Source: an uncultured Candidatus Saccharibacteria bacterium (GTDB taxonomy: Bacteria; Patescibacteria; Saccharimonadia; Saccharimonadales; UBA4665). From it: 50,153 bases of DNA. The stretch spans positions 1-50,153 of the forward strand of contig CAMLRZ010000006.1 in assembly GCA_946482575.1 (NCBI GenBank), given 5' to 3'. Position numbers and translations under genes: made by a program. Positions 1 through 50,153 of this stretch are shown in pieces. The notes under the pieces were generated by a model that had not been told where the DNA came from, did no database searches, and was given only the letters and a program-made list of their open reading frames with translations. The first letter of the stretch is position 1. Each line of letters starts with the position of its first letter.

Positions 1-25
1 AAGGCCAAAAATAAAATTAGAATAG

Positions 26-1063
26 TTAGCTGCGTTTAATGCGGGAAATGGTCAACAAATACTGCATGTCAGGGGTATGGCTTGCCTGCAAAACGCTAAA
101 TCCAGTGCGGTTTAAAAGATCAAGCATGTCTTGCTTTGTTTGATGCCATATTCGTACCAGTTGAATGGCTTCGCCTTCTTTAAAGTGAATCGAACGTTCC
201 TTGCCTCGTAGTTGAAGAGTAATCGTTATATCGTGTTTTAGCCGAGCCAGAATATATCGCTGGAATAAGTCTGCATTAAATCCGTACTCTATTTCGTACA
301 TTTCAGGTCGGATACCTAAAAGATGGAGGTTCGCCGTATCTAAGGTTGCAATTTGTTCTGGGGTTAATGGTGCGTTCTTTCCGCTGACTTCGGGGTGAAA
401 ATCAAAAAACTTTCGACTCGTGCCACTGTCGAGTTTGGACGAGGTGACCATGAAGTCATCTTTACCCAGACTCTCATAGATCGTTTGAAAGCTTGAGTCA
501 ATGAAAGCAAAGTTATGATGAGTGCCGCCCAAAAAGAGAAGTAGGTTAACTGTGTTGGAGGGCTGGTTGTCGAAAGTATATGCTTCCAGTATTTCATTAA
601 AACGATCTGTATTCAGGTCGACCTCATGTGCTTGAAAATGTATCTCGCCGTGAAACCATGCCTTGATGTTTCGTTCGGCTATCTTGAGGATCTCTGGGCT
701 ATAATCAAGCCCAATATAGGTCACCTCTTTTCCTATGTCTAAAAGGTGCCCCAAGAAGTCTTTTGCGGGCATCACATTTCCAATAGTGACATCAATTACA
801 TTAACGTTGTCGTATTCTGAAACAAGATTATCAATATAACTGTAGTTTTTTGCAAGAAGCCTGGAGGAGGAGTTTATTGTGTTAATTGAGGATTCTGCCA
901 TTAATCGCTGGGCGTATGTATCCCACACGTGAGCGCCATTTCCGAGGTATTCAAATTGAAGTGGGATTTCATGGCGAGCATCAAGGCAGTTAGCTAAATA
1001 GCTTAGCTGTTTTGTGCTAAGTGTGTCATAGAGTTCCGACTTGGGCGACACGGTCTTGTGCAT
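26..1063 (-). CDS. EgtD-like SAM-dependent methyltransferase (short paralogue)
   Basis: This 345-aa protein resembles the histidine-specific methyltransferase family (Methyltransf_33, EgtD-like), whose characterised members trimethylate an amino-acid amine with SAM. Visible are a SAM-binding segment around residues 90-120 (VIDVTIGN, then YIGLDYSPE), the family-type FLGGTHHNF loop near residue 178, and KLDS near 212. It is a tandem paralogue of the gene just upstream; both end in LTISRIKRS. It lacks the roughly 75-aa N-terminal helix-turn-helix part of that neighbour and starts where the shared region begins (HKTVSP versus VKTVTP). The gap to the neighbour is 14 bp, so the two are probably co-transcribed. 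The substrate is unknown; histidine is only the family precedent. Confidence 0.7.
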   Translation of the reverse strand: MHKTVSPKSELYDTLSTKQLSYLANCLDARHEIPLQFEYLGNGAHVWDTYAQRLMAESSINTINSSSRLLAKNYSYIDNLVSEYDNVNVIDVTIGNVMPAKDFLGHLLDIGKEVTYIGLDYSPEILKIAERNIKAWFHGEIHFQAHEVDLNTDRFNEILEAYTFDNQPSNTVNLLLFLGGTHHNFAFIDSSFQTIYESLGKDDFMVTSSKLDSGTSRKFFDFHPEVSGKNAPLTPEQIATLDTANLHLLGIRPEMYEIEYGFNADLFQRYILARLKHDITITLQLRGKERSIHFKEGEAIQLVRIWHQTKQDMLDLLNRTGFSVLQASHTPDMQYLLTISRIKRS

Positions 1064-1077
1064 CTTGAGGCCCCAGG

Positions 1078-2301
1078 CTAACTGCGCTTAATGCGCGAAA
1101 TAGTCAGGATGTATTCTTGATCAGGTGTTTGACTTGAGTGAATGGTTTTAAGTCCACACTCTTCAAAATCATTTGTAAGGTCTTGGCTTGATGAGTTGCC
1201 TGCACGAAGAAGTAGAATGGTCTCGCCCTTGCTAAATTCAAGCTGCTTCTCGCCCTCCTCAAACTCAAACTGTATGTTCAATGCCACATTCAATCGGACG
1301 CGGATATACCTATGCCCATGTTCTTCGTCAAATCCTCGTTCTACCTCGTAAAATGAATCGTGAATATTAAGTAGGTCGAAGATTAGGCGATGATTTGTGG
1401 AAAGGACGTTCGCTCCTGACTCAGGATTAAAGTCAAAATACTTGCGGCTATTTGTGCTATCTAGTTTATCGCTGTATATGAGGAAATCATTTATTCCCAT
1501 ACTGTCATGAATTGCCCTGAAAGAGTTCTTGGGTTCGCGAAAGTTATATGGTGTTCCACCGAGAAAGAGGATGAGATTGGCAGTTTTTCTCGAAGTATCT
1601 CGTAAATACTCGGGAGCGATAAGATTAGAGAATCTATCGTAGCTAATGTCATGACTGTAACCTTCAAAAGCAACTTTGCCACCAAACCAAGAATGTATGT
1701 TGCGTTTAGCGATTGCTAAGATCTCATTACTGATATCAATAGCAACATAGCGACCTAATTTACCTTGATTTAGCAGGTGACTTACCAGATTCTTGACCGG
1801 AAGTGCATTGCCAACGCCAATATCGAATATGTTCACGCGGTCAAAATCTTTAAGTAGTTCGTCTAAGTATGACTTATTAGTACTTAAGAGGCTAATAGTA
1901 CTTTTAAGTACATTTGAAGTATCTTCTTTCAGAAGGCGCTTAGCATATTGGTCCCAGCTATCGGCGCCACCATCGAAATAGTTATATTGGCGAGGAATCT
2001 CGTGATATATTTCTAGATTTCGGATAATGTCGTATATCTGGGCGTCATTAAACAACTGGTAGAACTCGGGTTTGGGAGTTACCGTTTTAACGGCGCGATG
2101 TGGGCGGTACTTTTTACCGCGTTCAACAAGTTGTTCAATGGTGGAAAGGTTCCTAGATGTATTGGAAACATAGGTCTTGTTTCCTTGGCTATGCAAGTCT
2201 AGGTCGAGCTTACCCTGTTTAGCAGCTTCGATCCAGTTTCGGACGGTTCTAACAGACACATGATATGTGTATGCTAGTTCGGAATTCTTGAAATACAACA
2301 T
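1078..2301 (-). CDS. HTH-fused EgtD-like SAM-dependent methyltransferase
   Basis: This 407-aa protein has two parts. Residues about 1-45 look like a MerR or excisionase-type helix-turn-helix (FKNSELAYTYHVSVRTVRNW). Residues about 75-407 are an EgtD-like methyltransferase homologous to the next gene, with IFDIGVGN and YVAIDISNE as SAM-binding motifs and FLGGTPYNF as the family loop. The fusion suggests a DNA-bound or self-regulating methyltransferase, but this is inference. The start ATG has a weakly placed AAAGGA about 14 nt upstream. The region in front holds short inverted repeats that could be operators. Function and substrate are not known. Confidence 0.7.
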   Translation of the reverse strand: MLYFKNSELAYTYHVSVRTVRNWIEAAKQGKLDLDLHSQGNKTYVSNTSRNLSTIEQLVERGKKYRPHRAVKTVTPKPEFYQLFNDAQIYDIIRNLEIYHEIPRQYNYFDGGADSWDQYAKRLLKEDTSNVLKSTISLLSTNKSYLDELLKDFDRVNIFDIGVGNALPVKNLVSHLLNQGKLGRYVAIDISNEILAIAKRNIHSWFGGKVAFEGYSHDISYDRFSNLIAPEYLRDTSRKTANLILFLGGTPYNFREPKNSFRAIHDSMGINDFLIYSDKLDSTNSRKYFDFNPESGANVLSTNHRLIFDLLNIHDSFYEVERGFDEEHGHRYIRVRLNVALNIQFEFEEGEKQLEFSKGETILLLRAGNSSSQDLTNDFEECGLKTIHSSQTPDQEYILTISRIKRS

Positions 2302-2333
2302 GGTTTTTAGCGCGTCCTTTAATTAAAAAGTTG

Positions 2334-2363
2334 TTGACATGTTTCCGCATAAAGCGATAACAT
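2334..2363 (+). promoter_or_regulatory. candidate rightward promoter TTGACA-N18-TAACAT
   Basis: A perfect -35 hexamer (TTGACA, 2334-2339) and a good -10 (TAACAT, 2358-2363) are 18 bp apart. They face away from the methyltransferase pair and into about 360 bp without a gene. An inverted repeat GTTAC-N5-GTAAC lies at 2403-2417. It could drive a long leader for the gene at 2727 or a small RNA. Confidence 0.35.
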
Positions 2364-2726
2364 ATACGTAAGCAGCTGCCTGCGAACGTAAATATCGTTA
2401 TAGTTACATACCGTAACATGTCTTTACTGTTCGTTCAAGCAATTTTCTACTTAAATGATGTGTTTAATGGTCCGTATAAAGGGAAACATTAAGCCAAATT
2501 GGGAAAGATAACCCACGACCTCATTATATGCTTTTGCAAGCGGATGTCTACCCTAAAAGTAGGAAACTCGTAACCGCCAAACTCAGCTAAATCCATTCTG
2601 CACCAACAGGTACGGGATCAAGATGCGGGACAGTGCTCGGGCTTGGCATACCTCACCAATTAACGGCGCGTATTAGTGTGGCCGAAGTGTCGCCATGTAC
2701 CAGCCAGAAAAGGATGCCCCCAGGCT
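2364..2726. other. gene-free stretch with hairpins
   Basis: No convincing gene is seen here. The stretch holds the GTTAC-N5-GTAAC repeat (2403-2417) and a nested hairpin in about 2551-2579 with outer arms GCGG/CCGC and inner arms CTAC/GTAG. It does not match the signatures of tmRNA, RNase P RNA or SRP RNA that I can recall. A 35-codon frame on the minus strand (2489-2596) is too weak to call. Confidence 0.3.
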
Positions 2727-3032
2727 ATGAGTGCAGATAATTTTGACAAAAAATACGGTGGCCAGCAGCCCATCGAAAGTAAGACCGTTGAGCTCGCGCC
2801 CCACAAAGGCCGCGCCGTGGGAATGGGCGTATATAACGCCAAAGACCCCGAGCCGGACTTTGAAATCACGTTCTCCACAGACTACGACGAAGAAATTGGC
2901 GTGGCCCATGATCGGCTAGACGCCGGTTCGCAACGCTACCTACTCTTATATCAATTCCACAATTTCGGCAGCAAGCCGTGCACGGTCACTCTGACGCGCA
3001 AGCGGCACGCTCCACGCAAGAGCGGAGTATAA
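2727..3032 (+). CDS. small beta-rich protein, paralogue of the 19489-19791 protein
   Basis: An unrecognised 101-aa protein. I chose the ATG at 2727 (MSADNFDKK) over an in-frame ATG at 2676, because the extra 17 residues look like non-coding translation. The sequence alternates polar and hydrophobic residues, suggesting a beta fold, with no signal peptide. It shares a spaced pattern with the 100-aa protein at 19489-19791: G-x-Y, then PEP, then Y-x-L-x-Y-x-x-x-N and a late C-x-V. The next gene starts 1 bp after its stop, so it probably heads a short operon. Confidence 0.6.
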   Translation: MSADNFDKKYGGQQPIESKTVELAPHKGRAVGMGVYNAKDPEPDFEITFSTDYDEEIGVAHDRLDAGSQRYLLLYQFHNFGSKPCTVTLTRKRHAPRKSGV

Positions 3033-3033
3033 C

Positions 3034-3291
3034 ATGGCGATTATTCAGTGGCCCAAAGATTTGCCCGCGCCCAAAATGATTACCTGTGTATTGTGCGGCC
3101 AGCTCAAATCACCCCTGGCGGTAAGCGCTGGTCTGCAAGATGCCACCGGCAAGCAGGCGTTTGCCTGCGAGGAACACAAGCGAGAGCGTCGTTACATTGT
3201 AGGCTGGGCTGATTACGAGGTTACCCAGCAACAGTCGCGGATCAAGCACGCCGTTATGAACGAGAATGCTCATGGACGATCTGTATATTGA
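3034..3291 (+). CDS. small protein with CxxC and CxxH motifs
   Basis: An 85-aa protein of unknown function. CVLC near residues 18-21 and CEEH near residues 48-51 could form a four-ligand zinc site, so a zinc-ribbon-like fold is possible. The C-terminal half is basic and polar. It begins 1 bp after the preceding stop and overlaps the next gene, which indicates translational coupling in a three-gene unit. Confidence 0.55.
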   Translation: MAIIQWPKDLPAPKMITCVLCGQLKSPLAVSAGLQDATGKQAFACEEHKRERRYIVGWADYEVTQQQSRIKHAVMNENAHGRSVY

Positions 3292-3703
3292 GCTGCGTAC
3301 GCTGCATCGCGGCAGCATCTCGCGCGATATTGCCGAACATTTATTTACTCGTCAGTTTTTAGGAAGGGCGGTTATTATATCGGACCGGCCGCTGGCCTTG
3401 GCGTCGTCACTGGGAAAACAGTGGTGGCAGTTGTGCCTGAATGTTCGGCGGGCCCGATCTAGTACTTTGCAGCGTGACCGCATACGCGAAATTGATCGCG
3501 AAATCGCCCACATGGAGCAGCTAAAAATTGTGGCGCAACCACCTGGCAAGCCTGAGGAGGCGAGTGTTTTAGTGGTCGAGCCGCGCCAGGTGCAGATTCC
3601 GGCGGACTGCCAAACGCTGTATATTGCATGTAAATTGCCCGACGATTTGCTGCAAAAACTACTACAGTCTATGCCCTCCCACGCGGTAGTGGTCAGATAT
3701 TAG
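3266..3703 (+). CDS. hypothetical protein, third gene of a small operon
   Basis: A 145-aa protein I do not recognise. It overlaps the previous gene by 26 nt; an alternative ATG at 3272 (MDDLYIEL) would reduce this to 20 nt. The middle (about residues 58-90) is charged and probably helical, and the C-terminal part is more hydrophobic. No signal peptide or catalytic motif is evident. Only its position in the operon supports expression. Confidence 0.5.
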   Translation: MLMDDLYIELRTLHRGSISRDIAEHLFTRQFLGRAVIISDRPLALASSLGKQWWQLCLNVRRARSSTLQRDRIREIDREIAHMEQLKIVAQPPGKPEEASVLVVEPRQVQIPADCQTLYIACKLPDDLLQKLLQSMPSHAVVVRY

Positions 3704-3732
3704 CTGTCTTTAAGCCTGGCTGCAGGCAATGG

Positions 3733-3738
3733 TACAAT
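3733..3738 (+). promoter_or_regulatory. -10 box TACAAT before the 73-aa membrane protein
   Basis: TACAAT lies 30 bp before the start of the next gene, which has a strong AAGGGGG ribosome binding site. No good -35 is present. Confidence 0.4.
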
Positions 3739-3768
3739 GAAATCAGCAACAAGCCTAAGGGGGAATTT

Positions 3769-3990
3769 ATGGATTTGCAGAACACCTTTTACATAATCGG
3801 CATCATCTACATGTCACTGATGACCATTATTATCATTGCGCTGGTAATCGCAGTATTTGCCATCAAGGCCAAAATTAACGAGATCCACCGTCAGATCGAG
3901 GACCGTCTGCACTCTGTTATCCAAATGGTAAAAATGGGTGAAGCAGTGGTAGATAAAGCTCGGGATTTTGCTGACCGCCACAAAAAATAA
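3769..3990 (+). CDS. small single-pass membrane protein
   Basis: A 73-aa protein with one long hydrophobic segment (about residues 7-33) followed by an amphipathic, charged helix (KAKINEIHRQIEDRL). The layout resembles small membrane-anchored coiled-coil proteins; no family is recognised. The ribosome binding site AAGGGGG is well placed. Its TAA overlaps the ATG of the YihY-family gene by 1 nt (TAATG), so the two are translationally coupled and may work together at the membrane. Confidence 0.65.
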   Translation: MDLQNTFYIIGIIYMSLMTIIIIALVIAVFAIKAKINEIHRQIEDRLHSVIQMVKMGEAVVDKARDFADRHKK

Positions 3991-4952
3991 TGAACGTACT
4001 TGAGCGTACCATCCACGCTGTTGATGTTTTTCAGCAACGCCATCCGGTGTTGGGTTTGCCTTTTGCTGTGCTCAAAAAATACGGCGACGATAGCGGCGGA
4101 TACCAAGCGGCGCTGATCACATATTACGGTTTTTTGGCGGTGTTTCCGCTCCTTTTGGTGCTACTAACCCTACTGCAAATCTTCTTTCATAATGATGCCG
4201 AAGTAAATCGCCAAGTTGCTTCAGGGGTGAGTCACTTTTTCCCGGGCATTGGGGGATTGCTTGAGCAGAACGTACACAGTATGCGACGTTCCGGAATCGG
4301 GTTGGCTATTGGTCTATTGCTGACCCTGTACGGTGCCCGTGGGGTGGCGGATGTTATGCGCCACACGGTTAATAATATCTGGCAAGTGCCGCGTATGCGA
4401 CGCGCCGGCTTTCCGCAAGGTCTTTACCGAAGCCTATTAATTATGGCTGCTGGCGCTGCTGGTTTTGCCGCAACCGTAGCGGTCTCTAGCTTTAGCGCCT
4501 TATTGGGTCACGCAACGTGGGTAAAAATTGTAGCAAACCTGGCTGGTTTTGCCGTGCTCTTTGCGATTTTACTGTTTATATTCGTGACAGCAACGTCTCG
4601 TCGGGTACCCCGCAAAGATATGCTGGTAGGAACTGGCTTGGCGGCGGCTACGATTCAGCTGTTGCTCACCTTTGGTAGTGTATTGTTAGCGCATCAGCTC
4701 AAGAGTTTTGACTCATTATATGGCACATTTGCCATGGTGCTTGGAATGCTCTTTTGGATTTATTTGCTGGCGCAAGTGGTTGTCTATGCCCTAGAAATTG
4801 ACAGTGTGCGTCACCTAAAGCTGTGGCCACGAGCCATTCAGGACGATAAGCCAACGCCGGCTGATCTGCAAGCGCATGAGCTATACTCCCATGTGAGTCG
4901 ATTTATTCCCAAAGAAGAAAAAGCCACCAAAGACCACCGGTTTAAGCACTAA
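3990..4952 (+). CDS. YihY/BrkB-family inner membrane protein
   Basis: A 320-aa polytopic protein of the YihY/UPF0761 family, once misnamed RNase BN. Family features are the N-terminal AALITYYGFLAVFPLLL segment, the central LYGARGVADVMRHTVNNIW stretch and the late FAMVLGMLFWIYLLAQVVVY helix. About six membrane segments can be counted. The function of the family is poorly defined. It is coupled to the preceding small membrane protein. It converges on the next gene, sharing the stop tetranucleotide CTAA. Confidence 0.85.
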   Translation: MNVLERTIHAVDVFQQRHPVLGLPFAVLKKYGDDSGGYQAALITYYGFLAVFPLLLVLLTLLQIFFHNDAEVNRQVASGVSHFFPGIGGLLEQNVHSMRRSGIGLAIGLLLTLYGARGVADVMRHTVNNIWQVPRMRRAGFPQGLYRSLLIMAAGAAGFAATVAVSSFSALLGHATWVKIVANLAGFAVLFAILLFIFVTATSRRVPRKDMLVGTGLAAATIQLLLTFGSVLLAHQLKSFDSLYGTFAMVLGMLFWIYLLAQVVVYALEIDSVRHLKLWPRAIQDDKPTPADLQAHELYSHVSRFIPKEEKATKDHRFKH

Positions 4953-6520
4953 TAAAGTTCTTGGTGTTTTTCGTTGAGGAAGCGGTTCCACTGACGGAAC
5001 AGTCGCAGCACAGTTTTAAGAGGCAACTCGATAGTCATATCTAACACAAAGGCCACAATGTTCATGCGGGCGTAGTTTCGTGATAGCCACTGACCCACCA
5101 AAATGTAGGGCAGGTAAAAGAAGTCACGAATAATGCTGAGCATGTTTTGTTCTTTGCTAACAATTTCGAGCTCGCGAATCATGCTGCTCAGGCGGAAGCC
5201 CAGGAAGCTGGCTGTAGACAAGAAGACAAAGAAGATAACACTTTGCACGGCATTAAAGTGCAACAGCATCAGCAGATACATAGTAATGGCAAACGGTACG
5301 AAGAAACAAATGGTGTACAGCAACTTGGCACCAGCCGACGCCGCTTTGGCATTTACGTGCAATACGGGCGCGGGAGTGGTAGGGGATGGATATAATACGC
5401 CCGCCATGTATTCGCGAACAGCGTGCGCATTCTTAAGGTCAGGTTGACGCAGGCCCAACTTAAGACCAGCCATGTACAGCGGTGGTACGAGCAGGTTGAC
5501 CATTAGCGGCAGGTAGGCAATCGAGCCTATAAAAATCAAATCGTACGGCACTTCTATGCCAGCGCCAATCAGCATTTTGGTAATGAAAATAAAGGCGATA
5601 CTGCGCATAATACCCTTATTTACCCGGCGACCAACGCCACGGTAATCTTGGCTGATCACGCGGTCATACGCTGCCAGGAATTGCTGCTGATTGCCCAAAA
5701 GCTGTGCAGTGTTGGGGTTGGACTCTACCAAGCTTTTGAGCATACGGATAGGTGCGCCGTAACGGCTTACGCTCCGCTCGATTTTCTGAGTGTGCGCACT
5801 AATAAACAACGAATCGACTTGGTGGTTGAACCTTACAAAAGCTGCCGTGTTAGTCTCGGCTTTTTGCTGGTACATGTTCATGAGGTCATAGCGCACCATG
5901 GCGATGTCGGACTTCAAGAGCGTTTTGTGAGCGGCAATGTACAGGCAAATTTCGTACTGATCAATGGCGCCCAGGCTTTCACGGGGCAATGCCTGCAGAT
6001 AGTGATAATAGGCAAAACTTGCCAGAGCATTCAGGTGGTAGTGGGGATTAAGCAGCTCCTCGGACTGAACGGCAATAATATCCAGCACCCAGTCGGCGGC
6101 TCGCTCGCGCGAGACATTGGCATCGCGCAATAAGCGATAGGTTTGTAGGGCATAGTGGGCAAAATTGGTAAGTTGTGTTGCAACGTGCACGCCAAACGCG
6201 TCATTTGCCACGTAACCAGCTTGGGTGAGCTCAATAATGAGCTCCTCACCAATATTGTCCATTTTGCGGTGCGTAGAAAGCGGCAGACTACGTTTGTAAA
6301 AACGACGAATAGCTCGCTGGAGCAGCAAATGTTCTTCGGAGTATTCGGCAGCGTTGCGAAGTTGCTCGTAGGCGCTGGAAATGGTTTTGCCCATGCCCGG
6401 CACGTGTACGCGCTGGCCTTCGGCGTTGTACTGCGCGGCGGCAGCGTTGCGTTGTTGAGCGGCCTCTAATTGTTGTGTAAGCACATCTAACAGAGTAGGG
6501 CCCGATTGTTGTGGCGTCAT
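4949..6520 (-). CDS. large hypothetical membrane protein
   Basis: A 523-aa protein without a recognised family. Residues about 1-300 are soluble, helical and rich in Ala, Gln and Tyr. Residues about 300-445 hold about four membrane segments in two hairpin-like pairs. The last 60 residues are amphipathic, aromatic and basic. The start is supported by a -10 TATAAT (6530-6535) ending 9 nt before the ATG. The size and layout suggest a conserved envelope protein of this lineage, but I infer no activity. It converges on the YihY-like gene through a shared CTAA. Confidence 0.65.
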   Translation of the reverse strand: MTPQQSGPTLLDVLTQQLEAAQQRNAAAAQYNAEGQRVHVPGMGKTISSAYEQLRNAAEYSEEHLLLQRAIRRFYKRSLPLSTHRKMDNIGEELIIELTQAGYVANDAFGVHVATQLTNFAHYALQTYRLLRDANVSRERAADWVLDIIAVQSEELLNPHYHLNALASFAYYHYLQALPRESLGAIDQYEICLYIAAHKTLLKSDIAMVRYDLMNMYQQKAETNTAAFVRFNHQVDSLFISAHTQKIERSVSRYGAPIRMLKSLVESNPNTAQLLGNQQQFLAAYDRVISQDYRGVGRRVNKGIMRSIAFIFITKMLIGAGIEVPYDLIFIGSIAYLPLMVNLLVPPLYMAGLKLGLRQPDLKNAHAVREYMAGVLYPSPTTPAPVLHVNAKAASAGAKLLYTICFFVPFAITMYLLMLLHFNAVQSVIFFVFLSTASFLGFRLSSMIRELEIVSKEQNMLSIIRDFFYLPYILVGQWLSRNYARMNIVAFVLDMTIELPLKTVLRLFRQWNRFLNEKHQELY

Positions 6521-6541
6521 ATTACGTCTATTATATCAAGT

Positions 6542-7045
6542 TTACTGTCCGAAGTTGAGCGCTTCGCCCTTAAGCAACGCAAACGCTTTGCGGAGAGCCT
6601 TGATCTCTGGGTCATCGGCGCCTTTGATGTCGTTGTAAATAGTTTCCAATTCGTCTTCGGCAATCCACTTAGAACCGGCATGATCCTCGGGATGTAAAAC
6701 GATCTTATCGGCGTCATCAAGCAATGTCGCAAAGTAAATTATTTCTACCGTTTGTGATCCTTTTACGGGATTGTGATAGTCAAAAACGTAAAACGGATCA
6801 CCTAAATGCACGTCTACTTCAAACTCTTCACGAATTTCACGACGCAGGCCGTCGGCAATGGTTTCACCAAAGTCGATGTGCCCGCCAGGGATCTCGTATA
6901 CGCCTGGCAAGAATTTTTTGGTATGGGCGCGCTGGGCTACAAAAATGCGCGGAACACCATTAATAGTTTGATGAATAAGGGCGCAGGCGCTAAAAACCTG
7001 CTGCCCCTGAGCTGGGGTTTCGCTGTCGTGCATCACTTTTGTCAT
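6542..7045 (-). CDS. Nudix hydrolase
   Basis: A 167-aa Nudix protein, expected to hydrolyse a nucleoside diphosphate linked to another moiety. The Nudix box runs from GGHIDFGE to REIREEFEV (about residues 52-75); the usual Gly near its end is Glu, a small deviation. I chose the ATG at 7045 (MTKVMHD) because a TATGAT -10 box ends exactly 6 nt before it, predicting a leaderless mRNA. A longer frame to 7195 would run through that promoter. The substrate cannot be told from sequence. Confidence 0.8.
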   Translation of the reverse strand: MTKVMHDSETPAQGQQVFSACALIHQTINGVPRIFVAQRAHTKKFLPGVYEIPGGHIDFGETIADGLRREIREEFEVDVHLGDPFYVFDYHNPVKGSQTVEIIYFATLLDDADKIVLHPEDHAGSKWIAEDELETIYNDIKGADDPEIKALRKAFALLKGEALNFGQ

Positions 7046-7051
7046 TCCACT

Positions 7052-7057
7052 ATCATA
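7052..7057 (-). promoter_or_regulatory. -10 box TATGAT, leaderless Nudix gene
   Basis: TATGAT ends 6 nt before the ATG at 7045 and no Shine-Dalgarno is present. Confidence 0.5.
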
Positions 7058-7122
7058 CGAACAGATTGCGTCTGTCGCAAGTTGCAAAGAGGCGTACAAT
7101 AAGAAAGTAAAGGAGTCAAAGC

Positions 7123-7950
7123 ATGAAGAAGCTAAAAAATGGTTTGTTTTCAGTTGTTGCAAGTCTCTTATTGCTGGCCGGAATATTGCCAGCAACCGTT
7201 AACGCCCAAAGTGGTATGCGCTATGTGGCAATGGGCGACTCGGTGGCTGCCGGAATTGGCCTGACATCGTTATCCTCGCCGACTACCAAAGACCTTGCTT
7301 GTGGGCGTTCTGCGCAGGCATATTCCAAGTACGTGGCCGCTGGCTGGGGCGCGTCTGTTAAGAATGTGGCATGCAGTGGGGCCTCGGCAGATAATTTGTA
7401 CAATACCCAGACCAGAAGTGGCGTAACCTTAGCACCCCAGATTGACGCGGCGTTTGCCTCGGGCAAGCCAGATGTAATCACCATTACCGTGGGAGCAAAC
7501 GATATTGGATGGCAAAACTTTATCAAAAAGTGCTACGCCTATTCATGCGGTAGCTCCACAGATAATGCGACCGCCAAAACACTTCGCGGCGTACTGCGAG
7601 CCCAGCTATTTAAGGCGTTGTGGTACGTTAACCAAAAGAGCAACGGAAATCCACCCAAGGTGTTACTAACCGGGTACTACGCACCATTTTCGAGCAAGCA
7701 GTGTAGCGACACTGCCGGTCTGACCGCAGCCGAAAAGACGTGGGTTAATAGTCAGACAGCCCAACTCAACCAGGCTATTTACAGTGTGACGCAGTGGTTT
7801 GGTACAGCCCAGTATGTTCCAGTGAGCTTTGCGGGTCACACATTGTGCAGTAGCAGTCCTTGGATTCAAGGCTTGAAAGCCGCCGCTCCGTTCCACCCAA
7901 CTGCCACAGGCCAAAAGGCAATTGCCAACGCAATCCTTAAGGCATACTAA
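7123..7950 (+). CDS. secreted SGNH/GDSL-family hydrolase
   Basis: A 275-aa exported hydrolase. Residues 1 to about 28 are a signal peptide (basic MKKLKNG, a hydrophobic core, then ATVNAQ). The SGNH motifs follow: MGDSVAAG with the nucleophile Ser near residue 40, VGANDIGW as the GxND block, and FHPTATGQ near residue 258 as the His block. The Asp usually three residues before that His is not visible. Cysteines are plentiful for this genome, so disulfides are possible. Likely an esterase acting outside the cell on lipid or acylated glycans. AAAGGAG precedes the start, with TACAAT further upstream. It shares a CTAA stop with the convergent L,D-transpeptidase. Confidence 0.85.
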   Translation: MKKLKNGLFSVVASLLLLAGILPATVNAQSGMRYVAMGDSVAAGIGLTSLSSPTTKDLACGRSAQAYSKYVAAGWGASVKNVACSGASADNLYNTQTRSGVTLAPQIDAAFASGKPDVITITVGANDIGWQNFIKKCYAYSCGSSTDNATAKTLRGVLRAQLFKALWYVNQKSNGNPPKVLLTGYYAPFSSKQCSDTAGLTAAEKTWVNSQTAQLNQAIYSVTQWFGTAQYVPVSFAGHTLCSSSPWIQGLKAAAPFHPTATGQKAIANAILKAY

Positions 7951-8564
7951 GTGACAATATTTACAGCCGTACCGTTTTCAGCCCAGCTGTAGAGCCATTT
8001 GGCAGTAGCGAGCGGTAACTCCACACAACCATGCGACCCCTGCGAGGAGTAGGGGTCAATGTTCCCAAATGCGCTATTATCGCGCCAGGTGGCGTCATGA
8101 AAACCATAGGTGCCGTACTGATTGTGCAGGAACGGCATCCAGTAATAGACGTAATCGTTCCAGCTACCCGTGCTGTCGGAGCCAGCCAAATACAGATTAG
8201 TTTGCTTACCATATATTTGGTAGGTGCCAGCGGGGGTAAGATCGGCTGCTAGCTTTTGCTGGCCGGTTACCACGGGCGAATCATACTGTTGCGAACTGTC
8301 CGCACACGCCCACAGGTGTCTGTCGGAAATACTGACGATAATCAGTTTATGGGCAGTGTTCCCGCTGCAGGGCGTGGACGGTTTTTGCGTGACAGCAGCG
8401 ATTGCTGCCGGCTTTGTTGTGGCTGCGGATACTGTATGATGCTGCGCCCGGACATGCCAGGCATAGGTGGTGACTGCGCTCAACAGTGACAAGGCTACTA
8501 AACCATGCCTAAGACGATGTTTTTGGGGCTTTTTTGGCTGAGTATGTCGATAGTGACTGTACAT
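7947..8564 (-). CDS. L,D-transpeptidase (YkuD domain), membrane-anchored
   Basis: A 205-aa protein with a basic N-terminus, one membrane segment (about residues 20-40), a low-complexity linker and a C-terminal YkuD domain. The catalytic motif is SHGCVELP near residue 180, with the upstream GFHDATW His block. The family forms 3-3 peptidoglycan crosslinks or attaches proteins to the wall through a Cys thioester; here it would act outside the membrane. A -10 TATGGT (8571-8576) ends 6 nt before the ATG, so the mRNA is probably leaderless. It is convergent with the SGNH hydrolase gene. Confidence 0.88.
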   Translation of the reverse strand: MYSHYRHTQPKKPQKHRLRHGLVALSLLSAVTTYAWHVRAQHHTVSAATTKPAAIAAVTQKPSTPCSGNTAHKLIIVSISDRHLWACADSSQQYDSPVVTGQQKLAADLTPAGTYQIYGKQTNLYLAGSDSTGSWNDYVYYWMPFLHNQYGTYGFHDATWRDNSAFGNIDPYSSQGSHGCVELPLATAKWLYSWAENGTAVNIVT

Positions 8565-8570
8565 ATCGCT

Positions 8571-8576
8571 ACCATA
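8571..8576 (-). promoter_or_regulatory. -10 box TATGGT, leaderless L,D-transpeptidase gene
   Basis: The hexamer ends 6 nt before the ATG at 8564, with no Shine-Dalgarno between them. Confidence 0.5.
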
Positions 8577-8634
8577 CGCCTCGCTTCACATATTCGCAAA
8601 ACTGTCGCAAATATGTGGCAATTTTGCCGTCTGC

Positions 8635-9588
8635 CTATTTAGCTTGCGATGAATCTGTAGTTTCTGCGGTAGTCTCGGTGTCGTCACCGGATGTATTGAA
8701 GCTAACCTCGTTCGCGGTGATAATAGCGTTTCGCATTTGTTCGCTAATGTCGCCCATGCCACCAGGAGAGTGAGGAATGAGAATGGTGTTGCTTTTGCCA
8801 GAAAGGCCAATGTCTTTGAGCGTGTCAAAATACTGCGTCATGAGCACCAGGTTCATAACGTCTTGGGCTTTAGTGCCATCCACGGAAGAACTAAAGTTTT
8901 CTACAGAAACTTTAAGACCGTCAATAATCGCTTTGCGCTGATCGGCGATACCTTTACCTTGCAATGCTTTGCTTTCGGCTTCGGCTTCGGCGGCTTTAAC
9001 GACACGGATTTTTTCGGCTTCAGCTTGTTGAATAGCGGCTTCACGCATACGCTGCGCAGCATTGATCTCGTTCATGCTGGATTTAACTTTGGCATCCGGG
9101 TCGATATCGGTAACAAGCGTCTTAATGATGTTGTATCCAAAGTCGTCCATCACAATGTCTAGCTCGTTCTTTACGGCAATAGCAATGTCGTCTTTCTTTT
9201 GGAAGACATCGTCAAGAATAATAGATGGTACGCGAGCCCGCACGGTGTCAAAAACGTAGGCAGTGATCTGTTCGCGGGGGTTCTGCAGGCGGTACACGGC
9301 GTCAGCAACTTTTTCGGGAAGAATACAATACTGAACGCTCACAATACAACGTACAAACACGTTGTCTTTGGTTTTGGTCTCGATTTCTACATCTAATTGC
9401 TGGATGCGCAAACTGGGTCGGGCAACAATGCGATCAATGATCGGTACCTTAATGTTAAGACCCGCGTACGCAACGCGTTTAAAACGACCGAATCGTTCTA
9501 TGACTGCTACTGTTTGCTGACGCACAACAAACAAGGAGTTGGCAAACAGGATAAACAAAAGTGCTGCAAAAATGTAGAAAAATACCAT
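8635..9588 (-). CDS. SPFH/Band 7 (stomatin-like) membrane protein
   Basis: A 317-aa stomatin/QmcA-type protein. Residues about 2-20 are a membrane segment, followed by the SPFH domain (RQQTVAVIERFGRF through TDIDPDA, about 22-180) and an Ala/Glu/Lys coiled coil (AAIQQAEAEKIRVVKAAEAEAESKA piecewise, about 185-225). The tail is acidic and Thr-rich. Such proteins oligomerise in membrane microdomains and often scaffold proteases; FtsH is encoded a few kb away, but a partnership is only suggested. An AGAGG ribosome binding site lies in front, with TATAGT (9619-9624) upstream. Confidence 0.87.
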   Translation of the reverse strand: MVFFYIFAALLFILFANSLFVVRQQTVAVIERFGRFKRVAYAGLNIKVPIIDRIVARPSLRIQQLDVEIETKTKDNVFVRCIVSVQYCILPEKVADAVYRLQNPREQITAYVFDTVRARVPSIILDDVFQKKDDIAIAVKNELDIVMDDFGYNIIKTLVTDIDPDAKVKSSMNEINAAQRMREAAIQQAEAEKIRVVKAAEAEAESKALQGKGIADQRKAIIDGLKVSVENFSSSVDGTKAQDVMNLVLMTQYFDTLKDIGLSGKSNTILIPHSPGGMGDISEQMRNAIITANEVSFNTSGDDTETTAETTDSSQAK

Positions 9589-9666
9589 AAGAACCTCTTG
9601 GGATTACTGAATGCGCGTACTATATCACGTGCTCGGTGGATAGTACAGGATAATTTGTGGGGGAGT

Positions 9667-10493
9667 GACAAGTAGACGTGGCGGCGCTAGGGCGCGCAGC
9701 AGATTCGCTCCAGCGAGCCACGTCTACGATCGTCGTCAGGCTGCCGGGGCAGCGTCTTCGGGGTCGTTGTGCGGGCTGTCGGATTGGGGAGCGAGTGCTT
9801 CCACGCGGGCGGTCAGCTCCTTGAGGAACTGCTGCTTTCCTTCACGCGTGTTGGCGTAGGAGCAGGAGCTGAGCGGCTCACCGTAGGCACGTCGGATGTG
9901 GGCGCTGAAGTCAGGCTTGGTGCCCTTGCCGAGCGGCAACAGCTGGTTGCTGCCCGAGATGTGCGCCGGGATGACCACGGCGTTGGGAACAGCGAACGCC
10001 AGCTCGGCCACGCCAGGCTTGAACTTGCGCAGTGTTCCGTCGCGTGAACAGCCACCCTCCGGGTAGATCAGAAGCAGCCCGTTGTGCTCCAGCACACGAA
10101 TACCACTCTTGATCGCGGCCTTGCCGGACTCGATGTTGCCGCGGTCCACGGGGATCTGACCCAGCAGCCACAGCAGCCACCTGAGCACGCGAAAGCGCCA
10201 GATCTTGAAGTCCCACAGCTCGGCCATGGCCATCGCCACCGGCGTACGAAAGAGCGGTGTTCCGCCCATTTCCAGCGGGGGATCGGCCAGAGACAGATGG
10301 TTGCTGGCCAGGATGACCGGGCCGCGCTTGGGTATGACCTGCTTGTTGATCTCCTCCACGCTGATGCCGCTGAGTTTGAGAGCCAGCCGCCAGATCAGCT
10401 TGAGGGCGAACATCAAGAGCCAGGCCTGGGGCCACAGCGCGCGCGGTCTACGCCAGAAACGCCACACGGCGTCTCCCTTCGTCTACTTGTCGA
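9667..10493. repeat. 12-bp inverted repeat enclosing a GC-rich island
   Basis: GACAAGTAGACG at 9667-9678 is matched by its reverse complement CGTCTACTTGTC near 10481-10492. Between them lies only the plsC-type gene, whose GC content is well above its neighbours (lines counted by eye gave 58-68% against about 40%). A further inverted pair GTAGACGTGGC/GCCACGTCTAC sits at 9672-9682 and 9717-9727, beside the gene's 3' end. This could be a mobile or transferred unit, or the inner pair could be a terminator-like hairpin. No transposase is present. Confidence 0.5.
9736..10467 (-). CDS. 1-acyl-glycerol-3-phosphate acyltransferase (PlsC family), GC-rich
   Basis: A 243-aa acyltransferase of the PlsC family, expected to make phosphatidic acid by acylating lysophosphatidate at the inner membrane. 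The HX4D catalytic motif is NHLSLADPP near residue 57 and the substrate-binding block is YPEGGCSRDG near residue 137. The first 30 residues are hydrophobic and basic. The start is GTG with GGGAG upstream. Base composition and codon choice (G/C-ending codons) clearly differ from both neighbours, and the gene sits inside a 12-bp inverted repeat. Transfer from a high-GC donor, possibly an actinobacterial host, is my inference. Confidence 0.85.
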   Translation of the reverse strand: MWRFWRRPRALWPQAWLLMFALKLIWRLALKLSGISVEEINKQVIPKRGPVILASNHLSLADPPLEMGGTPLFRTPVAMAMAELWDFKIWRFRVLRWLLWLLGQIPVDRGNIESGKAAIKSGIRVLEHNGLLLIYPEGGCSRDGTLRKFKPGVAELAFAVPNAVVIPAHISGSNQLLPLGKGTKPDFSAHIRRAYGEPLSSCSYANTREGKQQFLKELTARVEALAPQSDSPHNDPEDAAPAA

Positions 10494-10569
10494 GTTAAAA
10501 AACACCTTCGCGGATGCGAAAGCTCAGATAATTCTACAATAAACTGGCTGTTCCACCAACTAGCGTACG

Positions 10570-11181
10570 TTATTCGGAAAACAACGAGCCGTATTTTTGG
10601 CTGAATGCTTGGGGTGTATATTCGCCAAACTGCTCACCGGCAGCCCATGCTTTTTTAGACGCTTCCATAGTTTGATCGTCGATGTAAGTGATGTCCAATT
10701 CTTGCGCCAGCTCATCAAGCGCCTGCTTGGCCTGTTGTTTTTCGGCGTCGAGCTCGTTGGAATGTCCGTAGGTCTTTTCCACTTCCAAGTGAAAGCCCCA
10801 GGCTTGGGTGTATTTTAGCGCTACCTCAATGTCGCCCGACAGTTGATAATTAATACGGAACTGCTCAGACAGCATGGGCTCCACTTTCAACAGCGTTGTA
10901 AACAGTTTTACAGCGTCTGGCAGTGCAGTTTGCGAGAAGGGAATTTCTAATTCCTCAAAACCATTGCCTAAGCCCAATTGCCCACCTTTATATTTAATGA
11001 CAGTCTTTTGGGGAGACGACGCAATCGAGACGTTCACGTCAGGAAGTACAAAAAAGTACGAAGTTTTGTTGTCTACTTCCCGAGTAGTTGCAAGCTGCTC
11101 CAAGCGATCTTTAATAGCCAGAAATTGATCTTCTTTTAGAAAAGCACGCTCTTCGTATTCGTATTGGGTGGCGTGAAGCAT
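10570..11181 (-). CDS. CYTH-like protein
   Basis: A 203-aa protein resembling the CYTH/triphosphate tunnel superfamily: it opens with a YEYEER pattern, has alternating charged strands (TVIKYKGG), and later R-x-x-Y...ALK...HLEVEK. Family members bind triphosphates and metal inside a beta tunnel; the substrate here is unknown. I chose the ATG at 11181 because a TATAGT box (11188-11193) ends 6 nt before it. A longer frame reaching into the tRNA terminator is rejected. The family call is moderate. Confidence 0.6.
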   Translation of the reverse strand: MLHATQYEYEERAFLKEDQFLAIKDRLEQLATTREVDNKTSYFFVLPDVNVSIASSPQKTVIKYKGGQLGLGNGFEELEIPFSQTALPDAVKLFTTLLKVEPMLSEQFRINYQLSGDIEVALKYTQAWGFHLEVEKTYGHSNELDAEKQQAKQALDELAQELDITYIDDQTMEASKKAWAAGEQFGEYTPQAFSQKYGSLFSE

Positions 11182-11187
11182 GTAATT

Positions 11188-11193
11188 ACTATA
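11188..11193 (-). promoter_or_regulatory. -10 box TATAGT, leaderless CYTH-like gene
   Basis: It ends 6 nt before the ATG at 11181. It lies just beyond the tRNA-Met terminator on the same strand. Confidence 0.5.
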
Positions 11194-11215
11194 AGTCACT
11201 GTTTTGGTTTGACCA

Positions 11216-11247
11216 AGAAAAAGACCCCACGCACGGTGAGGTTCTTT
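11216..11247 (-). terminator. terminator after tRNA-Met
   Basis: On the minus strand AAGAACCTCAC, a short loop CGTGC and GTGGGGTCTT form a stem followed by a T-run. It separates the tRNA from the CYTH-like gene. Confidence 0.65.
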
Positions 11248-11250
11248 TCT

Positions 11251-11327
11251 TGGTAGCGGCGAGTGGACTTGAACCACTGACCCCAGGCTTATGAGTCCTG
11301 TGCTCTAACCAGCTGAGCTACGCCGCC
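11251..11327 (-). tRNA. tRNA-Met (anticodon CAT)
   Basis: A 77-nt tRNA with encoded CCA. The D-arm region (GTAGCTCAGCTGGTTAGAGC), the loop CTCATAA with anticodon CAT, the variable region GGGGTCA and the T-arm TTCAAGT all resemble elongator tRNA-Met. Two weak points are visible: a G1-U72 acceptor pair and an A31/G39 mismatch at the top of the anticodon stem. A CAT tRNA could also be tRNA-Ile2, the TilS substrate, and tilS is only about 670 bp away, but the variable loop favours Met. Confidence 0.88.
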
Positions 11328-11413
11328 ATATTGAGTCACGCTACATGCGCAACTCAAAATACAACCACTAATATAGCATATTCTGCATCTGTTGGCTAGG
11401 GCAAATCACACCT

Positions 11414-11980
11414 TTAGCTTTGACGAGCTTGCAGCCACGCAGCCAGCTCGTGCCAGGCGGTTGGCAGATGCGCCGTTGCGGATTTACCAGCGGCAGCAAT
11501 CTGAGCTGCGGTGGTCTTGCCGCCATCAAATGAAACCATAGCCATGAGCGGTGCTTTTTCAAAAGTGCCACGGGGTTCGTCTGTCAAAATACCTTGTATA
11601 TCAACCGAGAAAATAACCTGTTCGTGCTCATCTTGATAAGCCGCCAGCTGGCGCAAAATAACGGTGCGGTCCTGTACGCCGGTCAGCAGTCGCTGCCAAT
11701 CCGCAATAGTAAACCATTGGCACACCGATTTCATGTAGGCGCCAGGAAAACCGCCCAGTGCGGGAATAATCCATGAGTCGTCAGTAACAATTACTGGCTT
11801 TTGCACCAGCGCATAGGCGTCGGCTGCCTTGCGGGCGATAATCTTTTCGGCGTCTTCACCCTGAATTTCGTCAATGTCGTAGCCGGCAACTTGTTCTAGC
11901 TCAATGCCGAACTCGGCGCAGACCTTTTGTGCGGTTCGGAATTTTTGTTCATTGGTGGTAATTACTGAGAACTTGTTCAT
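11414..11980 (-). CDS. rdgB: RdgB/HAM1-type non-canonical purine NTP pyrophosphatase
   Basis: A 188-aa house-cleaning enzyme that would hydrolyse dITP/XTP to the monophosphate. Recognisable parts are the N-terminal ITTNEQKF (family T/SxNxxK), the central VTDDSWIIPALGGFPGAY, which matches the substrate pocket around the conserved Asp-Asp and PGxY, and a C-terminal helix region. I chose ATG 11980 over an upstream in-frame ATG that overlaps tilS. A TACAAT box ends 9 nt before it, and that box overlaps the one serving tilS on the other strand. Confidence 0.82.
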   Translation of the reverse strand: MNKFSVITTNEQKFRTAQKVCAEFGIELEQVAGYDIDEIQGEDAEKIIARKAADAYALVQKPVIVTDDSWIIPALGGFPGAYMKSVCQWFTIADWQRLLTGVQDRTVILRQLAAYQDEHEQVIFSVDIQGILTDEPRGTFEKAPLMAMVSFDGGKTTAAQIAAAGKSATAHLPTAWHELAAWLQARQS

Positions 11981-11985
11981 GCTGG

Positions 11986-11995
11986 TACAATTGTA
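11986..11995. promoter_or_regulatory. palindromic divergent -10 TACAATTGTA
   Basis: TACAATTGTA reads TACAAT on both strands. The plus copy (11986-11991, extended -10 TGG) ends 6 nt before tilS; the minus copy (11995-11990) ends 9 nt before rdgB. Only 17 bp separate the two start codons, so RNA polymerase can serve only one direction at a time. Confidence 0.6.
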
Positions 11996-11997
11996 CA

Positions 11998-12882
11998 ATG
12001 AAGTTGGAATCTGTTCCACCAGGGAAGTATGTGGTGGCAGTGTCGGGCGGCGTGGACTCGATGGTGTTGCTCGACATGCTCACTCGTCAGCCGGGCCTCC
12101 ATATAGTGGTGGCTCACTTTGATCATGGCATTCGGTCAGATAGCAGCGAAGATCGGCGATTAGTGGAGCAGACAGCAGCCCACTACAAGCTACCCTATAT
12201 ATATGAAGAGGGTCACTTGGGCGCTAACGCCAGCGAGGCGCAGGCCAGAAAGGCTCGCTATGACTTTTTGGAGCGGGCAAGGATTCAGCACGGTGCGCAG
12301 GCAATAATTACGGCGCATCATCAAGACGACTTATTAGAAACCATGATGATCAACCTGATTCGCGGCACTAATCGCAAAGGTTTATCATCATTGCGGTCAA
12401 ACGATAAACTGCTGCGTCCGCTTTTAAAAACAGGGAAGGGCGAGATAACAAAGTATGCCCGTGGCCATGCAATTGTCTGGCACGAAGACAGCACCAACGC
12501 CAGCGACGCCTACCTGCGCAATCGCCTGCGCCAAACGGTTCTGCCTCGTCTGACTGCGGCGCAAAGATCTGAATTACTACGCATTAACCAGCGGGCAACA
12601 GAGGTAAATCAGGTGCTGGATGAACAGATTGGGGTGGTATTGGCGGCTAGTACGTCCGGCAAAAAGCTCAATCGTTCGCAATTTGCACAGTTGCCACATG
12701 CTCTTTCGTGCGAGGTGATGGCGGCCTGGCTGCGAGCACACCATGTGGGCAATTTGTCCGCAAAACAGATCGACAGGCTGGTCATTACTGTTAAAACCGC
12801 CCGCCCGAACACCGTACATGCTATAGAAAATCGCAAAAACATGAAGATCACCCTGAAATTTGCAGAAATTTTGCTAGGCTAG
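11998..12882 (+). CDS. tilS: tRNA(Ile)-lysidine synthase
   Basis: A 294-aa TilS, which converts C34 of the CAU-anticodon tRNA-Ile2 to lysidine using ATP and lysine. The PP-loop SGGVDS is at residues 16-21, the FDHGIR block at about 41-46, and the HHQDDLLET motif near residue 104. Many family members exceed 400 aa; the C-terminal domains are reduced or absent here. The gene has no Shine-Dalgarno, and the -10 TACAAT sits 6 nt before the ATG, so a leaderless mRNA is predicted. Confidence 0.9.
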   Translation: MKLESVPPGKYVVAVSGGVDSMVLLDMLTRQPGLHIVVAHFDHGIRSDSSEDRRLVEQTAAHYKLPYIYEEGHLGANASEAQARKARYDFLERARIQHGAQAIITAHHQDDLLETMMINLIRGTNRKGLSSLRSNDKLLRPLLKTGKGEITKYARGHAIVWHEDSTNASDAYLRNRLRQTVLPRLTAAQRSELLRINQRATEVNQVLDEQIGVVLAASTSGKKLNRSQFAQLPHALSCEVMAAWLRAHHVGNLSAKQIDRLVITVKTARPNTVHAIENRKNMKITLKFAEILLG

Positions 12883-12906
12883 GCTCGCAAAGACGTTTGT
12901 TGGGTG

Positions 12907-12912
12907 TATAAT
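12907..12912 (+). promoter_or_regulatory. -10 box TATAAT of ftsH
   Basis: TATAAT is 21 nt before the GTG start, and GGAG lies in between, so this transcript has a short conventional leader. Confidence 0.55.
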
Positions 12913-12933
12913 GCTCAGGTATGGAGATAATTC

Positions 12934-14799
12934 GTGGATAATAAAAAGACTTTTCGTTCCAACAACAATAAGGGCGGCCGTCGAGGTTTTCGTAACGTCG
13001 GTTTTGTTGCCCTCCTGATCCTGTTTGGCTTGATTATTTTTGCAGCGTACAGCCAACCGGCAACGCTCAAAACGATTCCGCTTTCCGAGGCTGTTTCACA
13101 GGCTAACCACGGTGATTATAAAAAAATTGAGGTCGATGGCAACCAGCTGACCATCACTAAAAAAGGTGAAGATCGCGCTACGCTCAAGTCATATTCTGAC
13201 CCTAACTCTACCTTAAAAGAAGCAGGCTTTAATGCTTCAAAAACAGAGATTTCGTTCAAGCAGCAAGCTAGTGGCGGCTCAATGTGGGAAAACGTGGCCT
13301 TGTCGCTAATCCCTGTGATTATCATTAGTGCCGTTTTGTTCATTATGCTACGCAGTGCCCAGGGCCAAGGTAATCAGGCTATGAGCTTTGGTAAAAGCCG
13401 CGCTCGCTTGTATGGTAATGAAAAGGACAAAGTAGTGTTTAACGACATCGCTGGTTCTGCCGAAGCCAAGCAAGATCTGCAAGAAGTGGTTGAATTCCTA
13501 AAGTACCCCAAAAAGTTTGCCAATGTTGGCGCCCGTATTCCTAAGGGTGTGCTGTTGGTCGGCCCCCCCGGTACCGGTAAAACCATGCTGGCTCGCGCTG
13601 TAGCCGGTGAAGCGAACGTACCATTCTTTAGCATTTCCGGTTCTGAATTTGTGGAAATGTTCGTAGGTGTTGGTGCATCACGTGTTCGTGATCTGTTTGC
13701 CAAAGCTAAAAAGAACGCACCCTGCATTATCTTTGTTGACGAAATTGACGCCGTTGGGCGCCGCCGTGGCTCTGGCATGGGTGGTGGTCACGACGAACGT
13801 GAACAAACCCTGAACCAGATTTTGGTAGAGATGGATGGCTTTGAGCAAGGTCAAAACGTTATTGTCTTGGCCGCCACCAACCGTGCCGACGTGCTCGACC
13901 CAGCATTGTTGCGCCCTGGTCGCTTTGACCGCCGCGTAGACATCGGCTTGCCAGATCGCAAAGACCGTGAAGCAATCCTGAAGGTTCACTTCAAGAAGAA
14001 GCCTACCGGTAAAGGTGTTGATCTTGACGCGCTGGCTGCGAAATCTGCCGGATCATCAGGCGCCGACCTGGCTAACATTGCCAACGAATCAGCTATTATC
14101 GCTGCTCGCCTGAACCACAAAGAGATCAGCAACGACGATGTTACTGCTGCATTCGAAAAAGTTGCCATTGGTCCTGAGCGCAAGAGCAAGGTAATGAGCG
14201 ACAAAGAAAAAGAAATTACCGCTTTCCACGAAGCTGGTCACGCTATCGTGGGCCACGTACTTCCGGACAGCGATGTCGTGCACAAAGTTACCATCATCCC
14301 TCGTGGCGGTACTGGCGGCGTGACGTGGTTTATCCCACCAGAAGATAAAAGCTACCACTCTGTAGTGGAATATAAAGATGTATTGGCTCGCATGTTGGGT
14401 GGCCGTATTGCCGAAGAAGTTATGTTTGGTCGCGACCACGTAACTACTGGGGCTGGCAGTGACTTGCAAAAAGCCGCCGAGCTGGCTCGTGACATGGTAA
14501 TCAACCAGGGCATGGGCAAGAAGTTGCAAGACCAAGTCTTCCACATTGAAGACGGCATGATGATTGAACGCATGGTTCATGAGCGTGAGTATTCTGACGA
14601 AACCGCCAAGGTCATTGATGACGAAGTTGAAGCCTTGATCAAGGAAGCCGCCGATCGTGCTCGTGCCGTGATCAAAGAGAACAAGACTTACCTACGTGCA
14701 CTCAAAGAGCGACTACTCGAGAAAGAAACAGTTGAAGCTGAAGAAGTAAAAGAAGTGCTGAAGGGCAGCAAAATGCCTGCATCAGCGGCTCTCTACTAA
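12934..14799 (+). CDS. ftsH: ATP-dependent zinc metalloprotease FtsH
   Basis: A 621-aa membrane AAA+ protease that degrades misfolded membrane and regulatory proteins. It has membrane segments near residues 24-41 and 118-136 around a small periplasmic domain, Walker A GPPGTGKT (about 210-217), Walker [10 protein letters not shown], the second region of homology with [10 protein letters not shown], and zinc motif HEAGH (about 432-436), with a further Asp in GAGSDL. The start is GTG with GGAG upstream, reading DNKKTF. A hairpin terminator follows. It sits directly downstream of tilS, the classical bacterial tilS-ftsH order. Confidence 0.97.
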
Positions 14800-14822
14800 T
14801 AATCAGCCACCTGCTACCAGAT

Positions 14823-14848
14823 AAAGCGTCTACATTGTAGGCGCTTTT
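14823..14848 (+). terminator. terminator after ftsH
   Basis: Stem AAAGCG-t-CTAC with loop ATT and GTAG-g-CGCTTT, ending in a T-run. Confidence 0.75.
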
Positions 14849-14930
14849 CTGACCTTGGTATTTCACGAGCATAACGGTGTATACTAGTGGTATCGGCATA
14901 ACCGATATAGCGAAGCTGCTATAAATCTGA

Positions 14931-14936
14931 TATAAT
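14931..14936 (+). promoter_or_regulatory. extended -10 TGATATAAT of the T4SS-type ATPase gene
   Basis: TATAAT preceded by TGA lies 27 nt before the ATG. A 6-bp inverted repeat TATCGG-N5-CCGATA at about 14890-14906 just upstream could be an operator. Confidence 0.5.
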
Positions 14937-14963
14937 TTAGACAACAATTGGTAACAAACACGA

Positions 14964-17807
14964 ATGAAATTTGGAATTCTGCAACCCAAAGCCAGTGAGC
15001 CCGTGGAGGGCTGTTTGCTATTGCTGCAGGTACCGCGTACCAATGACAAAAAAGCACTGGCTGCCGAGCAGATGTTGGCCAGTTTACACGGTTTACTTAC
15101 GTTGCCAGCGGTCAGCACGTTTAGCGGCCCGGTCCGCGAACGCATTAGTTTCGAGATTGCTGTGGTTAACAAGCGCATTGGGTTTTACGTGTGGGTTCCC
15201 AAATATCTCAAGGATTTTGTGGCCGAGCAAATTTACGCGCAGTATCCGAGCGTGCAAATTTCTGAGGTCGAAGATTACTCTCAGCCAAGCCAGGATCACC
15301 AGACGATCTTAGCCACCGATTTGCAGATGACCTCCAACGACGTGCTGCCTATCAAAACGTTCCAAAGTTTTGATGTTGACCCTTTGGCGGCCATCACGGC
15401 CACATTGGCAAAATTTGACGATAACGAAGAGGCATGGGTGCAGCTGATTATGCGTCCGGCATCTAGCCAGTGGCAGCGCAAGACCGAGCAGTATTTATCG
15501 GGCATCAAGGGCGGTAAAACTAAAACCACCGGCATGCTGCAGGCATTATGGACGCCACCCGAAGCCACTACTACCCCGGCGAAGCTCACCGAATTTCAAC
15601 AGGCACAGGCAACGGGTGCTGACACAAAAAGCCAAAAACTCGCCTTTGAGGCAGTGCTTCGCGTAGTGTATCGCAGCCACAGCTCCGAAACGCAGGCACG
15701 CTTACGCATGCAGTCGATCATTGCCAGTTACAAGCAGTTCAATAGCACCTATTTGAACGGCTTTGAACAGGGAAAACTTGTTGCGCTAGAGGCGATTCCA
15801 GAGAACTATTTTGATCGTGAGTTCGCCAAAGCTCGCTACATTATGAACATTGAGGAAGTTGCCACGCTGTACCACTTGCCCCACACTACCGTGGAGACAC
15901 CGTTCATTTTGTGGGCTTCTAGCCAAACCGCCGAACCGCCCGCCAACTTGCCCATTGCTACGCCCGGGCGTACTGACATAAGTCCGATTGCCATGACTCA
16001 TTTTCGCGGTCATGACACGGCCTTTGGTATGCCGCGGTCTGATCGTGGTCGTCACCTATACATCATTGGTCAAACGGGTGTAGGTAAGTCTGGTTTGCTC
16101 GAACTGCTGACAATTTCGGACGTTTACAGCCCGTACGGCTTTGCAATTATTGACCCGCACGGCGACTACGCTCAGAACATCGTAAAGCGCATTCCGCAGG
16201 AACGCATGAAAGATGTTATCTACTTTAACGCTGCCGATACCGACTTTCCAATTGCTTTTAACCCCATGGAAATTTACGACGCCAAGCTAAAAAACCACAC
16301 AACCTCTGAGCTCATTGGCGTGCTAAAGCGTATGTTTGAGTCGTGGGGCCCACGACTGGAGTATATCCTTCGGTATAGCCTGCTGGCACTACTTGATTAC
16401 CCCAATGCCACCATGTTGGACATTACGCGAATCTTGACCGATAAAAACTTCCGTAAGCGCGTGTTGGACCATGTGGAAGATCCAGTGGTGCTCAACTTTT
16501 GGACGGTTGAATTTGCAAGCTGGAACGACAAGTTTGCAGCTGAGGCCGTGGCACCAGTTCTGAACAAAGTAGGTGCGTTCACTGCCAACCCATTGGTCCG
16601 TAATATTATTGGTCAGCCAAAGAGCAGCTTTAATGTTCGCCAGATTATGGACGAGCGCAAGATCTTGATCATCAACCTGAGCCGCGGTTTAGTTGGCGAA
16701 GACAATGCGGCATTGCTTGGTGCGCTTATCGTAACCAAAATCCAGATGGCAGCCATGTCGCGCGCAGACATTCCCATAGAAGAACGCACGCCTTTCTATT
16801 TGTACGTGGATGAGTTCCAGAACTTTGCCACCGATTCCTTTGCTACTATTTTGTCAGAGGCCCGAAAGTATGGTTTGAATCTAACAGTAGCCAACCAGTA
16901 TACGGCTCAGATGATGCAAGAGGTTAAAGATGCCGTATTCGGTAACGTGGGTTCAATTATTGCTTTCCGAACCAGTGCCGATGACGCCCGTGTCATGATG
17001 AAGTACTTTGAGCCCAAGTTCGAAGAGCAGGATTTGGTGCACATGCACAACCGTCATTTTGTAATTAGCATGGCTATCGAAGGCGAAAAAGCGGCGGCAT
17101 TCTCGGCGATCAGTTTGAACTTACCACCCGAGGAAACCGATCTTACCAACGAAATTGTGGCGGAAAGCCGTCGGCTGTATGCTAAGCCCCTCAAAGAGGT
17201 GGAAGGAGTGGTCAACGAACAGTACGTCGTGAAAAAACCACAGCAGCCCGCCAAGAGCGACAAGCCAGCCAAAGAGCCTCGGTCTGAAAAACCAGTCGAA
17301 AAGGGCAAGCCAAAAGCAGAGTCAAAACCAACCAAGCCCAAAGAAGCAGTTGCTGTTAGTGCTGACCAACGCAGCATTATTGTGCGGGCCTTGTCACGAC
17401 TGGCGCTGTCGTCACCTGACGCAAAACCCAAAAAAGAAGCTGAGCCTAAGCGTACCGAAAGACTGCCAAAGGCAGAAAGTGTTGCCAAGCCCGCCAAGCC
17501 ATCTAAACCAGCGCAGCCGTCCACAGCGCCCGCTCCCAAGCCGCGACCAGCAGAGGCAACAGATTTGTTAAAAGCGGATGGTGAAGTGACCATGTTCTCG
17601 CGTCATAGCAGCTCGGCAGAGGCGGCGATTTCGCCACGTGCCGAGGCCGCTCGTCCTGCTCCTCAGCCGGAAGCGCCGCAAGAAGAGGCGCCTATTCAGT
17701 CGGAAAGCCCTATACCTCAGGCAGAAGACGAGACAGCACCAAAGAAACGACGCCGTCGACGCCGACGCAGCAAGACAAAAGCTGGCGATGCTTCTGCGGG
17801 CGAATAA
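14964..17807 (+). CDS. VirB4/TraG-like T4SS ATPase (DUF87-type) with basic tail
   Basis: A 947-aa ATPase. Residues about 1-330 are a mixed domain. The motor follows, with Walker A GQTGVGKS (about 369-376), IIDPHGDYA just after, and YLYVDEFQNF as Walker B near residue 611, then the late ANQYTAQM block. This matches DNA-pumping HerA/TraG/VirB4 relatives of conjugation and secretion systems. Residues from about 735 are low complexity (Lys, Pro, Ala, Glu) and end in a run of about ten basic residues before SKTK, likely a nucleic-acid or membrane contact. No other T4SS gene is in the window. Partner and substrate are unknown. Confidence 0.82.
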   Translation: MKFGILQPKASEPVEGCLLLLQVPRTNDKKALAAEQMLASLHGLLTLPAVSTFSGPVRERISFEIAVVNKRIGFYVWVPKYLKDFVAEQIYAQYPSVQISEVEDYSQPSQDHQTILATDLQMTSNDVLPIKTFQSFDVDPLAAITATLAKFDDNEEAWVQLIMRPASSQWQRKTEQYLSGIKGGKTKTTGMLQALWTPPEATTTPAKLTEFQQAQATGADTKSQKLAFEAVLRVVYRSHSSETQARLRMQSIIASYKQFNSTYLNGFEQGKLVALEAIPENYFDREFAKARYIMNIEEVATLYHLPHTTVETPFILWASSQTAEPPANLPIATPGRTDISPIAMTHFRGHDTAFGMPRSDRGRHLYIIGQTGVGKSGLLELLTISDVYSPYGFAIIDPHGDYAQNIVKRIPQERMKDVIYFNAADTDFPIAFNPMEIYDAKLKNHTTSELIGVLKRMFESWGPRLEYILRYSLLALLDYPNATMLDITRILTDKNFRKRVLDHVEDPVVLNFWTVEFASWNDKFAAEAVAPVLNKVGAFTANPLVRNIIGQPKSSFNVRQIMDERKILIINLSRGLVGEDNAALLGALIVTKIQMAAMSRADIPIEERTPFYLYVDEFQNFATDSFATILSEARKYGLNLTVANQYTAQMMQEVKDAVFGNVGSIIAFRTSADDARVMMKYFEPKFEEQDLVHMHNRHFVISMAIEGEKAAAFSAISLNLPPEETDLTNEIVAESRRLYAKPLKEVEGVVNEQYVVKKPQQPAKSDKPAKEPRSEKPVEKGKPKAESKPTKPKEAVAVSADQRSIIVRALSRLALSSPDAKPKKEAEPKRTERLPKAESVAKPAKPSKPAQPSTAPAPKPRPAEATDLLKADGEVTMFSRHSSSAEAAISPRAEAARPAPQPEAPQEEAPIQSESPIPQAEDETAPKKRRRRRRRSKTKAGDASAGE

Positions 17808-17814
17808 ACTGCTG

Positions 17815-17841
17815 TAAAATCCGCTGCCAGCGGTGGTTTTA
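17815..17841 (+). terminator. terminator after the T4SS-type ATPase gene
   Basis: Stem CCGCT-gcc-AGCGG flanked by A-rich and T-rich arms. Confidence 0.6.
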
Positions 17842-17896
17842 GCCAACCTTAAAGCGTATACTAAAAGGAACAAACCTAAAACACAGTTTATATTGC

Positions 17897-19492
17897 ATGC
17901 AGGAAAAACCTACTCGACGTACGCGTAAACGGATTTCGCTGGGCGGCGTGGCGATGCTACTTATGGTGGCAACGCTCGTCGGACAGTTGCTTGGTTTTAT
18001 GCGTACCCGATTGGTTAACGCCAACTTTGCCGCCACTGGTCCGCAAAGCACAGACACCTACTTTGCGGCATTCAATATCCCTGACTTTTTCTTTTACACC
18101 TTGGCTGCCGGTGCTTTGGGCGTCGCATTTATGCCCGTGCTCACCGATAAGCTCACCAAGCATGACCGTAAGGCTATGTGGGAGTTGGTGGCGAGCTTAC
18201 TTAACTTGTTAAGTGTACTCATGCTGGTGGTTGCGGTGATTATCTTTGTGTATGCCGAGTGGCTCATCCAACACATCGTGGCGCCGGATATGGATCCGCA
18301 ACAAACACATAACGCCGCCACAATTATGCGGCTGGTGGCACTTAACCCGCTGTTCTTTACGCTTTCCGGCATCCTAACCAGCGCTCAGCAGACCCTTGGT
18401 AAGTTCTTCTTTTACGCTATATCGCCACTGTTTTACAACCTGTCGATCATCATAAGTATCTATGTTTTCCGCAACTCTGAAATTGGAATCGTGGGCTTAG
18501 GAATCGGCGCTGCCATTGGTGGATTTTTGCAATTGCTGGTGGTTTGCCTGGGCTTGTTCGGCACTAAATTTCACTGGCATCCACGCATTTCCTGGCGCGA
18601 CCACGACTTTAGAACGGTGCTCAAAAACCTGCCACCTCGATCACTGGACCAAGGTGTTGACCAAGTGCAAAGTATCATCGAGACCAACTTTGCTCGCCGT
18701 TTAGGTGAAGGGTACATTAGCTACTACAACAACGCGTACACGCTGCACACTGCTCCAATTCTGCTGCTGGGTACAGCTATTTCTACGGCGGCGTTCCCGC
18801 GGCTGAACAAACGCTTGTCGCAAGGTCGTCCAGATCTGTTCCGACGTGACTTCCTGCGCGTGCTACGTATGATTATATGGCTGGCTATGCCAGTAGTCAT
18901 CGTTTGTTTCTTTGCTCGTGGTTATTTGGCTCGTTTGATCTTTTCGCGCGATGCTCAAGAGATTGCTCTGATCTTTGGCTTCTTGTGTGTGGCCATCTTT
19001 TTCCGTACCTTATATGCAATTATTTCACGCTGGTTTTATGCGCAAAAAGATACCAAAACACCGCTATTCGTTTCGCTCTTCACCATTGGCTTGAACTTTG
19101 TGTTGGTCACAATATTGGCTCGGCCCAGCACCTATGGGGCAGCAGGTTTGGCCATGGCGCAATCAATTGTTGCCGCTTTGGAAGTACTGGTGTTATTTAC
19201 GATCATGCTGATCCGCGATACCAAGCTGTTCGATGCCGCTTTTTGGGGTGGTATCGTGCGCATTATTTCGGTGGGAGGCTTTAGCGTTCTTACTGCCTAT
19301 ACCGCTGTATCGTTTTACCCTCTCGAAGCAACCGACCGCGGTCTGGTTACCTTGGGCAGCAAATTCTTGCTTATCGCTGCCACGACCTTCGTGGTCCACA
19401 TAGGTGTTTCGCAATTGTTTAGCCTAGAGGAAGTGCGCCCCGTATTCGCGTGGCTCCGTCGGTTGCTTAAGCCGATCAAGATCCAGTACTAA
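17897..19492 (+). CDS. murJ: lipid II flippase MurJ (MviN)
   Basis: A 531-aa polytopic protein of the MOP superfamily that moves lipid II across the membrane for peptidoglycan synthesis. Family features are a basic N-terminus, then LLGFMRTRLVNANFAATGPQ piecewise, LAAGALGVAFMPVL, and the LDQGVDQVQSIIETNFARRLGEG region. About 14 membrane segments fit the length. A -10 TATACT lies at 17857-17862. It converges on the next gene through a shared CTAA. Its presence shows that the organism builds its own wall. Confidence 0.93.
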   Translation: MQEKPTRRTRKRISLGGVAMLLMVATLVGQLLGFMRTRLVNANFAATGPQSTDTYFAAFNIPDFFFYTLAAGALGVAFMPVLTDKLTKHDRKAMWELVASLLNLLSVLMLVVAVIIFVYAEWLIQHIVAPDMDPQQTHNAATIMRLVALNPLFFTLSGILTSAQQTLGKFFFYAISPLFYNLSIIISIYVFRNSEIGIVGLGIGAAIGGFLQLLVVCLGLFGTKFHWHPRISWRDHDFRTVLKNLPPRSLDQGVDQVQSIIETNFARRLGEGYISYYNNAYTLHTAPILLLGTAISTAAFPRLNKRLSQGRPDLFRRDFLRVLRMIIWLAMPVVIVCFFARGYLARLIFSRDAQEIALIFGFLCVAIFFRTLYAIISRWFYAQKDTKTPLFVSLFTIGLNFVLVTILARPSTYGAAGLAMAQSIVAALEVLVLFTIMLIRDTKLFDAAFWGGIVRIISVGGFSVLTAYTAVSFYPLEATDRGLVTLGSKFLLIAATTFVVHIGVSQLFSLEEVRPVFAWLRRLLKPIKIQY

Positions 19493-19791
19493 GCTGCTGG
19501 GGTCATGCGCACGATCACTTGGCAGCTCTGGTTCCATAAGTTTTTTAGGGAATAGCTGAGCATGTAATCGCCATTTTGCGGCGTTCGACGTAGCGAAACT
19601 TGCACTTTTGCCGTTTGCGGTTGAATGTCTATGTCGAGTTGCGGCTCTGGAAAGCTGTTTTCATACAGCCCAAGTAGAACCCGATGAGTTTGGCCCGCAC
19701 CCAGTGTAGCTCGACTGACTACCTCTGTTTTATGGGAGTTACCTCGCAGGCTAATTCCCGCGTTAGGTGTGTGGACTAATGTTTCGCTCAT
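19489..19791 (-). CDS. small beta-rich protein, paralogue of the 2727-3032 protein
   Basis: A 100-aa protein of unknown function. It has alternating hydrophobic and polar residues and no membrane segment or signal peptide. It shares with the 101-aa protein at 2727-3032 the spaced residues G-x-Y, PEP, R, Y-x-L-x-Y-x-x-x-N and a late C-x-V, in the same order and spacing. AGAGGG precedes the ATG. It is convergent with murJ, overlapping by the CTAA stop. Confidence 0.6.
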   Translation of the reverse strand: MSETLVHTPNAGISLRGNSHKTEVVSRATLGAGQTHRVLLGLYENSFPEPQLDIDIQPQTAKVQVSLRRTPQNGDYMLSYSLKNLWNQSCQVIVRMTPAA

Positions 19792-20029
19792 TTTGTGTAC
19801 CCTCTTGTTACTACGGTTTTTTAAGCTACTTTTTGTTGTTTGTTACATCGCGTGTAGGATAATTTGCGTATCAAGGAAATCGGAAGTGAGTAAAAAATAG
19901 TCGCCCCTGCAATGGTGGTCGATACTTTAATGGTACAGGCCAGAATGGAAACCTACAAGAGCATAAGCATGATAACTTTGTCACAATTTTGTTCAGGGGT
20001 AGGGCATGGCTAAAAAGCTTCACCTCTGT
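19792..20029. other. intergenic stretch between a small gene and lepA
   Basis: About 240 bp without a supportable gene. It contains the upstream region of the minus-strand small gene and the lepA promoter at its right end. I see no clear hairpin, repeat or RNA signature. Confidence 0.4.
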
Positions 20030-20035
20030 TATAAT
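20030..20035 (+). promoter_or_regulatory. extended -10 TGTTATAAT of lepA
   Basis: TATAAT ends 10 nt before the lepA ATG at 20046, leaving room for only a few leader bases and no Shine-Dalgarno. Confidence 0.55.
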
Positions 20036-20045
20036 GCGGGTAAAT

Positions 20046-21821
20046 ATGGACAACATTAGAAACTTTTGTATTATTGCGCACATTGACCACGGAAAAAGCA
20101 CGTTGGCCGACCGCTTGCTGGAGCTTACCGGCACTGTCGAAAAGCGCCAAATGAAAGAGCAGCTGCTTGACCGGATGGACTTGGAGCGCGAACGAGGCAT
20201 TACTATCAAGCTGCAGCCGGTTCGCATGGACTACAAAGGCCACCAGCTAAACCTGATCGATACGCCCGGGCACGTCGACTTTAGCTACGAGGTTTCACGA
20301 AGCCTGGAAGCCTGTGAGGGTGCTATTTTGGTGGTTGATGCAACGCAGGGCATGCAGGCGCAGACCTTGGCAAACGTCTATTTGGCGATGGCTGCCGACT
20401 TAAAAATCATTCCCGTTTTGAATAAAATCGATCTTCCGGCCGCTGATGTTGAGCGGGTTAGCAAAGAGGTTATCAGCTTGCTGGGATGCAAACCCGAAGA
20501 TATTTTGCACATTTCAGCTAAAACCGGCCAGGGTGTAGACGCTGTGCTCGAACGCATCGTGCGCGACGTTCCAGCGCCACAGGGCGAGCCAGCATCTCCT
20601 ACGCGCGCTCTTATTTTTGACAGTTATTACGATGATTACCGTGGGGTCATTTTGTACGTTCGCATTGTGGACGGCCAGATTAAAAAAGGCGCTCCTATTC
20701 GCATGTTGGCCACCGACGCCCGCGGCCTGGCGCTTGAAGTGGGTGCACTCAAACCGGACATGACCCCTAACGCCGCCCTGCAAACAGGCGAAATCGGCTA
20801 CATTGTAACCAACCTGCGAAGTACACGCGAAGCACGCGTGGGTGACACGGTAACTTTGGCAAATAGCGTCGCTGAAGTACTGCCGTTGCCCGGCTACCAG
20901 GACGTCAAGCCGTTTGTCTATGCCGGCTTTTTCCCCGACAGTAATGAGAACTATCAATTGCTAAAAGACGCAGTCGAAAAACTGAGTCTGAGCGATTCCG
21001 CACTGCAATTTGAGCCAGAAAACTCACCAGTACTGGGCTTTGGCGTGCGTATCGGCTTTTTGGGCTTGCTGCATATGGACATCGTGCGCGAGCGTCTTGA
21101 GCGTGAGTACAACCTGGACTTGGTAGTGACCAATCCGTCTACCGACTATCAGGTAACGTTAACTGCGGGCGAAGAACTCGACATCAAAAGTGCAGCCGAC
21201 TTGCCCGATCCTGCCAAAATTAGCGAAATCCGTGAACCATGGATCAGGGGTGAAATTGTAGTGCCCCAAGATTACGTGGGCGCTGTCATTCAACTGGTTG
21301 TGGGCAAACGGGGCATTCAAAAAAACCTCAGTTATATAGACGAACGCACCTTAGTGAGTTTTGAAGCCCCTTTGGCTAATTTGTTAACTGATTTTTACGA
21401 TCAGCTCAAAAGTATTACATCGGGCTACGGCTCTTTCAATTATGAGTTGGCAGACTATCGTGCTGAAGATTTAGTGCGACTGGATTTTTATGTGGCAGGT
21501 GAGCGGGTGGATGCATTGGCGATTATGGTGCACCGCAGTGAAGCGCCGTACGTTGGTCGCGAGATCGTGAAAAAGCTTAAAGACGTTATCCCAAGGCAGC
21601 AATTTCCCGTGGCACTTCAGGCGGCGATTGGCGGCCGATTTATCGCTCGTGAAGACATCAGCGCGTATCGCAAGGATGTCACAACTGGCCTGTACGGTGG
21701 TGACGTATCTCGAAAAAAGAAGGTCTTAGCTAAACAGAAAAAAGGTAAAGCACGCATGAAACGCTTTGGAAAAATCGACATTCCTGCCGAGGCTTTCACC
21801 GTCATGCTCAAGCGTGACTAA
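20046..21821 (+). CDS. lepA: elongation factor 4 (LepA)
   Basis: A 591-aa translational GTPase that binds ribosomes and back-translocates or helps biogenesis. G1 is AHIDHGKS (residues 11-18), G2 lies in RERGITIK, G3 is DTPGH, and G4 is NKID. The C-terminal LepA signature is present (KKGKARMKRFGKIDIP region). I chose ATG 20046 (MDNIRNF) because upstream in-frame residues run through the promoter, and the family starts here. The length matches the family (about 600 aa). Confidence 0.96.
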   Translation: MDNIRNFCIIAHIDHGKSTLADRLLELTGTVEKRQMKEQLLDRMDLERERGITIKLQPVRMDYKGHQLNLIDTPGHVDFSYEVSRSLEACEGAILVVDATQGMQAQTLANVYLAMAADLKIIPVLNKIDLPAADVERVSKEVISLLGCKPEDILHISAKTGQGVDAVLERIVRDVPAPQGEPASPTRALIFDSYYDDYRGVILYVRIVDGQIKKGAPIRMLATDARGLALEVGALKPDMTPNAALQTGEIGYIVTNLRSTREARVGDTVTLANSVAEVLPLPGYQDVKPFVYAGFFPDSNENYQLLKDAVEKLSLSDSALQFEPENSPVLGFGVRIGFLGLLHMDIVRERLEREYNLDLVVTNPSTDYQVTLTAGEELDIKSAADLPDPAKISEIREPWIRGEIVVPQDYVGAVIQLVVGKRGIQKNLSYIDERTLVSFEAPLANLLTDFYDQLKSITSGYGSFNYELADYRAEDLVRLDFYVAGERVDALAIMVHRSEAPYVGREIVKKLKDVIPRQQFPVALQAAIGGRFIAREDISAYRKDVTTGLYGGDVSRKKKVLAKQKKGKARMKRFGKIDIPAEAFTVMLKRD

Positions 21822-21931
21822 GTTGATTAAACAAAAATACAACACTATACCTCTGATAGCTAAAAACTTGCAATTTTTCTGAAGCATGTTTTGCACTTGA
21901 GGCACGAGGGAACTCGCTAGATAATGCTGCC

Positions 21932-21972
21932 GTCACGCTCCCGGGGTACCGCATCTTGCTTCGGGACGTGAC
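21932..21972 (-). terminator. stable hairpin downstream of the peroxiredoxin gene
   Basis: GTCACG...CCCG and CGGG-a-CGTGAC form a 10-bp interrupted stem with an 18-nt loop, just past the peroxiredoxin stop. There is no following T-run, so it may be a 3'-end stabiliser rather than an intrinsic terminator. The rest of 21822-21931 holds nothing I can identify. Confidence 0.45.
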
Positions 21973-21974
21973 AA

Positions 21975-22448
21975 TTAAGACTTATGCTTTGCGCTCTGTT
22001 GCAGATGCTGCAGATCGGCAATAATTTGAGCGGCATGTTTCTTGGGGTCAACGCCTTCGTACTTTTTAGCAATCTCGCCCGTGGGGCTAATGATGTAAGT
22101 GTTTCGGTGTGTGCCCATGTATTCGCGCCCCATAAATTTACGAGGCGCCCACGCGCCGTAGGCCTCAATAGTGGTATGCTCGGGGTCGCTCAACAACGTA
22201 AAGGACAGGTTGTGTTTGTCGGCAAACTTTTTGTGACTCGCTACAGAATCTTTGCTTACGCCAATAACTACGGCGTTGCCGAATTCGGCGATAGCATCAC
22301 GGGCATCGCGAAAGCTGCATGCTTCTGTGGTGCAGCCAGGTGTATCGTCTTTGGGGTAAAAGTACAAGACGACCCACTTGCCTGCATAATCTTGCAAGGT
22401 ATGCATAACGCCATCTTGGTCGGGAAGCGAAAAGGTAGGTGCTTTCAT
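21975..22448 (-). CDS. bcp: peroxiredoxin, BCP/PrxQ type
   Basis: A 157-aa thiol peroxidase that reduces hydroperoxides in the cytoplasm. It has the thioredoxin-fold segment LYFYPKDDTPGCTTEAC, with the peroxidatic Cys in PGCT and a second Cys five residues later as in PrxQ. Ser or Thr-rich strands and THRNTYIIS follow. The ATG at 22448 fits the family start. A TTG at 22454, with GGAG 5 nt before it, is a real alternative adding two residues. TACAAT lies upstream. Confidence 0.92.
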   Translation of the reverse strand: MKAPTFSLPDQDGVMHTLQDYAGKWVVLYFYPKDDTPGCTTEACSFRDARDAIAEFGNAVVIGVSKDSVASHKKFADKHNLSFTLLSDPEHTTIEAYGAWAPRKFMGREYMGTHRNTYIISPTGEIAKKYEGVDPKKHAAQIIADLQHLQQSAKHKS

Positions 22449-22516
22449 GAGCAAAAGTTCTCCATTACAAAGTCATTGTACTCTTTTATCAGGTAGCGAT
22501 ACAGGGGAGTTTGCGG

Positions 22517-22522
22517 TATAGT
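22517..22522 (+). promoter_or_regulatory. -10 box TATAGT, leaderless guanylate-kinase-like gene
   Basis: It ends 6 nt before the ATG at 22529. GGGGAG lies further upstream than the box and so is outside the predicted mRNA. Confidence 0.5.
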
Positions 22523-22528
22523 ACGCGT

Positions 22529-23269
22529 ATGGAATTAGACGAACAGTTACGAGCAAAAGTGGCTCACTATCGCCCTCAGCCAGAACGTTTTGCTCATTTG
22601 CAGAGCACCCCGTTGCTGTTTATTGTGGGCATTTCGGGTGCGGGCAAAAACGCACTCTCTACTAAGCTAAAGGTTGACCACCCTACGGAATATCACCAGC
22701 TGGTAACCAATGTTACCCGTCCACCACGCAAAAATAATGGCGTGTTGGAACAGGATGGTATCGACTACCACTTCATTAACATGGAAACTGCCAATAGAAT
22801 GTTGGACAATCAACAGTATATTGAGGCGAATGTATACAGCAACAATATTTATGGCACCAGTGTTGCCGAGCTGGAAGTAGCGCAGCAAAAAGGCCGTATC
22901 GTTATTGGTGACATCGACGTAAATGGCGTGGCTAATTTTGTGCGCCTGGGCTTGCACGCATTGCCTGTTTTTGTGTTGCCGCCTAGCTATGAGGTGTGGC
23001 AACAGAGACTGCTTACCCGATATCCGAACGGACAAATTGACCAGGCGGATTGGCTGGCCCGCATGAAGACTGCCCAAAGTGAAATCAAGCACGCCCTTCA
23101 AGCTGAATACTTTTATTTTGTTATTAACGATGATCTGGCGCAAGCCGCAGAGACAATTAACGCAATCGCCCATGATGTTCCAACTGAACATCGCTCAGAA
23201 GCAGCACTTGCTGTTGCGCATTCTATACTCGATGCCATTAATGCCAAGCTTGCCGAATTTACGGCGTAA
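22529..23269 (+). CDS. guanylate-kinase-like P-loop protein
   Basis: A 246-aa protein of the guanylate kinase family. It has a P-loop-like GISGAGKNAL near residue 33, a TNVTRPPRK block with DGIDYHFI (the GMP-binding region), and EANVYSNNIYGTS. The P-loop has Asn where the family has Ser or Thr after GK, and the protein is longer than Gmk with an extended C-terminus, so it may be a paralogue with another substrate. I chose the leaderless ATG at 22529 over an in-frame one six codons upstream. The stop overlaps the HD gene start (TAATG). Confidence 0.75.
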   Translation: MELDEQLRAKVAHYRPQPERFAHLQSTPLLFIVGISGAGKNALSTKLKVDHPTEYHQLVTNVTRPPRKNNGVLEQDGIDYHFINMETANRMLDNQQYIEANVYSNNIYGTSVAELEVAQQKGRIVIGDIDVNGVANFVRLGLHALPVFVLPPSYEVWQQRLLTRYPNGQIDQADWLARMKTAQSEIKHALQAEYFYFVINDDLAQAAETINAIAHDVPTEHRSEAALAVAHSILDAINAKLAEFTA

Positions 23270-23955
23270 TGGGATTGATTCAGTCTCCGGAGATTACTGA
23301 ACTTACCATTGCTACCCTGGGGGAGGATGTTGTCGAAGAAATGCTTCACATCGATGGCTATACTTTTGCACATGGCTTAGCAACAGGTGCCATGACTGCC
23401 GAAGCACTGCAGGCCGCAGGGTGCAGCGAAGAGACAATAGTTATTGGGGCACTTGCCGGAGCTTTACACGATGTGGGCAAGTTTAGCCCCCGTATCCAGC
23501 AGTTGATGACGGAGTCCAGTGGGCAAAAGTTTACTCCGGGCCAGGCAACACTTATGCGAACGCACACTACGCGAGGTTTCTTGAGCTTGGCTCAATATTT
23601 GGGCCCAGACGTATTGACTGAGTCATCAGAAGGTAGTGTCGCGGCCTATACCGCGCTGCATCACCACGCCACGCTTACGCCCAGAACGTATCAGGCTAAA
23701 CCCTTGCACGCTGGCATTTGCCATACGGTGCAGCTTTGCGATGTTGCCCACGCTCGTCTTTTTGACCCAAATCGCACTTATCGAGCTGCTCGTGACGGCG
23801 TAGTCTATACTCCCCACCAAATTGGACGCCAAATTGTGGCGCAATTTACCGACTTTCCGCCGCAGCCTCAGGGCCACCGAGTGCCTGTTGAAGAGCTTGT
23901 TATGAGCTGGGCAGATAGAGCTGCACACTCACAAGACCCTAGCACTCTTGACTGA
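23269..23955 (+). CDS. HD-domain phosphohydrolase
   Basis: A 228-aa protein with an HD metal-dependent phosphohydrolase fold. The motif LHDVGKFS lies near residue 68, with earlier FAHGL and later HTTRGF and HHHATL supplying metal ligands; the pattern resembles HD-GYP-like domains but is not a full HD-GYP. The family hydrolyses nucleotides or cyclic dinucleotides; the substrate is unknown. It is translationally coupled to the guanylate-kinase-like gene, which suggests nucleotide metabolism. Its last codons carry the left half of the CIRCE element controlling hrcA. Confidence 0.75.
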   Translation: MGLIQSPEITELTIATLGEDVVEEMLHIDGYTFAHGLATGAMTAEALQAAGCSEETIVIGALAGALHDVGKFSPRIQQLMTESSGQKFTPGQATLMRTHTTRGFLSLAQYLGPDVLTESSEGSVAAYTALHHHATLTPRTYQAKPLHAGICHTVQLCDVAHARLFDPNRTYRAARDGVVYTPHQIGRQIVAQFTDFPPQPQGHRVPVEELVMSWADRAAHSQDPSTLD

Positions 23956-23965
23956 TGAGTGCCAA
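23939..23965 (+). promoter_or_regulatory. CIRCE operator of hrcA
   Basis: CTAGCACTC, a 9-nt spacer TTGACTGAT and GAGTGCCAA match the CIRCE consensus (TTAGCACTC-N9-GAGTGCTAA) with two changes. The spacer contains a -35-like TTGACT, 18 bp before the -10 TATCAT at 23972-23977, so HrcA binding would cover the promoter. Confidence 0.85.
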
Positions 23966-23971
23966 GCACAC

Positions 23972-23977
23972 TATCAT
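23972..23977 (+). promoter_or_regulatory. -10 box TATCAT of hrcA
   Basis: It ends 7 nt before the ATG at 23985, with TTGACT 18 bp upstream inside CIRCE. It supports 23985 as the start and predicts a leaderless, autoregulated transcript. Confidence 0.6.
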
Positions 23978-23984
23978 AGACAGT

Positions 23985-24692
23985 ATGACAGAACGTCAAA
24001 AACAGATACTTCACGCCATTGTCGAGCAGTACGCCGAAGTCGCCAGCCCGGTAGGCTCCAGTCTGCTCGCAAAGCTTTTTGGTGTGAGCTCGGCAACTAT
24101 CCGTGCGGAGATGGCTGAACTGGAACGCCTGGGATTTATTACGCAACCGCATACCAGTGCGGGCCGCGTTCCAACCGACAAAGGCTATCGTTTTTACGTT
24201 AATAACCTGGGCGAAAACAAACATGAAACCGGAGCAGAGCGCCGCGCAGAGCGGGCGCTGAGCGCACGAGTACAGACCGGTGGCATGCCTGAACGTACCA
24301 TCCGTAATGCTGTGGACACGCTGGTAGAACTCACCCACAATCTTGGTCTGGCAACTATTGGCAACCAGTTGTATATGAGCGGTTTGAGCAATCTGTTTGG
24401 TCAACCGGAATTTATGCAAGCCTCTCAGGTACGCCAAGTTGCGCAATTGCTCGATAATTTAGAGCCGTGGCTGCATGAAGCGGCGCCAAATCAGCCGCTA
24501 AGCGTTTATATTGGCCAAGAGAACCCCATTGGCCGCAGTGCTGGCTGCTCGCTTATTATTAGCCGCTTTCGTAGTTCGTACTCCGACCAAAGTTACATTG
24601 GGGTGCTAGGTCCAACCCGACAGAGTTACAAAGACGTTATGCAACTTGTTCGTTTTGCTGGCGAATCATTAGAGGAGGTTTTGTATGAATAA
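23985..24692 (+). CDS. hrcA: heat-inducible transcription repressor HrcA (short form)
   Basis: A 235-aa HrcA, the repressor that binds CIRCE at chaperone genes. The N-terminal winged helix is clear (ERQKQILHAIVEQY, PVGSSLLAK, SSATIRAEM, PHTSAGRVPTDKGYR). The C-terminal domain keeps YIGQENP and GVLGPTRQSY. HrcA is usually about 340 aa, so roughly 100 residues in the middle are missing. I prefer ATG 23985; an ATG at 23955 overlapping the HD stop (TGATG) would add ten residues inside CIRCE and could be used on read-through transcripts. It overlaps grpE by 8 nt. Confidence 0.9.
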   Translation: MTERQKQILHAIVEQYAEVASPVGSSLLAKLFGVSSATIRAEMAELERLGFITQPHTSAGRVPTDKGYRFYVNNLGENKHETGAERRAERALSARVQTGGMPERTIRNAVDTLVELTHNLGLATIGNQLYMSGLSNLFGQPEFMQASQVRQVAQLLDNLEPWLHEAAPNQPLSVYIGQENPIGRSAGCSLIISRFRSSYSDQSYIGVLGPTRQSYKDVMQLVRFAGESLEEVLYE

Positions 24693-25206
24693 ACAGCATA
24701 TTGACGTAGATGACGCGGCACAGCAGGATGAACCGCACCATCCTAAAAAGCACATGGAAGTAGACGTAGTTGCACTCGAGCAGCAAGTAGCGGAGCTAAC
24801 CGACGCCTTGCAGCGTGAGCGCGCCGACGCCACCAACATTCGCCGACGCCACCAAGACCAAGTGGCAGGCTTAAAAACCATGATCAAGGCAGAGGTAGTC
24901 CGCGACCTACTGCCTGTTATCGACAATTTTGAGCGCGCTCTCAAACATGTTCCCGACAATCTAAAAGACGATGATTACGTCAAAGGCGTACAGGGCGTTG
25001 TAAAGCAGTTCGAGAAAACACTCGAACAAATGGGCGTGCAGCGAATCAAAACAACCGGCCAGCCGTTTGACCCTAAATGGCACGAAGCCGTAAGCATGGA
25101 AGAGGGCGACGGCACGCAAGAAGTAGTCAGCGAAGAACTGCAGGCCGGATACGCCATTGGTGACGAAGTGATTCGCCACGCGATGGTCCGTGTCAAAATG
25201 GCATAG
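24685..25206 (+). CDS. grpE: GrpE nucleotide-exchange factor
   Basis: A 173-aa co-chaperone that releases ADP from DnaK. An acidic, His-rich N-terminus leads into a long coiled coil (about residues 28-75), then VIDNFERAL, the GVQGVVKQFEKTLEQMGV block and a beta-rich C-terminus (FDPKWHEAV). The ATG lies inside the hrcA end, and an AGAGGAGG ribosome binding site is encoded in hrcA. It belongs to the CIRCE-controlled operon. Confidence 0.94.
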   Translation: MNKQHIDVDDAAQQDEPHHPKKHMEVDVVALEQQVAELTDALQRERADATNIRRRHQDQVAGLKTMIKAEVVRDLLPVIDNFERALKHVPDNLKDDDYVKGVQGVVKQFEKTLEQMGVQRIKTTGQPFDPKWHEAVSMEEGDGTQEVVSEELQAGYAIGDEVIRHAMVRVKMA

Positions 25207-25208
25207 CC

Positions 25209-25469
25209 ATGAGCCAAGAAGGGCTTCCTCGCGACTCAAATGCGCTCGAAGATTGGGCGCTGCATTGCTACGTTGACCCCGAGGCAGATGCCATAGCACC
25301 CGACGAAAGAGCGCGCCGACTTCGTATTGCACGTACGGCGCTTGCTGGCATAGAAGAGCTCTTGGCAAACGGCGAGATAACTGATGTGACCCTTACCTTT
25401 GCCCTCCCAGGCATCGAGGATGATCCTGGCACTGAATTCACATTCAGCGCCGAGGGCCGCGACGGTTAA
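25209..25469 (+). CDS. small hypothetical protein after grpE
   Basis: An 86-aa acidic protein with no recognised family, starting 2 bp after the grpE stop, so probably the last gene of the hrcA-grpE operon. A helical N-terminal part rich in Arg and Ala is followed by a strand-like ITDVTLTFALPG. It converges on the next gene, sharing TTAA. Confidence 0.5.
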   Translation: MSQEGLPRDSNALEDWALHCYVDPEADAIAPDERARRLRIARTALAGIEELLANGEITDVTLTFALPGIEDDPGTEFTFSAEGRDG

Positions 25470-26113
25470 GCCTCCAACTGGGGTGGTAGCTGGCTGTGGG
25501 TTATGGCAAATGGCTCGCCAAAGCCTCCCACGCGTGCGTTACGCCGCGCAAATGCGGCTTCGTCATCCAAGAGGTGCTGCGATGATCGCGTCTCGGGTAG
25601 CAAGCGGGTTACCCGGCGCATAACAGACGGCGCCTTTGCCGGCCGGATAGACCGAAAACCGGTTGCCAACGAGGTTGCAAACGCGCCTACGTATGAGGTG
25701 CCTGGCTTCCAAGTAGGAACGCTCATTTCGGCTACACCACGAGCGCCGATGGCTTCAGCATATTCCATAATATCGTGCATTGAACCATATTTAGCGGGCT
25801 TTTCGCCCAGGGATGCGGCAGAAAAATACATGCCATTGGTCGGCTGGTTATCGTAAACTGGCCAACGCTCATCCCATCGTCCAATAAGTTTTGCGCTGCT
25901 ACTGCGCACAAACACCACCAGCGGGGGAAGCGGTTCTTCCTCTTCGATGAAGTTGACACGTTCAGCAATGTTCCGCATATTTGCTACTAACGGGGTTAGG
26001 GCGATGGCGCCGGCGGTTTGTGCCTCGTCAAAGGCGCGCCCTGTCATGGCCACGGCAACCTCATCCGGCGTTAGGCGAGCAAGCTCTTGTGGAAAATATT
26101 CGATCTCAGACAT
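25466..26113 (-). CDS. hypothetical protein, divergent from dnaK
   Basis: A 215-aa protein without a recognised domain. No membrane segment or signal is seen. The middle holds VVFVRSSSAKLIGRWDERWPVYD piecewise, and the C-terminal third is Arg-rich. AAGGAGGT is a strong ribosome binding site, and a TATTAT/TATAGT -10 lies in 26132-26140. It is divergent from dnaK, with the CIRCE element between them, so it may also be heat-shock linked. It converges on the 86-aa gene through TTAA. Confidence 0.55.
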   Translation of the reverse strand: MSEIEYFPQELARLTPDEVAVAMTGRAFDEAQTAGAIALTPLVANMRNIAERVNFIEEEEPLPPLVVFVRSSSAKLIGRWDERWPVYDNQPTNGMYFSAASLGEKPAKYGSMHDIMEYAEAIGARGVAEMSVPTWKPGTSYVGAFATSLATGFRSIRPAKAPSVMRRVTRLLPETRSSQHLLDDEAAFARRNARVGGFGEPFAITHSQLPPQLEA

Positions 26114-26165
26114 ATAGTACCTCCTTGAGCTACTATAATAGCAAGAAAAGCGAACTATAAAATAC

Positions 26166-26192
26166 TTGGCACTCTTGACTATTGAGTGCCAA
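26166..26192 (+). promoter_or_regulatory. CIRCE operator of dnaK
   Basis: TTGGCACTC, spacer TTGACTATT and GAGTGCCAA form a perfect 9-bp inverted repeat, a CIRCE variant with G/C at the third position of each arm. It lies 10 bp upstream of an extended -10 (TGCTACAAT, hexamer 26203-26208). The same TTGACT occupies the spacer of the hrcA copy. Confidence 0.9.
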
Positions 26193-26256
26193 TTTTCTAT
26201 GCTACAATAGTATTAGCACCTGAATCTACTTATTGCTAAATGAAAGGGAAACTATA

Positions 26257-28170
26257 ATGGGAAAAATTATTGGAATTGACCTAGGTACAACCAACTCAGC
26301 GATGGCTGTTATGCAGTCTGGTAAGCCAGAAATTATCGCTAACTCTGAGGGCCAGCGCACTACTCCATCAGTTGTTGCCATTAACAAGAATGGCGAACGT
26401 CTGGTTGGTCAAGTGGCCCGCCGCCAGCAAGTTACCAACTCAAAAAACACTATTTACGAAGTAAAGCGCCTGATCGGCCGCAACTTTAACGACAAAGAAG
26501 TGCAGCGCGACCTTAAACTCATGGGTTACGAAATCGTAAAGAGTGGTAACGGCGTAAAAGTAAAGATGGGCGACAAAGAGTACAGTCCAGAAGAAATCAG
26601 TGCCATGATCTTGGGTAAGCTCAAGGCGGACGCCGAAAGCTTTTTGGGCGAGCCTGTAACCGAAGCGGTTATTACCGTTCCAGCCTACTTTGACGACTCT
26701 CAGCGCCAGGCAACCAAAGACGCCGGTAAAATTGCTGGCTTGGAAGTAAAGCGCATTATTAACGAGCCAACCGCTGCCGCACTAGCTTACGGTTTGGACA
26801 AGGGCGAAAAGAAAGACGAAAAGATCGCTGTGTACGACCTTGGTGGTGGTACCTTTGACGTTTCTATCTTGGAATTGGGCGACGGTGTCTTTGAAGTAAA
26901 GTCCACCAACGGTGACACTCACCTGGGTGGTGCAGACTTTGACCGTACCATCGTGAACTACTTTGTTGACGAATTTAAGAAAGAAAACGGCATCGACTTG
27001 ACCGACGACAAAGCTGCCATGCAGCGCTTGCGCGATGAAGCCGAAAAAGCCAAGATCGAACTGTCAACTGCCCAGGAGGTGGACATCAACCTGCCATTCC
27101 TGACTGCAGACAGCGAGGGTCCAAAGCACTTTGAGCACAAGTTAACTCGTTCAAAATTAGAGCAGTTGGTGGCCGAACTGGTCAGCAAAACTGCTGATCC
27201 ATGCCAAAAAGCACTGAGTGACGCCGGCCTGAAGGCTAGCGACATCGATGCTGTAGTTTTGGTTGGTGGTATGACTCGTATGCCTGCCGTTCAGCAAAAG
27301 GTAAAAGAAATCTTTGGCAAGGACCCCATGAAGGGCGTGAACCCTGACGAAGTTGTAGCTATTGGTGCTGCAATCCAGGGCGGTGTATTACAAGGCGACG
27401 TAAAAGACGTATTGCTGCTTGATGTCACTCCTTTGAGCCTGGGTATTGAAACCATGGGCGGTGTAATGACACCACTTATCGACCGCAACACCACTATTCC
27501 AACCAGCAAGAGCCAGGTGTTCTCAACCGCTGCCGACAACCAGCCACAGGTAGAAGTACATGTACTGCAGGGCGAACGCGGTATGGCTACCGACAACAAA
27601 TCACTTGGCCGATTTATCCTGGATGGCATCCCTTCTGCGCCTCGTGGCGTGCCACAGATTGAAGTGACCTTTAACATTGACGCTAACGGTATTTTGAACG
27701 TAACCGCCAAAGACAAGGGCACTGGCAAAGAGCAGTCCATTACCATTTCGGGTAGCGGAAACCTAGACAAAGCCGAAGTCGAAAAGATGGCCAAAGAAGC
27801 CGAAGCTCACGCCGAAGAAGACAAGAATAAGCGTGAATCCGTAGAGGCTCGCAACGTTTTGGAAAGCACCATTTACCAAGCCGAAAAGATGTTGGGCGAT
27901 TATAGTGATAAAATGAGTGAAGACGATAAAAAATCACTTGAAGGAGCCATCAAAGATGCTAAAGAAATTAGTGAAACTAGCGATAAAGAAACAATTGAAG
28001 CATCCACCAAAAAAATAAACGACGTCATGATGCCAATTGGCGCCAAGATGTACGAGTCAGCCGAAAAAGCTGAAGACAAGACTGCCGAAAACGCCGAAAA
28101 GGCCGACGCCAGCAAAGACAGCGATGAACCTGTAGAAGGTGAAGTTGTTGACGACAAAGACAAGAAATAG
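26257..28170 (+). CDS. dnaK: chaperone protein DnaK (Hsp70)
   Basis: A 637-aa Hsp70 that binds unfolded segments in an ATP cycle with DnaJ and GrpE. The N-terminal [11 protein letters not shown], the [17 protein letters not shown] block, [12 protein letters not shown] and [11 protein letters not shown] are the ATPase signatures. The linker region [15 protein letters not shown] leads into the substrate domain, and the tail is acidic (ends DDKDKK). I chose ATG 26257 (MGKIIG), which has GAAAGGG upstream; an in-frame ATG eight codons earlier has neither. Controlled by the CIRCE element 65 bp upstream. Confidence 0.97.
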
Positions 28171-28199
28171 GAGGCCGCTAACTACGGCGCGCATACATT

Positions 28200-28589
28200 A
28201 TGTTAGGATTTGGACGTTCACGTACAGCAATTGATGACCGACTGCCGGTAATGGTGCAAGTGGTGCAAGACAAAAGCGCCTTTGCCCTTGCCGAACGCCT
28301 GTGGAAAGAAAACACTCGTGCTGTGCGGCTCGATCCAGGCACTGCTAAGGAATTCTTGCGCTTTGGTCTGGTGCAAGCCGGTCAGGCGGTATGGTTTGAG
28401 CGTGACCAGAACCGCCCTGACTGCTTTGAGCTTATTCTAACGTGGAAAGAGAACGACACCCGTGTCGCAGACATCTACGTTGTTACGCCGGGCAGCGGAC
28501 ACAGCAGCGGCAACGCCGATTACCTCAAAAAAGTGCTTGAAGCACTCTTAACAACCGCAGCAACCCTGCCAATCGACAAAGCAAGCTAA
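28200..28589 (+). CDS. hypothetical protein between dnaK and dnaJ
   Basis: A 129-aa protein of unknown function. It looks cytosolic and mixed alpha/beta, with a strand pattern [11 protein letters not shown]...[10 protein letters not shown] and a C-terminal helix. It starts 29 bp after dnaK and ends 11 bp before dnaJ, so it is probably co-transcribed with both chaperones, which suggests a stress role. An AGGAGG lies overlapping the dnaK stop, about 25 nt before the ATG. No family is recognised. Confidence 0.6.
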
Positions 28590-28600
28590 AGTATATTTTT

Positions 28601-29713
28601 ATGTCTAAACGAGATTATTACGAAGTTTTAGGAGTTGGCAAAGACGCGAGCGCCGACGAAATCAAGAAAGCGTTTCGCCGCGCTGCTATTCAGTATCACC
28701 CCGACAAAGAAGGCGGCGATGAAGCTAAGTTCAAAGAGGTTAACGAAGCCTACGAGGTGTTAAAAGACCCCTCCAAACGGCAACGATATGACCAATTTGG
28801 GCACGCCGGCGTGGGCGATGCCGGCGCGGGCGGCAATCCGTTCGAGGGCTTTGGTGGATTTGGCGGCCGGGGTGGCCAAAACGTGCACTTTGACTTTGGT
28901 GACCTTGGATTGGGCGATATCTTTGAGAACTTCTTTGGCGGCCAAGGCTCACGACAGCGCGGCCAACAAGCTCGCGGACGCGACATAGAGTCCAAAGCAG
29001 ACATTAGCTTTGAAGAGGCAATCTTTGGCACCGAAGTTAACCTGCATCTGAATATCGAAGATGTTTGTGAGCATTGTAAAGGCACCACCGTAGAGCCAGG
29101 TCATGAACTTAAAAATTGCGACACCTGTGGCGGTTCGGGCCAGATCGTACGAAATGTACAAACCATTTTTGGCAATATCCAGCAGGCAAGTATGTGTCCA
29201 ACCTGTAAAGGTCGCGGCAAGGTGCCCGAAAAGGCGTGTACCGTTTGCCATGGCAAGGGTACACAACACCGGGCGCAAGATATTGCCATTAAAATTCCCG
29301 CTGGCGTTGATGACGGCGCCACTATTCGCTTGCGTGAACGCGGTGAGGCGGTAGCGCACGGCCCCAAGGGCGATTTGTACGTAAACATTCGGGTTAAACC
29401 GCACAAAAAATTCACCCGTGAAGGTGATCTGGTACTGAGTGAAGAGCACATCAGTATGGTAGAGGCAGCTTTGGGCACAGAAATTGACGTAGAGACCGTG
29501 GACGGCGTGGTGCGCATGAAAGTTCCGGCTGGCACGCAGAGCGGTACCGACTTTAAACTAGCCAACCACGGCGTGCCACATTTACGCGGCACCACACGAG
29601 GCGCCCATATTGTAACTTTGATCGTCGATACTCCTACCAAGCTCAGCAAAAAGCAAAAAGAGCTGCTAGAAGAGTTTGCCGCTGCGAACGGCAAAAAAGG
29701 CTTTTGGAAATAA
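28601..29713 (+). CDS. dnaJ: chaperone protein DnaJ (type I)
   Basis: A 370-aa co-chaperone that delivers substrates to DnaK and stimulates its ATPase. The J domain (residues about 1-65) has YHPDKEG, followed by a Gly/Phe-rich stretch (about 70-115). Four zinc motifs follow ([32 protein letters not shown], residues about 151-220), then the C-terminal substrate domains. No Shine-Dalgarno is evident before the ATG. Confidence 0.96.
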
Positions 29714-29714
29714 T

Positions 29715-30968
29715 CTAGGCAGCAGCGGCTGCAGTAGTTTGCACGGCAACGTGCTCGTTTAAGAACGCCATGTCTTTGGCGAATTGTGCAGCGTCGCTAT
29801 TGTGCAAAATTACAATGACGCACATTTTGTAGCCATCCGACGAGCTACCTACAAAATTTCCCACCGTGCCTGGGATGGACAAATAGGTTAACGATGGCAA
29901 CTCCCGCAAACGATCCTCGTTGGCAATGCCGGTAAAAATACCAGGGGTTTTGGGGAACAGCTCAAATACGCCAACCGGCTCGTTTTTAGTGGCTACCACG
30001 TGCGGAGTTTGCCCCAAGCTCAGTTGTATAACATTGGCGTCCAGGTCAACGCCGTTGGCCAGTGCGTGCATACGATCACGATAACCGCCGTTACGAGCCC
30101 CGATTTCTACAATTCGCGGTCCATCTGCGGTGAGGATGATTTCAACGTGCGCCGGTGAGTTTTTCATTCCCAAAGCTTGGCAGCCCAAAGCGGCAACTTC
30201 GCGAATGCGCGCAATTGTTTCGGCTGGCAATTTTGAGGGCAAAAGCCGACTGTAATGAAAGTTGTCATTAAAGCCAATGTCGTAGCCCGTTTGGTAGTCA
30301 ACGACCGCGTCCAAGACGTGAGGCTCGCCATGGGCGTCAACAAAAGCATCAACTGAATGCACAGAACCTTCCATGAATTCTTCAATAAGTAGCTTTGGCG
30401 TGGCGCCAGGGGCGTACCGTGCGTACACGCTATCAATAACGCGCATCGTTTTAGCATAATTTTGCACTAACTCATCTAAATTATTGGCTTTACTTACCAA
30501 CAAGCTTTTAGACAAGTTAGCTGGCTTTAAAATAAGAGGAAAGTCGTGTACGTCGGCAAAGGCTCGCACGCCTTCTTCGGAGGTAACGACGGCAAAATCA
30601 GGACTGATTTTTTGCGGTGCAGCGCTAAATTTTTGGCGCATAACAAATTTGTCAGTGCATGCTTCGGCGGCCGCCAAGGGTAAACCGGGCAATCCCAAGT
30701 GATCGGCAATAGCTGCAGCATCAGCGATAAATCGTTCATAAATGACTAATACGCCGTGAACAGGCTTCTTTTTGTGCAAGTTATCAACAACGTGCAACAC
30801 GTTGTGACGTGAAGAAAAATCAGCCACCACACGGTGTTTAAGGCGCTTGTCGGGGAACTTTGTCAGGCGCTTATCTTTAATGGTGGTAAAGTCATAGCCG
30901 TGGTCCGACAGGTATGAGCGCATAACCTTTGTACTGTCGCCTACAATAATAAGATGGGGAGTAACCAT
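29715..30968 (-). CDS. ATP-grasp domain ligase
   Basis: A 417-aa protein of the ATP-grasp superfamily, which joins a carboxylate to an amine or thiol through an acyl phosphate. An N-terminal Rossmann-like part (LIIVGDSTKV) precedes the grasp domain, with FPLILKPANLSKS binding ATP and LIEEFMEGSVHSVDAFV, then VEIILTADGPRIVEIGARNGG as the metal-binding end. I chose ATG 30968 (MVTPHL), which has AAGGA 6 nt before it. It is divergent from the rimB-rimK pair, whose RimK is also an ATP-grasp enzyme. The substrate is unknown. Confidence 0.8.
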   Translation of the reverse strand: MVTPHLIIVGDSTKVMRSYLSDHGYDFTTIKDKRLTKFPDKRLKHRVVADFSSRHNVLHVVDNLHKKKPVHGVLVIYERFIADAAAIADHLGLPGLPLAAAEACTDKFVMRQKFSAAPQKISPDFAVVTSEEGVRAFADVHDFPLILKPANLSKSLLVSKANNLDELVQNYAKTMRVIDSVYARYAPGATPKLLIEEFMEGSVHSVDAFVDAHGEPHVLDAVVDYQTGYDIGFNDNFHYSRLLPSKLPAETIARIREVAALGCQALGMKNSPAHVEIILTADGPRIVEIGARNGGYRDRMHALANGVDLDANVIQLSLGQTPHVVATKNEPVGVFELFPKTPGIFTGIANEDRLRELPSLTYLSIPGTVGNFVGSSSDGYKMCVIVILHNSDAAQFAKDMAFLNEHVAVQTTAAAAA

Positions 30969-31060
30969 AACCATTCCTTGACAAATTCGTTATTTTATAA
31001 TAAAATTACCACAGTTATTTTACATTTTCAAGCAAAAATACACGCTTAATAAAAGTCTGA

Positions 31061-31066
31061 TACTAT
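31061..31066 (+). promoter_or_regulatory. extended -10 TGATACTAT, leaderless rimB-rimK
   Basis: TACTAT ends 6 nt before the ATG at 31073. Confidence 0.5.
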
Positions 31067-31072
31067 ACCATT

Positions 31073-31570
31073 ATGGCACGAACCGATTTTCACAAAGTTA
31101 TTGTAGGCCGCTCAGAGTCCTTGCATTTCATGGACTACAACATGGCCGACATTCCCGCAAAAGTAGATACCGGCGCATACCGCTCTGCAGTACATGCTGA
31201 TAATATCCAACTTTCCGAGGATGGCAAAACGCTTTCTTTCCGTTTATTAGGCGGACACCCGGTGTGTGGCGCACTGGCAGCAGATATGAGCACCGATTCC
31301 TTCAAAGTCGTGCTTATTTCTAATTCATTTGGTCACACCGAAGAACGGTACGAAGTTAAACTTCGTGTAAAACTGGGGCCCAAAATCTTTACGGCAACCT
31401 TCTCGTTGGCCGACCGATCAAAAAAGATTTATCCAATTTTGTTAGGGCGCAAGATGCTGAACAACCGCTTTTTGGTTGATACGGCTCATGCCCAAATTAA
31501 TCGTGTCGAACTGAAAAAGCAATATGGTATTTCGTTCCCAGATGACGAAGAGGTGGAGGACCAGGCTTAA
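31073..31570 (+). CDS. RimB-like retropepsin-fold protein (RimK-associated)
   Basis: A 165-aa protein of the Zn_protease/RimB family (DUF785). The signature is AKVDTGAYRSAVHAD at about residues 25-40, a DTGA aspartic-protease-like motif, with LLGRKMLNNRFLVD near the C-terminus. Family members are encoded beside RimK and are thought to remove the glutamates that RimK adds. It is translationally coupled to rimK (TAATG). The mRNA is probably leaderless. Confidence 0.85.
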   Translation: MARTDFHKVIVGRSESLHFMDYNMADIPAKVDTGAYRSAVHADNIQLSEDGKTLSFRLLGGHPVCGALAADMSTDSFKVVLISNSFGHTEERYEVKLRVKLGPKIFTATFSLADRSKKIYPILLGRKMLNNRFLVDTAHAQINRVELKKQYGISFPDDEEVEDQA

Positions 31571-32475
31571 TGCGCATTGCAATCTTATCCCGTGGCGCCG
31601 CGAACTACACAACACGCCGACTCAAAGAAGAGGCGATTGCTCGCGGTCACGAAGTAAAAGTGATCAACTATTCCAAATGTTATATGACCATCGAAAAGAG
31701 CAATCCGTTGGTTTACTACAAGGGTAAACCCCTGATGGGTTTTGATGCAGTAATCCCACGAATCGCCCAAAGTTACACAAAGTATGGCTGTTCGGTGGTT
31801 CGCCAATTTGAAATGCAAGGCATCTACACGCCTGCCAAATCAATTGCTATTAACCGATCTCGTGACAAATTGCGCACTTACCAATTGCTGGCGCGCGATG
31901 GTGTTGGCGTTCCCAAGACCGTGTTCGCTCACGAAACTGCCGACTTTGAAGACGTGATAGAAAAAGCTGGCGGCGCTCCATTAATTGTAAAAGTAGCCCG
32001 CGGTACCCACGGTAACGGTGTGGTTTTGGCCGAAACCAACAAGGCTGCCAAAGCAGTAATGCAGGCCTTCTATGTGGAAGGTGTGAGCTTTTTGGTGCAG
32101 GAATTTGTTAAAGAATCTGCCGGTGAAGACATTCGTGCCATCGTAGTTGGCGGCCAAGTTGTAGCAAGCATTAAGCGCCAAAGCTTGGACGACGATTTTC
32201 GCTCTAACACCCACCAAGGTGGCGTTGGTAAGATCGTAAAACTGACTGCTGAAGAAGAGCGCACCGCGTTGCGTGCCGCCAAAGCAATGGGTCTTTCTAT
32301 TTGTGGTGTAGACATGATGCGCTCCAGCCGCGGCCCATTGGTGCTCGAAGTAAATTCATCAGCCAGTATTAAAACTCCCGAAATGCTCAGCACACGAAAC
32401 GTTGCTGCAAAAATGATCGAATACATCGAAAAAAATGCCAAACAGCGCAACCGCAAAGACAAAGTGGGCGCCTAG
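31570..32475 (+). CDS. rimK: RimK family alpha-L-glutamate ligase
   Basis: A 301-aa ATP-grasp ligase. In E. coli RimK adds Glu residues to the C-terminus of ribosomal protein S6. Here the N-terminal domain (RIAILSRG, VIPRIAQSYTKYG) is followed by the grasp domain with LIVKVARGTHGNGVVL, LVQEFVKESAGEDIRAIVV and LVLEVNSSASIKTPE (metal ligands). It is coupled to the RimB-like gene upstream, and its last 41 nt overlap the DUF192 gene. The substrate here could be S6 or another protein. Confidence 0.88.
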   Translation: MRIAILSRGAANYTTRRLKEEAIARGHEVKVINYSKCYMTIEKSNPLVYYKGKPLMGFDAVIPRIAQSYTKYGCSVVRQFEMQGIYTPAKSIAINRSRDKLRTYQLLARDGVGVPKTVFAHETADFEDVIEKAGGAPLIVKVARGTHGNGVVLAETNKAAKAVMQAFYVEGVSFLVQEFVKESAGEDIRAIVVGGQVVASIKRQSLDDDFRSNTHQGGVGKIVKLTAEEERTALRAAKAMGLSICGVDMMRSSRGPLVLEVNSSASIKTPEMLSTRNVAAKMIEYIEKNAKQRNRKDKVGA

Positions 32476-32893
32476 AAAACGATTGGCGGCAAGCTTGATC
32501 GCAATTGCGGTCTTGCTCGTGGCGGCCGGACTGTATGCCGGACACCACCGCACGTATATTCGTGTGGGGTCAAAATTATATGTGACCGAAGTGGCTGCAA
32601 CACCTGCCGCTCAACAACAAGGGCTGAGCAATCGTACCAGTTTTTCATCGCGACAGGCGATGTTGTTTAGCTATAGCGAACCACAACAGCTCTGCTTTTG
32701 GATGAAGGAAATGTACCTTTCGCTGGATATCATTTGGTTGGATAGCGATCATCACGTAGTGAAGCTGCAGCAGAATGTTTCGCCCAAAACTTATCCGCAG
32801 GCGTTTTGTGCTCAAGCCCAGTACGTGGTGGAGTTGCGAGCGGGCCAGGTTGCTGTTAATGGCGTGCAGCTTGGGCAGCGAATAGATTTTTAA
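32435..32893 (+). CDS. DUF192 protein, membrane-anchored
   Basis: A 152-aa protein with a basic N-terminus, one membrane segment (about residues 17-36) and a DUF192 domain: QGLSNRTSFSSRQAMLF, CFWMKEMYLSLDIIWLD and YVVELRAGQV. The domain occurs in many exported bacterial proteins and its role is not settled. The ATG lies 41 nt inside rimK in another frame, an unusually long overlap, but no other ATG precedes the membrane segment. Confidence 0.8.
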   Translation: MPNSATAKTKWAPRKRLAASLIAIAVLLVAAGLYAGHHRTYIRVGSKLYVTEVAATPAAQQQGLSNRTSFSSRQAMLFSYSEPQQLCFWMKEMYLSLDIIWLDSDHHVVKLQQNVSPKTYPQAFCAQAQYVVELRAGQVAVNGVQLGQRIDF

Positions 32894-32902
32894 CGCTCAT
32901 GC

Positions 32903-32908
32903 TATTAT
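32903..32908 (+). promoter_or_regulatory. extended -10 TGCTATTAT, leaderless membrane-protein gene
   Basis: TATTAT ends 6 nt before the ATG at 32915. Confidence 0.5.
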
Positions 32909-32914
32909 GGTGAT

Positions 32915-33412
32915 ATGGCACACGACATTCTGCCGATCATCTTGTTGTTGGCGCCGCCAATCGTGTTTACCGTGCTGCGTATTAACGCTGTGCTCGTCTT
33001 TTTAAGCCTGTGCCTGGGTGATGTGCTGGTTAAATATGTGGCCAGTGACGCGAACTCTTTATTGACGTTATTTGCACCCGGTGTCTCGGCAAAGGTGACT
33101 AGCTTTATCCAGGTTGCGGTACTCTGTTTACCGGTAGTGCTGACCAGTGTTTTTATGGTTTTGAGCGTCCATGGTCGCTGGCGTATTGTTACAAACATAC
33201 TGCCGGCTTTAGGGGTGGGATTTTTGGGTGTCTTGTTGGTCGTACCGCTCTTGCCTCCGGAGTTACGTGAGGGAGTGCAACAGGGGCATGTCTGGCCAGA
33301 AGTGGTGAAGTTGCAGTCATTGATCGTGGGCGTAGCCGCCATAGTCAGTATTTTGTTCTTGTGGTCGCAACGCCCTAATGTGGGACGCGAACCAAGACAC
33401 CACAGTAAATAA
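32915..33412 (+). CDS. hypothetical polytopic membrane protein
   Basis: A 165-aa protein with about four to five hydrophobic segments (near residues 5-22, 25-45, 62-88, 95-110 and 135-150). No family is recognised. Layout and size resemble small Colicin-V-production-like membrane proteins, but I cannot support that. The start is backed by an extended -10 ending 6 nt before the ATG. A terminator follows immediately, closing the rim unit on this strand. Confidence 0.55.
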   Translation: MAHDILPIILLLAPPIVFTVLRINAVLVFLSLCLGDVLVKYVASDANSLLTLFAPGVSAKVTSFIQVAVLCLPVVLTSVFMVLSVHGRWRIVTNILPALGVGFLGVLLVVPLLPPELREGVQQGHVWPEVVKLQSLIVGVAAIVSILFLWSQRPNVGREPRHHSK

Positions 33413-33439
33413 AAAAGACCTGCGATGCAGATCTTTTTT
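33410..33439. terminator. bidirectional terminator
   Basis: AAAAAAGA-c-CTGC, loop GAT, GCAG-a-TCTTTTTT. It serves the plus-strand membrane-protein gene and can also end the minus-strand tRNA-like unit. Confidence 0.8.
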
Positions 33440-33463
33440 ATTTGGAGGGCCCACTGGGACTCG
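33437..33463. repeat. 27-bp direct repeat, copy 1
   Basis: Identical to 33560-33586. The repeat covers the 3' end of tRNA-Lys plus 7 bp of flank, the type of sequence often used as an attachment site. Confidence 0.8.
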
Positions 33464-33530
33464 CACTGGTAGCAGCATGTGTGCTCCCAGCACACATTGC
33501 CCCTATTCATCTCGCCTCAGTTGTCGAACC
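33441..33530 (-). pseudogene. tRNA-like relic
   Basis: Its 3' end (T-loop side through CCA) is identical to tRNA-Lys, but upstream the T-stem and acceptor partners are missing. An 8-bp hairpin ATGTGTGC/GCACACAT with loop TGGGA lies at the anticodon-arm position (a Pro-like GGG triplet). It cannot fold as a full tRNA by eye, so I call it a relic. Confidence 0.5.
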
Positions 33531-33534
33531 AAAT

Positions 33535-33562
33535 AAAAAACGCCACTGACGTGACGTCCTTT
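33535..33562 (-). terminator. terminator after tRNA-Lys
   Basis: On the minus strand ACGTCAC, loop GTCA, GTGGCGT, then six T. Confidence 0.7.
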
Positions 33563-33586
33563 ATTTGGAGGGCCCACTGGGACTCG
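33560..33586. repeat. 27-bp direct repeat, copy 2 (3' end of tRNA-Lys)
   Basis: Second copy, within the intact tRNA. The two copies start 123 bp apart. Confidence 0.8.
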
Positions 33587-33642
33587 AACCCAGGACACGT
33601 GGCTTAAAAGGCCACTGCTCTAACCAGCTGAGCTATGGGCCC
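33566..33642 (-). tRNA. tRNA-Lys (anticodon TTT)
   Basis: A 77-nt tRNA with encoded CCA. The acceptor GGGCCCA pairs perfectly with TGGGCCC, the anticodon arm is GTGGC-CTTTTAA-GCCAC, and the T-arm is CTGGG-TTCGAGT-CCCAG. Promoter and terminator are both visible. Confidence 0.97.
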
Positions 33643-33662
33643 ACAGCGGCTATTGCTAACAG

Positions 33663-33695
33663 ATTATATTATCCTGATTTTGGCAAAAAAGTCAA
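33663..33695 (-). promoter_or_regulatory. promoter of tRNA-Lys
   Basis: TTGACT (33690-33695) and TAATAT (33666-33671) are 18 bp apart; an overlapping TATAAT sits 3 bp further. Confidence 0.65.
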
Positions 33696-33747
33696 TGGGC
33701 AAGTAGGGCGTTCTCAGCGATGCGCGTAAGATTAAAGCACAAGCATC

Positions 33748-33776
33748 TTTACAAAAAAGCAAAAGCATGATACTAT
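33748..33776 (+). promoter_or_regulatory. promoter TTTACA-N17-TACTAT of a small orphan gene
   Basis: The -35 TTTACA and the -10 TACTAT (extended, TGA) are 17 bp apart, the best-formed promoter pair in the window. The -10 ends 9 nt before the ATG at 33786. Confidence 0.65.
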
Positions 33777-33785
33777 ATGGTTACT

Positions 33786-33992
33786 ATGAAAAACATACAT
33801 ACACAAACAAAACCATTATCAACTCATAAAAATTCGACACACATCAATGTTCGACAGGTGCCTGATAGCGGTTACCACATATCAGTCATAAGCAAAGTAT
33901 CTACAGAATATACTGCACGCCATAAAAGTGGTGGCAGTGGTAGCGCCCTGAAACCGCAAGCAAATCCTCCCGACAGTCGATTACAGTATTAA
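33786..33992 (+). CDS. small orphan protein with its own promoter and terminator
   Basis: A 68-aa protein, polar, rich in Ser, Thr, His and Lys, with no membrane segment or known motif. An alternative ATG three codons upstream (33777) directly abuts the -10 box and is unlikely. A strong promoter lies in front and a GC-rich terminator starts 2 bp after the stop, so the unit is a self-contained short transcript. It could equally be a small RNA with an incidental frame. Confidence 0.5.
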   Translation: MKNIHTQTKPLSTHKNSTHINVRQVPDSGYHISVISKVSTEYTARHKSGGSGSALKPQANPPDSRLQY

Positions 33993-33993
33993 T

Positions 33994-34019
33994 AAAAGGG
34001 CCCCATACGGGGCTCTTTT
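33994..34019 (+). terminator. terminator of the small orphan gene
   Basis: AAAAG-g-GCCCC, loop ATA, CGGGGC-t-CTTTT. Confidence 0.85.
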
Positions 34020-34061
34020 AATATGGTCGCAGAAAATACTGTACTTTGAACCAAGCTGTGC

Positions 34062-34067
34062 TACCAT
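34062..34067 (+). promoter_or_regulatory. extended -10 TGCTACCAT, leaderless comEC
   Basis: TACCAT ends 6 nt before a GTG start, with no Shine-Dalgarno. Confidence 0.45.
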
Positions 34068-34073
34068 GCGCGC

Positions 34074-35549
34074 GTGTTCGGAAAAATAGTACAGTACCGG
34101 TTTAAACGAGCCACCATACTGACGATTGCAGGCGTGGCGCTCCTGAGCGGCCTGGCTGCTGGCCAGCATATGTCCGCAAGTATATGGACGGCACTGTTAT
34201 TTTTGCCGTTACTGATTGCTTCATGGCGCTCACATAATCTTATGACCCTTGTGAGCCTAGCGGTGATCGCGGGTTCTATTGGTATCTGGCGCGGCTCGCA
34301 GGCGGCCACCGACATGCAGGTGTACAACGAGGTAGTTGATCAAAAAGTGCAAATAACGGCTCAGGCGCTTACCGACGCCGTGTACGACGACCATTATCAG
34401 CTGACCTTTGATGCTGCGCACGCTCAGCTGGAAAATGGCCAGACATTGCCCGGTACACTGACAATTAGTGGATTTGGAGCATCGGCGATTTTTAAAGGCG
34501 ACACGGTGAATATCACCGGTAAACTGCGGCGTGCTCGTGGCAACAGCGTTGCCAGAATCAGTTATGCGCAGCTAACGGTGCTGGCGCATCATACGTCTCC
34601 GGTTGATGTGCTACGTCGAAAGTTTGCGGCCGGTATGCAGTCGGTGCTGCCTGAACCGGTAGCTTCGTTCGGGATGGGCATTTTAATTGGTCAGCGCAAC
34701 ACCCTACCTGGCACTGTGTCCACGCAGCTTACCATGGTGGGGCTGACGCATATCATTGCGGTATCCGGGTATAATTTGACTATCATTTTGCGAGCGGTGG
34801 GGCGGTTGCTGCAGCAACGGTCTAAGTTCCAATACTTGGCAATAAGTTTGGGTTTAATTGGGTTATTTTTATTGCTAACCGGTAATAGCCCGTCAATTGT
34901 GCGCGCCGCAGTAGTCTGTTGCTTGGGATTGGCCGCCTGGTATTATGGTCGAACAGTCCAGCCAGTAGTGCTTTTATTGACAGCGGCAGCGATTACCGGG
35001 CTGGCTAATCCGCTCTATGTATGGGGGAATGTAAGTTGGTATTTATCGTTTCTGGCTTTTTTTGGAGTATTGGTGCTGGCACCGGTGATTACTCGTCGTT
35101 TATATGGAGAACGCCAGCCACGATTTCTGACTGTTATTCTGTTGGAAAGTCTTTGTGCTGAGGCAATGACGTTGCCGTATGTGCTGTATATATTTGGCCA
35201 GATGTCTACCGTCAGTACGTTGGCTAATGTGTTGGTGGCGGTGCTTATTCCGCCGGCTATGTTATTGTCGCTGATCGCGGGTCTTGCGGGCATGTTAGCG
35301 CCGGCGTGGTTGGGCTGGTTAGCTTGGCCTGCCACGATGCTCATGACGTACATGTTGGATGTGGCGGCTATACTTAGTCGCATACCGCATGCGTTTTTGG
35401 AGCATATTGGCTTTTCGCTAACCGCGCTGCTGGCAAGCTATGGCATCGTGGGTGTAGTTTTAATGGCAATGCAGGCGAAAAATACTCGGAAATATGCTAT
35501 AATAACAGATAAGACACGGCCGGCACCGCTGGCTCCGGACACATCATAA
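34074..35549 (+). CDS. comEC: ComEC/Rec2 family DNA-uptake channel (no lactamase domain)
   Basis: A 491-aa polytopic protein of the ComEC family, the inner-membrane channel for single-stranded DNA in transformation. Two N-terminal membrane segments precede a soluble OB-like domain (about residues 85-180). The competence core starts at FGMGILIGQRNTLP and HIIAVSGYNLTII (the family motif ISGLHV region), followed by about eight membrane helices. The C-terminal metallo-beta-lactamase domain of long ComEC proteins is absent. The start is GTG 34074. Confidence 0.87.
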   Translation: MFGKIVQYRFKRATILTIAGVALLSGLAAGQHMSASIWTALLFLPLLIASWRSHNLMTLVSLAVIAGSIGIWRGSQAATDMQVYNEVVDQKVQITAQALTDAVYDDHYQLTFDAAHAQLENGQTLPGTLTISGFGASAIFKGDTVNITGKLRRARGNSVARISYAQLTVLAHHTSPVDVLRRKFAAGMQSVLPEPVASFGMGILIGQRNTLPGTVSTQLTMVGLTHIIAVSGYNLTIILRAVGRLLQQRSKFQYLAISLGLIGLFLLLTGNSPSIVRAAVVCCLGLAAWYYGRTVQPVVLLLTAAAITGLANPLYVWGNVSWYLSFLAFFGVLVLAPVITRRLYGERQPRFLTVILLESLCAEAMTLPYVLYIFGQMSTVSTLANVLVAVLIPPAMLLSLIAGLAGMLAPAWLGWLAWPATMLMTYMLDVAAILSRIPHAFLEHIGFSLTALLASYGIVGVVLMAMQAKNTRKYAIITDKTRPAPLAPDTS

Positions 35550-35570
35550 TTGCAAGAAGGAGATTCACCT

Positions 35571-36296
35571 ATGTCAGGACACTCAAAATGGTCTACCATT
35601 AAACGCGAGAAAGGTGCCAAAGATGCAGCTCGCGGAGCAGTATTTACTAAAATCGGCAATGCAATTGCTATTGCCGCCCGAAGTGGCACCGACCCCGACA
35701 TGAACTTTGCACTGCGCTTGGCTATCGACAAAGCTAAGGCGGCAAACATGCCTTCGGCCAACATCCAGCGCGCTATTGATCGCGTCAAAGACAAGAACGC
35801 TGCGCAGCTACAAGAAATTTTGTATGAAGGGTACGGCCCGGGCGGTACGGCGATTCTAGTAGAATGTGCCACGGACAACATAAATCGCACCTATCCCGAA
35901 GTTCGTTTGGCATTTAGCAAACACGGCGGAAACATAGCCGAAAAGGGTGCGGTTGCATTCCAATTTGAACGAAAAGGTTTAATTCGAGTCAAGGGCAGTG
36001 GCGACGACTTAATGCTGCAGGCCTTAGACGCTGGGGCTGAAGATATGCAAGAGGAAGGCGATGAATCGGTTATTTACACCGACCCTAAGGCGTTGGCCCA
36101 GGTTCGCGAAGCTTTGACAGCTGCCGGTATTGAAGTGGTAGAGGCTGAGCTGACATTCGTACCCAATAACACGGTAGAAGTAACTGACGAAGCTACAGCC
36201 GGCAAAATTATGCGTCTTATGGACGCGCTGGAAGCTTGTGATGACGTGACGAACACGCACGTTAACTTTGATATTGATGAATCTTTGATCAAATAG
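35571..36296 (+). CDS. YebC/PmpR family regulator or translation factor
   Basis: A 241-aa YebC-family protein, described as a DNA-binding regulator and more recently as a ribosome-associated factor. It starts with the family hallmark MSGHSKWSTIKREKG and contains YEGYGPGGTAILVECATDN. I chose ATG 35571, with AAGGAG 8 nt upstream. A TATAAT sits in the end of comEC, so it can be transcribed separately. It overlaps the convergent PLD gene by 8 bp. Confidence 0.94.
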   Translation: MSGHSKWSTIKREKGAKDAARGAVFTKIGNAIAIAARSGTDPDMNFALRLAIDKAKAANMPSANIQRAIDRVKDKNAAQLQEILYEGYGPGGTAILVECATDNINRTYPEVRLAFSKHGGNIAEKGAVAFQFERKGLIRVKGSGDDLMLQALDAGAEDMQEEGDESVIYTDPKALAQVREALTAAGIEVVEAELTFVPNNTVEVTDEATAGKIMRLMDALEACDDVTNTHVNFDIDESLIK

Positions 36297-37368
36297 CTAG
36301 GGTTTGGTTGCGGATAAAATCTGCAGCTGCTTGGGCGAATTGCGGGTCTTTGCGTCGCATAGCAAGTTCGGCTGTGCCAAAAGCTACGCCTACGCCAATG
36401 TAGTTGTGACTGCCAACCATTGCTTCGTGCTCGCTTGCCAGGACTTTGGCGTGCATAAATGGCGTACGAACGGATAGCCGGTGTCTAAAAAGTTCCTTGG
36501 GCATACGTAATCGCTCACGCCCTTCCGAGGCAAATTGAGCGGGCGACTCTACCAGACCATGTTTGGAGGGGCGGTTATACAATACGGTTACGTCCACGCC
36601 GCGTTGCAGTGCGCGCGCAAGTGCGAAGGCGGTCTGTCCATTGGGGAAATATTGGCAGGTGATAAGCAGCGTTTTTTGCGCGTGATCAATAACGTCTAGC
36701 GCATTTTGCAGGATTATTGACTGACCTTTGACGCCAACATCCAGAAGTAATGTGGTGTTTGCGTCGACGGTGTGCGCTATGTCGTGTGTGCCAAACGCTT
36801 GCAGTGTGTAGGGCTTGTTAAGTAGCTTAGACATCTCGGCGTGTAGCCAGTCTGCGGTGGGTGGATCCACAAAGCTGACCATTTCATCCAGCTCCGTTGG
36901 CTCATGCAGATTATGACCCCCAATAAATACACGGTCATTAACCACAGCGGTCTTAATATGCGAGCGTCCAACGAACGGGGCTGCTATTTTGGTGTGCGGC
37001 TGGTTGGTGATTGCACAACGAACGCCGTGCTGCTGCAAATACGCTACCGCAGAAGTGACAGCTCGGTGGTTGCGTGACTGGACGCGAGGATTTACACCCG
37101 GCCACACAAAGGCGCCTATACGGGCAGCAGTGCGATTGGCGTACGTAATGGTGTATGCGTCAAAGATTAGCCGTACATCGGCGCCACGTTTACTGGCATG
37201 AGCCAGGGCGGTTACCAGCTCGGGAATGTGAGTCGGTTCAAAATTCATACTTGCTACCAGGATTCTATCGCCAGCGCCAGCGGTGTCGCATAATCGGGCG
37301 AGCTCAGTAAAATAGTCGGGACGGTTGTAAAAAGTGAAATCGCTGGCTTGCAAGGATGTAATTGGCAT
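36289..37368 (-). CDS. phospholipase D-like (cardiolipin synthase-type) protein
   Basis: A 359-aa protein with two HKD-type motifs: SHIKTAVVNDRVFIGGHN near residue 137 and MHAKVLASEHEAMVGSHN near residue 313. That is the PLDc architecture, used for phospholipid transfer (cardiolipin synthesis) or hydrolysis. No membrane segment is evident at the N-terminus, unlike classical cardiolipin synthases. The ATG is 22 bp from ruvC on the other strand; a TATAAA box ends 8 nt before it and overlaps the ruvC -10. Confidence 0.85.
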   Translation of the reverse strand: MPITSLQASDFTFYNRPDYFTELARLCDTAGAGDRILVASMNFEPTHIPELVTALAHASKRGADVRLIFDAYTITYANRTAARIGAFVWPGVNPRVQSRNHRAVTSAVAYLQQHGVRCAITNQPHTKIAAPFVGRSHIKTAVVNDRVFIGGHNLHEPTELDEMVSFVDPPTADWLHAEMSKLLNKPYTLQAFGTHDIAHTVDANTTLLLDVGVKGQSIILQNALDVIDHAQKTLLITCQYFPNGQTAFALARALQRGVDVTVLYNRPSKHGLVESPAQFASEGRERLRMPKELFRHRLSVRTPFMHAKVLASEHEAMVGSHNYIGVGVAFGTAELAMRRKDPQFAQAAADFIRNQTLAI

Positions 37369-37376
37369 GACCTTAT

Positions 37377-37384
37377 TTTATACT
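37377..37384. promoter_or_regulatory. overlapping divergent -10 boxes of ruvC and the PLD gene
   Basis: TATACT (37379-37384) ends 6 nt before ruvC; the reverse strand of 37377-37382 reads TATAAA and ends 8 nt before the PLD gene. They share four base pairs. Confidence 0.55.
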
Positions 37385-37390
37385 AAAGCT

Positions 37391-37867
37391 ATGCGAATTT
37401 TAGGAATCGACCCAGGAACCGGTATTTTGGGATTCGGCGTCATTGATGTCACGCGCGGTAAGCCTCAAATGGTGGATGCCGGTGTAATCCGTACGCCGGT
37501 GCACGAGGACGACGCCGTGCGGCTCCTGACCATCTACGAAGAATTAACAGATATCATTACGTACAGCAAACCTACCATAATGTCGGTAGAGAAGCTATTT
37601 TTTGCCCGGAATGTGACCACGGCTATGACGGTGGCGCAGGCCCGCGGCGTAGTACTGCTGTGCGGCATGCAGGCCGGCATGACTATCTTTGAGTACACCC
37701 CTATGCAGATCAAGCAGGCAATTACAGGTTACGGCAAGGCCGACAAGAAGCAGATGCAAGAAATGGTGCGCGTGCACCTGGGGCTTACTGAGGTGCCCAA
37801 GCCTGACGACTGTGCCGACGCGCTGGCCGCGGCACTCACGCACGCGCAAACTGCGCATTTTGCCTAA
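37391..37867 (+). CDS. ruvC: Holliday junction endonuclease RuvC
   Basis: A 158-aa resolvase. The catalytic Asp lies in ILGIDPGTG (residue 7), with Glu in SVEKLFFARN and the late acidic cluster DDCADALAAALTH. The length fits the family. I chose ATG 37391 (MRILGID) because it matches the family start and a -10 box ends 6 nt before it; an in-frame ATG further upstream overlaps the divergent gene. It is followed by ruvA and ruvB. Confidence 0.96.
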   Translation: MRILGIDPGTGILGFGVIDVTRGKPQMVDAGVIRTPVHEDDAVRLLTIYEELTDIITYSKPTIMSVEKLFFARNVTTAMTVAQARGVVLLCGMQAGMTIFEYTPMQIKQAITGYGKADKKQMQEMVRVHLGLTEVPKPDDCADALAAALTHAQTAHFA

Positions 37868-37904
37868 ATAAAACCATAAGCTGTTCCCTGGAACTAATCT
37901 GTGG

Positions 37905-37910
37905 CATAAT
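37905..37910 (+). promoter_or_regulatory. -10 box CATAAT of ruvA
   Basis: It ends 7 nt before the ATG at 37918, without a Shine-Dalgarno. Confidence 0.45.
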
Positions 37911-37917
37911 ACTAAAG

Positions 37918-38496
37918 ATGATTGCAACACTTACTGGCCAAGTTGCCGAAAAAATTGCTGACCAAGTGGTGCTCGACGTGCGAGGCGTGGGGTATGGCGT
38001 GTTGGTGACCAGTGAAGATTATGGCCGGCTGGCCACGGGCACCGAAGCCAAGGTGTACGTTTACGAGCATATTCGCGAGCAAGCACATGATTTATTTGGC
38101 TTTGTAGCATTAGACACCAAGCAGCTATTTGAACAATTACTAGGCGTGAATGGTGTGGGCCCCAAAATGGCTCTGAGTGTATTGAGCGTGGGTAATGCTC
38201 AAGAGGTGCGCGCAGCAATTGCCAGCGGCGACACCAAAAGAATCCAGCAAGCGCAGGGTGTGGGCAAACGTGTTGCCGAGCGCATCGTTGTTGACCTAAA
38301 GGACAAAGTTGGTTTGGCGGGCGTGGACCTCGCCGATACGGGCATGCTGCAATCTACTACTGTTATTGAGCAAGATGACGCGGCCGCGGCACTCATTTCT
38401 TTGGGATTTTCTGCACAGGATGCCGCGGTGGCGCTCAATAAAATTCCAGCAGATTTGCCTACAGAGGAACGCATTAAATTGGCGCTCAAGGGATAG
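37918..38496 (+). CDS. ruvA: Holliday junction DNA helicase subunit RuvA
   Basis: A 192-aa protein that holds the junction for RuvB. It has the N-terminal OB domain (MIATLTGQVAEK...VVLDVRGVGYGV piecewise), two helix-hairpin-helix motifs (LLGVNGVGPKMA and AQGVGKRVAERI), and a C-terminal three-helix domain that binds RuvB. It lies between ruvC and ruvB. Confidence 0.96.
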   Translation: MIATLTGQVAEKIADQVVLDVRGVGYGVLVTSEDYGRLATGTEAKVYVYEHIREQAHDLFGFVALDTKQLFEQLLGVNGVGPKMALSVLSVGNAQEVRAAIASGDTKRIQQAQGVGKRVAERIVVDLKDKVGLAGVDLADTGMLQSTTVIEQDDAAAALISLGFSAQDAAVALNKIPADLPTEERIKLALKG

Positions 38497-38499
38497 CAT

Positions 38500-39537
38500 A
38501 TGGCAGTCGAGCGCATTGTAAACACCGTTGTAAATGACACCGAAGACACCCAGCAAGAGCAGGAATTTGAGAATGTACTGCGCCCAAAGGATTTTGCTAA
38601 CTATATTGGGCAGGAACGCCTAAAACAAAATCTAAAATTAGCCATTCAGGCCGCTAAAAAACGCGGTGAACCGCTGGATCACGTGTTGCTGTATGGGCCA
38701 CCGGGTTTAGGAAAGACCACCATGGCGAATGTGATTGCCAATGAAATGGGCGCACAGATCAAAGTTACCAGCGGCCCGGCAATCGCGCACGGAGGTGATT
38801 TGGCAAGCCTCCTTACCAACCTTCAGGATGGCGACATTTTATTTATTGATGAAATCCATCGTTTGAACCGCCAAGTTGAAGAAGTACTTTATTCGGCGAT
38901 GGAAGATTTTAAGCTGGATATTATGATCGGCAAGGGTCCAAGTGCTCGTAGCCTGCGCTTGGATTTGCCTAAATTCACTCTGTTGGGCGCTACCACCCGC
39001 ACTGGCGCACTCGCTGCACCGCTTCGCGATCGCTTCGGTATGCTACACCGTTTAGAATTTTACACAAACGATGAAATTCAACAGATTATTGAACGAGCTG
39101 CCACCATTCTGCAAGTGAGCATTAAGGCTGAGGCCGCAAAAGAACTGGCCACACGTGCCCGGTTGACGCCGCGCATTGCCAACCGACTGCTGAAGCGCGT
39201 ACGAGACTACGCTGACGTAAATGGTGACGGCATCATTGATACGGTTATTAACCGCAAAGCGCTGGCGCTCTTAGAAGTGGATGAGCTTGGTTTGGACCCA
39301 GCTGATCGCATGCTGCTGACCGCAATTATTGACAGTCACCGTGGCGGACCAGTAGGCGTTGAGACTATCGCGGCCTTAACCGCGGAAGAGCGGGGCACGA
39401 TTGAAGATTTTTACGAGCCATATTTAATGCAAATCGGACTTTTAGAACGCACGCCTCGTGGACGCAAAGTAACAAGTAAGGCATATCGACATTTAGGCCG
39501 CCCGTATCACACCGATGAGCCCGCAAGTCTGGTATAA
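38500..39537 (+). CDS. ruvB: Holliday junction branch migration ATPase RuvB
   Basis: A 345-aa AAA+ motor that drives branch migration on RuvA-bound junctions. Walker A is GPPGLGKTT, Walker B is LFIDEIHR, sensor 1 is in [11 protein letters not shown], and the arginine-finger region follows in PLRDRFG. The C-terminal winged helix ends in [17 protein letters not shown]. The start follows ruvA by 3 bp. Its TAA lies inside the -10 box of the next gene. Confidence 0.97.
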
Positions 39538-39538
39538 T
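39533..39538 (+). promoter_or_regulatory. extended -10 TGGTATAAT overlapping the ruvB stop
   Basis: TATAAT contains the ruvB stop (TAA, 39535-39537) and ends 7 nt before the next ATG. Confidence 0.5.
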
Positions 39539-39545
39539 TCCTAAA

Positions 39546-40394
39546 ATGGATCCCAATCAGAACAACAATCAGCCGCAATTGCCGCAACCTGACGCCAAAA
39601 AACTAGACCCTATGGTGGTTTTGCGTCCTGGCGAGCGCATTATTTGTGAGATCAAACGACATCCGTTCGGTATCCTGAGTATGTATTTTTCGGGTGCGAT
39701 AGCAATTATGGTCGTTGTGGTGCTTGCGGCGTACGCCCCGCAACTTGTGAGCACTGGCACCGACATTACTACCATGGCAATGGTGGGCGCTGCAATTATC
39801 ATTATGGGCATTGCTTTGATACTGTGGGTCGCCACTTTTGTGTACTGGCAGAACCGTTGGATTATAACCGATGACAGCATTACGCAAATTACCCAGGAAG
39901 GTCTGTTTGGCCGCCATGTTAGTCAGCTTTCCATGGAGAGCCTGGAAGATGTTACGGTGGGCAAAAACGGGTTGATTCAAACGCTCCTGAATTTTGGCAC
40001 CCTCAAAGCCGAAACAGCTGGCGAACATTCTAAGTTTACCTTCCCATATTGCCCAAACCCGGGAATGTATGCTCGCAAGATTTTGGAAGTACATGAAACG
40101 TTTATCCACCAAAGCCGTCACCAACCTCAGGCAGTGAACCCGGTAACACCGATGCCGGCATACGGCGGAGGTTATCAGCAGCCCATGCCGCACCACCAGT
40201 CCCAACCCCAGCAGCCGCAGCAGCCACAACACATGCAGCAGCCTGCCGCTCCACAGCAACAGGCGCAGCCTAACCCTCCTACTATGCCTCAACAACCTCA
40301 GGACCAGCATTATCCTGGCGCAGCGCCGCAGCAATCAGTTCAAGGTCAGCCTGAGCAACCTCAACATAAATCCCCGGCAATCTGGGGAGACTAA
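39546..40394 (+). CDS. bacterial PH-domain membrane protein with Gln/Pro-rich tail
   Basis: A 282-aa protein. Residues about 40-100 hold two membrane segments, followed by a bPH2/DUF304-type PH domain (RWIITDDSITQITQEGLFGR, SLEDVTVGKNG, TLLNFGTLKAETAG). From about residue 195 a low-complexity Gln/Pro-rich tail runs to the end. Proteins of this class sit in the membrane with the PH part in the cytoplasm; the function is unknown. The ATG is 8 bp after ruvB, and a -10 box ends 7 nt before it. Confidence 0.75.
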   Translation: MDPNQNNNQPQLPQPDAKKLDPMVVLRPGERIICEIKRHPFGILSMYFSGAIAIMVVVVLAAYAPQLVSTGTDITTMAMVGAAIIIMGIALILWVATFVYWQNRWIITDDSITQITQEGLFGRHVSQLSMESLEDVTVGKNGLIQTLLNFGTLKAETAGEHSKFTFPYCPNPGMYARKILEVHETFIHQSRHQPQAVNPVTPMPAYGGGYQQPMPHHQSQPQQPQQPQHMQQPAAPQQQAQPNPPTMPQQPQDQHYPGAAPQQSVQGQPEQPQHKSPAIWGD

Positions 40395-40403
40395 CGAATA
40401 TAT

Positions 40404-40433
40404 AAAAACAGCCCCGTAAGTGAGGCTGTTTTT
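40404..40433. terminator. bidirectional terminator
   Basis: A perfect 10-bp stem AAAAACAGCC/GGCTGTTTTT with a 10-nt loop, between the PH-domain gene and the convergent pilin gene. Confidence 0.9.
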
Positions 40434-40446
40434 GCATCTACGGTTG

Positions 40447-40938
40447 TTAGTTAAGACTGCTCTTAACGTATTTATCACCGCCTTCTAATTGCGCAGTGAG
40501 CGTGTATTGGGCGCAAGCTACTTTTACGTTGTCACACGTTGCACCCTCTGATGTGGTAACCTGGTAGGCAAAGCAGTTGCTGGCTGGAGAACTGCTCAAA
40601 ACAGCTGTGCCGTCTGCGGTGCAGTGCGCTGTGTCTTTATCCCATCGGGGATCCTGCATTGTTCCAGCTGGCAGATCCTTCATATTAGCTTTGCGCCATG
40701 AGGCGTCGTTGATATTAGCCAGTGTTGGATACTTGCTGTACTGCGCGTAGTATGTCTCTAGCTGCGCTTGCAATTTGTCTAGGCTGGCTTCGCGGTCGCT
40801 GTTGCGATTCTTGGCTTGCACACCGCCATAGGTAGTGGCTACCAGCGTAGCCAAGATACCGACGATAATAACGACCACCAAAAGTTCAATAATGGTAAAG
40901 CCGTTGGTTTTGTTGATTGGGTTACTAAATCGTTTCAT
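40447..40938 (-). CDS. type IV pilin-like protein (prepilin)
   Basis: A 163-aa prepilin. After a short basic leader comes the prepilin peptidase site and hydrophobic helix, NGFTIIELLVVVIIVGIL (about residues 12-29), with the conserved Glu at +5 after the cleavage Gly. The C-terminal globular part has paired Cys residues that may form disulfides. It would be assembled into a pilus or pseudopilus. A -10 TATAAT (40948-40953) ends 9 nt before the ATG. It lies 35 bp downstream of a degenerate PilB-like gene. Confidence 0.88.
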   Translation of the reverse strand: MKRFSNPINKTNGFTIIELLVVVIIVGILATLVATTYGGVQAKNRNSDREASLDKLQAQLETYYAQYSKYPTLANINDASWRKANMKDLPAGTMQDPRWDKDTAHCTADGTAVLSSSPASNCFAYQVTTSEGATCDNVKVACAQYTLTAQLEGGDKYVKSSLN

Positions 40939-40947
40939 CTGCTGGCA

Positions 40948-40953
40948 ATTATA
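40948..40953 (-). promoter_or_regulatory. -10 box TATAAT of the pilin gene
   Basis: It ends 9 nt before the ATG at 40938, which allows the pilin to be expressed separately from the PilB-like gene. Confidence 0.55.
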
Positions 40954-40973
40954 CGCGACTTTTCAAGTAGACC

Positions 40974-42311
40974 TCAAGTATTGTGACGCAAATTGCGGTC
41001 TATTACGTGTAAAACATCTTTGATAGTCACAATTCCGCGCAAAGCTTTGGTTAGTCCATCAAGGGCCAGGGGCACAAAATTTTCCTTAAGGGCATGTGCT
41101 TGCAGGCTTGCAGCAGTAGTTTGCGGCGCGAGCAGGGCGTGTTGGAGTGTTTCGGAAAGCGGCATGACCTCTACAAGTGCAACGCGGCCGTTATAGCCGG
41201 TGTGATTGCAGTGTTGGCATCCTTCACGACGAGGGCGCCACAAGTGCGTGATTTTGGCTGTCGTGCTGTTAGGGCGTTCGTCGTTGCCCATGCCCAATTC
41301 GATGGCCTGTTTTTCAAGCTGGTTGATAGGGCGGAAGGCGCTGGCAGAATTAATGCCAAAGACGCGTTCCAGCAGCTCCAATTGCTCTGCGGTAAGCTCA
41401 TAGCGTTCGCGACAGTGTTCGCACAAATGACGCACCAGGCGCTGGGAAATAACGGTACGAATAGTGCTTGCCAACAGATATGATTCGATGCCCATAGACC
41501 GCAAGTGGAGCAGGGCACTGGCGGCGGAATCACTGTGCAAGCCGGCGACCACCAAGTGGCCACTAAGTGCAGTTTGAACAGCCAGTTCAGCAGTTGCCTT
41601 GTCGGGTACATTTCCTACGAGCAAAACGTTCGGATCTTGATGCAGCGCAGCCTGTAGGCCAGTAAACATAGTGAGCCCGGCACGCGGATTGATGGCAGTT
41701 TGACTGGCGTGCGGGATGCGATATTCTACTACCTCCTCCACTGTTGCAATATTCAGGGTAGGGTTGTTGAGCGCGGCGAGCATACTGGCGGCAGTAGTAG
41801 GGCGACCGTGATGCTTTGGAGCAGCAACGACGATCATGCCGTGACTGCGGGCCAGCGTAGCCTGTAAACTGGTGAGGCTCGAGCCCCAAAAACCCAGGTG
41901 CTCTAGCTTGTGCGGCTCGCGGATCTGCGGAGCCAGATGTAGCACGGCTTTTTCGCCACCAAGTACCGGCATAATTGCCACTTTTACGGTATAGCTGTGT
42001 TCGTCTACGACTACGGTAAATTGTCCGTTTTGCGGCGTGTGGTCATTGGCCGGGTCCAGATGTGCCTGGCCTTTTAGATGTTGCATCAGAATAGGCAAAG
42101 CACCCAGGGGGATTTTGTGGCCACCCTTAAGCGCGCCATCTACGCGATAACGAACCTGCACGTACTGGTCTTGTGGCTCGATATGAATATCGCTCGCTTG
42201 CCAAACAACGCCATGCTCTAACAACAGCTGGATTGTTTGCTCAACTTGCTCGGGTGTAAACTTCTCGGCACTTCCCAAAAGCCGCTCAATAAACGAATTC
42301 TTCCCATCCAT
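40974..42311 (-). CDS. PilB/GspE-like ATPase with degenerate nucleotide site
   Basis: A 445-aa relative of the type IV pilus and type II secretion assembly ATPases. Conserved parts are ASDIHIEPQ, YRVDGAL, LHSDSAASALLHLRSMGIE (His box) and the four-Cys zinc site (CEHC...CQHC). However, the Walker A position, normally GPTGSGKTTT, reads APKHHGRPTT (about residues 164-173), and the Walker B/GEIRD position reads LLVGNVPD (about 228-235). The Asp box is also altered (VEEVVEY). It therefore looks unable to hydrolyse ATP. I chose ATG 42311; -10 TATAAT is 8 nt upstream, too close for the ATG at 42317. Confidence 0.85.
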   Translation of the reverse strand: MDGKNSFIERLLGSAEKFTPEQVEQTIQLLLEHGVVWQASDIHIEPQDQYVQVRYRVDGALKGGHKIPLGALPILMQHLKGQAHLDPANDHTPQNGQFTVVVDEHSYTVKVAIMPVLGGEKAVLHLAPQIREPHKLEHLGFWGSSLTSLQATLARSHGMIVVAAPKHHGRPTTAASMLAALNNPTLNIATVEEVVEYRIPHASQTAINPRAGLTMFTGLQAALHQDPNVLLVGNVPDKATAELAVQTALSGHLVVAGLHSDSAASALLHLRSMGIESYLLASTIRTVISQRLVRHLCEHCRERYELTAEQLELLERVFGINSASAFRPINQLEKQAIELGMGNDERPNSTTAKITHLWRPRREGCQHCNHTGYNGRVALVEVMPLSETLQHALLAPQTTAASLQAHALKENFVPLALDGLTKALRGIVTIKDVLHVIDRNLRHNT

Positions 42312-42319
42312 TTGCATCT

Positions 42320-42325
42320 ATTATA
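42320..42325 (-). promoter_or_regulatory. -10 box TATAAT of the PilB-like gene
   Basis: It ends 8 nt before the ATG at 42311. Confidence 0.5.
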
Positions 42326-42443
42326 TATAGAACTTATGCTTGCCGCCACTCTTTTTCTGAAGATTTGTTGCAAGTTGCACGATTGTTAGCTATATTACCG
42401 GCCAGCAGATGCGAGAAAGGGCGATAGCCAGACGCTTTTCTGG

Positions 42444-42449
42444 TATAAT
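42444..42449 (+). promoter_or_regulatory. extended -10 TGGTATAAT of recA
   Basis: It lies 50 nt before the ATG, leaving a leader with a CGGAGG ribosome binding site. I see no obvious LexA box. Confidence 0.55.
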
Positions 42450-42499
42450 AATAGTAAATCAGCAAGACCGGTGGGGTAACAATTCGGAGGGTATTACGA

Positions 42500-43546
42500 A
42501 TGGCAGATAAAAAAGATTCTAAAAAGACGGCGACCGCGGCAAACGCGGAGCTCGCTTCGCAAACTGATGGTAAATCCAAAGCACTTGGCCTGGCGTTAGA
42601 AACCATCGAAAAACAGTTTGGTAAAGGTGCCATTATGAAGTTGGGCGCTGCTCAGCAGCAAAAAGTTGAGTGCTACCCAACGGGCAGTATTTCGCTCGAC
42701 TTGGCGTTGGGCGGCGGTATTCCCCGTGGTCGTGTTATTGAAATTTATGGTCCGGAAAGCTCTGGTAAGACCACGCTGACCTTGCACGCTATTGCCGAGG
42801 TGCAGAAACGTGGCGGTACAGCGGCATTTATTGACGCCGAGCACGCCCTTGACCCTACATATGCCAAGCGTATTGGTGTAGATGTGGATAACTTGCTACT
42901 CAGCCAGCCAGACAATGGTGAACAAGCATTGGAGATTGCCGAAACATTGGTACGTTCCAACGCTGTTGACTTAATTGTAGTCGACTCTGTTGCTGCCTTG
43001 GTGCCTCGCGCCGAAATTGAAGGTGACATGGGCGATAGTTTGCCCGGTTTGCAAGCTCGTTTGATGAGCCAGGCCTTGCGTAAGCTGACCGGTGTTATTA
43101 ACAAATCTAAAGCAACCGTGATCTTTATTAACCAGATTCGTATGAAGATTGGTGTGATGTTCGGCAACCCAGAAACCACCACTGGTGGTAATGCCCTGAA
43201 GTTTTACGCATCAGTGCGTATGGACATTCGCCGCACCTCGCAAATTAAACAAGCGGACGCAGTTATTGGTAATCGCACCCGCGTGAAGGTGGTCAAAAAC
43301 AAGATCGCGCCGCCATTCCGTGAGGCAGAATTCGACATTATGTACAACGAGGGTATTTCTAGAGCTGGCGATGTCCTAGACATGGCCGTGGCCCGCAATA
43401 TTGTGGACAAGGCGGGCGCTTGGTTTGCGTATAACGACCAAAAGATCGGCCAAGGCCGCGAAGCCGCCAAGCAGCATCTGCAAGCCAACCCCGAAGTAAT
43501 GGAAGAAATCGCCGCAAAAGTTAAGGAAGCAGCGAGCGCAGAGTAG
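42500..43546 (+). CDS. recA: recombinase RecA
   Basis: A 348-aa RecA that forms the strand-exchange filament on single-stranded DNA. Walker A is GPESSGKTT, Walker B is [12 protein letters not shown], loop L1 is [17 protein letters not shown] in part, and the [20 protein letters not shown] segment is loop L2. The length matches the family. The N-terminus is Ala/Lys-rich before AIEKQFG-type residues ([15 protein letters not shown]). recX lies 0.5 kb downstream. Confidence 0.98.
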
Positions 43547-43553
43547 GCAAGGT

Positions 43554-44018
43554 GTGACCGCAACAAACCATGTATTAACAGGGGCGGTTATAGGAACGGT
43601 GGTGGGATCGCCGGCGCTGGCGGTTCCGCTGGCGTTTGCTTCGCACTTTGTTTTGGATGCTCTGCCTCATTTTGGCATTCATGAAGATGACACGCTAAAA
43701 CGGAACGGCCATTGGCTGTTCCGTTCGGTTGTCATAACCGACACGATGCTAACAATTGCTACGCTCGTTTTAGTTCCAGTAGCGGTGCACACCGCGGTGA
43801 ATGCCTGGGCGGTGCTGGCAGCTATGTTCGCGGCCTTAATCCCTGACTTATTGTGGATACCCCACTTTATTCATGAGGTTCGCCACAAAGTAGCTCGAAC
43901 CAAAACGCGATTTATGGTGTGGCATCAACATATTCAATGGAGCGAAACTCCCTGGGGCTTGCTGGTGGAATTGTTGTGGGCAGCGTGTGCAATAACGGCT
44001 ATAGTTCTTGCGACATGA
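43554..44018 (+). CDS. small membrane protein, DUF457/YdjM-like
   Basis: A 154-aa protein with three to four hydrophobic segments. The opening TNHVLTGAVIGTVVG and FASHFVLDALPHFG, with conserved His and Asp residues, resemble the membrane-bound metal-dependent hydrolases of the YdjM/DUF457 type. The start is GTG 43554, 7 bp after recA. The stop overlaps the recX ATG (ATGA), so the three genes form one unit. The activity is unproven. Confidence 0.6.
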   Translation: MTATNHVLTGAVIGTVVGSPALAVPLAFASHFVLDALPHFGIHEDDTLKRNGHWLFRSVVITDTMLTIATLVLVPVAVHTAVNAWAVLAAMFAALIPDLLWIPHFIHEVRHKVARTKTRFMVWHQHIQWSETPWGLLVELLWAACAITAIVLAT

Positions 44019-44632
44019 AGATTACCCAGATTAAGCAACAGGTTAAACGACCGGATCGTTACTCAATTTATGTAGATGGCAAATTTGCATTTGGGCTGAG
44101 CGAAGCAGGTCTGTTGGGGAGTGGCTTGGCTAGTGGGCAGGAGATTTCCCAGGAGCAGTTTGCCGCGCTCAAGTCTGATGCTGCGACCGATAAAGCCTAC
44201 GGCAATGCCTTGCGGTATGTGGTTATGCGCCCGCGGAGCGTGTGGGAAATGCAGCAGTATTTTATGCGCAAAAAAGTGGATGAACCGGTGGCCAAAGAGA
44301 TTATTGAACGCTTAATGGCGCTTGACTTGCTAGACGACCGCAAGTTTGCCGAAGCATGGGTTGCAAATCGTCGATTGTTAAAGCCAACCAGCCGACGCAA
44401 ACTTCAGCTAGAATTGCGTCAAAAACATGTATCCTCGTCGATTACTGATGCAGTGCTTGCCCAAGACGCTGAAGATTCCAACGAAGCTCCGGACCGCACG
44501 GCACTGGCTGAGATTGTGGCCAAAAAGCGAGCGCGGTATCCGGATGAAACTAAATTTATGCAATATTTGGCTCGTCAGGGGTTTGGCTATGACGACATTA
44601 AGCGAGCGCTACAAGATCCCGAAGAAATCTAG
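44015..44632 (+). CDS. recX: regulatory protein RecX
   Basis: A 205-aa RecX, which binds the RecA filament and limits its activity. The N-terminal strand region (YSIYVDGKFAFGLSEAGLL) and three-helix repeats with RPRSVWEMQQYFMRKKV, LDDRKFAEAWVANR and LARQGFGYDDIKRAL are typical. I chose ATG 44015 (MKITQIK), whose ATGA overlaps the upstream stop; a longer frame runs back into the neighbouring gene. It converges on the next gene through CTAG. Confidence 0.88.
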   Translation: MKITQIKQQVKRPDRYSIYVDGKFAFGLSEAGLLGSGLASGQEISQEQFAALKSDAATDKAYGNALRYVVMRPRSVWEMQQYFMRKKVDEPVAKEIIERLMALDLLDDRKFAEAWVANRRLLKPTSRRKLQLELRQKHVSSSITDAVLAQDAEDSNEAPDRTALAEIVAKKRARYPDETKFMQYLARQGFGYDDIKRALQDPEEI

Positions 44633-45153
44633 GCAACAGCGCGGGCGCCTGCCGGGACTTTTTCGAGCAAGTCTTGAATGATAATTTTCTTATCGGTGAT
44701 TTCAACAATTTGCGTGCGATCTACACCCAAATTACCGCCACTAAAGTTCTTGTATAGCGGTCGCGAGACGTATAGTTTTTGAATATACATGCCGCTTAAC
44801 TCTACCGAGTAATCCTCGACCTTGCCAATGCGTGCGTGCCGAGTGGTGGTTACCTGCTTGCCGATAACTTCAAAACGAGCGGCAAGTACATCGTGCAGAC
44901 GAACAAGCTCCGATGGATCCGTAAGCACATCGGAGTCATTAACCACGATCCCCTGCGGGATGATGTCACGAATATCCTGATTAATGAGAATGATTTCGCC
45001 ATGTTTGCCCTTGTGGTATGGGTCCTGGCAGTAAAAACCCTCAATTTTTAGATTGTTTGGGTTAATGACGGGCGCTAAAGCTACCGCTACCTGCGTGCCA
45101 GTGCGCAAGCTCATGACTGGCAAATTTGTGAGAGCACTACTAAGTTGGAGCAT
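44629..45153 (-). CDS. PRC-barrel domain protein
   Basis: A 174-aa protein built of two PRC-barrel-like halves: LPVMSLRTGTQVAVALAPVINPNN piecewise and FEVIGKQVTTTRHARIGKVEDYSVE. PRC-barrels occur in photosynthetic reaction centres and RimM and serve as protein-binding beta barrels. No membrane segment. -10 TATACT (45163-45168) ends 9 nt before the ATG. Role unknown. Confidence 0.78.
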   Translation of the reverse strand: MLQLSSALTNLPVMSLRTGTQVAVALAPVINPNNLKIEGFYCQDPYHKGKHGEIILINQDIRDIIPQGIVVNDSDVLTDPSELVRLHDVLAARFEVIGKQVTTTRHARIGKVEDYSVELSGMYIQKLYVSRPLYKNFSGGNLGVDRTQIVEITDKKIIIQDLLEKVPAGARAVA

Positions 45154-45272
45154 ACTATTGCAAGTATACCGCTCTTTGCAGAACAGGGCAAAAGCCTTGT
45201 GGTTATGCTGACTGTTGTAAAATTATTTTGACTATTTTTGCGCAAAGACTTGCATTGCGAGGCAGTGATTCC

Positions 45273-45278
45273 TACAAT
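45273..45278 (+). promoter_or_regulatory. -10 box TACAAT of the lamin-tail protein gene
   Basis: It ends 9 nt before the ATG at 45288. This supports that start over an in-frame ATG 60 nt upstream. Confidence 0.5.
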
Positions 45279-45287
45279 CGCGCTGTC

Positions 45288-46847
45288 ATGAAAAAATCTA
45301 TATACATGTGCATCCGACTCCTAAGCGTTTTAGTGGCTGCGACCCTGGCCATGCCAGCTTCGGCACTGGCGGTGGCGGGCAATGTGGCCGTAACACCACC
45401 AGTTTTAATTACCGAAATGCAGCCTGGCACCGAAGCGAGTGGCTCGCAAGAATTTATAGAATTGTATAATCAATCAACCGAGCCGATAGACTTGACCGCC
45501 GAACAGTGGCGCCTGCAGCTTGCCTCGTCGAAAGCCACAACGTGGGACGGCGCAAAGAACATAGCCCTGAATGGAACCTTCTACCCCGGAACATATCTAC
45601 TGGTGTCGAGTAATTATGTGGCCGCCGGCGATACACAGAGTTATTTGCAGCAGTACGCCAGCGCCCAGTTTAGTGCTGGATTAACAGCAAGCTCCGGCCA
45701 TATAAGACTGGTTCGCACCCTTGATAACGCAACTACTGAGGTTGATCGGCTGGAATGGAGCACACAAGCGAACGGATCATATGCTAGCGAGGGTATTGGG
45801 GGTGCAAGTACCTTTACGTTGGCATCTGCGGTGAGCGTTGGGTCGAGCATCAAGCGTACACTGAATGCTAACCAAATATTTATGGCTGACACAGATGTAA
45901 TGAAAAACTTTGCCATTTCCGTATGCCCAAGCCCGACAGCTAATAACGCTCCGCCGACTACGCCGTTGCCGGTAACTGCTACAGCTCCACTTCCCACCGC
46001 CGTGGATGTCACGAACCCGTTATGCGAGACGCCTACTGGCAATGGAGGGTCCGACGGCGAGCTACCGTCATCTGGTACCGAGCCGCCAGCCGTACTGCTA
46101 CCAAGCGAAACATCCACCCCCAGCAACACAGCAACCCCGTCAATCCCGGCGGCCGACATTGGCCTGAACGCCCCACAAATTACAGAGTTGCTGCCAAACC
46201 CTGGCTCGCCTCGAACAGATGCTACTGATGAATTTGTTGAGCTGTACAACCCTAACGCTGTTCCGTTCGATTTATCGGGATTTATACTGGAAGCAGGGCT
46301 AACAGGGAATAAGCACTATACATTTCCTGCGGGAACTACCATTCCTGCGCGTACATTCGTAGCCTATTTTTCGGAAACCACTAAACTTAGCCTTTCCAAC
46401 ACGAGCGGTAAGGTGGTATTACTGGATCCACTGCAGCGGGTTATTTCGCAAAGCGACACCTATGCTACTGCCAAAGATGATGTGGCCTGGGCGCGAGCAA
46501 ATGGCGCGTGGTACTGGACAACGCAGCCTACACCAAACGCCTCGAATGTAATTAAGCAGCCTGCCACAAAGTCCAAAAAAGCAACAGCCTCCACAGCGAG
46601 TAAAAAAGCCTCATCTACCGCCAAAACATCTACCACTCAAAAAGCTACCACGCCAGATACTGCACAGCTAGCATCGACAACCGCGCAAGACACGCCGCTT
46701 CATCCGCTAACGCTTGCAGTAGTAGGAGCATTCGCGCTACTATACGGGGCATATGAGTACCGTCATGACATGGCAAACAAGTTCTACCAGCTCCGAAGAT
46801 ACCGAGAAGCTCGCAGAGAAGCTCGGCGCCAGCTTAAAGGGCGGTGA
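45288..46847 (+). CDS. secreted surface protein with two lamin-tail domains
   Basis: A 519-aa exported protein. It has a signal peptide (residues about 1-30, ending ASALAV), lamin-tail domain 1 (about 38-180: LITEMQPG, EFIELYNQS), a Ser/Thr/Pro linker, lamin-tail domain 2 (about 295-430: ITELLPNPG, EFVELYNPN), a Lys/Ser/Thr-rich stretch, one membrane segment (about 478-495) and a short Arg-rich cytoplasmic tail. It probably stands on the cell surface by its C-terminal anchor. The last 95 nt overlap tsaE in another frame. Confidence 0.85.
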   Translation: MKKSIYMCIRLLSVLVAATLAMPASALAVAGNVAVTPPVLITEMQPGTEASGSQEFIELYNQSTEPIDLTAEQWRLQLASSKATTWDGAKNIALNGTFYPGTYLLVSSNYVAAGDTQSYLQQYASAQFSAGLTASSGHIRLVRTLDNATTEVDRLEWSTQANGSYASEGIGGASTFTLASAVSVGSSIKRTLNANQIFMADTDVMKNFAISVCPSPTANNAPPTTPLPVTATAPLPTAVDVTNPLCETPTGNGGSDGELPSSGTEPPAVLLPSETSTPSNTATPSIPAADIGLNAPQITELLPNPGSPRTDATDEFVELYNPNAVPFDLSGFILEAGLTGNKHYTFPAGTTIPARTFVAYFSETTKLSLSNTSGKVVLLDPLQRVISQSDTYATAKDDVAWARANGAWYWTTQPTPNASNVIKQPATKSKKATASTASKKASSTAKTSTTQKATTPDTAQLASTTAQDTPLHPLTLAVVGAFALLYGAYEYRHDMANKFYQLRRYREARREARRQLKGR

Positions 46848-47220
46848 AGTTATTGAGCTAATTAGTGACCTTGGCGGCGGTAAGACTACGTTTGTGCGCG
46901 GATTAGCGCGTGGCGCTGGCAGCACCGATCGTGTGGCAAGTCCTACGTTTACGATCAGCCGTGTGTACGAGGCAGGCAGCAAGGAGATCCACCACTTTGA
47001 CTTTTATCGCTTAGGTGAAGCCGGCTTAATTGGTGAAGAGCTGTCAGAAGTACTGGGCGACCCCCATATTATTACGGTGGTTGAATGGGCAGATATTGTG
47101 CAGGATGTGCTGCCAGCACAACGTTTAACCATTACTATCGCCAAAACACCTACCGATGGCCGGGACCTAACCTTCCGCGCACCGTTGGCGCTTGATTATC
47201 TTATGAAAGCAGTGCAGTAA
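46753..47220 (+). CDS. tsaE: tRNA threonylcarbamoyladenosine biosynthesis ATPase TsaE
   Basis: A 155-aa P-loop protein that works with TsaB and TsaD to make t6A37 in tRNAs reading ANN codons. Walker A is SDLGGGKTTF (family GDLGAGKT), followed by VASPTFTISRVY and the HHFDFYRLGE block. The ATG lies 95 nt inside the lamin-tail gene; a second ATG at 46765 would still overlap by 83 nt, and the distance from start to Walker A fits the family. A TATACG box ends 6 nt before it. The stop overlaps tsaB (TAATG). Confidence 0.9.
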   Translation: MSTVMTWQTSSTSSEDTEKLAEKLGASLKGGEVIELISDLGGGKTTFVRGLARGAGSTDRVASPTFTISRVYEAGSKEIHHFDFYRLGEAGLIGEELSEVLGDPHIITVVEWADIVQDVLPAQRLTITIAKTPTDGRDLTFRAPLALDYLMKAVQ

Positions 47221-47612
47221 TGATTGTCCTTGTAATTAAAACAGATAACCCACAAGCCGAAATCGGCGTATTTGATAACCAGACCAAGCTGGCCTATAAA
47301 ACGTGGGAAGCTCACAAGCGGCTTGCCGAAACAATCCATCAGACTATTGATGAAGTGCTTGCAGAGGCCGGCAAAAAGCTAGAAGACCTACAGGGTGTTG
47401 TAGTGTACGAAGGTCCAGGCAGTTTTACGGGTCTCCGCATCGGCATAACAGTGGCAAACACTATTGCTTATAGCCTGCACATTCCTATTGTAGCGAGCAA
47501 AGAAGAGCGCTGGATCGAAACCGGTATCAATCGCTTGCACGCGGGCGAGCAAGATGAAGTCGCCTTACCGTTTTATGGCCGCGACGCGCATATCACCACA
47601 CAACGCAAATAG
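47220..47612 (+). CDS. tsaB: TsaB-like t6A biosynthesis protein (short form)
   Basis: A 130-aa protein of the TsaB (YeaZ) family, the partner that stimulates TsaD in t6A synthesis. It has the N-terminal ASKHA strand (IVLVIKTDN), the EGPGSFTGLRIGITVAN motif near residue 63, and little after it. TsaB is usually about 220-230 aa, so the second half is missing or reduced to about 40 residues. It is translationally coupled to tsaE. tsaD is not in this window. Confidence 0.85.
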   Translation: MIVLVIKTDNPQAEIGVFDNQTKLAYKTWEAHKRLAETIHQTIDEVLAEAGKKLEDLQGVVVYEGPGSFTGLRIGITVANTIAYSLHIPIVASKEERWIETGINRLHAGEQDEVALPFYGRDAHITTQRK

Positions 47613-47647
47613 ACCTCCTGCTAATATTCAGCTTTTTATACTTTTTG

Positions 47648-47677
47648 TTGACCACCTAAACAAAAGCGGCGTATAGT
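47648..47677 (+). promoter_or_regulatory. promoter TTGACC-N18-TATAGT of rny
   Basis: It gives a leader of about 170 nt before the RNase Y gene. The rest of 47613-47852 holds no gene. Confidence 0.55.
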
Positions 47678-47683
47678 AAAAGT

Positions 47684-47852
47684 GGATTAGTCTTATTTTC
47701 GACAACAAAATAATCCATCTTAATTGATACAAACTACTAAAACTCAGATTCGACCATCAGTAGAACCGATGATATCCCAGGAAGGCTAGTGACGTGAAAG
47801 CGATTGCCAGACGGATGCGGCGGCGCTACTGCTCGAAAAGAAAGGACATACC
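47684..47852 (+). promoter_or_regulatory. long structured leader of rny
   Basis: A leader of about 170 nt with a hairpin at about 47683-47717 (GGATTA...TAATCC with TTTT/AAAA inside), and a GC-rich stretch before AAAGGA and the ATG. It is the longest leader in a window where most leaders are nearly absent. It matches no riboswitch I can recall. Confidence 0.35.
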
Positions 47853-49367
47853 ATGGACCCAATTACCATAGTGCTTGCTGTGGCTGGGATTGCTGCTGGT
47901 TTTGGCGCAAACACGGTACTTACAAAACAACGTTTAGGATCTGCGCAGGACCAGGCTCAAAAAGAGCTCAGTAAGGCAAAGCGCGAGTCCTCCAAGATTG
48001 TGCAAGACGCACGTGACGAAGCGGCGCGTATTTCTGATGCGACCCGCAAAGAGGAAAAATCGCGACGCAATGAGCTGAAAGACCTGGAGCAGCGTTTAGT
48101 AAACCGTGAAGAAACGCTTGATAAAAAGCTGGATGAGTTAGACAAGCGCACCGAGAAATTGCGCAAAGGCGAATCCGAAGTTGAGCAACTGAAAGATGAA
48201 ATTCGCGACATCCGTAAGAAGCAGCAAGACAAGTTGGAAAAGATCGCCCAGTTAACCCGTCAGGATGCTGCCCAAAAGCTCATGAAAATGACCGAGCGCG
48301 ACATCCGCAACGACTTAACTGGTTTGATCAGTAAAATGCAAAACGAAGCACAAGACGAGGCCGAAGAAAAAGCCTCGCTTATTATTGTGACAGCCATGGA
48401 GCGCATGGCCAGCGAAGTAACCGCTGAGCGTACCGTAACCAGCGTCAAACTGGAAGACGACGAGATGAAGGGTCGCATTATCGGTAAGGAAGGCCGCAAC
48501 ATTCAGGCGCTGCAGCGCGCTACTGGTGTGGACATTATGGTTGACGACACGCCTGGCTACGTGGTGCTGAGTTCCTTTGACCCAGTGCGCCGCGAAGTTG
48601 CTCGCCAAACGCTTGAAATGCTCATGAAAGATGGCCGTATTCACCCAGGCCGCATTGAAGAAGTGGTTGAAAAAGCCCAAAAGAATGTAGAAAAAGAAGT
48701 TGTTCGCGCCGGTGAAGATGCCGCTCGTGAAGTTGGCGTGATTGGCATTCCAAAAGAAATTCTACATCTGTTGGGCGAACTAAAATTCCGCACCAGCTAT
48801 GGTCAGAACGTGCTGAAGCACAGCACCGAGATGGCACACATCGCCGGTATGATCGCTGAAGAGCTTGGAGCTAACATTAAGACTGCAAAATATGCCGCAT
48901 TAGTGCATGACTTAGGCAAAGCACTGACGCATAAAATGGAAGGCAAGCACCACCACATTTCTGGCGAAATGTTGCGTAAATACGGTGCGCCCGAAGCAGT
49001 TGCAGTGGCTGCCGAGCAACATCACGATGACGTAGAAGCTACTACGGTTGAATCATTAATTATTCGCGTCGTGGATGCTATTAGTGCAGCTCGTCCTGGA
49101 GCTAGGAACATTAGTGCCGAAAACTTTGTGGAGCGCATGAAGGAATTAGAAAATGTGGCCACCGGTTTTGAGGGCATCGAAAAAGCCTACGCCATTTCGG
49201 CCGGGCGTGAAGTGCGCGTGTTTGTAAAACCACAAAATGTAGACGATCTGGCTGCCATTCGCTTGGCTCGAGACATCGCCACTAAAATTGAATCAACCAT
49301 GCAGTACCCGGGTACCATTAAGGTTAATGTAATCCGCGAAACGCGTGCGGTTGAATTCGCCAAGTAG
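47853..49367 (+). CDS. rny: ribonuclease Y
   Basis: A 504-aa membrane-anchored endoribonuclease that starts mRNA decay. It has an N-terminal membrane segment (about residues 3-22), a long charged coiled coil (about 25-190), a KH domain with GRIIGKEGRNIQALQ, and an HD domain with VHDLGKAL and HHISGE/EQHHDD metal ligands. AAAGGA precedes the ATG. Confidence 0.96.
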   Translation: MDPITIVLAVAGIAAGFGANTVLTKQRLGSAQDQAQKELSKAKRESSKIVQDARDEAARISDATRKEEKSRRNELKDLEQRLVNREETLDKKLDELDKRTEKLRKGESEVEQLKDEIRDIRKKQQDKLEKIAQLTRQDAAQKLMKMTERDIRNDLTGLISKMQNEAQDEAEEKASLIIVTAMERMASEVTAERTVTSVKLEDDEMKGRIIGKEGRNIQALQRATGVDIMVDDTPGYVVLSSFDPVRREVARQTLEMLMKDGRIHPGRIEEVVEKAQKNVEKEVVRAGEDAAREVGVIGIPKEILHLLGELKFRTSYGQNVLKHSTEMAHIAGMIAEELGANIKTAKYAALVHDLGKALTHKMEGKHHHISGEMLRKYGAPEAVAVAAEQHHDDVEATTVESLIIRVVDAISAARPGARNISAENFVERMKELENVATGFEGIEKAYAISAGREVRVFVKPQNVDDLAAIRLARDIATKIESTMQYPGTIKVNVIRETRAVEFAK

Positions 49368-49368
49368 C

Positions 49369-49857
49369 ATGCCGCAGTTTAGCGCCGCAGAGCAAAACGC
49401 GTTTTACAACAGTCAGCCGGGTAAGCGCGTTGGCGCCACGGCATGGCTAGAAAATTCACGCGGCGAACTTTTGATCGCCAAGCCGTCGTACAAAAAAGGC
49501 TGGACGCTGATTGGCGGTATGGCCGACGCGAACGAATCGCCGCTCGCGGCAGTTATTCGTGAAACGCACGAAGAGATTGGTCTGCTGCTGGACACAAGTC
49601 GCTTTACACTCGCTGGATACCGGTATGTAGAAGCGCGCAACGGCCGCACCGAAGATTCACAGCTGTATTTTCGAGCCATACTCACCGACGAAGAGGTGGC
49701 CGCGATTACACTTGGCGATGGTGAATTATCTGAATTTCGATTTATTACACCTGCTGATTTACCATCATTTGCCGATGCCCCGCGCATGCAAGCAGTCGTA
49801 GCAGCAATAGCCGGTGACTTTCCGTTTTATATTCAAAACGAAACACGAATTTTATAA
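49369..49857 (+). CDS. Nudix hydrolase
   Basis: A 162-aa Nudix protein. The Nudix box is intact: GGMADANE, seven residues, then RETHEEIGL (about residues 49-71). I chose ATG 49369 (MPQFSA), 1 bp after the rny stop; an earlier in-frame ATG lies inside rny. It is followed 9 bp later by the HAD gene. The substrate is unknown. Confidence 0.82.
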   Translation: MPQFSAAEQNAFYNSQPGKRVGATAWLENSRGELLIAKPSYKKGWTLIGGMADANESPLAAVIRETHEEIGLLLDTSRFTLAGYRYVEARNGRTEDSQLYFRAILTDEEVAAITLGDGELSEFRFITPADLPSFADAPRMQAVVAAIAGDFPFYIQNETRIL

Positions 49858-49866
49858 GGAGTTTCC

Positions 49867-50153
49867 ATGCGAGATTACGAAGCGTATTTGTTCGACTGCG
49901 ACGGCACCATTATTCACACCCTAGATATATGGATTGATGCCTGCCAAAAAGTTTTAGCCGATCATGGCGTAACCGTTTCCCGTTCAGAAATTGGAGCTCG
50001 CCTGGGCCAGTGGGAGCTTATGCTGCAGGGTATTCCAGAGGCAGAATTTGCTCAGGCTGCGGTGGAAGTAAGTGCACTTGCACATCCGCAAGCCGCCAAA
50101 GCACCCATGTATGACGGTGTGGCGCACGTGTTGCAGCAGCTTCGCAAGTCTGG
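49867..50153 (+). CDS. HAD-family hydrolase, 5' part only
   Basis: The first 95 codons of a gene running off the window. FDCDGTII near residue 9 is HAD motif I (DxDGT), and the helical cap region follows, as in the beta-phosphoglucomutase/phosphatase group. AAGGAG precedes the ATG. Motifs II to IV lie outside the window, so the substrate class is open. Confidence 0.82.
   Translation, partial: MRDYEAYLFDCDGTIIHTLDIWIDACQKVLADHGVTVSRSEIGARLGQWELMLQGIPEAEFAQAAVEVSALAHPQAAKAPMYDGVAHVLQQLRKS

Follow-up and report, generated by a model that had tools for sequence, protein, structure and literature searches.

Leaderless initiation is a known but uncommon way to start protein synthesis, and the Saccharibacteria (TM7) are tiny, mostly uncultured bacteria for which gene tools are young. 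According to the parts of Zheng et al. 2011 consulted here (PMC3160421), TA-led genes make up on average 19.2% of genes in Actinobacteria and 39.4% in Deinococcus-Thermus; the text of that paper does not contain the words TM7, Saccharibacteria, or candidate division. For Mycobacterium tuberculosis, the consulted sections of Cortes et al. 2013 (PMC3898074) report, from mapped 5' ends, that 26% of genes with a primary transcription start site (TSS) are leaderless. In bidirectional promoters of E. coli, 18 bp is the commonest TSS distance, with 10 and 23 bp also common (passages of PMC12825309 and PMC10268837). Cultivated Patescibacteria are few and mostly Saccharibacteria, among them Southlakia epibionticum, which has been transformed with a nanoluciferase cassette (PMC10633639, in part), and no report of leaderless genes in Saccharibacteria was found in the literature searched.

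We analyzed a window of 50,153 nt (GCA_946482575.1, contig CAMLRZ010000006.1) from an uncultured Candidatus Saccharibacteria bacterium. A first-pass annotation of this DNA had claimed at least 12 starts with a -10 hexamer ending 6 to 7 nt upstream, approximately 9 more with one at 8 to 10 nt, and, at many of them, an extended -10 (TGN) and no good -35. All 21 sites were read and scored, with box strength taken as the number of TATAAT positions matched and the -35 as the best TTGACA match at 15 to 19 bp spacing (Table 1). A hexamer was found at all 12 of the closer sites, matching TATAAT at 4/6 to 6/6 positions, and boxes were likewise found at the more distant ones. Two starts have a second register: at 31073, TACTAT lies at 6 nt by reading and the overlapping GATACT at 8 nt is the scorer's choice, and at 37368, TATAAA lies at 8 nt by reading and TAAAAT at 6 nt is the scorer's choice. 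Some boxes are weak (4/6). The scorer marked TGN at 8/21 sites (11998, 32915, 34074, 37918, 39546, 6520, 20046, and 33786), and the best -35 match was 5/6 at 23985 and 33786, 4/6 at 6 sites, and 2-3/6 at 13, in agreement with the earlier description. An SD-like (Shine-Dalgarno-like) tetramer stood ahead of 1 of the 21 boxed starts (8564). The single weak sites 8564, 31073, and 34074 may be chance matches.

Table 1. Promoter-like features ahead of the 21 boxed starts in the window
Feature	Position	Strand	Placement
-10 TATAAT with TGA	6530..6535	-	9 nt before ATG 6520
-10 TATGAT	7052..7057	-	6 nt before ATG 7045
-10 TATGGT (4/6)	8571..8576	-	6 nt before ATG 8564; SD-like tetramer also there
-10 TATAGT	11188..11193	-	6 nt before ATG 11181
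Palindrome TACAATTGTA, two opposed -10s	11986..11995	+/-	+ TACAAT 6 nt before tilS ATG 11998; - TACAAT 9 nt before ATG 11980
-10 TATAAT with TGT	20030..20035	+	10 nt before lepA ATG 20046; upstream ATG 20034 inside box
-10 TATAGT	22517..22522	+	6 nt before gmk ATG 22529
CIRCE-like operator GCACTC-N9-GAGTGC	23942..23962	+	Ahead of hrcA; -35 TTGACT (23948-23953) in loop
-10 TATCAT	23972..23977	+	18 bp after -35 TTGACT, 7 nt before hrcA ATG 23985
-10 TACTAT (6 nt, TGA-extended) or GATACT (8 nt)	31059..31066	+	Before ATG 31073, RimB/RloA-like retropepsin
-10 TATTAT with TGC	32903..32908	+	6 nt before ATG 32915
-10 TACTAT with TGA, -35 TTTACA at 17 bp	33771..33776	+	9 nt before ATG 33786, 68 aa ORF
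-10 TACCAT (4/6) with TGC	34062..34067	+	6 nt before GTG 34074, ComEC-like
Opposed overlapping -10s	37375..37384	+/-	+ TATACT 6 nt before ruvC ATG 37391; - TATAAA/TAAAAT 8 or 6 nt before ATG 37368
-10 CATAAT with TGG	37905..37910	+	7 nt before ruvA ATG 37918
-10 TATAAT with TGG	39533..39538	+	7 nt before ATG 39546
-10 TATAAT	40948..40953	-	9 nt before ATG 40938, type IV pilin-like
-10 TATAAT	42320..42325	-	8 nt before ATG 42311, T2SSE ATPase; upstream ATG 42317 only 2 nt from box
-10 TATACT	45163..45168	-	9 nt before ATG 45153
-10 TACAAT	45273..45278	+	9 nt before ATG 45288, lamin-tail-domain protein

With start codons picked from coding potential alone, a box of at least 5/6 lay at 6 to 10 nt in 10/37 ATG genes of the window, against a mean of 0.8 and a largest value of 5 in 2000 dinucleotide shuffles, which bears out the earlier statement that the spacing does not look random. 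Across the window and 80 related loci around lepA, whose counts are not independent because the loci have orthologs in common, coding-potential starts gave a box 6 to 10 nt before the ATG in 262/870 genes (94, 38, 70, 38, and 22 at gaps of 6, 7, 8, 9, and 10 nt; 4.6-7.4 each in shuffles); gaps of 0 to 5 nt were at background (9, 8, 7, 6, 3, and 4), giving a hard floor at 6 nt. Stretches of the genomes of 7 relatives, with 1142 genes, had a box at 6 to 10 nt in 262 (22.9%) versus 2.1% in shuffles, with no excess at 16 to 20 nt and 0.7-4.5% versus 1.8-3.6% at 0 to 4 nt; excluding 2 stretches overlapping lepA loci left 255/1107 genes boxed (23.0%). The peak, for which the first-pass annotation had proposed a genome-wide check, was present in 7/7 sampled relatives, and this check supports the leaderless interpretation. 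Its word "pervasive" needs qualifying: about 1 gene in 4 carries a box, and more do where a gene must have its own promoter. Among 104 genes of E. coli K-12 stretches, none was boxed. TATAAT at 6 to 8 nt rather than 1 to 3 nt before ATG showed a more than 1.5-fold excess in 97/99 genomes of the class (8697 versus 2833 in total, the latter at a control spacing that may itself be depleted by selection). A coarse sample of other classes of the phylum (15 stretches of at least 9 kb, 5 shorter ones left out, from genomes selected for either a high or a low pattern ratio) had boxes at 6 to 10 nt in 26/190 genes and at 16 to 20 nt in 6. GC content was rejected as a driver of boxes (correlation 0.18 over 61 loci). 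Chance matches chosen by eye would suit the looseness of TANNNT and the fact that the earlier reader had picked the starts, but the count with unbiased starts and the class-wide spacing bias refute chance as a general account of the boxes and leave it a negligible probability. As with the TA-led genes in the consulted text of PMC3160421, where TANNNT lies approximately 12 bp upstream, the motif stands above dinucleotide shuffles and SD-led genes are intermixed; unlike those systems, this one belongs to another phylum and has frequent TGN, a weak -35, and a locus GC of 36-55%.

Box retention among orthologs was scored as at least 4/6 at 6 to 10 nt, with control gaps of 16 to 20 and 26 to 30 nt. 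Boxes were present in 49/64 hrcA (control gaps 9 and 3), 25/45 gmk (9 and 2), 35/79 lepA (7 and 11), 31/59 tilS, and 22/62 murJ orthologs. Orthologs of the gene at 31073 were at control level (4/15 versus 2 and 6), and packed downstream genes had no box in their orthologs (dnaK 0/49, rimK 0/15, and 0/6 for 24685-25206, named grpE from its position alone). This retention is partial, and single sites may therefore be chance matches or turn over.

Among 217 non-redundant boxes picked by hexamer alone, 79 carried TGN, and TTGACA was matched at least 4/6 at 17 bp in 30 (shuffles 10.6) and at 18 bp in 20 (9.7). The 7 genomes had TGN in 98/243 hexamer boxes and a -35 at 17 bp in 34/262 box genes (shuffles 11.0), so the -35 is above chance yet found in a small minority of boxed genes. 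We take the GCACTC-N9-GAGTGC motif ahead of hrcA to be CIRCE; it occurred in 54/65 hrcA upstream regions, and the best -10 (at least 4/6) of these lay 6 to 10 nt before the ATG in 48/54, at exactly 6 nt in 33. The -35 at 17 to 18 bp, TGN, and CIRCE near hrcA support a likeness of the boxes to primary-sigma promoters. Read instead as a translation or composition signal (an AT-rich, unfolded upstream region or an S1 site) with no promoter, the motif would fit the lack of a good -35 at most boxes, the occurrence here of proteins (355-404 aa) that match S1 four times, and the ambiguity of AT-rich biases at -20 to -10 in other phyla (PMC5397173, in part). The -35 at 17 to 18 bp, TGN, and CIRCE, the last at a nearly fixed distance, are however transcription signals, and dinucleotide shuffles preserve composition yet show no peak, which makes that reading very improbable. 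An unusual primary sigma was rejected in the one genome examined (G007), where it is canonical (372.8 bits to solved SigA). The PVHMVETINKL stretch, which presumably contacts the extended -10, aligned between the 2 proteins, and sigma region 4 matches were found in 12/12 genomes.

The coding-potential finder picked other starts at 6/21 sites (20046, 23985, 34074, 37391, 42311, and 45153) and left 4 uncalled (31073, 32915, 33786, and 40938). Among the 6, only 34074 shifted far downstream (to 34242), and 45153 moved to 45114. These differing choices, together with downstream in-frame starts that have an SD-like tetramer ahead of them (ruvC, codon offset 12; ruvA, codon offset 27), favor true starts further downstream, with normal leaders behind real promoters and the marked ATG a mere upstream AUG. 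Against this, no SD-preceded in-frame start was found within the next 30 codons at 19/21 sites, family models aligned from residue 3 (lepA), 2 (hrcA), 1 (ruvC), and 1 (ruvA) of the boxed starts, and the peak held in genes of the 7 genomes with one possible start (90/361 boxed versus 2.7%). We regard downstream starts as improbable, and the family models back the earlier reader's choices for lepA, hrcA, and ruvC. Box genes of the 7 genomes began with 257 ATG and 5 GTG, and SD genes with 348 ATG, 24 GTG, and 1 TTG; the consulted sections of PMC3898074 give ATG and GTG as similarly frequent in both classes in M. tuberculosis, whereas the counts here come from an ATG-favoring finder.

SD-like tetramers preceded 25-41% of genes per genome in the 7 genomes (9% in shuffles), and SD-led starts are about as common as boxed starts. 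They stood ahead of 13/262 boxed versus 360/880 unboxed genes. This exclusion (13 with both versus 86 expected) was rejected as independent evidence by a grafting control, in which boxes placed onto unboxed upstream regions predicted 13-19 genes with both; SDs are few in boxed genes because the box fills the SD's place. SD genes heading a unit had -10s at 26-30, 46-50, and 81-85 nt (6, 12, and 8 hits per 111 genes; approximately 1 expected each). Co-directional genes of the 7 genomes were boxed in 2% of 233 cases at gaps below 10 nt and in 35-49% at 10-59 nt (4 bins, 205 genes in all), and divergent genes in 71% of 14 at 40-59 nt and 44% of 80 at 60-99 nt; beyond 100 nt, only 20-25% were boxed. 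Boxes mark the first genes of transcription units rather than the tightly packed genes behind them, which are served by SD. Anti-SD loss was rejected as a cause of leaderless genes, with GGATTACCTCCTTTCT at the 3' end in 6/6 full-length 16S genes (16S was matched in 7/12 genomes, once partially). Missing S1 was also rejected, with matches in 12/12 genomes; in 11/12, four of them fall in a single protein of 355-404 aa, and the two of G010 lie outside any such protein. Missing bS21 was rejected as well (matches in 12/12, 6 above cut-off). M. tuberculosis, in the consulted sections of PMC3898074, is alike in its leaderless share, dominant -10, and reciprocal SD and leaderless transcripts; unlike the present case, its 5' ends are mapped and it has no -35 consensus, whereas leaderless status here is predicted from sequence.

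The window holds two divergent pairs around a shared -10, with the start codons of tilS (ATG 11998) and the opposed ATG 11980 18 bp apart and those of ruvC (ATG 37391) and the opposed ATG 37368 23 bp apart. Across 99 genomes, the 23 bp pattern occurred 139 times versus 77 in the reversed control and the 18 bp pattern 102 versus 78 (p 0.09), both counts being pattern matches, not confirmed genes. Finder-chosen starts lay at most 26 bp apart in 5/153 divergent pairs of the 7 genomes, and pairs with a common -10 are a minority arrangement. The two pairs of the window are candidates for the symmetric -10 bidirectional promoters of Warman and colleagues (passages of PMC12825309 and PMC10268837), given their distances and putatively single symmetric -10; unlike in those passages, the start codons themselves lie at these distances, so that both mRNAs are predicted to be leaderless.

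Very probably, the boxes are ordinary promoters for the primary sigma, at a distance from which transcription would begin on or a few nt from the start codon. The box, its spacing, the promoter-like surroundings, and the missing SD are seen in the sequences; the 5' ends, leaderless translation, and an advantage of compactness are predictions. RNA polymerase with primary sigma would read a strong, often TGN-extended -10, the -35 being mostly weak or absent; the first transcribed nucleotide would be the A of ATG or a base just upstream, and the ribosome would accept a 5'-terminal AUG with no SD contact. Speaking against this, gaps of 9-12 nt would give leaders of 2-5 nt. A second gene class, mostly genes lying close behind a co-directional neighbor's stop codon, would use SD and the intact 16S anti-SD. 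In a small genome, the whole promoter would fit into the 20-50 nt between genes. More tentatively, and at somewhat less than an even chance, leaderless promoters may be the main start mode of independent Saccharimonadia genes because a full promoter fits between close genes; at the extreme, a single symmetric -10 would drive a divergent gene pair, with transcription beginning at both start codons 18-24 bp apart, from a promoter of approximately 20 bp that has no UTR on either side, and the same habit would be weaker and patchy in other classes of the phylum.

The consulted part of a 2024 review (PMC11665869) holds translation regulation likely to be key to Patescibacteria differentiation and proposes riboswitches, for which an untranslated region is required. 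In about a quarter of genes, no such region is expected. Start codons become correctable, as for lepA, hrcA, and ruvC, expression cassettes for Saccharibacteria can be better designed, and ribosome handling of leaderless versus SD genes in host-attached versus swarmer cells becomes testable. Since the signal spans the class and reaches part of the wider phylum, the finding bears on how early leaderless initiation spread.

We re-read and scored all 21 start codons at which the first-pass annotation had placed a -10-like hexamer (TATAAT type, here the box), and the boxes were found where it had placed them. With starts chosen by coding potential alone, 10 of 37 ATG genes in the window had a box of at least 5/6 matches ending 6-10 nt before the start codon, the range predicted to be leaderless, against 0.8 in dinucleotide-preserving shuffles. 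Across the window and 80 kept loci (925 genes, 870 with ATG), 262 genes were boxed at this distance. LepA of the window was 72-84% identical to that of these loci, whose titles are mostly Saccharibacteria and otherwise only Patescibacteria, Saccharimonas, or "bacterium". When half of the loci were used to train a weight matrix and the remaining half to test it, 33% was observed versus 3% null, with no excess at 16-20 nt. Because loci around lepA share orthologs, seven genomes were sampled in spread stretches by the gene finder, which yielded 149-175 genes per 200-212 kb and missed some, small genes above all. A box was identified in 22.9% of these 1142 genes versus 2.1% in the null (18.8-28.0% by genome), and in 255 of 1107 after removal of the 2 of 71 stretches overlapping lepA loci. 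Genes with one possible start (an in-frame stop within the 15 preceding codons, and no alternative start between that stop and 60 nt downstream) were boxed in 90 of 361 cases versus a null of 2.7%. Three 50 kb stretches of Escherichia coli K-12, with their own training and the hexamer criterion of the 80-locus count, had 0 of 104 genes boxed.

In 99 genomes of the class Saccharimonadia, TATAATN{6,8}ATG occurred 8697 times versus 2833 for TATAATN{1,3}ATG, with a ratio above 1.5-fold in 97 genomes and at or below 1 in none. Another 135 genomes from the phylum Patescibacteria gave 7502 versus 4491, the ratio exceeding 1.5-fold in 82 and being at or below 1 in 16. Ten phylum genomes (G014, G018, G023, G029, G048, G052, G058, G066, G097, and G107) had fewer than 10 matches to either pattern and may have different promoters or high GC.

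In the window and 80 loci, box counts fell to background at gaps below 6 nt, with 4 boxes at 5 nt compared with 94 at 6 nt. The E. coli optimum from -10 to transcription start is 7 bp, according to PMC12825309, and any start codon less than 6 nt from the box would be excluded from the mRNA. In our view, no other feature of the sequence argues as well as this asymmetry that the ATG must coincide with the transcription start or follow it immediately.

We aligned 217 non-redundant boxes, picked by hexamer alone, to examine their promoter character. T was present 23 bases 5' of the box start in 59% and G two bases 5' of the box in 57%; a TTGACA-like hexamer stood at 17 bp in 30 sites and at 18 bp in 20 (shuffles, about 10 each), and an extended -10 (TGN) preceded 79. 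In the seven genomes, TGN preceded 98 of 243 hexamer boxes; the figure of 121/262 is biased, as the matrix used there scores TGN. A -35 at 17 bp was found in 34 of 262 versus 11.0 by chance, so that a strong -35 is the exception, as had been noted from the window.

At hrcA, the upstream operator, which we take to be CIRCE, was lacking within 50 nt in 11 of 65 regions; in the other 54 it ended 20-26 nt before the ATG in 49 and at a distance of 1-12 nt in the remaining 5. Downstream of the first CIRCE half-site, the best -10 (at least 4/6) lay 6-10 nt before the ATG in 48 of the 54, with none in 4, and a TTGAC, TTGTC, or TTGCA string fell inside or at the edge of CIRCE in 38. The CIRCE loop itself is the -35, TTGACT, in the window. 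Boxes at 6-10 nt were identified in 49 of 64 hrcA orthologs versus 9 at 16-20 nt and 3 at 26-30 nt in the fixed-gap control.

Two divergent gene pairs of the window have overlapping opposed -10s, at start-codon spacings that are among those reported as common between divergent transcription starts (PMC12825309). Double-boxed divergent pairs in the window and 80 loci (alternative starts permitted, with repeat counts of some loci or orthologs) numbered 9 at 16-24 bp and 11 at 41-58 bp, with none between. With finder-chosen starts only, the shortest of 153 divergent distances in the seven genomes were 20, 23, 24, 24, 26, 31, 37, and 37 bp. Class-wide, the symmetric 23 bp pattern occurred 139 times versus 77 for its reversed control, and the 18 bp pattern was hardly above its control (102 versus 78).

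The window (50% GC) carries two tRNAs and genes for FtsH, MurJ, LepA, guanylate kinase, HrcA, an Hsp70, RuvC-RuvA-RuvB, RimK, RNase Y, and pilus parts. The CACCTCTGTTATAAT-like string before lepA recurs in many relatives, and thus conservation also covers bases 5' of the extended -10; it is possibly a regulator site. RimK matched the S6 glutamate ligase model above cut-off, giving a RimB-RimK-like pair with its neighbor.

Features of the window by position
Position	Feature	Observation
11980/11998	divergent start codons	18 bp apart; overlapping opposed -10s
20021-20035	lepA upstream string	like CACCTCTGTTATAAT; also in many of 45 listed relatives
31073-32475	retropepsin-like protease and rimK	protease matches RimB/RloA3 models, below cut-off; directly 5' of rimK
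36289-37368	DISARM phospholipase-D-like DrmC match	below cut-off; divergent from ruvC
37368/37391	divergent start codons	23 bp apart; overlapping opposed -10s
45288-46847	lamin-tail-domain protein	Pfam LTD, 2 stretches

Boxed genes coexisted with genes led by a Shine-Dalgarno (SD) sequence. Where a co-directional neighbor overlapped or ended less than 10 nt upstream (233 genes), 51% had an SD-like tetramer and 2% a box; at co-directional gaps of 10-59 nt, boxes rose to 35-49%. SD-like tetramers preceded 13 of 262 boxed versus 360 of 880 unboxed genes (shuffles, 9%). This scarcity is consistent with leaderless starts and is no independent proof, because lack of room alone predicts 13-19 tetramers in boxed genes. 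SD-led genes heading a unit had -10s at 26-30, 46-50, and 81-85 nt (orthologs partly repeated). In 15 stretches from phylum genomes of other classes (L187-L198, L201, L202, and L205), SD-like tetramers preceded 19 of 190 genes (0-4 of 6-18 per stretch), close to what shuffles gave for the window's class and below the 25-41% of that class.

The box observation is real and well explained. The spacing described as pervasive holds across genomes, but the predicted leaderless share is about one gene in four, not most. The mechanism is old; a title search of the open-access literature, which took in the best 15-30 of 64-282 matches to wider queries, found no report of leaderless genes or mapped starts in Saccharibacteria or Patescibacteria, and a prior computational listing of leaderless genes in this group is possible. 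YchF, a known promoter of leaderless mRNA translation, is broadly conserved according to the discussion of a 2025 paper on this phylum (PMC12641178). The anti-SD is intact, S1 and bS21 are present, and the primary sigma is canonical in the one genome examined; together with the two kinds of gene, these features indicate a predicted mixed leaderless/SD system in the Saccharimonadia relatives of the window, like the mixtures described for mycobacteria (PMC3898074) and for other Actinobacteria and Deinococcus (PMC3160421).
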